This document shows, piece by piece, positions 1 through 64,000 of a stretch of 64,000 bases of DNA; the stretch's first letter is position 1; every line of letters begins with the position of its first letter. Source of the stretch: Biscogniauxia marginata. Lineage: Eukaryota > Ascomycota > Sordariomycetes > Xylariales > Xylariaceae. Both the position numbers and the translations under genes were made by a program. The notes below the pieces were generated by a model. It made no database searches. It was not told the DNA's origin and saw only the letters and a list, made by a program, of their open reading frames with translations. The stretch is from the NCBI GenBank assembly GCA_022695795.1, contig MU404072.1, positions 239,541-303,540 on the forward strand, read 5' to 3'.

Positions 1-830
1 TTACGATATAATAAAAAGGTTTAAAAAAACCAATATAAAAATTAATTATAATTATAATTAAAGAAAAGCCTTAAAAGGACACCTTTAAAGCCTAGTAAGA
101 AAAATCGTCCGAGGAAAAAAAAAGAAAAAAAAAAGCACTTAAAAAAATAAATAAAACAACCGAAGTTACTTTTAAACGATAACGACTTTAATAACTTAAA
201 CGATGAAAATAATATAACGACCCTCGATATAAAAAGTTTTAAACTAATTATATTTAGTAAATATAATAAGTTAAGTAATTTAAGCTGGAACTTATTTACG
301 GTTTTATTATAAAATAATTATTATTAAAAAATAAAAGGTTTTCACGATATCTTAGCTCCTTATTAGAACTACCTTAACCTAGTTTTAACCGGTATTAAAA
401 AATCACTTAAATAATAAATAAAGCGCTTAAAAAACATAAAAAAGGTCTTTAAAGATTATAAGAAATTTAAAAAACAACTTAAATCTATATTTAGTAATTT
501 AATTCTTAAGTAATAAACCAAAGCTTAACTTTATAAACTACGACAAGATAAAAAGGCCTTAAATTACATTATTAAGTTTAAAAAACTCGCAAACTAGTTA
601 TAATTACTTATTAAAAACTAAAAAACCATATAAAAAATAAATTATATAAAATAAACTTATATAAAGAAAAAAACCTAAAAAAGTTTAATAACTACATTAT
701 AATGGTAATTGCCATTAATAACGAAAACTTTAAACAGTACCTTAAAAAGAAAAAAACAATATAACAAAAAAATAGCGATTAACAAAAAAGAGGAAATCAT
801 AAAAGTGGTACTAAAACAAAGAAAGGTATT

Positions 831-925
831 NNNNNNNNNNNNNNNNNNNNNNNNNNNNNNNNNNNNNNNNNNNNNNNNNNNNNNNNNNNNNNNNNNNNNN
901 NNNNNNNNNNNNNNNNNNNNNNNNN
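831..925. other. Assembly gap (95 N)
   Basis: A run of N inside gag of element E1. It directly abuts a 21-bp tandem array, so the gap probably hides more copies of that array rather than unique sequence. Confidence 0.99.
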
Positions 926-927
926 AT

Positions 928-1043
928 ATTAAAATTAAATCAAACCTTATTAAAATTAAATCAAACCTTATTAAAATTAAATCAAACCTTATTAAAATTA
1001 AATCAAACCTTATTAAAATTAAATCAAACCTTATTAAAATTAA
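928..1043 (+). repeat. 21-bp tandem array inside gag
   Basis: Five perfect 21-bp units (starting 928, 949, 970, 991, 1012) and a partial sixth. Each encodes the heptapeptide IKIKSNL. Other gag copies in the window (about 39110, 41330 and 54000) have a single unit here, so the expansion is specific to this copy. The units are identical although the surrounding gag is heavily RIP-mutated, so expansion probably followed RIP. The true unit number is unknown because of the adjacent gap. Confidence 0.9.
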
Positions 1044-4000
1044 CGTTACTTAAAAGAAGCAAAAAATGCGAAATAAGTTAACTATTAAATGTTTTAATTA
1101 TAAGAAAAAAAAGACATTATAAAAACAAGTATTAAAGTCCCAAGAAATAAAAAATAAAAATAAAAAGGATTTCTTAACTTAAGAAAAAAACCTTTAAAGT
1201 AAGGGTTTATTATTACTACTATTAAAGCAAAGAAAAATAAGGAAATCCCTATAAAAAAAGTAGTAATATCTGTTAAAATTATAAAGAAAAAACTTATAAA
1301 CATTACTTAGAGTATTATCACTTACTTATTATAATTTGTAAAGGTTATAAATATTATTAAGTTAACTTTTAAAACTATTTAAAGCACGGTTATTTATATC
1401 TAAAGTATTTCACGCCAAAATAAGCTAAGTAAAGATATAACAAAAATGAATTACTATATAAATATAATACTTATAAGCTAAGATATAACTTAAAAGTTAA
1501 ATCGAACTATAATAAACTACATTAAAGCCATTATAATAACGATAAATACGAAATATATTAAGGAAAAAGTAAATATAATAATTTATACCGGAAGTTTTAT
1601 ATAAATAATAGTTACGATATTTATTAAAACTTAAATAATACTAGTTAACTTAATAAGTCGTTAAGTGAAAAACCTAAATTAAAGTTAAAGGTGGTAAAAT
1701 AACTAAAAAACGAAATATTCTATTTTAATAAAAATGGAATAATAAAGTTATAAAAGAAATATATATTATTATATTAAAGCTTTTATATTAACGACGCTTG
1801 TTAAATATATAAAAGCTTTAAAAATAAAGCTAGTTATTATCCTTAAAAACCAGAAAATAATAACATAAAAGAAAATAAATATATTTACGATAACGTCTCA
1901 TAATAGCCATATTATTTTAAAATATATTATCTTTATTTAAGTTCTAAAAAAAGTAACGAAATAATTATTAAAAGTTATATATATTACATTTTAGTATTAT
2001 ACGATATACACGATTTACTTAAAGCGGGTTTCGAAAAAAACGAAGTTAAAAAAGAATTATGGGAATTATAAAAAAAACTATATTTTTTATATTAGCTCGA
2101 AAAGCGAGTTAAATATAATATTAATTTATTTAATTTTATAAAAAACACTTAATAAAATAATAAGTAAAAATATATACGATTAAATTAAGCTATAAATAAA
2201 TTATTAAAATATATTTTAAAAAAAAGAAAAGTTTCTAGATATATATATAAATTTATAAAGAAAAATCGAGTTATTCTTAATAAATAAATCCGAAAATTAT
2301 ACCTTTTATTCGAAAATAATTTAAAACTTTAAAAAGCTTTAAATTAACAAAAAAATAGATTTAGGTTATAAAAAGGCCCTCGAAAAAGAATTAAAGTTTT
2401 AATATATAAGGTTTTATATAAAGAATAAACCTTTTACCCCTTATTACGTAAAGGGTAATTAGAGAGACTATCTAAATAATGATTACTAGAAACACGCCTT
2501 TATAAAAGCCTAAAAATGGAAAAACATTTAAGCCACGTCAACTTAAAGAAATCTAAAGGAAAGGAGACGTGGAAAACCAAAAAACGGCAAAAACTCTCGC
2601 TAGTAAGGCAGCGAGAAGCCATAAATAGCAAGTCCTTATATAAAATCCAATCGGGACTTAACAATACTATTATAACCAAAGTTAAGTATAATAAAAGGGA
2701 ATATAAAGCCTTAATAAATTCAGGAATAAATAAAAACTATATTTTAACCAAGATAACTTAAAAAGATAAAATATTATAAATATATAAATAAAGTTTATAT
2801 AAATTATAAAACTTTAAAAAAAGTATATCTAGTTATAAGAATAATAAGGTGTTAAAAGAAATAATTCCTTTTTCGATAATCATTTAAAAACATTTTAAGC
2901 AAGTTATTCTTAATATTACACACATATTAAATCACAATATAATCTTAGGAATAAATTGGCTTAAAAAAAGTAATCCACAAATAAATTTCAAGATAAACAC
3001 GCTTTATTAAGATCAAAATTAGGAGGAGCTAACTATTACGAGTTACGAAATAAGTACCGCAAGTGACTCCAGAAAAACGAATACAAAGACGAAACATATT
3101 ACTTATATAATTCGAGTAACTAAATCTGAAAATCCAATGAAAAAAGTATTATGTAAGTACCTCCGCTTTTATAAATTATTTAAAAATAAAACAAAAAAAG
3201 AATTACTAAAACATAATTAATAAGATCATTAAATTTATTTTAAAAAAGGAAAATAACTAAAATTATTTTTAATATATCTTATGAATTAAGAAAAACAAAA
3301 GGCATTATAAAAAGGAATCTAAAAAGATTTAAATAAAAGATATATTTAAAAATTAAAATCCTTATTAAGATACCCGGTAATCATAGTACCTAAAGTCGAT
3401 AAAAACGAGAAATAACGTATTAATAAAAAAGGAAACCTAGTATAATAACAAGTAATTAACTATCAACATCTTAATAAAATAACCAAAAAAAACGAACACT
3501 TATTACTACTAATAAAACTCATAAAAAAATAAATTAATAAAACCTAAATCTTTATAACACTAAACCTTCGCGATAAATATTATATAATTAAAATAACTAA
3601 AGAACATAAATAATATATAACCTTTTAAATAATACATAAACATTATAAATATAAAGTTATACCATTTAAATTTACTAACGCACCCGTTACATTTCAACAT
3701 ATAATCATAATAGTTCTTTGCAAGTTTTTAAATAAATTTGTATTTGTTTACTTAAATGATATCTTAATTTACTTAAAAAACGAGAAAAAGCATAAAAAAC
3801 ATATAAAGCAAGTGTTAAAAGCCTTGAAAAAAGCGAACCTACTTATCCATCCAACTAAAAGTGAATAGCATATCAAAAAACTAGATTATTTAGGGTTTAT
3901 AATAAGTCTAGAAGAAATCCGCATTTAAAAAGGAAAAATAATAATAATTAAGAATTAACCAGAACCCAAGAGTGTCATAAACGTACGCGTATTTCTTAGC

Positions 4001-6199
4001 TTTATTAACTATGTTAAATAACTTATTAAAGATTTCAAGCGTATCACTAAACTATTAACGGAACTAACTACCCTAGCGAAAACAAGAGAGGCTTTTCATT
4101 TCACTAAAAAAGCCAAGTAGGCTTTTTAATAGCTAAAGGAAGTTATAACTAATAAGGTTATATATAAATTTCCAAAAAAAAAAAAAAAGAAACGACTAAG
4201 AATAAACGCCTTAGATTTCGCTATTAAAGCAGTCTTAAAGCAATTAAAAGATAATAAAAAATGATACCTAGTCGCGTACCTATTTAAAGCACTATATAAT
4301 GCTAAACTAATTTATTAAATTTATAATAAGGAACTATTAATAGTTATTAAAGTATTAAAGAAATAAGAACTATAACTTAATAAAATTAAAGAACCTATCG
4401 ATATTTATTTAAACCATAAAAACCTTATACGATTCATGATAATATAAATGCTTAATTAAAGACACGAGCGTTAAATAATTTTCCTATTTAAGTTCAATTT
4501 TAAAATCCAACATATTAAAAGAAAGGAAAATATCTAAGTAGATCTTCTTAGTAGAAAGGGAGATTATAAATCAAAAATCAACAAAAAAAATATCTAAATG
4601 TTTAAACAACAAAATAATAAATCAATTATATTAACTTATATGCGAATTAACATAGGAAACTAAAAATAACGTTTCAAGGAAAATTACAATTAAAAGGAAA
4701 AATAATTATAGTCTTAATAAGGATCTAACAACGAACTTCTTTCATATAAAGAAAAGGTATACGTACTAAAACGAGTATAAAACGAATTCGTTAAAGAATT
4801 TCACGAACATTCTCTATATAGCCACCAAGGGATTTTTAAAACAATGAAACGACTTTAAAAAGAATTCGACTTTCCAGGAATACAATAAACAATTAAAAGA
4901 ATTATAAAGAATTACAATATTTGTAATAAGGCTAAAGTATCACGATATAAACCATACGGATTATTATAACTAACCTAGATACTTAATAAAGCGTGACATA
5001 TAATTACATGGGATTTCGTAGTGAAACTCCTAAAGTCAAAAGATTCTATTATAGGAGTACCTTATAACAACATATAAATAATCGTTAATAAACTCACGAA
5101 ATACGCTTACTTCTTACTATTTAACGAATTAAGCATAGTAAAACAGTTAACTTTTAATTTTTTAAGAAAGTATATTAATAAACATGGGTTATTAAAACGC
5201 GTTATTTTAAATAGAGATAAGTTATTTATATTAAAATTTTGGATTAACTTAATAAAACGAATAAGAATTAAGTAAAAATTATTTATAACGTATTATCCTT
5301 AAACCGACGAATAAATAAAGAAACTAAATTAAATAATAAAACAATATTTACGAAGTTATATTAACTAGGAAATAAACAACTAAATAAAATTATTACTAAT
5401 AATTTAAATAACATATAACACTTCGATTAATAAAAACATGAAAATGTTACTATATAAAGCAGTGTACAAGCAAAAAGCGGAAGTTTAAAAACAACCAATT
5501 AAACTTATAAAAGTATTAAGAGTCGAAATAAAGGCCTCGAGAGTAAAAGTACTATTCGAAAAGGTTTAAGTAGTATAATAACGGCTATAAAAAGAATTAT
5601 AGTTTATTTAAAATAAAATAACAAAGTATTATAATAAAAAAAGAATTAAAGAACTAATTCTTAAGAAAGGAGACATAGTTTACTTACTTTAATAACGACA
5701 AGGTATAATATTAAAAACACCTTAAATTAAAATAAAACGACTTAATAAAAAACTTAAGTTTAAGAAATTAAGGCCGTATAAGATTAAAGAGGTTATTTTG
5801 AAAGTTAACTATAAATTAGCGTTACTAAAAAGATCTAAAATACATTTTATATTTCATGTTTTACTTTTAAAACTAGCACTAAATAACGCCATACCAGAAA
5901 ACCAATTAAAATTTAAAAAAAACTTTAATAAGTACGAAGTAAAGAAAATATTAGATTTAAAACGAGTTAAAGGTTAATTATAATATTTTGTCAAATAAGA
6001 AGGTTACTTATTTAAAGAAAACACTTAAAAACCACTTAAGTATTTAAAGAATTTAATAGATAAACTTAAGAACTTTTACCGCTAGAACCCAGATCGCTTA
6101 GGGGGATTTAAGAACCTGGGTCGTGATTTAGTTAAGACTAGTCGAAGGAGGGGAAGACCTTCGAAGCAAGCACGTCTTGCTTAAATTTAAATTAACACA

Positions 6200-6620
6200 G
6201 CAATTTCTCCGAACGTTGTTATTCTTTATTAAGGCGTTTTTAATCCTTTAATTTATTTAGGTTTTAAAGTCCATATCGGATAAATTAAACCCCACGCTTA
6301 CGTAATTATTCGGATTAACGATTTAACCGTGTAATTTTACTTAATAGTTCTTAAAGTTGTTAAACGGCTACCCGTTTTTCTCGATTTATTTTAAGTTTTT
6401 CCTTTTAAATGTTTTAAAGGGATTTTAAAGAAATATGGTTACAGTTATAAGAAGTGGCACCGGTCTCGTTATAATTCTAACATTTTTTTCGATTTTTTAA
6501 CATCTTATATAATAAGCCCCTTTTAAAATAACAAGTGTAAGGTATAACTATGTATTTAAATTAATCGATAGCGGCGACTAGTTCATATTAATATTCGGAG
6601 AAATTCTTTTTTTTTAAACC
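6200..6620 (-). pseudogene. Probable accessory antisense ORF of E1, decayed
   Basis: The interval between the pol stop and the 3' LTR occupies the position where other copies carry a minus-sense (relative to pol) frame starting MSHYIIK-like. Here it is too mutated to align confidently. A minus-strand frame with several Cys codons and a Lys/Glu-rich tail can be traced. Position is the main evidence. Confidence 0.35.
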
Positions 6621-6723
6621 TATTTATACATTTTTAATAACACGATAAAATAATATAATTAAAATGAAATAATACCAGGAAAAAGAAGTTTTAAAGATAA
6701 AACCATTTAAAGGGGAGATATAG

Positions 6724-7191
6724 TGTTACGACTTAACAAGGGTAAAAAGAATTAAAGGTAATTATGTGATTTAAGGTTATATAACTCTAGAAAGGAGAAT
6801 ACCAAGATTCTCAGTTATTTTCTTGAGAATCTAGGAGAATACCAAGATTTTTAGTTGTTCTCCTGAGAATCTAGGAGAATGCCAAGATTCTTAGTTGTTC
6901 TCCTAAGAATTAGAGAGAGTGTGGGTATAATCCTTTATAAAGGATAAAGTATAAATAAATTGGAATTTCCTACGTATTTAGTTATTCATTTTTAGTTTTT
7001 TAGCTATTAATCTAAAACTATAGTTACTTTTTAATACTATAATGAGAGTACCTTGAAACCTCTTTAACGAACATAACATTGTGAATTAATTGAACCAATC
7101 TTAACCCATTATTACCTTTAAATCAGGAAAACCTAGTACGTACTTACTTGTGAAGTCAGCTGACTAGGAATACATAGGGAGGTTCGTCACA
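6724..7191 (+). repeat. LTR, U3 type C (3' LTR of E1), 468 bp
   Basis: TGTTACGA...GTCACA ends. The U3 half contains three ~40-bp tandem units built on GAGAATGCCAAGATTCTCAG. The last ~250 bp is the half shared by all LTRs in the window. The related LTR at 37651-38039 has one unit, and the 79-bp length difference equals two units. Confidence 0.92.
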
Positions 7192-10100
7192 GCTTGTTTT
7201 GAAGGTCTTCCTTTCTTTTGACTAGTCTCAACTGGATTACGACCTGGGTCCTTAAATCTCCTTAAACGATTTAGGTTTTAGCGGTGAAAGCTTTTTGTGA
7301 CGAACCTCCCTGTGTATTCCTAGTCAGCTGACTTCACAGGTGAGTACGTACTGGGTTTTCTTGATTTGAAGGTAACAGTGGGTTGAGATTGGTTCAAGGA
7401 TTCACAATGTTATGTTCGTCAGAGAGGTTTCAAGGTACTCTCACTATAGTATCAAAGAGTGACTGTAGTCTTAGATTGATAGCTAAGGAACGAGAGACTA
7501 ATTACACAAGGAAATTCTAATCTACTTATACTCGTCCTTCCTCTCATACAATTGACTGAATAGTTGAATCTTAGGTTGCCCCACCCACTATTCACATATT
7601 CGATGGGGTCACGTGCGTGGCACTCGTTTCCCACTTTAGGAGTCTCGTAACACTTTTAAGCTTAACTGTTAAATTCTTTAAATGTTTAAGTGGTTTTTAA
7701 GTGTTCTCCTTTAGTAGGTAACCTTCCTATTTAACGAAATATTATAACTAATTTTTAACCCGTTTTAAATTTAATATCTTTTTTACTTCGTACTTATTAG
7801 GGTTTTCCTTAAATTTTAGTTGGTTTTTTAGTATAGCGTTATTTAGTGTTAGTTTTAAAAGTAAAATATAAAATATAGGATATATTCTAGATCCTTTTAG
7901 TAGTGCTAGTTTATAATTAACTTTCGAAATAACCTTTTTAATTTTATATGGTTTTAATTTCTTGAATTTAAGTTTTTCGCTAAGTCGTTTTATTTTAATT
8001 TAAGGTATTTTTAATGTTACGTTTTGTTATTAGCAAAGTAAGTAAACTATGTTTTCTCTTTTAAAAATTAATCCTTTAATTCTTTTTTATTATAATATTT
8101 TGTTATTTTATCTTAAATGAATTGTAATTTTTTTTGTAGCCGTTATTGTACTGCTTAGACCTTTTCGGATAGTACTTCTGTTCTTAAGGCCTTTATTTCG
8201 ACTCTTAGTGTTTTTATAAGTTCGATTAGTTGTTTTTGGATTTCCGCTTTTTACCCGTATACTGCCTTGTGTGGTGACATTTTTATGTCCTCGTTAATCG
8301 AAGTGTTATATACTATTTGGGTTATTAATAGTAATTTTACTTAATTATTCATTTCCTAGTTAATATAACTTCGTAAATATTGTTTTATTATTTGGTTTAG
8401 TCTCTTTGTTTGTTCGTTTATTTAGGGATAATACGTTATAAATAACTTTTATTTAACTTTTATTCGTTTTATTAAGTTTGTTCAAAATTTTGAAGTAAAT
8501 AGCTTATTTTTGTTTGAAATAATACGTTTTAATAATTTATATTTATTATCGTATTTTCTTAAAAAATTAAAAGTTAACTATTTTATTATACTTGATTCGT
8601 TGAATGATAAGAAGTAGGTATATTTCGTAAGTTTATTAACAATTACTTATATATTATTATAAGGTACTTTTATAATAAGATCTTTTAATTTTAGGAGTTT
8701 TACTACGAAATTCCATGTAATTATATGCTACGCTTTGTTAAGTATCTAGGTTAGTTATAATAATCCGTATGGTTTATATCGTGATGCTTTAACTTTATTA
8801 TAAATGTTATAATTCTTTATAATTCTTTTAATTGTTTGTCGTATTCTTAGAAAGTCGAATTTTTTTTAAAGTTATTTCATTGTTTTGAAAATTCCTTAGT
8901 AGCCGTATAGAGGATATTCGTGAAATTCTTTAACGAATTCGTTTTATACTCGTTCTAGTATATATACCTTTTCCTTATATGAAAGAAGTTCGTCGCTAGA
9001 TCCTTGCTAAGACTGTAATTGTTTTTCCTTTTAATTGTAATTTTCCTTAAATTATTATTTCCAGTTTTCTATGTTAATTCGCATGTAAATTAATATAATT
9101 AATCCATTATTTTGTTGTTTAAATATCTAGATATTTCTTTTGTTGATTTTTGATTTATAATCTCCCTTTTTACTAAAAAGATCTACTTAGATATTTTCCT
9201 TTTCTTTAATATGCTAAATTCTAAAATTGAACTTAAACAAGAAAATCATTTAACGTTTATATTTTTAATTAAACGTTTATATTATTATAAATCGTGTAAG
9301 GTTTTTATGGTTTAAATAGATGTTAATAAGTTTTTTAGTTTTACTAAGCCATAGTTCCTATTCTTTTAGTGCTTTAATAACTATTAATAGTTCTTTATTA
9401 TAAATCTAATAATTTAATTTAGCACTATATAGTGCTTTAAATAGGTACGCGATTAAGTACTATTTCTTATTGTTTTTTAGTTGCTTTAAAACTATTTTAA
9501 TAGCGAAATTTAAGGCGTTTATCTTTAGTCGTTTCTTTTTATTTTCGTTTAGAAGTTTATATATAACCTTATTAGTTACAACTTCCTTTAACTATTAAAA
9601 AGCCTATTTAGCTTTTTTAGTGAAATGGAAAGCCTTTTTTGTTTTTGTTAAAGTAGTTAGTTCCGTTAATGGTTTAGCGATACGCCCAAAATTTTTAATG
9701 AGTTATTTAACGTAATTAATAAAGCCAAGAAATGCGCGTACGTTTATAACACTCTTAGGTTTTAATTAATTCTTAATTATTACTATTTTCCCTTTTTAAA
9801 TGCAAATTTCTTTTAAACGTATTATAAATCCTAAATAGTTTAGTTTTTTGATATGTTATTTACTTTTAGTTGGATAAATAAATAGGTTTACCTTTTTTAG
9901 GGCTTTTAATACTTGTTTTATATGTTTTTTATGTTTTTTCTCGCTTTTTAAGTAAATTAGTATATCGTTTAAATAAACAAATATAAATTTATTTAAAAAC
10001 TTACGAAGAATCGTTATAATTATATGTTAAAATGTAGTAAATATGTTAATAAGTTTAAATGGCATAACTTTATACTTATAATATTTATATATCGTTCGGA

Positions 10101-11861
10101 ATGTGGTATACTATTTATGTCTTTTAATTATTTTAATTATATAATATTTATCGCGAAGGTTTAGTGCTATGAAGATTTAAGCTTTGTTGATTTATTTTTT
10201 TATAAGTTTTATTAGTAGTAACGAGTATTCGTTTTTCTTGGTTATTTTATTAAGGTGTCGGTAATTAATTACTTGTCGTTATATTAAGTTTCTTTTTTTA
10301 TTAATATGTTATTTCTCGTTTTTATTAATTTTAAGTATTATAATTGCTGGGTATTTTAATGAAGACTTTAATTTTTAAATATATTCTTTATTAAGATCCT
10401 TTTAAATTCCTTTTTATAGTGCTTTTTATTTTTCTTGATTTATAAGATATATTAAAAATAGTTTTAGTTGCTTTTTTTCCTTGAAATAAATTTAGTAATC
10501 TTATTAGTTGTGTTTTAGTAATTCTTTTTTTATTTTATCTTTAAATAATTTATAAAAATAGAGGTACTCGCGTAGTACTTTTTTCGTTAGATTTTTAGGC
10601 TTAGTTACTCGAATTATATAGGCGATATATTTCGTTTTTATATTTGTTTTTCTAGAGTTATTTGCGGTACTTATTTCGTAACTTATAATAATTAACTTTT
10701 CTTGTTTTTAATCTTAATAAAGCGTGTTTATTTTGAAATTTATTTGTGGATTATTTTTTTTAAGCTAATTCATTTTTAGTATTATATTATGACTTAATAT
10801 ATATATAATATTAAAAATGACTTATTCGAGATGTCTTTAAATAATTAATAAGAAAGGAATTATTTCTCTTAACACTTTACCATTTTCGTAATTAAATATA
10901 TATTTTTCGAAGTTTCGTAATTAGTATGAATTTTATTTATATATTTATAGTATTTTGTTTTTTAAGCTATTTTAACTTAAATATAGTTTTTATTTACTCC
11001 TAAGTTTATAAGGGCTTTATATTCCTTTTTATTATACTTAACTCTAGTTTTAATAGTATTATCGAGTCTTGATTAAACTTTATATAAAGACTTGTTATTT
11101 ATGGCTTCTCGCTGCCTTACTAGCGAGAGCCTTTACCGTTTTTTGGTTTTCCACGCTTTTTCTTTTTTAGGTTTTTTTAAGTTGTTATAACCCAGATATC
11201 CTTTTATTCTTAGGCTTTCATAGAAGCGTGTTTTTAGTAATCATTATTTAAATAGTTTTTTTAATTATTTTTTACGTAGTAGGGGGTAAGAGGTTTGTTT
11301 TTCATGTAAAACCTTGTATATTAAAACTTTAATTCTTTTTTAAGGGCCCTTTTATAACCTAAGTTTATTTTTTTATTAACTCGAAATTTCTTGAGGTTTT
11401 AAATTATTTTTAAATAGAGTGTATAATCCTTGAGTTCGTTTATTAGAGGTAATTCGATGTTTCTTTATAAATTTATATTGATTTTTAGAAAATTTCCCTT
11501 TTTTTTAAAGTATACCTTAATAATTCGTTTGTAGCTTAGTTTAATTATACGTATTTTTGCTTATTGTTTTATTAAGTGCTTTTCTACTAAGCCGAATAAA
11601 CTAGTGTTATATTTAACTTGTTTTTCGAGCTATTATGGAAAATATAGTTCTTTTTATAATTCTTATAATTCGTTCTTAACTTCGTCTTCTTTAAAACCCG
11701 CTCCAAGTAAGTTATATACGTCGCATGGTATTAAAATGTAACATATACAACTTTTAGTAATTATTTTGTTACTTTTTTCGGAACTTAGGTAAAGATAACA
11801 TGCTTTAAGGTAATATAGCTATTATGAAACGTTGTCGTAAATATATTTATTTTCTTTTATG
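7192..11861 (-). mobile_element. Chromovirus H, pol part (other half at 37651-39794)
   Basis: Minus-strand pol relic. From right to left: gag-pol linker, protease, RT (FVYLND at about 9963-9984, Asp to Asn), RNase H, integrase, chromodomain and C-terminal tail. The tail continues at 7192-7295 beyond a solo LTR insertion (7296-7652). The right end stops exactly at an LTR (11862), with flank TTATG, the reverse complement of CATAA. The gag half of H ends in CATAA at 39794. The left end is cut by E1's LTR. Numerous stops; not functional. Confidence 0.85.
7296..7652 (-). repeat. Solo LTR, U3 type A, with TSD CTTTT
   Basis: TGTGACGA...GTAACA (antisense orientation), 357 bp, inserted in the pol tail of H. 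It is flanked by CTTTT at 7291-7295 and CTTTT at 7653-7657, a clean 5-bp TSD. It has one copy of the 47-bp type-A U3 unit (GTGAATAGTGGGTGGGG in sense). It is almost free of RIP changes although it sits in RIP-saturated DNA, so it looks young or escaped RIP as a short solo copy. A 60-codon open frame inside it is incidental. Confidence 0.95.
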
Positions 11862-12323
11862 TGTGACGAACCTCCCTGTGTGTTCCTAGTCAGCTGACTT
11901 CACAAGTAAGTACATATTAGGTTTTCTTGATTTAAAGGTAATAATGGGTTAAGATTGGTTTAATTGATTTACAATGTTATGTTCGTTAGAGAGGTTTCAA
12001 GGTATTTTCACTATAGTATTAAAGAGTGATTATAGTTTTAGATTAATAGCTGAAAAACGAATAACTAGATATATAAGAAATCCCCTTTTTTTTATACTTA
12101 TTCTTCTTGGTATATATTCCCTCTTTATATTAATTGTTATATAAGTAGAGTTTATCCGGATTTAAGATCAACTTAGATCCCATTTAATGTGATTTAAGAG
12201 TAATTTAAATCATATTACGTGACGTTTTATTATGTTTTAAAAAGAACCGCCCTGTACTTATATTTATGGTTCGTGTTTTAATACCTTTATAAGAAATCCT
12301 TTTAACATAGTTTATTTATAACA
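11862..12323 (-). repeat. LTR, U3 type B (3' LTR of X2), 462 bp
   Basis: TGTGACGA...ATAACA. Exactly the same length (462 bp) and same U3 (around CACGTGATGTGATCTAA in sense) as the LTR at 39795-40256, in opposite orientation. The outer flank is TTATG, the reverse complement of CATAA, the flank of 39795. These are the two LTRs of a single insertion now 28 kb apart. Confidence 0.92.
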
Positions 12324-13590
12324 CTATTTCTCTTCTTTTAAAATCTTTGTTTTAAAAATTCTTTTTAATAAGTTTATTTTATTTATTATTTTTAGTATAT
12401 CAAGAGTTTTTAAATTTATTATAAAGTCTTGTAAAAATTAACATAAATCTCGCGATATTATTGTTTCGTTTATTCGTTTTATTAATTATAAGGTGTTCCC
12501 TTGTTTTTATTATTTCTAAATTAATTCTCCTTGCTTTATGGTTTTAAAGTTTAAAACTTGCTTTACTTATACTACTAAGGTTTAAAGCCATTGTGATAAT
12601 AGCGGTATTGCGATATTTAACTTGTTTAACATTATTCGCGAGTAAGAAAAGCTCGTTGCGAAGCATTATCGTGCCGAGAAGGAATTTTAGGCGTTAACAG
12701 GGTAAATAATCCGTATACGTAAATAAGAGGAGTTTTTAAGAAAGCGGGGTTTTAAAATGTTAAAACGGGATTTATTATTTATTAAAAAGTTAAAGGAATA
12801 AAAGCGCGTAGAGGTAAAGCAAAAGCGTTTCACTACGGAACGGTAATAAATAGAAAACTTGATATGTTAATTTAAGTCCGAGTTAAACGTTTTTGCTTTC
12901 GAGGCTACCCCCTTTTTTGACCTGTCTTTTTTAAGCTAGGATCCTGACTTTTAAGCCCTCCTAGCTAATCCAGGTTTTATCGGTGAAAGCTTATAAGTTC
13001 CTTTGTCAGGTTCCTTAGGTGTTTAAGAGGTTCTTAAGTGTTCTCCTTAGGTGGGTAACCTTCCCACTTAACAAGATATTACAGTTAACCTCCGACTTGT
13101 CTTAAATCCAATATCTTTTCTATTTTGTACTTATTAAGGTTTTCCTTAAATTTTAGTTAGTTTTCTAGTATGACGTTATTTAATGCTGGTTTTAAAAGCA
13201 AAATATGAAATACAAAATATATTCTAGATCTTTTTAATAGTGCTAGCTTATAATTAACTTTCGAAATAACCTTTTTAATTTTATATAATTTTAATTTCTT
13301 AAATTTAAGTTTTTTACTAAGTCGCTTTATTTTAATTTAAGGTGTTTTTAATATTACGTTTTATCGTTAACGGAGTAAATAAATCATGTCTCTTTTTTTA
13401 AGAATTAATCCTTTAATTCTTTTTTTATTATAGTACTTTGTTATTTTATTTTAAATAAATTATAATTCTTTTTATAGTCGTTATTATACTGCTTAAATCT
13501 TTTTAGATAGTACTTTTGCTTTTAGGGCCTTTATTTCGACTCTTAATACTTTTATGAATTTAATTAGTTGTTTTTAAGCTTCCGCCTTTT
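12324..13590 (-). mobile_element. Chromovirus X2, 3' part of the internal region
   Basis: Contains, from right to left on the minus strand, the integrase C-terminus, chromodomain (about 13000-13060) and pol tail, then the accessory-ORF zone next to the LTR. The right edge is CTTTT (13586-13590) directly at an LTR. Its reverse complement, AAAAG, is the last five bases of the other part of X2 (45606-45610). The two parts join without loss in the integrase. Confidence 0.88.
12340..12870 (+). pseudogene. Accessory antisense ORF of X2, decayed
   Basis: Plus-strand frame antisense to pol, between the pol tail and the 3' LTR. A Cys-containing patch (TCFTYTT...SHCDNSG) and a Lys/Arg/Glu-rich tail can be read through several stops. 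It corresponds by position and general composition to the better preserved frame at 46127-46640. Confidence 0.5.
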
Positions 13591-14004
13591 TGTTACGAAT
13601 CTCGTGTTCCCCCCCCTCTGCGTGCAGGTCACGTGAGCAAAATATGAATCAGTGAATTATGGGTGGATAAGAGTCGATTCACTGATTCAAGGTGAATCAG
13701 TGAATCATGGGTAGACAAGAAGCGATTCACTGATTTAACGAGTTTATGTGAAGGAAGAACGAGTATAAGTAGATTGGAGTTTCCTTATGTATTTAGTTAT
13801 TCATTCTCGTTCTTTAGCTATCAATCTAAGACTATAGTCACTCTTTGATACTATAGTGAGAGTACCTTGAAACCTCTTTGACGAACATAACATTATGAAT
13901 CCTTGAACCAATCTCAACCCACTGTTACCTTCAAATCAAGAAAACCCAGTACGTACTTACCTGTGAAGTCAGCTGACTAGGAATACACAGGGAGGTTCGT
14001 CACA
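13591..14004 (+). repeat. LTR, U3 type D; left inversion junction
   Basis: TGTTACGA...GTCACA, 414 bp, with a C-run and two 48-bp units containing GAATCAGTGAATCATGGGT. Hardly RIP-mutated. The left flank is integrase sequence of X2 ending CTTTT. The right flank is gag-start sequence of element M beginning CTTTC. The two flanks are not neighbours in any intact copy, so this LTR joins two different loci rather than marking a simple insertion. Confidence 0.95.
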
Positions 14005-14157
14005 CTTTCGTTTAAAAGCTTATTAATTATTATTTTTTTACTTATTTCTTTTCTTGTTACCCTTTAATCTTAAGGGGCATACTTATCTTAGGACTGTTTC
14101 GACTAAAAATCCCTCCTCTTAAACCAATATCAAGCATTAATTAAAGAGCTATTAAAA
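14005..14157 (-). mobile_element. Chromovirus M, 5' leader and gag start (rest at 53071-60033)
   Basis: Minus-strand leader and first gag codons (MPPK-like start near 14080), lying inside the LTR 14158-14614. It stops at CTTTC, reverse complement GAAAG. The piece at 53071 begins GAAAG and continues the same gag sequence. Confidence 0.88.
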
Positions 14158-14614
14158 TGTAACGAATTTCCCTATGTATTCCTAATTAATTAACTTCACA
14201 AGTGAGTACGTACTAGGTTTTCTTGATTTAAAGGTAATAGTGGGTTAAGATTAGTTCAAGGATTTATAATGTTATGTTCGTTAGAGAGGTTTCAAGGTAC
14301 TCTCATTATAGTATTAAAGAGTGACTATAGTCTTAAATTAATAGTTAAGAAACTAAAATGAATAACTAAATACATAAGGAAATTCTAATTTACTTATACT
14401 CGTTCTTCCTCTTATATAATTAACTAAATAATTAAATCGTAAGTTACCCCACCCACTATTCACATATTTAATAAATAGTTGAATCGTAAGTTGCCCCACC
14501 CACTATTCACATATTCAGTGAATAGTTGAATCTTAGGTTGCCCCACCCACTATTCACATATTCGATGGGGTCACGTGCGTGGCACTCGTTTCCCACTTTA
14601 GGAGTCTCGTAACA
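14158..14614 (-). repeat. LTR, U3 type A (5' LTR of M), 457 bp
   Basis: TGTAACGA...GTAACA with three 47-bp units in its U3. Its mate is 59624-60033 (410 bp, two units). Outer flank ATAAA (14615-14619), reverse complement TTTAT, matches TTTAT at 60034-60038: the TSD of element M. Confidence 0.92.
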
Positions 14615-14624
14615 ATAAAACTAT

Positions 14625-15065
14625 TAACATGTCTTATAAGCAAGTAAGCCATATAAGCAAATAAGCTACTTGGTTTCCTATATAAAATCGACTTTTTTAA
14701 AAATTTATAACTTTACATATAAAAATCGTAAAAATTTTGGACCTTTTTTATTAGTTATATAATTATATAATTTAATTAAAAGTAAAATCGAAAGAATTAA
14801 TTTTAAAAAACGCGAAAAAAAAAACGCGTAAAAACTAAAATTAAAACAAAACGCACGAACTTTTTTACGTATTTTTTTATGTATTTCATTTTTATTTTTT
14901 TATTTTTACTTTTAATTAAACCTTATAATTATATAACTAAAAAAAAGGTCCAAAATTTTTACGATTTTTATATGTAAAGTTATGAATTTTTTAAAAAGTC
15001 GATTTTATATAAAAAATTAAGTGGCTCACTTGTTTGTGTGGCCCACTTACTTATAAGACACGTTA
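14625..15065. repeat. Palindromic (MITE-like) element, ~440 bp
   Basis: The left arm (about 14625-14795) and right arm (about 14900-15065) are near-perfect reverse complements, with ends TAACATGTCTTATAAGCAAG and CTTATAAGACACGTTA. The short centre is AT-rich and non-coding. The termini match those of the larger TIR family at 15066-15833 and 60535-61229, so it is probably a short internally deleted relative. No TSD could be recognised. Confidence 0.75.
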
Positions 15066-15833
15066 TTACTTTTTATATAAAAAATATATATACTTTTTTT
15101 TAACTTCGATATAAATTAAGTATTTTAAAAAGTTAAAACATTTATAATAACTCACGAAATATTATTATAATTTAATTTTATTATAAATAAAATTAAAAAG
15201 TATTAAAGAATTTTTTTTATAAATATTATAAATATTTATAATTAACTTATAAAAATTATTTTATTATTAATATATAAAATAACTTTATTACGAAATAAAA
15301 TTACTCTTTTTTAAGAAATAAATTATATTTTTAATAAATAATTATAAACAAAAAAAATTTAATATAAAAAAAGAAATAATTTTATAAGTTAAAAAGAATA
15401 ATATTACAATTAATAAAAAAAGGTTTTAAAAATAATAATTAAGTAAAAACAATAAAATATATATAATTAAATTAATTATAATACGTATATTTATATAACA
15501 AATAAAAATGCGTTTAATAATATAATAAATAAAAAAGTATTTAATAATTTAAAATTTAAAAAGTTATAATTAATTTTTTATTTTAATTTTAAAAGGTTTT
15601 AACTTAAAAAATATAATAAATTAATTAATTTAAATTACATGTTAAAAATTAAAAATTTAATACAAAAAAAGTATTTAGTTTTTAAAGCGTAAAACTAAAA
15701 AAGACGATTTAAATAATAGTAATTATTAATTAATTTTAATATTATATAAATATTTTTTAATAATTAAAACTATAAAAGTTATAAAAACTAGTTTACTTGC
15801 TTATATGGTCTACTCGCTTATAAAACACGTTAT
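15066..15833 (+). repeat. Long terminal inverted repeat, copy 1
   Basis: AT-rich, RIP-mutated, non-coding. Aligns over most of its length, with indels, in the same orientation to 60535-61229. Both end in TTACTTGCTTAT-like and CTTATAA(A/G)ACACGTTAT sequence. If the inferred inversion is undone, the two copies face each other as terminal inverted repeats of one element interrupted by M. Confidence 0.7.
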
Positions 15834-16262
15834 TTTTATATTTTAAAGTTAAATAACTAATAAGAAATATAAAGTGTTATAAATATGAGGGTATAGCTAT
15901 TAATCATTTCTTGGCTTTTCTTAGCAGGAAAAAACTTTTGGTAAGGACATCCGTACTTATAAATGAATTCTAAATAGGAGGGTCGATTCAGGGCTAAGCA
16001 GCCGGCGCCAAGACCTTTGTGAGATCCACAGCGGACAGGGGATCGGCCCCGCCAAAAACCGGATCCACCCGCAACTACCTACAACAAACAGCTTTGGTCG
16101 AGTACGTACCTTTTATTCCGTACAACTTCACAGCTTCAACATTTTCTACCTAGCCCCTTACTTACTGTATGCAGCGCACTCACCACTGCTGAAGACGCCA
16201 CCGGTATCGTTCCTCTTTTCGAAACCTACGTGATCCCGACTATCCACAATCCCCGGCCCACG
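15834..16262. promoter_or_regulatory. RIP border and upstream region of the DUF4604 gene
   Basis: Base composition changes abruptly near 15,900, from almost pure A/T to about equal. The 300 bp before the DUF4604 start codon is pyrimidine-rich in places and holds no recognisable gene. It is the likely promoter; no specific element can be named. Confidence 0.4.
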
Positions 16263-16874
16263 ATGTCGCAGAAGATAAACTCCAAGAACCTCTCTTATAG
16301 CTCGGAGCTCCCTCCTTTCCTCGCGCGCCTCCGAGGACAAGGAGGACGATATGGCGATAACGACGGCCCGGACCAGATCCTCGCGGCGCGCCGACGGCCT
16401 GCGGGGCGGCACGTGCGCACAGCGAGCGAGGAGGCAGAAGATGCGCCGATAGTGGTGGACGAAGAGGGGAACGTCGTGGACCTGCGGGAGAAGGACGTGG
16501 ACGGTTTGGCGCAAGAGAAGGAGGAGGAGAAAGATAGCGATGAAAAAGAGAAGGAAGAGAGCAGGAAGAGAGAGACAGAAAAAGCAAGGGTGGCTAGTAT
16601 AGGCGCAAGCAAGAAGCGCAAAGTAGGCCGCCTCATCGGCGGCGATGCGGACGACGACAAGGGAGATAGCAATATCGCGAAGGCGGCGAGGGATGTACGT
16701 CGTATTCTGAACACCGAGGCCGATGCGGACAGCGCCAGACAGGGCGCGAATAAGAAAAAATATGAGAAAACAACGGACGCGGCTACCACCACCACGACAG
16801 GGAAGTCAAAAATAACGGCGAACAAGAAGAAGGCAAAGAAAATCAAGCTCAGCTTCGGAGACGACGCGGATTGA
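16263..16874 (+). CDS. DUF4604 (KIAA1143-like) family protein, 203 aa
   Basis: Single-exon frame. The N-terminus MSQKINSKNLSY, followed by LPPFLARLRGQ, is the hallmark of the DUF4604 family (animal member KIAA1143). I place the start at 16263 because it begins that motif; an in-frame ATG at 16230 would add 11 residues. After a conserved stretch with DAPIVVDEEGNVVD (about residues 60-73) the rest is highly charged and low complexity: Lys/Glu repeats (about 80-105), a basic KKRK patch that could act as a nuclear signal, Lys-rich tracts and the C-terminus LSFGDDAD. Function is not established; a nuclear role is a guess from composition. First normal-GC gene after the retroelement block. Confidence 0.85.
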   Translation: MSQKINSKNLSYSSELPPFLARLRGQGGRYGDNDGPDQILAARRRPAGRHVRTASEEAEDAPIVVDEEGNVVDLREKDVDGLAQEKEEEKDSDEKEKEESRKRETEKARVASIGASKKRKVGRLIGGDADDDKGDSNIAKAARDVRRILNTEADADSARQGANKKKYEKTTDAATTTTTGKSKITANKKKAKKIKLSFGDDAD

Positions 16875-18114
16875 ACGAGTACCTAGGTGAAAATGGCTCC
16901 TGAGGGGGATCCCACGAATCAGGTTATCTTGAGGCCCGTGCAGAGAAGCGCGGATAGATGCATATATATGGTGGTAGCCAGGGTTGCGGTCTACATAGCC
17001 GGCCTACGTGCTGATTCGCATACTTGCGTACACGAGACCCAAGTCCGCTGTCCTCTGCCTGTTGTTCGCTGCTAGCTGCGCCGCTGTCGTTGTTGCTGTA
17101 CTTTGTGGAATCCAACCAACCACTCAGCGTCGAGGACTACTGCGGCCAAACCTCAGGAAGGGAGAGAAGAGCATTCATGAAGACCTCATACGTGGGGTAA
17201 ATAGAGGCGGTGCTGTGCAGGGTCTCAATTTCGGTAGTTACTTATTGCCAGCCAGCCCATCCAAATGACCCTAACATGTTTTATATACAGTCACGCTTGT
17301 CACGGTAGTTGCCTTGCATGGCGTCGTGCTCTGAGCAAATGATGCGGACGGATGATAGATGTCCACACATAGTTTCAGATAGGAGATCAAGAGGATGCTC
17401 ATTGATCACCATCCTCTCTTTTCCTCGTTATAATATTACTTAGTAAATCAGTGCGCGTGCTGTCTTATATGTGCCGCTATGATAACCTTCGGAGTCATCT
17501 CGATACATGGAATACATTATTCAGCAAGTTTAAGTCTTTTTTCCCCTAATTACTTTATGCCACTAATACAACATAAGAGTATCCATAATGAGGTCGGCGC
17601 TCATCTTTAAAGGGGTCGTACTTCACATGTTTCGAAAGACTAGGGCTACGAAACCCGCTAATATATCTGTATATGACGCCTCTGTTGAAAATAGACGCAG
17701 GTTAAAAGTACCTATTCCAGAGGTTGCTTGTATTATAGAAGATGTTTTTAGCTGTAGTGCGAGGTATCCTGTATTCGTAGCCATAGGTATGGTATGTATA
17801 CCAGCCAGTCAGGGCTGTCCTCCAATATATCTGGTACTTCTAGTACCTCTGGAGATGCCTATGAATATCTCTATATTCTAGCATTCTCCATGTCCATCTA
17901 GATAGACTAGCATAGTTGCAACACCTTAACAATAGCTCACCATCCCTAGCCATTTTATATCAAATGCTGATCTAGACTACAAGACTCATTCGGGTTTCTT
18001 TGCAGATTCGGCAGGCTTGGTTTTAGTCTCCGTGGCTGATGTGGTGGGATATTAAGCTTGTTGACGTTGCTGACAATTCTTCAGCACCTTATCCTGTGAC
18101 AAGAGTTAACTAGG
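16875..18114. other. Intergenic, no supported gene
   Basis: Normal-GC sequence. Open frames at 17008-17268 (hydrophobic N-terminus) and 17588-17881 (97 codons) show no recognised domain, and no codon or splice pattern convinced me. Confidence 0.5.
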
Positions 18115-18395
18115 TCACTGAATATGATATGGGAAACATACAACGTCAAGTTCCTCGAAAGTTCTGATGATGTAGACATCAGGACGTATCTTAACGAAAT
18201 ATTAGTCCTGCAGCCGACAACTAGAAACGAAACCGAGTAACTTACCACTAAGTGAAATTTATGATTTCCAAGCATCGCAATCAACACTTCCAATATCTCT
18301 CGTGGGTCGGCAAGGCTCGTGTCAATCTCTGTAGTGTGAAAGTTCTCCCCAAGGACATACCTTACTGAAGCGCTTGGATAAGAAGAAGAAGACAT
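18115..18395 (-). CDS. Small two-exon hypothetical protein, 74 aa
   Basis: I do not recognise the family. Exon 1 is 18395-18246 (50 codons, MSSSSYPSASVRYVLGENFH...). A 56-bp intron, 18245-18190, has GTAAGT donor, CTAAT branch site 9 bases before the acceptor, and AAG acceptor. Exon 2 is 18189-18115 (24 codons and TGA). Splicing is phase 0. It joins an acidic amphipathic segment (about residues 25-50, DTSLADPREILEVLIAMLG) to IRPDVYIIRTFEELDVV. Reading through the intron instead gives a 104-codon frame with a poorer sequence. No signal peptide. It could be a complete small protein or the remnant of a larger gene. Confidence 0.45.
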
Positions 18396-19566
18396 GGAGA
18401 TCGTGTTATGGTGGTAGGTGGTATGCAGAGCGAATTTAACACGAGCAAGACGTAAATATTATACTTGAGGATGATTGTGACGAAGTCTCTAACTGCCGAG
18501 GAATTTATCTCGGGAAAGCTTGTCAAATTTATATTACTTCGACAGTAAGCTTTATGAAGCACGGTCTCCTGTGCATGGGCCTCTAGGAATGGAACAAACT
18601 TGAATTGAAACCTGTTGAAAGGTCGATCGAGGACCCAAGGGAGGGAAGTGAGGGTTTTTACATTTTAGTTGGCACGTACACGACTTGTCAGCAGACGCCT
18701 TGGGGGCTTCGTTGCAAAGCATAGTTGCTTCATGTTATGGGGTTGCACAAAGTCCCTGAAAAAGAGTCACGTTATAAGCACATGGGATCTTGATGTGCCA
18801 TACTTTGGTGTTAGTTAGAAACCCCACCAGTGGGAAGAAACGGCAATATTATGAACATAAAAGTAGCTACTGCCTAGGAAAACTGCACTAACTGAACGGT
18901 GTATGAGGGTGAAGGTTAGGCATTTTAACCATTAAAGGCTGACACAACTAAGCCACGCTGTATGGAGGTAAAACAGCAGAGCCATTAACTGCTCGGCCTT
19001 TGTCGTAGTTTTGCCCTGCAGGTATAAAGAGGATACTTAAGACAGAAATGGTTAGGAACCGTGCTGCGGTATTATAAATCAAGGAGTACTAGTAATGTTA
19101 TAAATGTGGTTTTTGCGCAGAGTACTAGAACTACAGCCACCTGAGGCACCGTGACTTATACCTGCTGACAGTCTTCATGTTCCCTACAAGGTACGCATCA
19201 TTTTGTACCCCTGATCCCTTACACCGAAGCACAGTTCCTAACATAAATGGAACAACATATTTGACTAAACCCCAAAGTGGCAGTGCATCTTAGGACTTGC
19301 TTCCTATCTCTCCTGGTTAATAATGTAATTTTATGGCATACACCAAATTAGAGGCTCAGTCGATGCATATGAACCTTGGTTATTGTAGGCCTCCCAACAG
19401 TGCACTGGAGCTGTATATAACACGAAATTGTTTCCAGAACACATAAGCGTTACTGGATATTATGAATGATGAAACAATAAATCTTATGACTTGGAGTCTC
19501 TTTAATCTTATCAACCTTATATTTGCATAATTTGGGGACACACAGCTTTTCCACTCTGGTAACGTG
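18396..19566. other. Intergenic, no supported gene
   Basis: Normal-GC sequence upstream of the first kinase gene. Only short, unconvincing frames on either strand. It probably holds the promoter of the kinase gene in its right part. Confidence 0.5.
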
Positions 19567-22393
19567 ATGGATCTCCACAACAAGCAGACTGATAATGTAA
19601 GTATGTTTATTTGGCCTCAGCCCAGCATATCATTATACAAGAGAAGGGATCGCCGGCGTCGAATTAACAAAGCACAGCAGGTTATCCATAAACATCATGA
19701 TAAAAACAGTCAGACATCTGACTCGCCTTCCATTGACACAAATATTGCTACGCTATATAGTAGTGCTATTAATGGTGATGATAGTGCTGGGCTACTAGAC
19801 TGCGAAGGTAATCGAGGGCGGGGAGAGTCATCAGCTGAAGACCTGAAAAGTGAGAGATACCTCCACCTAAAACCAACACTATTAACGAAAATAGGATTAC
19901 CATCAAACGCTTCCCCAAGCTTAAGTGGACACGGCCCAGGGGTTGATAATGAGAATTTACACAACAATGACCTCCAAACTGAGCTAAATCATGCCCTCGA
20001 ACATTCTCCAGAGGGAAACAAAGTATTCTTGCCCCTGGATAGCTTGGATCACCTTGTAAGCTTCTCAAGGGTTAAGCATGAATTGGAGAGATTGCAGATG
20101 AAGTCCAAGCCCCGAGAACAATTGTGCCAATATGCGCGACTCATTGTGCCTCAAGCATCGGACGATGCTAATAAAAAACCACGACGGAGAATATTTGCGA
20201 TTCTCGCCTTGTTGGGCAAGAGCAAGTTGAAATTCATTTATGACTTCATAGATGAGGGCATCCATGACGGTGATCTGCCGTTCATTTTCGATCGATCAAC
20301 GCGTGTGTGCATGGCGCGAAGAAAGCAAGATGGAGACCTCGAAGATATAAAATTCTGCAGGGATCATCCGGAGTGGGAAACTCACTTGCACGAGTCGTTC
20401 TGCCGGTGCCAATGGTGGCTTCTTGCTCCATGCTTCAAGTTAAGCACGAGTTCGAGACCGAAAGTTATGCACCATGACCTGGAATACCGTATGGTTCTAC
20501 CAATAACCCGGTCAGACAGAAGTCTTGAATCATTCCGTGGTGGAGGCTTCGGTAACGTGTGGAAGGTGGAGTTCCATCAAGCCCATATCGATCCGCCGGT
20601 GAGTGCTCATCCTTCAGTATCACGGAGTTGTTCTGTGGAATGGACTCTCATAACGGGGACTAACATGATATGTAGCATGCCGAATGCCAACCGCAGTCTT
20701 TCGCAATCAAACAACTTCATCGTGATGGCCAAACGGCGTTTGACAAAGAAGTCATACCATTGAAGCGATTAAGTGATCATGATCATCCCCATCTAGTCAA
20801 GCTATTGCTGACATATTCACATCGCAATCGATACTACTTGTTGTTTCCATGGGCTCATGGTGGTAACTTACTGGATCTTTGGAAAAGATTCGAGTCAAGA
20901 CCGTTCCCGGGAGAGCGCCGTGTGGCATATTGGATGGCTAGACAGACTCTTGGTATTAGCGAAGGCCTAAGCAAAATACACACCTGCAAAACCGGACCGC
21001 CTAGTTTGAATGGACTAAGCCTCATGGAAACAAAAAGGATCTTCGGGAGGCATGGTGATCTCAAGCCAGAAAACATCCTCTGCTTCCTACAAGATATCCA
21101 CGACGAGCCGGAAGATAACTTTTTGGGTGTTTTGAAAATATCTGATTTTGGGCTCACCAGTTTTCACAGACATGAAACCCGATCAGTCGATAACCCTAAG
21201 AACCTTTCTTGTACTTTCACGTACCGCGCTCCAGAATATGACGTTGCAAAAAATGTTTCTCAAAGCTACGATATATGGACACTGGGATGCGTTCTTCTTG
21301 AGTTTGTCACTTGGTATCTCCTCGGATGGCAGGGAATAAGAGCATTCCAAGAAGCTCGCCTGCAGGAGGGGGGCACTTGTATTCCAAGAGACGCATTCTT
21401 TGCGTTTCATCCAGAAGGCGCGAGAACGACTCAGTGTGTAAGAGAAAGGTTGTCGGTATTTCAGGTAAGTAGTGTGTCGGCATAACATACACCTTGAGAG
21501 TTATACTGAAATTTCTATGTTAGCATTTCAACTACCTACGCCAGCATGATGGATGCAGCGACTTGGTCCACGACTTCCTGGATCTTATCCAGGACCAGAT
21601 GCTCAGGGTGGGCCGTAGTAACAGGTCAAATATCGGTGACGTGGTAAAAAGTCTCAAAAGCATCTATGAAAAGTGTAAGGGAGACGAGGACTATTATTCC
21701 AATATGAGCAAAAAGGGCCCTAGGCGGAGTAAGACAAACCTGTCAGAGCTGGAAGCAGAGAAGGTCGAATTATCAAGAAGGATGAAAACGAAGATGTACA
21801 CCGAACAATCTAATTCTAGATTTGTCGAACGAAAGTTGAGTACGTCCGATGGTAAAGATACAAGGCTAGACTCGACAAGATACCTCGCTACCAAGGATGA
21901 CGAATCACTAAAACAGTTAGTGCATAAAGAAGCCGTGGACGGAACGCTCTCCGGGATTCTTCGACGCTCACAGCCTACCATACGGCAGGGTTTCCATAGT
22001 CACTCTCGAGATGACATAAGCATAGATAGCCACATGCGGATAGAGGCAGAGACCCCTCAAACATCCAGCAAGAAAAAGTTGGAAGAGTCTGTTAATCATG
22101 CAAGATTTACCGGTACCGGTATGATAAGAGCTAAGACTGATCCTGGGATTCACCACAATCTCGACATAGTCACTGCACCTGGTCAATTTGATGGAAAAGG
22201 CTCATTTAAAGTTAGGTCTGATGGTAAAGGGATTAAACGGGACCAGAACGACAAGGGTAATGATGAAAGGTGCCCTCTTTTAGAACACAGCGAGGCAAAA
22301 ATAGGGAGAGAATATAGGTCCACGAGGTTGGAAAGGGGTCACACGTTTGCAAGTTTGTTGTCAGCTGTGTTCTGCGGGTGTTATGGAAGGTGA
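19567..22393 (+). CDS. Protein kinase-like protein with fungal N-terminal domain, 896 aa (paralog 1)
   Basis: Three exons: 19567-20598, 20676-21464 and 21524-22393. Both introns are phase 0 (77 and 59 bp, GTGAGT...TAG with CTAAC branch, and GTAAGT...TAG). Residues 1-320: a low-complexity start, then a helical region (about 165-300) shared in outline with the neighbour gene. Kinase domain: Gly loop GGGFGNV at 325-331, beta-3 Lys356 in AIKQL, catalytic loop HGDLKPEN at 470-477 (HRD with Arg replaced by Gly), DFG at 501-503, APE at 529-531, DIWTLGC helix. The kinase ends near residue 680. The remaining ~200 residues are charged, probably disordered, ending CGCYGR. Catalytic Lys, Asp and DFG are all present, so it may be active. 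Substrate and pathway unknown. The ATG at 19567 is the first in frame; an upstream exon cannot be excluded. Confidence 0.82.
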
Positions 22394-24212
22394 TGCCCTG
22401 GTAAAGGGGCCGGAGTAATACATATCATTGCACACGCTGTTGAATTAGTAAAAAATGTGTTGTACGCCTTAACTTATTTAGTGAGGCTTATATTTAAACA
22501 TACACCACGCCTGTCCTTTCGTTTTTCCCTCCCTTCTTTGCTTCCTCTCCCACCTTTGGAACATACAAGGCGCGGAAAAGGGCTAGATAATTGGGGTACT
22601 ACAGCGTTGTTATTGCTCTGTATCATTACACAGGCAACAATAAAGTTAAAAGCAATGAGGAGGCGCAAATAAAAACTGCACAGAGAGCTGCAGAGCTGAC
22701 CCCCTGAAAGCCAATGACCAGATATATTTTCGCCACACAAAGACGACCCCAGTAGGAATAAATTACCGCGCCGTAGGGACCGAAAATACGCCTTACGGCA
22801 CAGGAAAGCTCATTCGCACACATTACGTGCTATCCGAGCACTCACTACTGCAGTATATCCGATGGCGCAATGATTGCTCAACATCCATGAGGCTGCCAGG
22901 ACCGCCTCACTCGGAAAAGGGTGTATAGTTGCTGTAATAAGCATTTCCTTCATTTAACCTCACCTAGGTTGCATCTCTTCCGCTGCATATGCTTACCAGG
23001 ACTTCAATATAACATGATTCATTTGTCTTTAGATGGGAAAACATGATGCATCTGAGATGTGGTACCGATATAGGGACTAGGACTAATAGATATTGTCAAA
23101 TAGGTCCGACTGGTTGTTGAAAATTTACACTGCATACGTACAAAACACGAACCATACAAGCCTCTGGTTTTCGGTGAGTTGACGCCTTTGAGCTGACCAC
23201 CAATTCATTTTTGGGCAGTGGAGGGTGGTGGCTTGCATACATCATTGCAGTATCACATGAAGAAAAATAGTAGGCAGCATCGTCTCTGGTACTCGGCATT
23301 CAAGAGAACTAGGCGTAGTTTAGACATTAGCTACTTTCACTATGCACTCAATATGCATAGAGGTAGTTACGTAGTTTTTGCGCGAAGGATTATAATTCTA
23401 GGTAGGTACTTGGGAGATATTGCCTTTTACATGCTAACAGCCCCTTTGTTCCACTCGGTGAAGTGTACATCCTTTGTACCGATTAATCTACATACACCGC
23501 AACCCCCTACCTACTCCTGATAGGTACTGTTGTGCCGATCATGCCATTAGGAGGTTCCGTGGAAATTCCTCTGAAAAATAGCACTGGGTTAGGAAATAAC
23601 CTTCAAGTATGAGTATAAATATATCGAATAAAATAAGATATCAGAGGTACTTATTGTACAGACTCAAAGATTTAGTGTCTCAATATGCCCTTTGAGCCTC
23701 AATAACCTATGTACCCCCAAGTAAGGGTGACTATGTTGTACGTACACTTATAATATGTGACTACTCAAGCTAGTCGTACAAGCTGTAAGGGAGTTAGCTA
23801 TACGAAATCTGATATGATGTATGCCTGCTTGATTTCTTTTTACACATTGAACGGGCGCCTGGAAGGTATGCGATGAACACCCTTGGTCATACAAAAGCTA
23901 GACGCCTGAGCACTGGGAAATTCCTATAGGCCTTCTATGTTAGACAAGAGAAGTGAGGCTGTATTGATTCCCAACCGAGCCTCATTCAGTACTATTGCCA
24001 AGCTATGCTATGACTCGACTATTATATAAAGATCATAGAATGGCACTGCTAGAGATAGAATAATTTTTGGGCATAGCTTAACGAGGATATATATCCTCAG
24101 CACCTTATATATTTACTCTATCTACCTACTCATTGGCATTACACAATTGTCGGTGGTCCTGTCCACAGTTGCCCCATTATACTATTCCTGGGCAACGATA
24201 TACCCCCAAGTA
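22394..24212. other. Intergenic, no supported gene
   Basis: Spacer between the two kinase paralogs. Open frames at 22457-22672 and 23218-23520 have no recognisable domain or splice support. The stretch just before 24213 is the likely promoter of the second kinase gene. Confidence 0.5.
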
Positions 24213-26095
24213 ATGAGCGATTCTTTCATGATGGACCAACCTCCCCCAGAGAAAGACCATACCAAAATCCTGGAGGATACACTGAATCAGAAACTGAGGA
24301 AGAACAAAGATCATGTTTCTTACCTGCCGCCTAACGAAATCCGAGAACTTCTAAACAAGGATATGATCACTAAGGCGTTTTGTGACGAATCAAGCGAGGT
24401 CATCAACTCCATATTGAAGCACCATGTCATCCTCCTTGCAGTTCTTACGATGATGTCAAAACCAAAGGACATCCTCCAGTTTAAGGATGACATCTCTGAT
24501 AAGGATTTGCCATTGGAACCTATACTTCAGAATACCCGGGTTTCAGCGTTTCTAAAGGACAAGGTCAAACTTAAACGCTTTGATGAATGGTCCCTCATTG
24601 AGAGGGATTCATTCCATTATTGGCAAAAACGATTTAACGTTCCCCTTCTAGATTTGGCGGATGGGTCTATTGCCCGACACTATGACTTCGACGAGTTGAC
24701 TACCCTCCCTTGGCTTGAGCCGGAAATGGGTTCGTCTACAGATTCACCATCACTACCCCAGGATTATTATGGTGGATTTGGCACGGTATCAATTATTGGC
24801 ATTGATCCGAAATGTCACAAATTTTACCCTGTTTTCAAAGAGGTGAGATGATATTCTTACAATAGGGGAGGAACTCAATACCGACAAGAGACTGACCTGT
24901 GATGATTATGGATAGCTCGAGCTCAAGACAGAGACTTTTGCCTTGAAAGTCTTGAATAAAAAAGATTTCGCGAATGACGAGAAACGATATCAACACGAGG
25001 TCGAGCAACTCAAGCGCTTTAATGGCAAGGCTAATCCTCATCTCGTGACTCTTTTGGCCTCGTACACATTCGGCCGGAATAATTATTCCTTTCTTTTCCC
25101 TTGCGCGGATTGCACTCTTGAAGATTTCTGGCGTAAGAACGAGCCCGAAAGAAATGCCGAGTCCATTAAATGGATCTCTAGTCAGCTCCTCGGTATTATA
25201 CGTGCTGTTGAGGTCATCCATGAGCCTAAGCACTTGCACGCGAGAGAAGATGAGAAGCGATACGGTCGTCATGGAGACATCAAGCCAGACAATATTCTCT
25301 GCTACGGTGTTAAGGGTAGTTCACATAAGAGGTTAGTAGTGACCGACCTGGGCTTGTCATCCATTCATCGTTACGATAGCCGGACATACAAGCCCGAAGA
25401 GGGGAAACGTATCCCTCCAAACTACCGCCCCCCTGAATGTGATGAAAAAATTGATAAAGGTGAAGTGTCGAGGAACTTTGACATTTGGACGCTTGGGTGC
25501 CTCTTCATGGAACAATTAGTTTGGTTACTCGGGGGGGATGGGTGGCTACAGGAGTTTCAACAAGATAGAACGACTCGGCATATCCTGGGATTTCGAGACA
25601 TCTTCTACAACATATGCGCCAAGGAGGATTACCAAGGCCAATTCCCAGAGAATGGCAAAGTTGTGTTTCAGTTGAAGCCGGAGGTCGTACGAGTAAGTAG
25701 TTTGTCCATCCCGCCTCAAAGTACGGAAATGACGCTAAAACCGCACCTAGTGGTTTGGTAAGATATACGATCATGAACAATGCTCCGAGTTCATTCATGA
25801 TGTTTGCAAAACCATCGAGAATGACATGCTTCTTGTAATCGATAGAAAGGACAACCGGCCCACGGATGGGACGGGGAACCGGACCCAAATAGATGAGTTG
25901 GCGAAGAAGTTTGAAGCATTTAGCACGCGATGCTTGAATGATGAAGAATACTGCTTGGAAAAGCACCAAAAGAAGGAGACCCCCCTGATGAAGCGGGGAG
26001 CTGAGTGGGAGCTTTCTAAAAAAGCTAGGGATCAGATTAGGGAAAATAAGACTCGTCTGCCGGTCATGATCCCAGTGAATCATGATCCTTGGTAG
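24213..26095 (+). CDS. Protein kinase-like protein, 579 aa (paralog 2)
   Basis: Three exons: 24213-24842, 24916-25692 and 25763-26095. Introns are phase 0 (73 and 70 bp; GTGAGA...TAG with a CTGAC branch, and GTAAGT...AAG), at the same two places in the protein as in the paralog at 19567-22393. The N-terminal ~180 residues are a helical region without a named domain. Kinase domain: GGFGTV at 187-192, beta-3 Lys221 in FALKVL, HGDIKPDN at 329-336, DLG at 354-356 in place of DFG, PPE at 382-384 in place of APE, then FDIWTLGC. Lys and both Asp are kept, so activity is possible but uncertain. The start is the first ATG after in-frame sequence lacking one. It lacks the long tail of paralog 1, ending 60-70 residues past the common region. 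Confidence 0.83.
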
Positions 26096-28381
26096 GAGGT
26101 ATGCATGGAGCATCCTATAACAATCAGAACACAAAGACGCGAAGAGATTGAAGGACTTTCTTATAGTGGTTTCTCTTAAAGTCTCATACTGGCCTGTTCT
26201 GGAGGTGTGTTGATAATGAATACTCTGCATACGATGTCCTTTAGTACGAGTTGTCTAATAATAACTCATAGAATTATATGAAATCATTATTGGTATAACT
26301 AGCTAAGTAGGTATATCAAAGTTGCTAAGATGATCACTCAGACCAGTGTGTGTATAAATTCTAACAATTTATAGAGAGACTAAGACGAAGTCGTGGATTC
26401 GGAATCTTAAGCGCAAGCCAGCTCTGTCTTTGTTGTATCGAACCATATTGTCACAGCTATGCCTCCCACACCCGTGGCTCTCTCGTTATAGTCGATATTG
26501 GATTGTGATAGGTTACAATACGGGTGAAAGGTCATCGAGGAGTGTTGGTTTTATTGATCTTATCGTTGGCTGTAGTGTTCGGCTGCTGCGACTTCCTGGA
26601 GCTGGGCATTCTCATCCTGTCCGTCGTAAGTTAGCAAAGATTTACCGAACTGCACATACAGGGGACATAACTGAGGCGAGAGACATACCTGGCTTAAGGG
26701 GCGTGGAATTGTACACTTCCAAAGTCCACGAGTCCACTGCAATTTGTTAACCAGCCTCTCTGCCTTGCCGCTTTGCCGGGCTCCCACGCACCGTAATCGC
26801 AGTGGCTTCACAACCGCTCAAGCTACAGAAGAATTCGAGCAAAGCCATCTCAGCCGAGTATGTTGCTCGAACGAAAATGACAGGCATACTAGTGCTAGGC
26901 AAGTCTGTCGAAGTGTTGATAGTGGAAAATCCGCTTATGATGGAGGGCGAAGCAAACCGGTCGCCGTAGGCTTCTCGACAGTCGGCTGAATGTAATGCCC
27001 TTGACCCAGGCATAATACAGCCTGAAGTACACAGTATTCAATGACTTACATGTTACGTTGGACGCAGCCGACAGCTAATATAATGCTGCCTACCAATCCT
27101 AGGCATGGAGCTAATTGCGACTGAGACCTTGTGGTCGGGCTAGCTATGCGATCTTATGATATTTGGACTGCAGGAATCCGAAGAAGTGTGACAACCGGGC
27201 AAGCCACGCAGCTCCAGTTCATAATGAATTCCTGGTGATAATTGATAGGTCATGCTGGCGATGCAGGAGTGGCTGCTGCTTGACCCCTTTAAAGCCTGCC
27301 ACCAGCTGCGGGATGGCCATTTGGGATTACGAAAAGGCGACACGGCATTCATTAACAGGGCCGATACATGGCTCATTACAAGGCAGACTGCGGCCCAATT
27401 GATTCGTACATGGCACGACAGGTAGGTAAGTTGTACCTAGCTATCTACCACATACATACTAAGCCATCAGTCAGCTAGAAGGGTCAGCAACCGATACTAT
27501 AGCGGGTGGATAATTATCGTCGGATTTTAATTTTTACCCCTCGTAACCACCATAATCACCATATTACTTATTTATAATAACCTTAATAATTTAAACTTTT
27601 ATTATTTCATTTTAAATTTTAATAAATATAAAAACTTTTTATAATATAATTTTTAATAATAATAAAAGTTAAATTAATTATTTAAAAATATAGTTATATA
27701 TTAAAAAAACGTATATATAATAAAAATTAATTTTTATATTTATAATATAAAAATAATTTAATTTAAAACTTATAACGTTATAAAATATAATAATACTTAA
27801 ATTAAATAAGTTTTTAAATTAATAACTTCGTTTTTTTAAAGGGGTTTAAAACCTGCGAAGATAAATATAATTTATTAGAGCGATGATATTTGTTTATTAA
27901 ATATACATACAACGATATATTTACGTTATATATGGCCCGCTATCCGGCGCCAAGAAATGGACAGCGGTTAATAGAAGTAGGACGAAGGTCTTGCAACACG
28001 GGTATCCACGTACACTTTCCACTTGGTACATGTAGTCGTAATGCCCCTGCTTTCTCATTTGCTCTTAAACGACATTGACTGTACGACACATACGTACATG
28101 ATATACACAGATAACGTCACCGTTTGCAGGGCTTAGATGATATTCTTACTGGGTCAGCCTACCGGGAATTTCCACTGTCCTATCTAGCCTAAGAGAATAT
28201 CCTAATATGCCCACAGTGGGGAGCAAATATCTACCAATATTGAACCTAAAATATTGAAATCATCATAGTCCTACAAGCTGAAGCCACCGAACTTCTCGGC
28301 TCTGTAATCAAGATTGCAATCTGACGAACAACCTTATTCTCGATACCAACTTGCCTGCAAGATCTGCAGGCTATCAGGAGA
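26096..28381. other. Intergenic, no supported gene
   Basis: Normal-GC except for an AT-rich patch at 27540-27880. Frames of 80-106 codons at 26430-26750, 26744-26989 and 27163-27402 overlap on both strands and show no domain; I regard them as chance. Confidence 0.5.
27540..27880. repeat. Small AT-rich, RIP-like island
   Basis: About 340 bp of almost pure A/T with sharp edges inside normal-GC DNA, resembling the composition of the RIP-mutated repeats. No LTR or TIR ends were recognised. It may be a short repeat fragment hit by RIP. Confidence 0.5.
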
Positions 28382-30328
28382 ATGGACTGGAGTCTGGATC
28401 TTGTAGGATTGAACGAGGAAGATCTGGGTAGAGTCTACAAGTACGCACCCAAGAAAACAACAGTCATCAGGATGCTAAATGGAGACAAGATAAGTCATGA
28501 AAGATACGCTACTTAATAGTTGAAGTAATATTGAGATATTTGTACAGGCCAAAACTAATGATACTTGACGACGACGAATGGGAAGGGAACCTCCAGGAGG
28601 TACTGATACCCAAAATTACTATCCAGCAAAGGGGTTTGCTAATTCTCTGACTGAAGATCGCACCATCTCCTGATACTTCAGAATCCGGTTTAGTAATGAT
28701 GTACTAGTTACCACCCGCAATCGGACTACGCTCAGAGTGTTAATGAAGCAAATAGCATAGCCGAACGAACTCGACAAAATGAAATCCTATGTAATGAGAA
28801 GACCTATCCTGACAAATGGCTGAAACAGGCTGATAGAAATATGCCGTTTACTTGGGCTTGCACAGAAAAGTCATTAGACTCGAAGACCGCGACGGAACAG
28901 AGCACCATATGTTCTATCAAATCGTCGATAAAAGGCCAGCGGGATACCCGAGTATTACCGTTCTCGAGAGGCACTTTCGAAACGATAACGAAAGGGTTTT
29001 GGACGCACAACTCGATAAGCCGTGTAATCAATCGGGCAGATATGCCTATATTTTCAGTCGCCGAGGTAAAAATGACCGACCCTAGAGGTGGTAGCCACAG
29101 TGTATATGGTATGTATACCTCTTAAAGTCTTGCTAGCGTTATGCTGACTTAATCTACAATAGTTTACAACTACAAAACGACAAATGCGTGGGATATGGAC
29201 CTTGCCTTTACCGCCACGTTTTTCCCACAAAGCGGGCTTACTTATGCCATTTTGTTTGGTTGTCCAAGTTCTGTGAAGGATGACATAGTTAGGAGACTAA
29301 ACAACATGATGGAAGAGGTGGCTCATCCTCTGGTTGTGCCCAGTATGTTGGCGGAAATTGAAAGGAGTAGGCACGTCGACAAGGTATCCGAGACGATTGC
29401 CGAATTGGAGACGAGAATAAGCGAATTGGATCTATCACCTAGTCAGAGTGGAATGGCCAATCCTGATGCAGAAAGGAGGAACCAGTTGAAAAGAGAAGCC
29501 TGGCTGGATACTGGCTATCTTAGAAACCAGTTGATCACTTGGACTAAACAATTGGTGAAGATGGCCCAACACGCGGACGAACTGAGGGACATGGTGTTTA
29601 CACACCGGTACTTAACTATGCTCCTATGGGTATACCCACGAGACTTTCACTGATGTATGCCCTGTACAGATTCCAGCCTACACAAGGTTTCCCTGCCTAT
29701 GCAGAGACAATAGGCAATGCCCAATTTACGGGTAAAGGTCCACAGACGGTTAAGAAACACGAGAGTGTTAGAGCTCATGTACGGAGGACCGGTTATAAGA
29801 TTAGAAATAGGATCCAAGATATGATTGAAGAGTACGATGAAAAGATCCGGGACTGTACAATGAGGATAGAGGGGATGGCCATGGCAACTCAATGGGTGAG
29901 TACGCATATAAGGGAGAGACAGAGAGTGGGGATAGGCTAACGTACCAAAAAGGCACAAGGAGAAACGAACGTCGAGATCGCATTAGCAACAAGTCGAGAT
30001 TCTCGCCACATGCGGTCTATTGCTATCTTATCCATGATATTCCTCCCTGGAACAGCCATCGCGGTAAGCTGAAGTCACAATGAACATCTCGTATCGTCCC
30101 ATAGAACGAGAAGAATAAGAAGAAGAAGCAGCTCTAACTCTTGGTTTGCGAGTATAGAGCCTTTTCTCAACAACACTTTTCGAATGGAATAGTCCAGAGG
30201 GTGGAGTTGTGGTATCTAGATATCTCTGGATTTATTTCGCCGTTACCGCTTGCTTTACCCTGCTGACCGTCGGATCCTGGTACTACTTCTCACTCTATCG
30301 CCCGTCGAAGAATCGCGAGCTAGTCTAG
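28382..30328 (+). pseudogene. Fungal CorA-like two-TM membrane protein gene, N-terminal half frameshifted
   Basis: C-terminal half intact. Exons end 29108, then 29163-29607, 29670-29895, 29953-30063, 30158-30328. Introns are 54, 62, 57 and 94 bp, three with CTAAC/CTGAC-type branch sites. It encodes NAWDMDLAFTATFFPQS, coiled segments (EIERSRHVDKVSETIAELETR; YDEKIRDCTMRIEGMA), then two membrane helices around IAILSMIFLPGTAIA and LWIYFAVTACFTLLTVG, ending NRELV. This matches fungal CorA-like/Mg2+-transporter-like proteins of unknown substrate. The N-terminal half is recognisable but broken: the intron-1 donor reads ATAAGT (28486), a frameshift lies near 28625, a TGA near 28671, and frameshifts near 28724, 28870 and 29085. 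Sequencing errors could explain some, but five lesions in 600 bp point to decay. Confidence 0.75.
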
Positions 30329-31638
30329 GCATATCGTTTTTGTCTTTCTCATACTACGACGCGCAGAGAAGCTAATTGTACAGCTCCACCGAACTATATT
30401 TTGTATATCTTGGACAGGCCCCCCGTTTCTTACCCCACCACTCCACTCACTTAACTTGAGCCCACAGGGTGTTTATGGCCACCACGCTCCTTTATTTTCC
30501 ATAGTCAATGTCAAAATAAGGCTGAATATGCAGAACATGATGAGGGAGGGAAACCATTATATGTGAAAGCTGGGCTTCTTGCATATTATTTCTTCTACAA
30601 CGAATTAGAGAGCACGGCAAACTGCTTTGTCGTTGGAGACATCTGTCGTTACTATATCATATGTAAACCGGATACGTGTATACCTAAAGCACGTCTCTCG
30701 TTATGACATTGCTAAGACAGAAAAAGAAGAGAAAAGAAAACGGTTACTCGTCATTATTTATTCGTAGTTTCTTACATAAACCGTTTAGACCTAAGTATAC
30801 TCTCCTTATACCAGACTCAAGGAGTCATATGATAATTATGGGCGACTATCACATCTAGGAGTAACGACTAAAATACACGAGTAAATGGAAACAAATGGTA
30901 CTAGTTACCAGATGGGCAAATATCAACACTAGTGGTGATAGTATCTCGAGTGACAAGCTGTTACGATGCGTTACCTCAAGGAAAAGGGGGGAAGGAAGGG
31001 GGGATGAGGGTAATACCTAGTTATTGCACGGATAACCACCTAACCTAGAATTCACAGTATATTTTAAGAGGTGGGTTTACACATAACAGACCCCCTTGTC
31101 TTCCGATCAACGCCGTACCCGTAGTTCTCCTCACCAATTCCACCCGAGTGCGAATAATGACCTCCGCTGGGAAACTATTGATAAGAGCTGAGTTTCATCA
31201 ACAAATAAATGGAATATATAAGTAAAACGAAAGATAAATAATACAAAACCTTTTATTAAAAAGATTAAAAGAGGGGTATGTAATATAATTATAAAAAAGT
31301 CGTTGGTCGCGATATATTCTAGACTATATACATGTGCCTTATGTACTATTAACCATCACAACCGGCCCCCTAGGTAGGTAAATATGTTCGTGTTTCGAAC
31401 GAAATGTAATCGACGCCCTCATAAAATAAATACCCTTATTAATGCGGCTAACCTGACATCCAACAATAATCCGCTCTCCCCATCATAAAATAACAACCCC
31501 TATCATCATCATCATCACCTAAAACCGTAAAACGCCTTCTTAATGCAGTCCAGACCTTCGGAGCTTGTCTAACACTTGGTCAAAGACCACTCGTCCCTCT
31601 TCCTGCTCCCATAAGGAAGGTTTCATGCCCCCAGCCAC
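30329..31638. other. Intergenic, no supported gene
   Basis: Between the CorA-like pseudogene and the 3' end of CHS7. 31200-31330 is locally AT-rich. No open frame with a recognisable domain. Confidence 0.5.
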
Positions 31639-32770
31639 CTAGTAGTGAGACATTCGTTTTCCGGAAGGAGAGTAGTCGTAGGAATTCGTACGGCCATATG
31701 GGTCGTCGGCATAGACAGTGGCTCGTCGCTCGTCCTCGGGGAGAAGTTCCTTGACTTCCCAATTGTTCATCCGTGTACCGACTGAGAACTCGAGGTCTTC
31801 CTTGGTAATAGAATCCCAGTACTACAGAAGGTGATTAGCAGAAATTCCAACATAGAAGGAGATTGATCAAAACATACCTTGTAAACCATCATGACGGCAA
31901 GCAAGTTACAGGTCGTTGCGAATAGTAGACCATCGACGTAGTGGCTTGTGTGCGTGCAAATGGTTGAGCTGAAGGCGTAAAGAATGACTTGGCCGATGAC
32001 GAAAAAGAAAACACCGAAGGCGATGTCTCCCAACGGCCAGCGGTCTTCCAGTGTGCGCACGACCAGAAGTATTTGCAATGCGACGTAGATGACAACCTGG
32101 ACGCCGTTCAGGAGGTAGAGCACGGCGAATAGTCCCACGGTGTTGGTTGGTCCCATTCCGGCCCAAGACATAAAGGTTGCTAGCGAGACAAGGAACGAGA
32201 TAGCAAAGGCGGCGAGCGAGCAAAGCCGAAGCATCCACACCGACAATGGCGTGCCATCTTCGTAAAGTTGGAAGCCCACAAAGCCATTGATGAGTAGACA
32301 GGTGACGAGGGCAGACGTGAGACCGGACTGTATGGCGACGAAGTAGGGGTATGGATCAGAACCGGGAGGAACAACGCCAGCGTCGACGCACAGGGATATG
32401 AAGGATAGGAGCATGTAAGTGTAGAAGAAGGCGAGGATTTCCTTCCGACCTGTAAACAGATACATGCATTAGCAATGTCGCCCTCTGCCTCCGTGCCGGC
32501 AGGATGGGATTGATAGCCAAGAGACGTACCGACAGCAGTGAACTTTCCCCGAATGTGCAGAATCATAACGACGGTCATGCCGAGGGCAATGATGTGCATG
32601 AAACTCGAAGCGCCCTGGAATATGATGGTGTTGGCCAACTCGATATTGCGCGCGAAGCAGTCCGTCTCGATGCCGACGCCGCTGGACAGGGAGGTGATGG
32701 GGCCGACGGAGGCACACAACGGCAGCGGCGCCGTGTGGCAGATGTCTGTGAAATCGCCAAATCCCCCCAT
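31639..32770 (-). CDS. CHS7: Chitin synthase export chaperone, 331 aa
   Basis: Endoplasmic-reticulum multi-pass membrane protein that lets chitin synthase III (Chs3 class) leave the ER; needed for cell-wall chitin synthesis. Three exons on the minus strand: 32770-32530, 32449-31878, 31821-31639, with introns of 80 bp (phase 1) and 56 bp (phase 0). The protein begins [19 protein letters not shown] and runs through family landmarks [62 protein letters not shown] and [10 protein letters not shown]. It ends in a soluble tail [20 protein letters not shown]...SGKRMSHY. About seven hydrophobic helices. Length is normal for the family and no lesion is seen: an intact, probably essential-type gene next to the RIP compartment. 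Confidence 0.96.
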
Positions 32771-33564
32771 TCTCGTCGTCTCGTCTCGTCTCGCGAACGA
32801 TAGGCGAGGGCGACGTCTACTTTTAGGGCTACGTTCGAGACGCCGATGGATCTAGGACGGGATGGTAGGTAGGTAGGTAGGTAGGTAGGTAGGTAGGTAG
32901 GTAGGTAGGTAGATATTTAGTCTATAGAGCGATTGTGTCGTTCGAACCAGTTCCCGATGACGATGATGCTGGGCGACAGGAGTTGTCGCGGTTGAAAGAG
33001 GAAGCGAAGGTAATACGAAGTGGCAGTAATTCGTGGAAGAATATAGGTATGTTATTAGGATTAGTACAAACTGGAACGAATGACACTATCAACCCCCTAG
33101 TGTTTTACTATGGCATCACCAAATATGTGTGGCAGGCTGCCTTTATGGGTGGGCTGGGGAGGGGGGACGGTCCGCCGAATGGAGATGGCTGGATGGTGAG
33201 ACGGGGTTGACAGGATGATGGAGTGGAAAAAGTTGGCGATGTGATCGCTCCGGTTGCCATGGAAAAAAAAGGAGCGAGCGGCTGCACGCAACCTTACTGG
33301 AAGCGCCGGTACGTACCTACACTAGTGTAAAGGCCCAGCCCCTGCAAGTTTAGAAAATTCAAACGTGGTCTGTGCTACTTTCTTTGGTTCCGCCCCTAGT
33401 TCATGGCACCAATACCCCACAACACTTTTCCTTCTTCGTGCAAAGTGCGATCTTCGCCCCTCAATTGATTAAACTCGACACTAGCTTGACTCGGTCAAAT
33501 AAAGTATCGCGACAAGTGAGATTGCTTAGTTAGTACTACTATCTATGTACCTACGGTTATATGT
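32771..33564. promoter_or_regulatory. CHS7 upstream region and gene-free spacer
   Basis: Upstream of CHS7 on the minus strand. It contains a TCTCG-type short repeat at 32775-32800 and the GGTA microsatellite. An open frame at 32935-33210 lacks an ATG start and a domain. No other gene seen. Confidence 0.45.
32864..32912. repeat. (GGTA)12 microsatellite
   Basis: Twelve perfect GGTA units plus one base, about 95 bp upstream of the CHS7 start codon (CHS7 is on the minus strand), so probably within its promoter or 5' leader. Confidence 0.95.
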
Positions 33565-33850
33565 CCTCTATAGGGGTGGTCAATGCACCCAGGGTTTAAA
33601 TGCAATTTTTCAGTAGCTACACCAGATTCTCTAGATCATTAGAATTATAACTACGTTTATTTCCTTTTAGTTTACTTTATCCATTACATTATATAGTAAG
33701 AGCTACAAGATTCGAACCTACGCGGTTTCTCATTGCGGCACACAAATATATTCATTGCGGTACACACTTATTTAACACACTCGTTTGATTTATTACGCAT
33801 ATCTTGGCATCTCTATATATGTCGACTAAATACGAAGATTTGCAATTAAG
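33565..33850. repeat. Short interspersed repeat, less mutated copy, with B-box-like motif
   Basis: Contains GGTTTAAATGCAATTTTTCAG (in part), TATATGTCGACTAAATACGAAG and other stretches found again, RIP-mutated, at 34905-35279. On the minus strand GGTTCGAATC (33708-33717) is a good tRNA B-box/T-loop motif. No full cloverleaf could be folded by eye, so a tRNA-derived SINE-like repeat is more likely than a tRNA gene. Confidence 0.6.
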
Positions 33851-34262
33851 AAATTCCTATAAATTCACATATTATTTTACAAATTCCGGAAATGCCTTAA
33901 AATTTTTAAAAATTCTCGGTTAATCTCGAAGATTTTATTATTTCGTTTTGTCTCATCTCGTCTTAAATCTTACTAAAAAACCGAGTTTATATATAATATT
34001 ATTAAATTTAAAATGTTTTTTAAATAATAAAAATAAAAATATAAAAGTCGAGATAAATAAGATATAAATATTAATAAGTTTTCATTTTATATAGTTTTAT
34101 ATAAATTTAGTTTAAATTTATTATAAAAGTTTAAAAATTTAAAAAGTTATAATAAGATTTCGAGAAATAAAAACGGATTTATTATAAAATTTTTATAAGT
34201 ATTATAATAAACGTTTATAACGAGTTATTTAAAGAGTTTAACTATATATAAAAGTAGTTAAT
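33851..34262. other. AT-rich RIP-like DNA, no gene
   Basis: Composition drops to nearly pure A/T from about 33,900, marking the right border of the gene island. No ends or frames recognised. Confidence 0.5.
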
Positions 34263-34510
34263 TATAACGAACCTCCTTATATATTCCTAGTTAATTAACT
34301 TTATAAGTAAATATATATTAGGTTTTCTTAATTTAAGAAATTTATAATGTTTTATTTATTAAAAAGATTTTAAGGTATTTTTATTATAATATTAAAAAGT
34401 AATTATAATCTTAAATTAATAGCTAAAAAACAAAAATAAATAACTAAATATAAAAGAAATTTAAATTTATTTAAATTTATTTCTTTTTTTTATATTTTAT
34501 ATTTTAATAT
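34263..34510 (-). repeat. Heavily RIP-mutated solo LTR of the chromovirus family
   Basis: Begins TATAACGAACCTCC (family TGTGACGAACCTCC with two G-to-A changes) and follows the shared LTR half, including the CTAGTTAATTAAC counterpart of CTAGTCAGCTGAC. The right end is not clear. No internal sequence is attached. Confidence 0.75.
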
Positions 34511-34904
34511 ATTAAATACTATTAAATTTGATGGTTAAATGACGAAGGCATGTGGATCCCGTCCACACGCGGAATAAGCTACATGGCCTAAGTATAAATA
34601 GGCTGCCTGTTCCCCAGCCTACTTATGTAGATACTTCCCTCCTTAGACATCAATATTACACCAGTCTCACCCCTATCTTTCATATTGTCTATTGTTATTT
34701 GTTTTTACTTACGTACGTACTTACCAACAAAATTTCTTTATCCTTAAAAATTTAATATATTAGATTTCTATGGATTCTTAAATTAACGGGAATTTATACC
34801 ACGTAACGTTATATTGCCCCTTTAATTCGAGCTATTCGTTTTTTACATTCTTAGTCCGTGCTTTATACCCTTGTTAAAAACCTCTTTAATACTATTAATT
34901 CGTA
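34511..34904. other. Non-RIP insert with TATA-like motif, then AT-rich DNA
   Basis: 34530-34740 is of normal composition between RIP-mutated blocks. It contains TATAAATAGG about 60 bp before a pyrimidine-rich CACC-type stretch, reminiscent of the promoter part of an LTR of another family. No ends or open frame of note beyond a 67-codon frame without a domain. Confidence 0.3.
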
Positions 34905-35279
34905 ACATTAATACATTTAAGGTTTAAATGTAATTTTTTAGTAATTATATTAAATTCTTTAAATTATTAGAATTATAATTATGTTTATTTATTTTTATTT
35001 TTATTTATTTATTATATTATATATATAAAGGTGGTTAATATATTTAAGGTTTAAATGTAAATTTTTAATAATTATATTAGATTTTTTAAACCATTAAAAT
35101 TATAATTATAATTATTTTTTTTGGTTTTCTTTATTTATTACATTATATAGTGAAAGTTTATAACCTTTGTTTTTAAATCTTTAGTTTCTTTATTACGAAA
35201 TATACACTCGTTTAACACACTTGTTTAATTTATTACGGCATACCTTGGCATCTTTATATATGTCGATTAAATACGAAGA
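34905..35279. repeat. Short interspersed repeat, two RIP-mutated partial copies
   Basis: Two tandem-like copies of the ~120-bp unit (starting near 34915 and 35040: GGTTTAAATGTAA...), then the terminal part with CTTGGCATCTTTATATATG as at 33800-33850. It is interrupted by the LTR starting at 35280. Confidence 0.65.
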
Positions 35280-35665
35280 TGTGACGAACCTCCCTGTGTG
35301 TTCCTAGTCAGCTGACTTCACAGGTGAGTACGTACTGGGTTTTCTTGTTTTAAAGGTAATAGTGGGTTAAGGCTGGTTTAAGAGATTCACTTTGTCTTGT
35401 TCGTTAAAGAGATTTTAAGGTACTTTTATTATAATATTAAGAAGTAATTATAGTTTTAGATTAATAGCTAAAAAATGAATAACTATATATATAAGAAACC
35501 TTGATTTATTTATACCTGTTTTTCTTTCTTTATTATTAAGTGAATTATTAATTTATTAATTTATTAAATCTTTAAACGGCGTTTTTTTTTAATTAAGCGC
35601 TTAATGGCGCTTTTCTAGTTACGTAATTCACACGTAATATATAAAAGAAAAAGAGGTTTATAATA
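35280..35665 (-). repeat. LTR of element K (3' LTR)
   Basis: TGTGACGAACC...ATAATA (CA end mutated to TA). The first ~75 bp is free of RIP changes and the rest is heavily mutated. The U3 half differs from types A-D. Left flank is GAAGA. Confidence 0.85.
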
Positions 35666-35767
35666 TTATTTTTCCCTTTCGAGAATCTTTATTCTTAAAA
35701 ATAAAAAAGATTATAATTAAAGTTTTTTTTTCCTTATTAATAAGTTTCTTTTTATTTCCTTTTTATT

Positions 35768-36140
35768 ATGTTTTATTATATTATAAAAGTTCGTAAAAAG
35801 AATTTTAAAGTTTCTCGTTATATTAATAAACAAGTTAAAAATAAACTAGCCTTAATAAATTTAGTTATTTTTAAAATCTTAAGAAGTAATATAATTAAAA
35901 TTATTAAATAGTTTTAAAAAATTAAAAACGAATTAAAAAAGGCTAAAATCCGTTTAAAGACCGCAATAAATCATGTTTATCATTTTCGTACTTAACGCCG
36001 TTTCTAATTTAAAAAGCTTAAAAAGATAATTATGCGTAATTTAAATTTTATCGAGAAGCTAAATCATGTCAAACGTGAAAAAGAGAAACAAAAACGTTTT
36101 ATTAAAAAATAATAACGTATAAAGAAATTATTATATTAAT
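35768..36140 (+). pseudogene. Accessory antisense ORF of K, decayed
   Basis: Begins MFYYIIKVRKKNFKVSR, clearly equivalent to MSHYIIKTRKETFNTSR in element D. It then continues as a Lys-rich, stop-interrupted frame. The Cys-rich middle seems shortened or lost. Confidence 0.65.
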
Positions 36141-37650
36141 TTAAATTCAAGTAAAATATACTTATTTTAACGGCTTTTTCTTTTTTTAATTTGTCTTTTT
36201 AAAATCTTGGTTTATATTTATAAATCTTTTTAAACGATCCGGGTTTTATTAATAAAAGTTTTTAAGCTTAATTATTAAGTTTTTTAAGTGCTTAAAAGGT
36301 TTTTAAGTGTTTTTTTAATAAATATTCTTTTTATTTAATTAAATATTATAATTAATTATTAATTCTTTTTAAGTTTAAAATCCTTTTTATTTCGTATTTA
36401 TTTAGTTTTTTTAATTTCGTTCTAGGTTTTTAACGAGACGTTTTTTAGTATTAATTTTAATAATGATATATAAAAAACTAAATATATTTTAGATTTTTTA
36501 ATAGTTTTAGTTTATAATTAATATTTAAAATGACTTTTTTTGATTTTATATAGTTTTAACTTCTTAAACTTAAGTTTTTTATTAAGTCGTTTTATTTTAA
36601 TTTAAGGCGTTTTTATTGTTATGCCTTATTATTAACGAAGTAAATAAATTATGTTTTTTTACGAATTAATTTTTTAATTAATTTTTAATTAAATTTTTAT
36701 TATTATTTTTTATTATTTTATTTTAAATAAATTATAATTCTTTTTATAATTATCGTTATATTACTTAGACCTTTTTAAATAATATCTTTACTTTTAAGGC
36801 TTTTATTTCGATTTTTAGTGCTTTCATAAGTTTAATTAATTATTTTTGAATTTCTACTTTTTAATTATATACTGCTTTATATAATAATATTTTTATGTCT
36901 TTGTTAACCGAGGTGTTATATACTATTTAAGTTACTAATAATAATTCTATTTAATTATTTATTTCTTAATTAATATAGTTTTTTAAATATTATTTTATTA
37001 TTTAGTTTAATTTCTTTATTTGTTTATTTATTTAAAGATAATACGTTATAAATAATTTTTATTTGATTTTTATTCGTTTTATTAAATTAATTTAAAATTT
37101 TAATATAAATAACTTATTTCTATTTAAAATAATACGTTTTAATAATCCATATTTATTAATATATTTTTTAAGAAATTAAAAGTTAATTATTTTATTATGC
37201 TTAACTCGTTAAACAATAAAAAGTAAATATATTTCGTAAGTTTATTAATAATTACTTATATATTATTATAAAGTACTTTTATAATAAGATCTTTTAACTT
37301 AAAAAGTTTTATTACGAACTTCTATATAATTATATGTCACGTTTTATTAAGTATCTAAGTTAGTTATAATAATTTATATAATTTATATCGTAATGCTTTA
37401 ACTTTATTATAAACGTTATAACTCTTTATAATTCTTTTAATTATTTGTCGCATTTTTAAAAAGTTAAATTTTTTTAAAGTCGTTTTAACGTTTTAAAAAT
37501 TCCTTAGTAATTATATAAAGGGTGTTTATAAAATTCCTTAACAAATTCGTTTTATACTTATTTTAATATGTAAATCTTTTCTTTATACGAAAAAAGTTCG
37601 TTATTAAATCTTTATTAAAACTATAATTACTTTTCTTTTTAATTATAACT

Positions 37651-38039
37651 TGTTACGACCTAACAAGGGTAAAAGGAATTAAGGTGGTCATGTGATCTAA
37701 GGTCACATGACTATAGAAGGGAGAATGCCAAGATTCTCAGTTGTTCTCTTGAGAATTTAAGAGAAGGTGGGTATAACTCCTTATAAAGGATAAAGTATAA
37801 GTAAATTAAAATTTCCTACGTATTTAGTCATTCATTTTTTTAGTTCTTTAGCTATTAATCTAAGATTATAGTCACTTTTTAATATTATAATGAAAATACC
37901 TTGAAACCTCTTTAACGAACATAACATTGTGAATTAATTGAATTAATCTTAACTTATTATTACTTTTAAATTAAGAAAACCTAATATGTACTTATTTATA
38001 AAGTTAGCTAACTAGGAATACATAAGGAAGTTTGTTACA
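37651..38039 (+). repeat. LTR, U3 type C (5' LTR of H), 389 bp
   Basis: TGTTACGACC...TGTTACA. One copy of the ~40-bp GAGAATGCCAAG unit, against three in 6724-7191. The leader and gag of H follow directly. Confidence 0.9.
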
Positions 38040-39794
38040 TTTTAATAGCTCCTTAATTAGTGCTTAACATTGGTTTAGGAGAAAGGGACCCTCGGTTGAA
38101 CCGTCCCAAGACAAATATACCCCTTAAAACCAAAAGGCAACAAGAAAAGAAATAAGTAAAAGAATAACAATTAATAAGCTTTTAAACGAAAGCTTTAAAT
38201 TCTTTTACGGTATAATAAAAAGGTTTAAAAGAATCAATATAAAAATTAATTATAATTATAACTAAAAAAGAGTTATAAAAGGACACCTCGAAAGCTTAAT
38301 AAAAAGAATTATTTAAGGAAGAAAAAGAGGAGAAAAAAGAAACACCTAAAAAAAAAACAAATAAATAAAACAACTCTTACCTCTTAAAAACAAGTAACTA
38401 AAACCACTTTTAAACGATAACGACCCTAATAACTCAAATAACGAAAATAATATAACTACTCCTAATATAAAGGGTTTTAAACTAATTACACCTAGTAAAT
38501 ATAATAAGTTAAGTAATTTAAAAGGATTTTTAATTTAAGCCGGAACCTATTTATGGTTTTATTATAAAACGATTACCACTAAGGAATAAAAGGTTTTTAT
38601 AGTATCTTAGCTCCTCGTCGAAACTGCTTTAACCTGGTTTTAACTAGTATTAAAAAATCATTTAAAAAACGGATTAAACGCCTAAAAAAACACAAAAAAA
38701 GTCTTTAAAAATTATAAGGAGTTTGAAAAATAACTTAGGTCTATATTCGGTAATTTAATCTTTAAGTAACAAGCCGAAGCTCGACTTTATAAACTACGAC
38801 AAAACAAGAAAACTTTAAACTACGTTATTAAGTTTAAGAAACTTGTAAGCTAATTATAACTACTTATTAAGAGCTTATATTACTTATTTTATTAAAAACT
38901 AAAAAACCATATAAAGAATAAGCTATATAAAATAAACCTATATAAAAAAAGGAATTTAGGAAAGTTTAATAACTACGTTATAATAGTAATTACTATTAAT
39001 AACGAAAACTTCGAACGGTACCTTGAAAAGAAAAAAACGGTATAACGAAAGAATGGCGATTAATTAAACAGAGGAAATTATAAAAGCGGTGCCGGAACTA
39101 GGAAAGGCATTAAAACCAAGTTAAACCTTATTAAAATTAACGTTGCTTAAAAGAAGCAAAAAAACAAAATTAATTAATTATTAAGTGTTTTAATTATAAA
39201 AAAAAAGATATTATAAAAACGAGTGCCGAAGTTTTAAGAAACAGGAACTAAGAATAAAAGGGATTTCTTAACTCGAGAAAAGAACTTTTAAAGCGAGAGT
39301 TCATTTCGAAAATAACAAGGAAGTAAACTAAGTATTTATTATTACTATTATCAAAGCAAAAAAAAACGAGGAAGTCTTTATAAAAAAAGTTTATAAATAT
39401 TATTAAGTTAACCATAAAAATTATTTAAAAAATAACTACTTATACCTAAGATATCTTACACTAAAATAAGCTAAATAAGGATATAACGAAAACGAACTAT
39501 TATACAAGTATAATAACTATAAACTAAGATATAACTTAAAAATTAAGTTAAATTATAATAAGCTATATTAAAGCCACTATAACGATAATAAGTATAAAAC
39601 CCACTAAGGAAAAAGTTAACATAATAATTTAAATTAAAGGTTTTACATAAATAATAATTATAATGTTTATTAAAACTTAAGGGAACATATATCGTTACAT
39701 TAAAGCTTTTACATTAATAACGCTTATTAAGTACATAAAAGTTCTAAGGATAAAGCTAATTATTATCCTTAAAAACTAGAAAGTAATGACATAA
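38040..39794 (+). mobile_element. Chromovirus H, leader and gag part
   Basis: The leader starts TTTTAATAGCTCC. Gag begins MPLKTKRQQEKK-like near 38115, and the knuckle near 39190 is mutated. The sequence breaks off at CATAA (39790-39794) against the LTR of X2. The continuation, CATAAAAGAAAA, is on the opposite strand at 11861 leftward. Confidence 0.87.
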
Positions 39795-40256
39795 TGTTAC
39801 GAACAAACTGTGTTGGAGGGATTTCTTACAAGGGTGTTGAGACACGGACCACGAATGTGAGTACAGGGCGGTCCTTTCTGGAACATAATAAGACGTCACG
39901 TGATGTGATCTAAATTACTCTCAAATCACATCAAATGGGATCTAAGTTGATCTTAGATCTAGATAAACTCTACTTATATAACAATTAATGTAAAAAGAGA
40001 ATATGTACTAAGAAGAATAAGTATAAAAAAAAGGGGATTTCTTATATATCTAGTTATTCGTTTTTTAACTATCAATTTAAGATTATAGTCACTTTTTAAT
40101 ATTATAATGAAAGTACTTTAAAACCTTTTTAATGAATATAACATTATAAATTAATTAAATTAATTTTAACTCATTATTACTTTTAAATCAAGAAAACCTA
40201 ATACGTACTCACTTATAAAGTCAACTAACTAGGAATATATAGAGAGGTTCGTCACA
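39795..40256 (+). repeat. LTR, U3 type B (5' LTR of X2), 462 bp
   Basis: TGTTACGAAC...GTCACA. Same length and U3 as 11862-12323 in the opposite orientation. Left flank CATAA. Confidence 0.93.
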
Positions 40257-43200
40257 TTTTAATAGCTCCTTAATTAATGTTTAACATTGGTTTAAAAAAA
40301 GGGACTTTTAATTAAATAATCCCAGGATAAGCATGCCCTTTAAAACCAAAGGGCAACAAAAAAAATAAGTAAAAGAACAATAATTAATAAGCTTTTAAAC
40401 GAAAGTTTCAAGTCCTTTTACGGTATAATAAAAAGGTTTAAAAGAATTAACACAAAAGTTTATTATAATTGCAGTTAAAAAAGAGTTATAAAAGGACATC
40501 TTAAAAGCTCAACAAGAAGAATTAATTAAAAAAGAAAAAAAGGAGGAGGAAAAAACACTTAAAAAAGAAAACAAATAAGCAAAACAACCTTTACCTCTTA
40601 AAAACAAGTAATTACCCTTAAACGATAACGACCTTAATAACTTAAACGACGAAAACAATATAATAACCCTCGATATAAAGAGTTTTAAACTTATTACACT
40701 TAATAGATATAATGAGTTAAGCGATTTAGAGGAATTTCTGATTTAAGTTAAAACTTATTTACGGTTTTATTATAAAACGATTATTATTAAGGAATAAAAG
40801 GTTTTCACGGTATTCTAACTTCTCGTTAAAACCGCCTTAACCTGGTTTTAACCAATGTTAAAAGATTATCTAGAAAACAGATTAAACGCTTAAAAAAATA
40901 TAAAAAAAGTTTTCAAGAATTATAAAGAGTTTAAAAAACAACTTAAATCTATATTTAGCAATTTAATCCTTAAGTAATAAGCCGAAGCTCGACTTTATAA
41001 ATTACAACAAAACAAAAAGGCTTTAAATTACGTTATTAAGTTTAAAAAACTCGTAAGCTAGTTATAATTACTTATTAAAAGCTTATACTACTTATTTTAT
41101 TAAAAATTAAAGAACTATATAAAAGATGAGTTATATAAAATAAACCTATATAAAGAAAGGAACCTAGGAAAGTTTAATAATTACGTTATAATGGCAATTA
41201 TTATTAATAACGAGAACTTTAAATAATACCTTAAAAAGAAAAAAACGGTATAACGAAAGAATAGCGATTAGCTAAAAAGAGGAAATTATAAAAGCGGTGC
41301 CGGAACCAGGAAAGGCATTAAAACTAAGTCAAACCCCATTAAAATTAACGTTATTTAAAAGGAATAAAAAAAACGAAATAAATTAACCATTAAATGTTTT
41401 AACTATAAAAAAAAGGACATTATAAAAACAAGTGCCGAAGTCCTAAAAAACAGGAACTAAAAATAAGAGAAATCCCTTAACCCGAGAAAAAAGTCGTTAA
41501 AGCAAGAGTTCAATTTAAAAACAACAAAGAAATAAATTAAGTATTTATTATTAGCACTATTAAAGCAAAAAAGATTAAAGAAACCTTTATAAAAAAAGTT
41601 TATAAATCTTATTAAGTTAACCGCAAAGATTATTTAAAGAATAATTACTCGTATTTAAAATATCTCACACTAAAACAAGCCAGATAAAGATATAACGAAA
41701 GCGAACTACTATACAAGTGCGATAACTATAAACTAAAATACAACTTAAAAATTAAGTCGAATCATAATGATTTACATTAAAGCCATTATAATAACAACAA
41801 ATATAAAACTTATTAAAGAAAAAGCCAATATAACAACTTAAATTAAAGGTTTTATATAAATAATAATTATAATGTTTATTAAGGCTTAAGAGAATATATA
41901 TTATTACATTAGAGCTTTTATATTAACGACATTTATTAAATATATAAAAGTTCTAAAAATGGAGCTAGTTACTATTTTTAAGAACTAAAAAGTAATAACA
42001 CAAAAGAAAATAAATGTATTTATAATAACGTCCCATAATGGCCACATTTTCCTTGAGCATGTTATCTTTACTCTAGTTCCAAAAAGAGCAACAAAGCAAT
42101 TACCAAAGATTATATATATTACACTTTGGTACCATGCGACGTATACGACTTACTTAAAACAGGTTTCGAAAAAAACGAGATTAAAGAAGAATTATAAAAA
42201 TTATAGAAAGGACTACATCTTTTATAATGGCTTAAAAAACGAACTAAATACGACATAAATTTATTCGGCTTTATAAAAAAACACTTAATAAAGTAATAAG
42301 CAAAAACACGTGTAACTAAACGGGGTTGTAAATAAATCATTAAAGCATACCTCAAAAAAAAAGGAAAACTCCTAGAAATTAATATAAACTTAAGAAAAAA
42401 CATCGAGATACCCCTAATAAATAAACTCAAAAATTATTCTTTTTATTCGAAAATAATTTAGAACTTTAAAAAATTCCGAGTTAATAAAATAGACTTAAAT
42501 TATAAAAAAGCTTTTAAAAAAGAATTAAAGTTTTAATATATAAAGTTTTATATAAAAAATAAACCTTTTACCCCCTATTACGTAAAAGGTAATTAAAAAG
42601 ACTATTTAAATAATAATTACTAAAAACACGTTTTTATAAAAGCCTAAAAATAAAAGGACATCCGGGCTATAGCAACTAAAAAAAAACTAAAAAAGAAGGG
42701 ACGTGAAAAACCAAAAAACGGCAAAGGCTCTCGCCAGTAAAGCAACGAGAAGCTATAAATAATAAGTTCTTATATAAGATCTAGTCAAGACTTAATAATA
42801 CTATTATAACTAGAGTTAAGTATAATGAAAAAAAGTATAAAGCCCTAATAAATTTAGGAGCAAATAAAAGTTATATCTTAATAAAAATAACTTAAAAAAA
42901 TAGAATATTATAGGTATATAAATAAAATCTATATAAGTTATAAAACTTTAAAAGAAACATATTTAATTACGAAAATGGTAAAGTATTAAAAGAAATAATT
43001 CCTTTCTTAGTAACTATTTAAAGGCATTTTAAACAAGTTATTTTTAACATTATATATATATTAAATCACAATATAATCTTGGGAATGAATTAACTTAAAA
43101 AAAGTAATCCACAAATAAATTTCGAGATAAACACGCTTTATTAAGATTAGAAACAAGAGGAGTCAACCATTACAAATTACGAGATAAATACCGCAAATAA

Positions 43201-45610
43201 CTCTAAAGAAACGAATACAAAAACGAAACATATTACTTATATAATTTAAGTAACTAAGCCTAAAAATCTAACGAAAAGAGTACCACGTAAGTACCTCCGT
43301 TTTCACAAATTGTTTAAAAATAAAACAAAAAAAGAATTATTAAAATATAACTAATAAAATTATTAAATTTACTTTAAAAAAGGAAAATAACTAAAATTAT
43401 TTTTAATATATCTTATAAATTAAAAAAAATAAAAAGCACTATAAAAAGGAATTTAAGAGGATCTTAATAAGAGATATATTCGAAAATTAGAATCCTCGTT
43501 AAAATACCCGGTAATTATAATACCTAAAGTCGATAAAAACGAGAAATAACATATCAATAAAAAAAGAAACCTAATATAATAACAAATAATCAATTATCGA
43601 CACCTTAATAAAATAACCAAGAAAAACGGACACTTATTACTATTAATGAAACTCATAAAAAAACAAATTAACAAAGCTTAAATCTTTATAGTATTAAACC
43701 TTCGTAATGAATATTATATAATTAAAATAACTAAAAAACACGAATAATATATAGCCTTTTAAACAATATATAGACATTATAAATACAAAGTTATGTTATT
43801 TAGACTTATTAACACACTCGCTACATTTTAACATATAATTATAATAGTTCTTCGTAAGTTTCTAAACAAATTTATATTTATTTACCTAGACGATATACTA
43901 ATTTACTTAAAAAACGAGAAGGAATATAAGGAATATATAGAGCAAGTGTTAAAAGCCCTAGAAAAGGCAAACCTACTTATTCATTCGACTAAAAGTAAAT
44001 AATATATCAAAAAACTAAACTATTTAGGGTTTATAATAAATCCAGAAGAAATCCACATTTAAAAAGGAAAAATAACAATAATTAAGAATTGGCTAAAACC
44101 TAAAAGTATTATAAACATACGCGCATTTCTTGGCTTTATTAATTATATTAAATAACTCATTAAAGATTTCGAGCGTATCGCTAAACCATTAACGGAATTA
44201 ATTACCTTAATAAAAACAAGAGAGGTTTTTCATTTCATTAAAAAAGCCAAATAGGCTTTTTAGTAGCTAAAAGAAGTTATAACTAGTAAAGTTATATATA
44301 AACTTTTAAACGAAAATAAAAAGAAACGACTAAGGATAAACGCCTTAAATTTCGCTATTAAAGTAGTCTTAGAGCAGCTGGAAAATAATAAGAAATAATA
44401 CCTAGTTACTTACCTATTTAAAGCACTATATAATGCTAAATTAAACTATTAAATTTATAACAAGGAACTATTAATAGTTATTAAAGCATTAAAAGAATAA
44501 AAATTATGGCTTAATAAAATCAAGGAACTTATTAACATTTATTTAAACCATAAAAACCTTACACGATTCATAATAACACAAACGCTTAACTAAAGACACA
44601 AGCGTTAAATGATTTTCTTATCCAAATTCAATTTTAGAATTTAACATATTAAGGGAAAGGAAAATATCTAAGCAAATCTTCTTAATAAAAGGGGAGATTA
44701 TAAATCAAAAATTAATAAAAAAAATGTTTAAATGTTCAAACAACAAAATGACGAATTAGTTATATTAACTTACATATAAATTAACATAAAAAACTAAAAA
44801 TAACGGTTTAAAGAAAATTATAGTTAAAAAGAAAAACAATTATAGTTTTAATAAGGATCTAGCGATAAACTTCTCTCGTATAAAGAAAAGGTATACGTAT
44901 TAAAACAAATATAGGACGAATTCGTTAAAGAATTTCACAAATATTCTCTATATAGCCACTAAAGGATTTTCAAAACAATAAAACGACTTTAAGAAAAATT
45001 CGACTTTTTAGAAATACGATAAATAATTAAAAGAATTATAAAGAATTACAACATTTATAATAAGGCTAAAGCATCACGACATAAACCATACGAATTATTA
45101 TAACTAACTTAGATACTTAATAAAGCATAGAATATAATTGTATAAGACTTCGTAATGAAACTCTTAAAATCAAAAGATCCTACTATAGAAGTACATTATA
45201 ACAGTATATAGGTAATCGTTAATAGACTCACAAAATACGCCTACTTTTTACTATTTAACGAATTAAGCATAGTAAAATAATTAACTTTCAATTTCTTAAA
45301 AAAGTATATTAATAAACATGGGTTATTAAAACGCGTTATTTTAAATAGAGATAAGTTGTTTATATTAAAATTTTGGATTAGCTTAATAAAACGAATAGAA
45401 ATTAAGTAAAAATTATTTATAACGTATTATCCTTAAACCGACGAATAAATAAAGAAATTAAACCAAATAATGAAACAATACTTACGAAGTTATGTTAACT
45501 GAGAAATAAATAACTAGGTAAAATTACTATTAATGGCCCAAATAATATATAATACTTCAATTAATAAAAACATAAAGATATCACCACATAAGGCAGTGTA
45601 CAGGTAAAAG
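39795..45610 (+). mobile_element. Chromovirus X2, 5' part (rest at 11862-13590)
   Basis: LTR, leader, gag (start near 40336), CCHC knuckle near 41395, protease-like ALINLGANKSY near 42845, RT with an intact YLDD (FIYLDD, 43877-43894), RNase H and the integrase N-terminal HxH and CxxC region. It stops in the integrase at AAAAG (45606-45610), where a type-D LTR lies. Together with 13590-11862 read in reverse it makes an element of about 7.5 kb. Many stops; inactive despite the preserved YLDD. Confidence 0.88.
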
Positions 45611-46024
45611 TGTGACGAACCTCCCTGTGTATTCCTAGTCAGCTGACTTTACAGGTGAGTACGTACTGGGTTTTCTTGATTTGAAGGTAATAGTGGGTTG
45701 AGATTGGTTCAAGGATTCATAATGTTATGTTCGTTAGAGAGGTTTCAAGGTACTCTTATTATAGTATTAAAGAGTGACTGTAGTCTTAGATTGATAGCTA
45801 AAAAACGAGAATGAATAACTAGATACATAAGGAAACTCTAATTTACTTATATTTGTTCTTTTTTCATATAAACTTGTTAAATTAGTGAATCGCTTTTTGT
45901 TTACCTATAATTTATTAATTCACTTTAAATTAGTAAATTAACTTTTATTTATTTATGATTTATTAATTTATATTTTACTTACGTGACCTGTATGTAGAGG
46001 GGGGGGAATATAAGATTCGTAATA
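45611..46024 (-). repeat. LTR, U3 type D (3' LTR of D); right inversion junction
   Basis: TGTGACGAACC...CGTAATA (end CA to TA), 414 bp, two 48-bp U3 units as in 13591-14004. The left flank AAAAG belongs to X2 integrase and the inner side to element D. The half nearest 45611 is little mutated, while the U3 half is strongly RIP-mutated. Confidence 0.93.
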
Positions 46025-46126
46025 TTATTTTTCCTTTTTGAGGATTTTTGTTTTAAAGATAAAAAAAGGTTTAAAAAAGTCTTATTTGTTGCTTTTTTTA
46101 GGTTTTTTAGCTTTATTTCTTTTATT

Positions 46127-46640
46127 ATGTCTCACTATATAATTAAAACCCGAAAGGAAACTTTTAACACTTCGCGACGTGCTAAAAAGATAATAGAAAA
46201 TAAAGCTGCTTTTTTAAGGTTAATCGCTTTAAACAAGAAAAAGGAAATGGCTTGTTTTTATTGTGAAAATTCTGGAAAGGAGTATATGGCTTCTAAAGAT
46301 TCGGATTGTTGCCTAGAGTGTATTCGTTTAAATCGTACTCGTTATAACGTTTTTAGTATTTCGCGTAAAGGTGTAGCTGAAATTACTGAGTAGTTTTAAA
46401 AGGTTAAGGCGAACCTGGAAGAGGCGGATACCGCAGTTAAGGAGGCTATAGGTAAGGCGGTAGTAGTTATGGATAAGGCGCGTCGTTTCTGGATATAAAG
46501 AAGCCTATAATCCGAAAAGTTATAAAGAATAATTACTCGGGGTTTTAATTCTATCGAGGAACTGGAGCGCGTCGAGCGCGAGGAAAAAGAACAAAAACGT
46601 CTTACCGAAGAATCGTAACGCATAAAAGGATTACAGCGTT
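46127..46640 (+). pseudogene. Accessory antisense ORF of D, best preserved copy
   Basis: Plus-strand frame opposite to pol, between the pol end and the 3' LTR. An uninterrupted 88-codon N-terminal part (46127-46393) starts MSHYIIKTRKETFNTSRRAK. It has a Cys-rich patch FYCENSGKE(Y)...CCLECIRLNRTR(Y), where the two Tyr may be RIP-mutated Cys. After the TAG at 46391-46393 the same frame continues as AEITE*F*KVKANLEEADTAVKEAIGKAV and SIEELERVEREEKEQKRL, a heptad-like charged segment. All intervening stops are TAG or TAA of the kind C-to-T change makes from Gln or Trp. The ancestral protein would be about 170 residues: basic N-terminus, zinc-binding-like middle, coiled-coil tail. I know similar Cys-patch plus coiled-coil proteins from fungal repeats, without a defined function. 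Confidence 0.75.
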
Positions 46641-49600
46641 AACCTAAATCTTCGTAGAATTTGTTTATTTTCGAGGCTTACCTTTCTTTTTTTTTTGATT
46701 CTCTTTAGCAGGATTTAGATCTCGATATTTAGGCCTTCTTAGCCGGTCTGGATTTTGGCGGTGGAAATTCTTAATCTTATTTATTAGGTTCTTTAAATGT
46801 TTAAAAGGTTTTTAAGTATTCTTTTTAAGTGGGTAACTTTCTTATTTAATAAGATATTATAATTAATTATTAATTTTTTTTAAATTTAATATCTTTTCGA
46901 TTTCGTACTTATTAGGATTCTCTTTAAATTCTAATTGTTTTTTCGGCGAGGCGTTTTTTGGTGCTAGTTTTAAAAGCGAAATATGAAATATAAGATGTAT
47001 TTTAAATCCCTTTAATAACGAGAGTTTGTAGTTAACCTTCGAAATAACTTTTTTAATTTTATAAGGTTTTAATTTCTTAAATTCGAGTTTCTTGTTAGGT
47101 CGTTTTATTTTAATTTAGGGCGTTTTTGTTATTACGCCTTGTTTTTAGCGGAGTAAGTAAATTATGTTTTTTCTTTTGAGAATTGGTTCTTTAATTCTCT
47201 TTTTATTATAGTATTTAGTTATCCTTTTTTGGATAAATTGTAGTTCTTTTTATAGCTTTGTTTGTGTTATTTAGATTTTTTTAAATAATACTTTTATTTA
47301 AGGAGTTATTATTATGGTGTTTAGTGTTTTTATGAGTTTGAACGGTTTTTTGTGGATTTCTGCTTTTTGGCTATATACCGCTTTATATAGTAATAGTTTT
47401 ATGTCTTTATTAATTAATGTATTATATACGACTTGGGCTATAAGTAATAATTCTATTTAATTGTTTATTTGCTAGTTAATATAGTTTTTAAGGTATTGTT
47501 TAAATGTTTAATTAAGCCTTTTTATTTATCCGTTTATTTAAGGATAGTACGTTATAAACAGCTTTTACTTAATTCTTATTCGTTTTATTAGGTTGATTCA
47601 AAACTTTAACGTGAATAGTTTGTCTCTATTTAAAATAATACGTTCTAGTAATTTATGTTTATTAATATACTTTCTTAAGAAGCTAAAAGCTAATTGTTTT
47701 ATTATGCTTGATTTGTTAAATAGTAAGAAGTAGGCGTATTTCGTGAGTTTATTAACGATTACTTATATGCTGTTATAATGTACTTTTGTTGTAAGATCCT
47801 TTAACTCTGGGAGTTTTACTACGAAATCCCATGTAATTATATTTCATGTTTTATTAAGTATCTAGGTTAGTTATAATAATTTATATGGTTTATGTCGTGA
47901 TGCTTTAGCCTTATTATAGATGTTATAATTCTTTATAATTCTTTTAATTATTTATCGTATTTTTGGAAAGTCAAATTCCTTTTGAAGTCGTTTTACCGTT
48001 TTGAAAATCCCTTGGTGGCCGTGTAAAGGATGTTCGTGAAATTCTTTAACGAATTCGTCCTGCATTTGTTCTAGTACGTATACCTTTTCCTTGTATAAGA
48101 GAAGTTCGTCGTTAGATTCTTGTTAAAACTATAATTGTTTTTCTTTTTAATTATAATTTTCCTTGAAACGTTATTTTTAGTCTTTTATATTGATTCGCAT
48201 ATAAGCTAATACAACTAATTTGTTATTTTATTATTTAAATATCTAGACATTTTTTTTGTTAATTTTTAATTTATAATCTTTCTTTCTACTAAGAAGATCT
48301 ATTTAAATGTTTTTCTTTCCCTTAATATGTTAAATTCTAAAATTGAATTTAAACAAGAAAATTATTTAACGCTCGTGTTTTTAGTTAAGTGTTTGTGTTA
48401 TTATGAATCGTGTAAAGTTCTTGTGGTTTAAATAGATGTTAATAAGTTTCTTAGTTCCGCTAAGCCATGGTTCCTATTCCTTTAATGCTTTAATAACTAT
48501 TAATAGTTCTTTGTTATAAATCTAATAGTTTAATTTAGCACTATATAGTGCTTTAAATAGGTACGCGACTAGGTACCATTTTTTATTGTCTTTTAATTGC
48601 TCTAGGATTGCTTTAATAGCGAAATTTGAAGCGTTTATCTTTAGTCGTTTCTTTTTATTTTTATTCGGAAGTTTACATATAACCTCGCTAGTTACGACTT
48701 CTTTTAGCTGCTGAAAAGCCTGTTTGGCTTTTTTAGTGAAATAGAAAGCCTTTCTTGTTTTTGCTAGGGTAGTTAATTCCGTTAATAGTTTAGCGATACG
48801 CCCGAAATCCTTAATAAGTTATTTGATATAATTAATAAAGCCAAGAAATACGCGTATGTTTATAACACTCTTGGGTTTTAGCTAATCCTTGATTATTATT
48901 ATTTTTCTCTTTTAAATACGAATTTCTTTTGGATTTATTATAAACCTTAAATAGTTTAATTTCTTGATATATTATTCACTTTTAGTTGAATAAATAAGTA
49001 GGTTTGCCTTTTTTAGGGCTTCCAATACCTGCTTTATATGTTTTTTATGTTTTTTCTTGTTTTCTAAGTAAATTAGTATATTGTTTAGGTAAACGAATAC
49101 AAATTTGTCTAGAAACTTGCGAAGAACTATCATAATTATATATTAAAATGTAGCGGGTGCGTTAATAAGTCTAAATAGCATAACTTTGTACTTATAATGT
49201 CTATATATCGTTTAAAAGGCTGTATATTATTTATATTCCTTAGTTATTTTGATTATATAGTATTTATCGCGAAGGTTTAGTGTTATAAAGATTTAGGCCT
49301 TGCTAATTTGTCTTTTTATGAGTTTCATTAATGGTAATAAATACCTGTTTTTTTTGGTTATTTTATTTAGGTGTCGGTAGTTAATTACTTGTTTTTATAC
49401 TAGGTTTCCTTCTTTATTGACATGTTATTTCCCGTTTTTGTCGACTTTGGGTACCATGATTACCGGGTATCTTAACGAGGATTTAGATTCTCGAATATAT
49501 TCTTTGTCGAGATCCTCCTGGATTCCCTTTTATAATGTTCTTTGTTTTTCTTAATTTATAAAATACACTAGAAATAATTTTGGCTATTTTTTTTCTTTAA

Positions 49601-52600
49601 AATGGATTTAATAATCTCATTAACTATATTTTGGTAATTCTTTTTTTGTTTTATCTTTAAATAATTTATGGAAACGGAGGTACTTGCGCGGTACTCTCTT
49701 TATTAGATTTTTAGGTTTAGTTACTTAAATTATATAGGCGATATGTTTCGTTTTTGCATTCGTTTCTCTGGAGTTATTTACGGTACTTATTTCGTAACTC
49801 GTAACGGTTAACTCCTCCTGTTTTTAATCCTAATAAAGCGTATTTATCTCGAAATTTATTTGTGGATTGTTTTTTCTAAATTAATTCATTTTTAAGATTA
49901 TATTGTGATTTAATATGTGTATAATGTTAAGGATAACTTATTTAAAATGTTTTTAAATAATTATCGAGAAAGGAATTGTTTTTTTTAACACTTTACTATT
50001 CTCGTAATTAAATATGTTTTTTTTAAAGTTTTATAACTTATACGGATTTTGTTTGTATACCCATAGTATTTTGTTTTTTTAAGCTACCTTTATTAAGATA
50101 TAGCTTTTGTTTACTCCTGAATTTATTAGGGCTTTATATTTCCTTCTGTTATACCTAACTCTGGTTATAATAGTGTTATTAAGTCTCGATTAGACTTTAT
50201 ATAAAAACTTATTATTTATGGCTTCTCGTTGTTTTACTGGCGAGAGCCTTTGTCGTTTTTTGGTTTTCTATGTCTCTTCCCTTTTGGTTTTCTCTTAGTT
50301 GCTGTAGCCCGGATATCTTTTTATTTTTGGGTTTTTATAAAAGCGTGTTTCTAGTAATCATTACTTAGATAGTTTTTTTAGTTACTTTTTACGTAATAGG
50401 GGGTGAGAGGTTTGTCCTTTATATAGAATTTTATATATTAAAATTTTAATTTTTTTTCGAGGGCCTTTTTATAGCTTAAATCCGTTTTATTAACTCGGAA
50501 TTTTTTGAAGTTCTAAATTATCTTTAAATAGAAGGAGTAATTATTGAGTCTACTTGCTAGGGGTATCTCGATGTCTCTTTTTAGGTTTATGTTGATTTTT
50601 AGGAGTTTCTCTTTTTTCTTAAGGTATGTTTTAGTGATTTGTTTATAGCCTCGTTTAGTCGCACGTGTTTTTGCTTGCTGCTTTATTAAGTGTTTTTTTA
50701 TAAAGCCGAATAAATTAGTGTTATATTTAGTTCGTTTTTCGAGTCATTATGGAAAATATAATCCTTTTTATAATTCCTATAATTCTTCCTTAATCTCGTT
50801 TTCTTCGAAACCTACTTCGAGTAAGTTATGTATGTCATATAATACCGAGGTATAATATATGCAATTTTTAGTTATTACTTCGTAGCTTTTTTCGAAGTTT
50901 AGGTAAAGATAACATGCTTTAGGGTAATGTGGCTATCGTGGTGTATTATTATAAATACATTTATTTTCTTCTGTGTTATTACTCTTTAGTTTTTAAGGAT
51001 AATAATCGGTTTTATCCTTAAAACTTTTATATACTTAATAAACGTCGTTAATACAAAAGCTTTAATATAATAATATATATTCTCTTAAGCTTTAATAAAT
51101 ATTATAATTATTATTTATATAAAGCCTCTAGTTTAAGCTATTATGCTAGCTTTTCCCTTAGTAAGTTTCATATTTATTGTTTTTATAGTGGCTCCAATGT
51201 AGATCACCATAGTTTAACTCAATTCCTAAGTTATATCCTAACTTATAATTATCGCACATATATAATAATTCGCCTTTATTATATCCTTATCTAGCTTGTT
51301 TTAATGTAAAATGTCTTAAATACAAGTGGTCTTTCTTTAGGCATTCTTTGCGGTTGACTTAATAAGATTCACAAATTCTTTTTATAAGGGCTTTTTTAAT
51401 CTTTTCTACCTTAATAGTGCTAATAATAAATACTTGGTTTATTTCTTTATTGTTTTTGAATTAAACCCTTGCTTCGGCGACTCTTTTCTCAGGTTAAGGA
51501 ATCCCTCTTGTTCTTAGTTTTTGTTTCTTAAGATTTCGGTACTTATTTTTATAATGTTCTTTCTTTTTATAGTTAAAACATTTAATAGTTAATTTGTCTC
51601 GTTTCTTTCGTTCTTTTTAAATAACGTTAATTTTAATGGGATTTAACTTTATTCTCGTGCTTTTTCTGGTTTCGGCACCGCTTTTGTGATTTCCTCCTTT
51701 AAGCTGGTCGCCACTCCTTCGTTATACCGTCTTTTTCTTTTCAAGGTACCGTTCGAAGTTCTCGTTATTAATGGCAATTGCTATTATAACGTAGTTATTA
51801 AACTTCCCTAGGTTCCTTTCTTTATACAGGTTTATTTTATATAACTCATTCTTTATATAGTTCTTTAACCCTTAATAAAATAAGTAGTATAAGCTTTTAA
51901 TAAGTAATTATAACTAGCTTACAAGTTTTTTAAACTTAATAGCGTAATTTAAAGCCTTCTTATTTTATCGTAGTTTATAAAGTCGAGTTTTAACCTATTA
52001 CTTAAGAATTAGATTACTAAATATAGACCTAAGTTGTTTTTCAAACTCCTTATAATTTTTGAAGACTTTTTTCGTGTCTTTTTAGGCGTTTGATCCGTTT
52101 TCTAGATAATCCTTTAACACTGGTTAAAACCAGGTTAAGGCGGTTTCGGTAAGGAGTTAAGACACCGTAAAAACCTTTTATTCCTTAATAGTAATCGTTT
52201 TATAATAGAACCGTAAATAGGTTCTAGCTTAAATTAAAAATCCTTTTAAATCGCTTGACTTATTATATTTACTAAATGTAATTAGTTTAAAACTCTTTAT
52301 ATCGGGAGTTATTATATTGTCGTCGTCGTCCGAGTTGTTAGGGTCGCTATTGTTTAAAGGTGGTTGGGGTTGTCTTGCTTGTTTGTCTTTTTCTTTAGGC
52401 ATTTTTTTCTCCTCCTTTTCTTCTTTTTTAAATGCTTTTTCTTGTTGATCTTCCGAGATGTCTTCTTATGACTCTTCTTTAGCTGTAATTATAATAGACT
52501 CTTATGTTGGTTCCTTTAAACCTTTTAGTTGTATCGTAAAAGGATTTAAAGCTTTCGTTTAAAAGCTTGTTAATTATTGTTTTTTTATTTGTTTTTTTAT

Positions 52601-52704
52601 TTGTTACTTTCTGGTCTTAGGGGGCATGCTTGTCCTGGGACTGTTTCGATTAAAAGTCCCTCCTTTTAAACCAATGTTAAGTACTAATTAAGGAGCTATT
52701 AAAA

Positions 52705-53070
52705 TGTGACGAATCTCCCTGTATATTCCTAGTTAGCTAACTTCACAGGTGAGTACGTACTGGGTTTTCTTGATTTAAAGGTAATAGTGGGTTGAGATTA
52801 GTTTAAGGATTCATAATGTTATGTTCGTTAAAGAGGTTTTAAGGTACTTTTACTATAATATTAAAAAGTGACTATAATCTTAGATTAATAGCTAAAAAAC
52901 GAGAATAAATAACTAGATATATAAGGAAACTCCAATTTACTTATACTCGTTTTTTCTTTATATAAACTTGTTAAATTAATGAATCGACTTTTATTCACCC
53001 ATGATTTACTGATTCATATTTTGCTCACGTGACCTGCACGTAGAGGGGGGGGAACACGAGATTCGTAACA
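52705..53070 (-). repeat. LTR, U3 type D (5' LTR of D), 366 bp
   Basis: TGTGACGAATC...CGTAACA, one 48-bp U3 unit (the other two type-D LTRs have two). Right flank GAAAG (53071-53075) matches the reverse complement of 14005-14009. Confidence 0.93.
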
Positions 53071-56000
53071 GAAAGCTTTAAGTCTTTTTACGATATAATA
53101 AAAAGGTTTAAAAGAATTAACATAAAAATCCATTATAGTTGTAGTTAAAAAAGAGTTATAAAAGGACATCTCGGAAGATTAATAAGAAGAAGCATCGAAG
53201 GAAGAAGAAAAGAAGAAGAAAGAAATACTTAAAAAAGAAAATAAATAAGCAAAACAAACCCTACTTCTTAGAGATAAATAATTACCTTTAAACGATAGCG
53301 ACCCTAATAACTCAAACGACGAAAACAATATAACAACCCTTAATATAAAGGGTTTTAAACTAATTACATTTAATAAATATAATAGGTTAAGCGATTTAAA
53401 AGGATTTTTAATTTAAGTTGGAACTTATTTATGGTTTTATTATGAGACGATTACTACTAAAGAATAAAAGATTTTTATGGTATTTCAGCTCCTAGCTAGA
53501 ACCGCCTTAACCTGGTTTTAACCAGTGTTAAAGAACTATCTAGAAAACGGATTAAACGCCTAAAAAGACACGAAAAAAGTCTTTAAAAATTATAAGGAAT
53601 TTGAAAAACAATTTAGGTCTATGTTCGGTAATTTAATTCTCAAGTAATAAGCCGAAGCTTGATTTTATAAATTACGATAAAATAAGAAGGCTTTAAATTA
53701 CGCTGTTAAGTTCAAGAAACTCGCAAGTTAGTTATAATTACTTATTAAAAGCCTATATTACTTATTTTATTAAGGGTTAAAGGACTATATAAAGAATGAG
53801 TTATATAAAATAAATTTATATAAAGAAAAGAACCCAAGAAAGTTTAATAACTACGTTATAATGGTAATTGCTATTAATAACGAAAACTTTGAACGATACC
53901 TTGAAAAGAAAAAGATGGTATAACGAAGGAATGGTAACTAGCTAAAAGGAGGAAATTATAAAAGCGGTGCCGGAACTAAAAAAGGCATGGGAATAAAGTC
54001 AAATCTTATTAAAATTAACGTTGTTTAAAAAGAACGAAAGAAACGAGATAAATCAATTATTAAGTGTTTTAATTATAAAAAGAAAGGACATTATAAGAAC
54101 GAGTGCCGAAGTCTTAAGAAACAGGAATTAAGAACAGGAGGGATTCCTCAACCTGAAAAAAGAGTCGCCAAAGTAAGGGTTTAATTTGAAAATAACAAAG
54201 AAATAAATTAAGTATTTATTATCGGTATTATTAAGGTAGAAAAGATTAAAAAGGCTTTTATAAAAGGAATCTATGGATTTTATTAAGTTAACTATAAAGA
54301 CTACCTAAAAAATGACCACTTATATTTAAGATATTTCACATTAAAACAAGCTAAACAAAGATATAACGAAGACGAACTACTATATATGTATAATAATTAC
54401 AAGCTAAGATATAACTTAGAAATTAAGTTAAATTATGGTAATCTACATTAGAGCCACTATAAGAACGATAAATACGAAACCTATTAAAGGAAAAGCCAGC
54501 ATAATAACCTAAATTAAAGGCTTTATATAAATAATAATTATAATGTTTATTAAAACTTAAGGGAATATGTATCGTTATATTAAAGCTTTTATATTAACGA
54601 CGCTTGTTAAGTATATAAAAGTTTTAAGGATAAAGCCGGTTATTATTCTCAAGAACTAGAAAGTAACGACATGGAAGAAAATGAGTGTATTTATAATAAC
54701 ACCCTACGATGGCCATATTACCTTAAAGTATGTTATCTTTATTTAAGCTCTAAAAGAAGCTACGAAGTAATAGCTAAAAATTATATGTATTATATCTCGG
54801 TATTATGCGACGTACACGACTTGCTTAAAGCAGGTTTCGAAAAAGACGAGATTAAGGAAGAATTATAGGAATTATAAAAAGGACTATATCTTTTATAATG
54901 GCTCGAAAAACGAATTAAATATAATATTAATCTATTTAGCTTTATAAGAAAACACTTAATAAAGCAGCAAGTAAAAACACGTGCGATTAAACGAAGTTAT
55001 AAACGAATTATTAAAGTATACCTTAAAAAAGGAGGGAAGCTCCTAAAAATTAATATAAATCTAAAGGGAGACATCGAGATACCCTTAACAAGTAAACTTA
55101 ATAATTACTTCTTTTATTTAAGGATAATTTAAAACTTTAAGAAATTCCAAGTTAATAAAACGGATTTAGGTTATAAAAGGGCTTTCGAAAAAGAATTAAA
55201 GTTTTAATATATAAAATTCTATATAAAGAATAAACCTTTTACCCCTTATTATATAAAGGGTAATTAAAGAGATTATTTAAGTAATAATTACTAGAAACAC
55301 GCTTTTATAAAAGCCTAAAAATGGAAGGATATCCGGGTTACAACAATTAAGAGAAAACCAAAAGGGAAGGGATGTGGAAAACCAAAAAACGGCAAAGGCT
55401 CTTACTAGTAAGGCAGCGAGAAGCCATAAATAACAAGTCTTTATATGAAGTTTAATTAGGACTTAATAACATTATTATAACTAGAGTTAGGTATAATAGA
55501 AAAAAGTATAAAGCCTTAATAGATTTAGGAGTAAATAAAAGTTATATTTTAATAAAGGTAACTTAAAAAGATAGAATATTATAAGTATATAAATAAAGTT
55601 TATATAAACTATAAAACTTTAAAAGAAATATATTTAGTTACGAGAATGATAAGGTGTTAAAAGAAATAATTCCTTTTTTGGTAACTATTTAAGGACATTT
55701 CGAATAAGTTATTCTTGATATTATATACATATTAAATCACGATATGATCTTGGGAATGAATTGGCTTAAAAAAAGCAATCCACGAATAAATTTCGAGATA
55801 AATACGCTTTATTAGGATTAAAAATAAAAAGAGTCAACCGCTACGGATTACGAGATAAGTACTATAAATAACTCTAGAGAAATAGATATAAAAACGAAAC
55901 ATATCGCTTATATGATTTAAGTAACTAAATCTAAAGATTTAACGAAGAGAGTACCGCGCGAGTATCTCCGTTTTTATAAATTGTTTAAAAATAAAACAAA

Positions 56001-58999
56001 AAAAGAATTATTAAAATATAACTAGTAAAACTATTAAATCTACTTTAAAGAAGGAAAACAGCTAAAATTGTTTTTAATATATCTTATAAATCAAGAAAAA
56101 CAAAAAGCATTATAAAAGGGAATCTAGAAGGATCTCGACAAAGGATATATTTAAGAATCTAAATCCTCGTTAAGATACCTAGCGATCATGGTACCTAAAG
56201 TCGACAAAAACGGGAAATAACGTGTTAATAAAAAAGGAAACCTAGTATAAAGACGAGTAATCGACTATTAACACTTTAATGAAATAACTAAGAAAAACGG
56301 GTATTTATTACTACTAATAAAACTTATAAGGGGATAAATTAACAAAGCTTAAATCTTTATAATACTAAACCTTCGTAATAAATACTATATAATTAAAATG
56401 GCTAAGGGACATAAATAATATATAGCTTTTTAAATGATATATAAACATTATAAATACAAAGTTATGTCATTTAGACTTACTAACACATCCGCTATATTTT
56501 AATATATAATTATAATAGTTTTTCGTAAGTTTCTAAATAAATTTATATTTGTTTATTTGAACGATATACTAATTTATTTAAAAAACGAAAAGAAATATAA
56601 AGAACATATAAAGCAAGTGTTAAAAACCCTAGAAAAGGTAAACCTATTCGTTTATTTAACTAAAAGTAAATAGTATATCAAGAAACTAAACTATCTAGGG
56701 TTTATAATAAGTCCAAGAGAAATTCGCATTTAAAAAGGAAAAATAACAATAATTAAGGATTAATTAGAACCTAAAAATGTTATAAACGTACGCGTATTTC
56801 TTGGCTTTATTAACTATATTAAATAACTTATTAAAGATTTCAAGCGTATTGCTAAACCATTAACGGAACTAATTACCCTAATAAAAACAAGAAAGGCTTT
56901 TTATTTTACTAAAGAAGTTAAACAGGCTTTTTAGCAGCTAAAAAAAGTCGTAACTAGTGAGGTTATATGTAAACTTCTAAACGAAAATAAAAAGAAACAA
57001 TTAAGGACAAACGCCTTAAATTTCGCCATTAAAGCAGTCTTAAAGCAGCTAAAAAACAATAAAAAATAGTACCTAGTCGCGTACTTATTCAAAGCACTAT
57101 ATAGTGCTAAATTAAACTATTAAATTTATAACAAGGAATTATTAGTAATTATTAAAGCATTAAAAGAATAGGAACTATGGCTTAGCAGAACCAAGGAACC
57201 TATTAACATTTATTTAAACTATAAAAACCTTATATAATTCATAACAACATAAACGCTTAACCAAAGACACGAGCGTTAAATGATTTTTCTATTTAAATTT
57301 AATTTCAGAATTTAGCACATTAAAAAAAAGGAAAACATTTAAGTAGATCTTCTTAATAAAAAGGGAAATTATGAATTAAAAATTAATAAAAGAAATGTTT
57401 AGATGTTTAAATAACAAAATAATAGATTAATTATATTAGCTTACATGTGAATCAACATAGGAAACTAAAAATAATAGTTCAAGGAAAATTATAATTAAAA
57501 AGAAAAATAATTATAGTCTTAATAAGGATCCAGCGATAAACTTCTCTTATATAAAGAAAAGGTATACATATTAAAACAAGTATAAAACGAATTCGTTAAA
57601 GAATTTCACGAACATCCTCTATATAGCTACCAAGGGATTTTCAAAACGATAAAACGACTTTAAAAGGAATTCGACTTTCTAGAAATATGATAAACAATTA
57701 AAAGAATTGTAAAGAATTACAATATTTATAATAAGGCTAAAGCATCACGACATAAACCATATGGATTATTATAACTAACCCAGATACCTAATAAAGCATA
57801 AAATACAATTACATGGGACTTTATAGTGAAACTCCTAAAGTCAAAAGATTTTATAATAGAAGTACATTATAACAGTATATAGGTAATTATTAATAAACTC
57901 ACGAAATACGCTTACTTCTTACTATTTAACGAATTAAGCATAGTAAAATAATTAGTTTTCAACTTCTTAAGAGAGTATATTAATAAATATGGATTATTAA
58001 AACGCATTGTTTTAAATAGAGATAAACTATTTACGTCAAAGTTTTAAACTAGCTTAATAAAACGAATAAAGATTAAGTAAAAGCTATTTACAGTATACCA
58101 TCCTTAAACAAACGAATAAATAAAAAGGCTTAACCAAACATTTAAATAGTACCTTAAAAGTTATATCAACTAGTAAATAGATAATTAAGTAGAATTATTA
58201 CTTATGGCTTAAGTCGCATATAATATATTAATTAACGAAGATATAAAGCTATTACTACATAAAGCGGTGTATAACTAAAAAGCAGAAGTCCATAAAAAAC
58301 CGTTTAAACTCATAAAAGCATTAAGCACCATAATAATAACTCTTTAAGCAAAAGTATTATTTAAAAAGATCTAAGTAATATAAATAAAGCTATAAAAAGA
58401 ATTATAGTTTATCTAAAAAAAGATAACTAAATATTATAATAAAAAGAAAATTAAGGAACTAATTTTCAAGAGAGGAGACATAGTTTACTTGCTTCGCTAA
58501 AGATAAGGCGTAACAACAAAAACGCTTTAAATTAAAATAAAACGACTTAACGAGAAACTTAAATTTAAGAAATTAAAACTTTATAAAATTAAAAAAGTTG
58601 TTTTAAAGGTTAATTATAAACTCTTATTATTAAAGGGATTTAAAATATATCTTGTATTTTATGTTTCGCTTTTAAAACCAACATTAAAGAACGCCTCGCT
58701 AGAAAAATAATTAAAATTTAAGGAGAATTTTAATAAATACGAAGTCGAAAAGATATTAAATTTAAAAAAAGTTAATAATTAATTATAATATCTTGTTAAA
58801 TAAGAAGGTTACCTACCCGAGAAGAATATTTAGGAACCTTTTAAATATTTAAAAAACCTAACAAATAAAATTAAGGATTTTCACCGCCAAAATCTAAACC
58901 GGTTAAAAAGGCCTAAATATCGAGATTTTAATCTTATTAAGGAGAATTAAAGAAGGAAAAAAGGTAAGCCTCGGAAATAAACAAGTTTTACGAAGATTT

Positions 59000-59518
59000 A
59001 AGTTAACGTTATAATCTCTTTATACGTTACGATTTTTTAATAAGACGTTTTTGTTTTTTTTCTTTACGCTCGACGCGCTTTAAATTTTCTATAGAATTAA
59101 GACCTTAAATAACTATTTTATGAAGTTTACTCGACTATAGTTTACGCTTGGTTTTAAGGCGCAAAATGCGGTTTATAACTACCTCCTTAGCAATATAAGC
59201 AATTTTATAATGGGATTCCGCTTTCTCGAGCTCGGCCTTAATCTTTTAAAATTATTCTATAATTTTAAATATACTTTTTCGCGAGATACTAAACACGTTA
59301 CATCGTAATTAACTTAATTTTATACATTTTATATAGCGATTAAAATCTTTTAAAATAATATAATTTTTTTTATTACGCTCGTAATAAAAATAAGCTATCT
59401 CTTTCTTATTATAAAAAGTAATAAAATTTAAAAGAGTTACTTTGTTTTTAACTTATTTCTCGGCCCGATATAAAATATTAGAATTTTCTTTACGAAGTTT
59501 TATTATATAATGAGACAT
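59000..59518 (-). pseudogene. Accessory antisense ORF of M, decayed
   Basis: Minus-strand ATG at 59518 opens MSHYIIKLRKENSNILYRAEK, then stops. The equivalent of the EEL-rich coiled tail is readable down to about 59000. It aligns with the D copy (46127-46640) from end to end with RIP-type changes. Confidence 0.7.
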
Positions 59519-59623
59519 TATAAATTAAATTAAAAAAGGTTTAGACTTCTTAATAAATTGGAGAGAAAAATAGCTAACCTTTTCTTTATCTTTGAGACAA
59601 AAATTCTCGGAGGGGAAGAATAA

Positions 59624-60033
59624 TATTACGAGACTCCTAAAGTGGGAAACGAGTACTACGCACGTGACTCCATCGAATATGTGAATAGTGGGTGGGGCAA
59701 CCTAAGATTCAACTATTCACTAAATATGTGAATAGTGGGTGAGGTAACTTACGATTTAACTATTTAGTTAATTATATAAGAGGAAGAACAAGTATAAGTA
59801 AATTAGAATTTCTTTATGTATTTAGTTATTCATTTTAGTTCCTTAGTTATTAATTTAAAACTATAGTCACTTTTTGATATTATAGTGAGAGTATCTTGAA
59901 ACCTCTTTGACGAACATAACATTATGAATCCTTGAACTAATCTCAACCCATTATTACCTTCAAATCAAGAAAACCTAGTACGTACTTACTTGTGAAGTCA
60001 GCTGACTAGGAATACACAGGGAAGTTCGTCACA
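59624..60033 (+). repeat. LTR, U3 type A (3' LTR of M), 410 bp
   Basis: TATTACGAGAC...GTCACA (start TG to TA). Two 47-bp units against three in its mate 14158-14614. Right flank TTTAT (60034-60038). Confidence 0.92.
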
Positions 60034-60039
60034 TTTATT

Positions 60040-61640
60040 ATATTATTATTTATTATATTAACTAAAAAAATTATTTAATTTTATAATATCGTAATAACTT
60101 ATTATTATTAAAAAGTAAAATTAAAATGTTAAATAATAACTAAATAATAAATAAGCTTAATATAAAATTTATAAAATATTTCGATTTTTATATTAAAAAT
60201 TAAATACGAGGTTTTAAGTATTTATTAATTTTAAATGATTACAAACATTATTATTTTATAAAATTTAAAAAATGTTATAAAAAACTTAATATTATTATAT
60301 AAATTATAACTTTTTAACTTTATATATTTTAATATCTTTAAAAAATATATAATAATTACTTAAAAGATTTAATAAAATATTATTATTATTATATTATAAA
60401 AAAGATTTTTTAATTAACTTTATAAAAGTATTTATTATTATAATAATTACTTTAAATATATAAATTAAGTTTTACTTAATTAAATTAATTCTTTTTAATT
60501 TAAAAAAGGTTATTATTATATTATTTTTATATAAAAAGTGTATATATTTTTTCTTAATCTCGATATAAATTAAATATTTTAAAAAGTTAAAATATTTATA
60601 ATAACTCACGAAATATTATTATAATTTAATTTTATTATAAATAAAATTAAAAATTATTAAAAAAGTTTTTTTATAAATATTATAAATATTTATAATTAAT
60701 ATATAAAATAACTTTATTACAAAATAAAATTATTTGTTTTCGAGAAATAAATTATATTTTTAATAAACGACGTAAAACTAAAAATAAGTAATTATAAATA
60801 AAAAGAATATTTAATATAAAAAAGAATAACTTTATAAATTAAAAAAATATTATAATTAATAATAAAAAAATCTCGAAAAAAAAGTAATAATTAAACGAAA
60901 ACGATATAATATATATAATTAAATTAATTATAATACGCGTATTTATATAACGAATAAAAATGCGTTTAATAATATAACAAATAAAAATATAATTAATAAT
61001 ATTTATATAATAAATAAAAAGGTATTTAATAATTTAAATTTCGAGAAGTTATAATTAATTTTATTTATTATTAATTCTTTATTTTAATTTTAAAGGGCTT
61101 TAATTCGGAAAATATAATAAATTAATTAATTTTAATGCCACGTAAATGTTTTTTAATAATTAAAATTACGAAAGTTATAAAAACTAGCTTATTTGTTTAT
61201 GTAACTCACTTGCTTATAAGACACGTTATCGTTTTTATTTAATTATTACTTTTTTAAGCTCTTTTATTATTATTAATAATATTATTCTTTTTAATTTATA
61301 AATATAATAATAATTTATTAAACTTTACAAGTAATTATTATATATTTACTTTAAAATTTAAAATTTATATAATAAATAACTAAGTATATAAAATATAACG
61401 ATATTCTTTTAATAATAACTTTCGAAATTAATAAAATAATAATTTTTATAATTATTTAAAGTTAAAAAGCGTATAATTTCTTTTCTTTTTTATATATTTA
61501 TAAAAATACTTTATAAAATTTATATTAAACTTATTTATAATTTAGTTATTATTTAATATCGTAATTTTACTTTTTAATAATAATAAATTATTACGATATT
61601 ATAAAACGAGGTATTTTTTAATTTAAATAATTATATTTTA
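60040..61640. repeat. Inverted repeat arms (60040-60530 and 61235-61640)
   Basis: The left arm, with TTATAATATCGTAATAA and AGTAAAATTA, reappears as reverse complement around 61555-61610. Matching continues inward with many RIP changes. The arms enclose the TIR copy 60535-61229. Either they are ends of a host element into which the TIR copy inserted, or parts of one larger palindromic structure. Confidence 0.55.
60535..61229 (+). repeat. Long terminal inverted repeat, copy 2
   Basis: Direct repeat of 15066-15833 in present coordinates, ending CTTATAAGACACGTTAT. It would be inverted relative to copy 1 if the 14-45.6 kb block is flipped back. Non-coding. Confidence 0.7.
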
Positions 61641-62099
61641 TTTTTAATTACTTTATTAAGTTTATTATAATTATTTATAAAGTTTATATTTATTATTATT
61701 ATATTAATTTTAATAATTATTTTAATTATAAATCTTTTTTTATTAAAATTATATATATATATTTTTCAATATTATATTTTATAATTATATTACATATTAA
61801 TTTATATTGTTTTTAATTTTTATTTTTATTTTTATAAAAAGCTTTTTATTTATTTATTTATTTAAACGCGTTTAAAAGGTTTTTTATTATTATATAAAAT
61901 AAAAAGCTTAATTTTATTTAACACGTATTACATTGTAATTAAGTAATAAAATATTTATTATTTTAATAACATAATAAAAACGAAAAAGAAATAATTAATT
62001 ATATAAACATATTTTTAAATTATTATTATAATATAATATTAAAAATATTATAAATTTTTAATATTTAAATAACGTTATTTATAAGTAATAATATATTAA

Positions 62100-62400
62100 T
62101 TTAAGTTTTAAATAATATTATTAGTTATTAAATTAAATTAATTAATAAAAACCCAATTTTTTATATAATTTTAATTTTAAAATAAATAATATAAATTACG
62201 CGTTAAAAAACTAAATATTTAATATAAAAATATTCAGTTTTTAAAGTATAAAGCTAAATAAAACGATTTAAATAATAATAATTATTAATTATTTTTAATA
62301 TTACGTAAATATTTTTTAATAATTAAAAATATAATAATTATAAAATTTCGTTTACGAGTTTATTTTGTTTATTTACTTGTATTATATGTTATTTATTATA
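62100..62400 (+). repeat. Partial third copy of the TIR family
   Basis: Matches 15590-15833 (AATATTTAATATAAAAA, TTTTTAATAATTAAAA and the AGTTTATTTTGTTTATTTACTTG end) with many differences. Its terminal 20 bp is more degraded. Confidence 0.5.
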
Positions 62401-62589
62401 ATATTAAAAAAATTTTAGTTTTATTACTTTAAAGATTTAACGATTAATTAAAGTTTATTTTTAAATTATAAATATTATATATAAACAAGTTTATAAGCGT
62501 GAATTTAATTTTTATGCCTTTATTTTATATATACAAAATAAATAGCTTTAAAATGCTTTTAAAGTTAGTTATTTTAAAAAATAAAGAGA

Positions 62590-63250
62590 TAAACTTTTTT
62601 AAAAAGTGATTTTTAAAGTTTCTCGTAATTATTATAACTATAAAATGACTTATAAAGACATTATATATAAGCTTTTTTAATAAGGCCCTCTTATTTTTAT
62701 AATGATAATTTAAAAAACTTTTAAGTTAATTAATTATAAAAAATTAAAACTAATAAAAAAGCTAGGTTTTATTAAAAATATAAAGAAAAAGAGATTTTAA
62801 TAATGTTTAAATTATTAAAACTAAATCTTCAAGGATTAAAAAAAGGTGATTTAAATCAACAAAACCTTTATTATTTTATTATATTGACAAAGAGGTTACT
62901 ACTTTTAAAGACGTTTAAATAAAGGTATTATTTATAATTATATTCGCAAAAAATAAAAAGAATATTTCGAGTTTATATTTTAAAGTAGTTTCTTTTATAA
63001 TAATAAAGGTTTTTATTATTATTAATTTTTAAAGACTACTTTTAAATATAAAAAGGTTGAAAAAGCGTTAAAATCACTTAATAAGGATTTAAAGTTAATT
63101 ACTTAAGAAACTTAAAAGCTAAATATTAATATATAACGCTTAAATCTTCAAACTAAGTTTAAAGCTAAGTTTAAATAAAAATTATAAAGAAAACTAAAAA
63201 GTTAATTCGTAAAAAAGAAATTAATATTAATTATTAATGTTATTAAATAT
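62590..63250 (+). other. Possible RIP-mutated coding relic
   Basis: A frame with stops explicable as former Gln codons gives a helical, Lys-rich end (EKALKSLNKDLKLIT then ET, KLNINI, RLNLQTKFKAKFK) over about 63056-63240. No family recognised; composition alone could mislead in such AT-rich DNA. Confidence 0.25.
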
Positions 63251-63327
63251 CCATTTTTTATTTAAATTTATCTTTTTTATAAAAAAAATATAAAAACTCG
63301 TTTTAATATTTTAATTTAAAAGAATAA

Positions 63328-63731
63328 TGTTACGAACCTTCCTTGTGCTGTGTCACGTGTGGGTCACGTAAACCAGAATAAATCGTTGAATCATGGGTTA
63401 AGAATCTATAATTCAATGATTTAATAAATCATTAAATCATAAATAAAGAATTAGTGATTCAATAATTCGCAAGTTTTTATGTGAGGGGAGAACGAGTATA
63501 AATAAATTGGAATTTCCTATGTATTTAGTCATTCATTTTTTAATTATTAATCTAAGATTATAATTACTCTTTGATATTATAATGAGAGTATCTTGAAACC
63601 TCTTTAACGAACATAACATTGTAAATTATTTGAATTAATCTCAACTTATTATTACTTTTAAATTAAGAAAACCTAGTACGTATTTACTTGTAAAATCAAT
63701 TAACTAGGAACATATAAAGAGATTCGTTACA
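63328..63731 (+). repeat. LTR, 5' LTR of the last element, 404 bp
   Basis: TGTTACGAACCTTCC...CGTTACA. The U3 has two to three RIP-altered TTGAATCATGGGT-type units, related to but distinct from type D. Left flank AATAA (63323-63327) is the expected TSD. Confidence 0.88.
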
Positions 63732-64000
63732 TTTTGATAGCTCTTTAATTAATGCTTAACATTAATTTAAGAAAGAAAGGGATTTTTAGTTAAATCGTCC
63801 TAGAATAAGCATGCCTCCTAAGATTAAAAAGCAATAAAAAAAGAAATAAGTAAAAGAATAATAATTAATAAGCTTTTAAACGAAAGTTTTAGGTTTTTTT
63901 ACGGTATAATAAAAAAGTTTAAAAGAATTAACACAAAAATCCATTATAATTGCAGCTAAAGAAGAGTTACAGGAGGACATCTCGGAAGATCAGCAAAAAG
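63328..64000 (+). mobile_element. Chromovirus, 5' end (continues outside window)
   Basis: LTR, leader beginning TTTTGATAGCTC, gag start MPPKIKK-like at about 63808 with early stops, running into the window edge. Confidence 0.88.

Follow-up and report, generated by a model that had tools for sequence, protein, structure and literature searches.

Swapped target-site duplications point to inversion of a 31.6-kb segment between D-type LTRs in Biscogniauxia marginata

Why do two LTR insertions of one family, on either side of a gene island in Biscogniauxia marginata, each carry flanks that do not match? In the 64,000-nucleotide stretch of contig MU404072.1 analyzed here (the window), a lone D-type LTR of 414 bp (13591-14004, plus strand) is flanked by CTTTT and CTTTC, and the full-length element D (45611-53070, minus strand; LTRs 45611-46024, 414 bp, and 52705-53070, 366 bp) is flanked by AAAAG and GAAAG. 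Coordinates and letters at both insertions, as given in the original prediction, were borne out on re-reading. We find that this arrangement is best explained, and with high probability, by an inversion that arose when two D-type LTRs in opposite orientation underwent homologous crossover.

Results

As predicted, flipping the block between the two insertions (14005-45610, unstranded) yields exact target-site duplications (TSDs) for both. The CTTTT at 13586-13590 (plus strand) is then paired across the lone LTR with 45606-45610, which reads AAAAG on the plus strand at the X2 side of the right breakpoint. The GAAAG read on the minus strand at 14005-14009 is paired across D with GAAAG at 53071-53075 (plus strand), on the M side of that breakpoint. 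The block contains the left end of element M with its flank, the gene island and the right parts of elements Q, X1 and X2, and the flip restores five TSD pairs together with the continuity of the split elements.

The same flip also produces exact TSDs for X2 and M. X2 consists of a left part (11862-13590, minus strand) with its 3' LTR (11862-12323) and the end of the integrase region, and of a right part (39795-45610, plus strand) reaching from the 5' LTR (39795-40256) through gag to integrase; its TSD, TTATG at 11857-11861 (plus strand), has its partner at 39790-39794 (CATAA). M is divided into a left part (14005-14614, minus strand), comprising an LTR (14158-14614) plus 153 bp from the internal region, and a right part (53071-60033, plus strand) that ends in the other LTR (59624-60033). 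Its TSD, TTTAT read on the minus strand at 14615-14619, pairs with 60034-60038, and insertion-free copies of this site occur elsewhere in the genome. The breakpoint had been assigned to M gag; it does lie within M, about 150 bp into the internal region, but upstream of the stretch with the Pfam gag domain. Like those of D, the paired LTRs of both M (457 and 410 bp) and Q differ by a unit.

X2 is nested in X1, whose left part (7192-11861, minus strand) and right part (37652-39794, plus strand; 5' LTR 37652-38039) join across X2 without a gap after the flip. The 3' end of X1 is missing. X1 might be read as a chimera whose LTRs are unlike, but this reading was discarded: the M-type LTR inside it (S1, 7296-7652) is a solo copy and has a TSD of its own, CTTTT. 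X1 in turn is probably nested in Q. The 3' part of Q (35280-37651, minus strand; 3' LTR 35280-35665) is located in the block, and its 5' LTR, at -618 to -165, lies just left of the window and was out of view when the inversion was proposed; we paired the two by their shared LTR type and TSD. This fifth TSD pair (TCTTC/TCTTC) is exact after the flip and, having lain outside the evidence on which the inversion model was built, counts as a successful prediction. For each of X2, X1, Q and M, the separated parts are found on opposite strands of the assembly.

Element sequence had been expected to resume at the next base once the block is flipped, and indeed no gap is present at either breakpoint. 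In the X2 integrase region, 13590 continues gaplessly into the reverse complement of 45605 when compared with five other copies (X1, the Q fragment, D, M and E1). In M, the reverse complement of 14010 continues gaplessly into 53071 relative to four covering copies (X1, X2, D and a copy at 63732); E1 was also given in this comparison but stops short of the join. Apart from the TSDs, the join alignments reveal neither loss nor gain of bases at the breakpoints. Among the genome matches listed, 40 of 40 span the flipped X2 join (200 bp) and 40 of 40 the flipped M join (200 bp), whereas the joins as assembled are each spanned by 0 of 40. Of the 87 listed matches to the rejoined M host flank (300 bases), 7 are unbroken, starting at base 1-3 and ending at base 266-300, and the best of those listed is 90% identical over the full 300 bases. 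For the rejoined Q host flank, 8 of 15 listed matches cover at least 20 bases on both sides of the junction. The inversion model is supported and accounts for all junctions.

The four 5-bp matches put forward originally are all exact, but they do not carry equal weight. AAAAG and GAAAG are one base apart, and RIP favors precisely the G-to-A change that follows a T, so either mismatch, taken alone, could be a damaged ordinary TSD. We therefore considered two ordinary insertions without any inversion, each TSD having been hit by one RIP mutation. RIP has acted on these repeats, as C-to-T transitions are biased to CpA: across 16 LTR pairs, the rates are 0.377 at CpA, 0.197 at CpT, 0.093 at CpG and 0.070 at CpC, and TpA/ApT is 1.26-1.57 in eight element stretches versus 0.91 in the island. 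Both flank mismatches are single C-to-T/G-to-A differences, the one at D in the favored TpG context. The D-type family is dependable in making 5-bp TSDs: of 16 full-length elements at other sites, 15 have identical TSDs, while C7, agreeing at 4 of 5 bases, provides a precedent for a one-base mismatch in the control set. TSDs also match in 3/3 solo D-type LTRs (flanks compared by eye). When flanks of different elements were paired, an exact match was obtained in 2/240 cases and at most one mismatch in 7/240; two random 5-mers from the AT blocks match with a probability of 0.005. Two damaged TSDs would, however, leave unexplained why both sites lie between X2 integrase sequence and M sequence, why the flipped joins are gapless and spanned by 40/40 rather than 0/40 of the matches listed, and why X2, M and Q regain their TSDs. 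This explanation is thus exceedingly improbable. The weight of the case for inversion rests on the continuity tests and on the X2, M and Q TSD pairs.

A different concern is that the assembler confused two inverted LTR copies and misoriented the 31.6-kb block. A reciprocal misjoin of this kind would generate the same swapped flanks and the same gene-order contrast (see below). The assembly is indeed broken at LTRs of the D type, since three contigs (C175, C200 and C48) share an end made up of the first 94-95 bp of the LTR, and runs of N are found nearby (831-925 and, perhaps no true gap, 64001-72323). The identical contig ends in turn suggest that sequences were joined on exact words, with k near 96, and a reciprocal misjoin would keep the shared word in both products. 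Identity between the lone LTR and the left LTR of D is unbroken over 43 bp at most; the corresponding maximum is 33 bp for the right LTR of D and 83 bp across the comparison with 34 further D-type LTRs. Given the 43-bp run and an apparent k near 96, a k-mer misjoin is unlikely, and no N bases are present at either breakpoint or within the block. We regard an assembly artefact as improbable overall.

The predicted content of the inverted block was confirmed: the island from the DUF4604 ORF (PF15377; 16023-16874, plus strand), at its left end, to CHS7, at its right end, lies entirely within it. CHS7, a chitin synthase export chaperone (PF12271; 31767-32851, minus strand), is represented by two overlapping ORFs. 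The gene order is DUF4604-CHS7-KTR in the assembly and CHS7-DUF4604-KTR after the flip. If locus tag numbers are taken as positional, the latter would also be the order in relatives, judging from DUF4604 and KTR in Xylaria bambusicola (RRF57_003540 and RRF57_003541), DUF4604 and CHS7 in Apiospora rasikravindrae (PG993_010109 and PG993_010110), and CHS7 and KTR in Anthostomella pinea (Uu.00g078830 and Uu.00g078860). In a fourth species, Thermothelomyces myriococcoides, the contigs listed for CHS7 (VTH82DRAFT_430) and DUF4604 (VTH82DRAFT_453) have equal lengths, but the tag numbers are 23 apart; either the two genes are not adjacent there or its tag numbers are not positional. The closest proteins come from Biscogniauxia and Camillea.

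We next turn to the crossing partners. D-type elements are probably Ty3/gypsy-like LTR retrotransposons, based on paired LTRs with a 5-bp TSD in 16 elements and on Pfam matches in two D stretches read with X at stops: PF03732 (gag, 2.4e-5) and PF17921 (integrase zinc-binding, 7.8e-12). The lone LTR and the LTRs of D align on opposite strands. From the adjoining LTR of D, the lone LTR differs at 53 of 414 sites, all by transitions of the RIP type, which would mask the chimerism expected of the two copies; no transversion or shared indel marking the origin of the LTR halves was found. The original prediction let a solo LTR in X2 recombine with the left LTR of D. The inversion itself is supported, and the assignment of solo and full-length partner proves to be one of two equivalent histories: had the full element been in X2 and crossed with a solo copy in M, the arrangement and flanks would be no different. 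Given an inversion, such other partners, including two full-length elements with later collapse of one to a solo LTR, have a substantial chance of being correct, if somewhat short of even. They would fit with the 48-bp unit that is present in the lone LTR and the left LTR of D and absent from its right LTR alone, as expected if the outer part came from another copy; a private loss of the unit explains this equally well. None of the 16 control pairs differs by the 48-bp unit as the LTRs of D do (one differs by a single base), and neither history predicts this difference, which needs an extra step under both. As a marker of the crossing partner, the unit is weakened by the unit differences within the Q and M pairs. 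The longest near-identical tract between the lone LTR and the left LTR of D, with 3 differences in the last 124 bp, mildly favors the pairing originally proposed, although outer LTR ends are generally spared by RIP.

Discussion

Solo-LTR formation and other LTR-LTR recombination take place between LTRs of one family. In solo-LTR formation the copies are direct and the outcome is a deletion, whereas inverted copies at our locus would have produced an inversion. We propose that two D-type LTRs inserted in opposite orientation, one at a CTTTT target within the X2 integrase region and one at a GAAAG target close to the 5' end of M. A homologous crossover between them would have inverted the segment of ~31.6 kb and exchanged the outer flanks, so that the two TSD copies at each insertion now stem from different sites. 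The DUF4604-to-CHS7 island would have been carried along, with X2, X1 and Q split at one end of the segment and M at the opposite end, and RIP would have made the two LTRs diverge.

This kind of event is already known, and our locus is a new and very fully recorded case. Inversion 2z3 of Drosophila buzzatii is described as made by the transposon Galileo (PMC2775673). Like our locus, 2z3 has oppositely oriented copies at the breakpoints, exchanged TSDs and nested insertions, with no deletions or duplications (PMC2775673). Galileo is a DNA transposon, and for 2z3 non-inverted chromosomes were sequenced and chimeric copies demonstrated (PMC2775673), whereas we have LTRs on one chromosome and chimerism obscured by RIP. 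For the ascomycete Leptosphaeria maculans 'brassicae', 30 intrachromosomal inversions of 1.3-355 kb (median 9.5 kb), 70% of them TE-bordered, are reported (PMC4210507); AT-rich TE blocks and a similar inversion size are common to both fungi. The link described there is closeness of TEs to breakpoints (PMC4210507), whereas the TSDs at our locus pinpoint the crossing elements with single-base precision.

The crossover may have fallen in a short interval after a burst of D-type insertions, when the LTRs had not yet been made unlike by further rounds of RIP. RIP would then have locked the inversion in place, as the copies became too divergent for another recombination. We consider this timing possible but rather doubtful. 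If true, transposon bursts in RIP-active fungi would open brief windows for rearrangement that are closed by genome defense.

Inversions are often ascribed to transposons from mere nearness to a breakpoint; here, one genome records the event to the base. The nested insertions act as barcodes, with five TSD pairs naming former neighbors, so that the earlier order is readable without a second strain. The same reading, applied to whole AT-rich fungal genomes, could count and order inversions and time them relative to RIP.

Exchanged Target Site Duplications and Element Continuity

We searched a genome assembly of 45.3 Mb in 229 contigs, in which the window corresponds to C18:239541-303540. Its GC content is normal from ~16 to 34 kb, and the AT-rich retrotransposon blocks on both sides carry RIP marks. 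The sole run of N within it lies at 831-925; the adjoining stretch on the right, 64001-72323, also reads N and may be a gap. A lone D-type LTR (13591-14004) is flanked by CTTTT on the left and CTTTC on the right, and the full-length element D (45611-53070) by AAAAG and GAAAG. Turning 14005-45610 round in silico produces a CTTTT/CTTTT pair in X2 and a GAAAG/GAAAG pair in M, two elements whose own target site duplications (TSDs) then read TTATG/TTATG and TTTAT/TTTAT. The swapped five-base flanks and the restored TSDs of X2 and M, both part of the original prediction of an inversion, are confirmed as exact pairs after the flip. Continuity of element sequence across the breakpoints, which had also been claimed, is borne out by alignments without gaps at the join: the rejoined X2 breakpoint was compared with X1, a Q fragment, D, M, and E1, and the rejoined M breakpoint with X1, X2, D, and a copy at 63732 (E1 was in this set as well but ends short of the join). 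The two parts of each of the elements X2, X1, Q, and M lie on opposite strands in the assembly. A solo M-type LTR inside X1 (7296-7652) has an exact CTTTT/CTTTT duplication; it is an ordinary insertion and provides an internal control. Immediately outside M's left LTR we found an inverted repeat of ~460 bp (14617-15073, 78%), perhaps a piece of the element that M inserted into.

A 5' LTR in the left neighbor of the window (-618 to -165) has TCTTC on its outer side, and a 3' LTR of the same distinctive type at 35280-35665 has the reverse complement, GAAGA. From their sequences, we read these LTRs as the ends of one element, Q, which would now lie ~36 kb apart on opposite strands; its TCTTC is a fifth TSD pair, one that did not enter into the original prediction. 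X1, which adjoins the Q fragment at 37651/37652 and whose 3' end is missing, is continuous across X2 after the flip. The rejoined host flanks of M are unbroken in 7 of the 87 genome matches listed, from base 1-3 to base 266-300, the best being on C49 (90% identity over 300 bases); two more short matches of ~65 bases each also cross the join. For Q, 8 of 15 listed matches cross the rejoined host flanks with 20 bases or more to either side of the join (67-81% identity), one of them being a second copy in this window (33761-33987).

E1 (-618 to 7191; 1-7191 in the window) appears to be a chimera with unlike LTRs: its 5' LTR is of the Q type with flank TCTTC, and its 3' LTR (6725-7191) is of another type, with the flank GCTTG inside X1. 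Its best identity to other copies, in 500-bp bins, is 77-82% left of ~1.8 kb and 80-90% to the right. Deletion between elements repeated in the same orientation would account for this. In the LTR pairs of D (52705-53070), M (14158-14614 with 59624-60033), and Q (35280-35665), an internal segment of ~47-70 bp, which is probably a repeat unit, sets the two copies apart; such a length difference was seen in none of the 16 D-type control pairs.

Genome-wide Controls

A search with the D-type LTR start listed at least 44 rows, including 4 short self-complementary matches and 2 from the window; D's left LTR is absent from this listing, and counts taken from it are lower bounds. At least 38 other copies were found, 32 in 16 full-length elements, 3 as solo LTRs, and 3 at contig ends, the last being left out of the TSD comparison. 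TSDs are identical in 15 of the 16 full-length elements (4 of 5 bases are alike in the exception, on C7) and, compared by eye, in all three solo LTRs. Pairing flanks of different elements gave 2 exact matches in 240, and 7 in 240 within one mismatch. Among the best 40 genome matches listed per search, the 200-bp flipped joins are spanned in 40 of 40 for both X2 and M, and the flanks joined as assembled in 0 of 40 at both the lone LTR and D. RIP appears graded along the ends of the 16 control elements: change is lowest at the outer start of the 5' LTRs and at the outer end of the 3' LTRs, the inner halves being mutated more. The solo LTRs on C9 and C138 appear to have changed little along their whole length.

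Could the assembler have misoriented the 31.6-kb block by confusing two inverted LTR copies? Three contigs end in the identical 94-95 bp of D-type LTR start, from which we infer that the assembler joined by exact words of ~96 bases. The lone LTR, however, has no identical run longer than 43 bases in common with the left LTR of D, or longer than 33 with the right one, and such an assembler should therefore not have crossed between them. We thus regard this artefact as very improbable; the block may have been misplaced by means other than exact-word joining.

Gene Order in Related Fungi

DUF4604 forms the left end of the gene island and CHS7 its right end; past the right AT block, at ~78 kb, is a gene for a KTR-type mannosyltransferase. 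The Chs7 fragment is 92% identical to that of Biscogniauxia mediterranea (87% of the query covered); the DUF4604 protein is closest, the window's own aside, to those of B. mediterranea, Camillea tinctor, and Biscogniauxia sp. FL1348. These matches most likely place the fungus in the Graphostromataceae (Xylariales). Locus tags are consecutive for DUF4604 and KTR in Xylaria bambusicola and for DUF4604 and CHS7 in Apiospora rasikravindrae; in Anthostomella pinea, CHS7 is numbered 078830 and KTR 078860. Provided that tags follow position and best matches are orthologues, the numbers in these three species place DUF4604 between CHS7 and KTR, the order restored by the flip. In Thermothelomyces myriococcoides, the CHS7 and DUF4604 tag numbers are 23 apart. 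The inversion leaves unexplained the ~15 kb with kinase-like genes that separates CHS7 from DUF4604 in the window. Among the ORFs between them, at 17000-31500, is a diverged kinase-like pair sharing 34% identity; set against the consecutive tags of A. rasikravindrae, this lineage has an additional ~15 kb here.

Probable Mechanism of the Inversion

The swapped flanks are confirmed, and the inversion of 14005-45610 is strongly supported. It would have arisen by ectopic recombination between inverted D-type LTR copies. The marks of such recombination used for Galileo in Drosophila include opposite orientation, exchanged TSDs, no bases lost or duplicated, and chimeric copies (PMC2775673); of those described there, the first three are shared by our case. 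Comparing the lone LTR with D's left LTR shows 53 differences, all transitions, which give no marker of chimerism. Only 3 of the 53 fall within the outermost 124 bp, and a crossover there would consequently have been possible even after most RIP. Oppositely oriented D-type LTRs stand as the predicted partners; a crossover between a solo LTR in X2 and D in M is one of two equivalent histories. Its mirror image, a full element in X2 and a solo LTR in M, leaves the same arrangement. Given an inversion, this mirror image and a variant with two full-length elements, one of which later collapsed to a solo LTR, are together a serious possibility that we put slightly short of even. TE ectopic recombination is a mechanism of a known kind. 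A comparison of two Leptosphaeria lineages reports 30 inversions, 70% with TEs at their borders (PMC4210507). The present case is unusual in how completely a single genome records the inversion.
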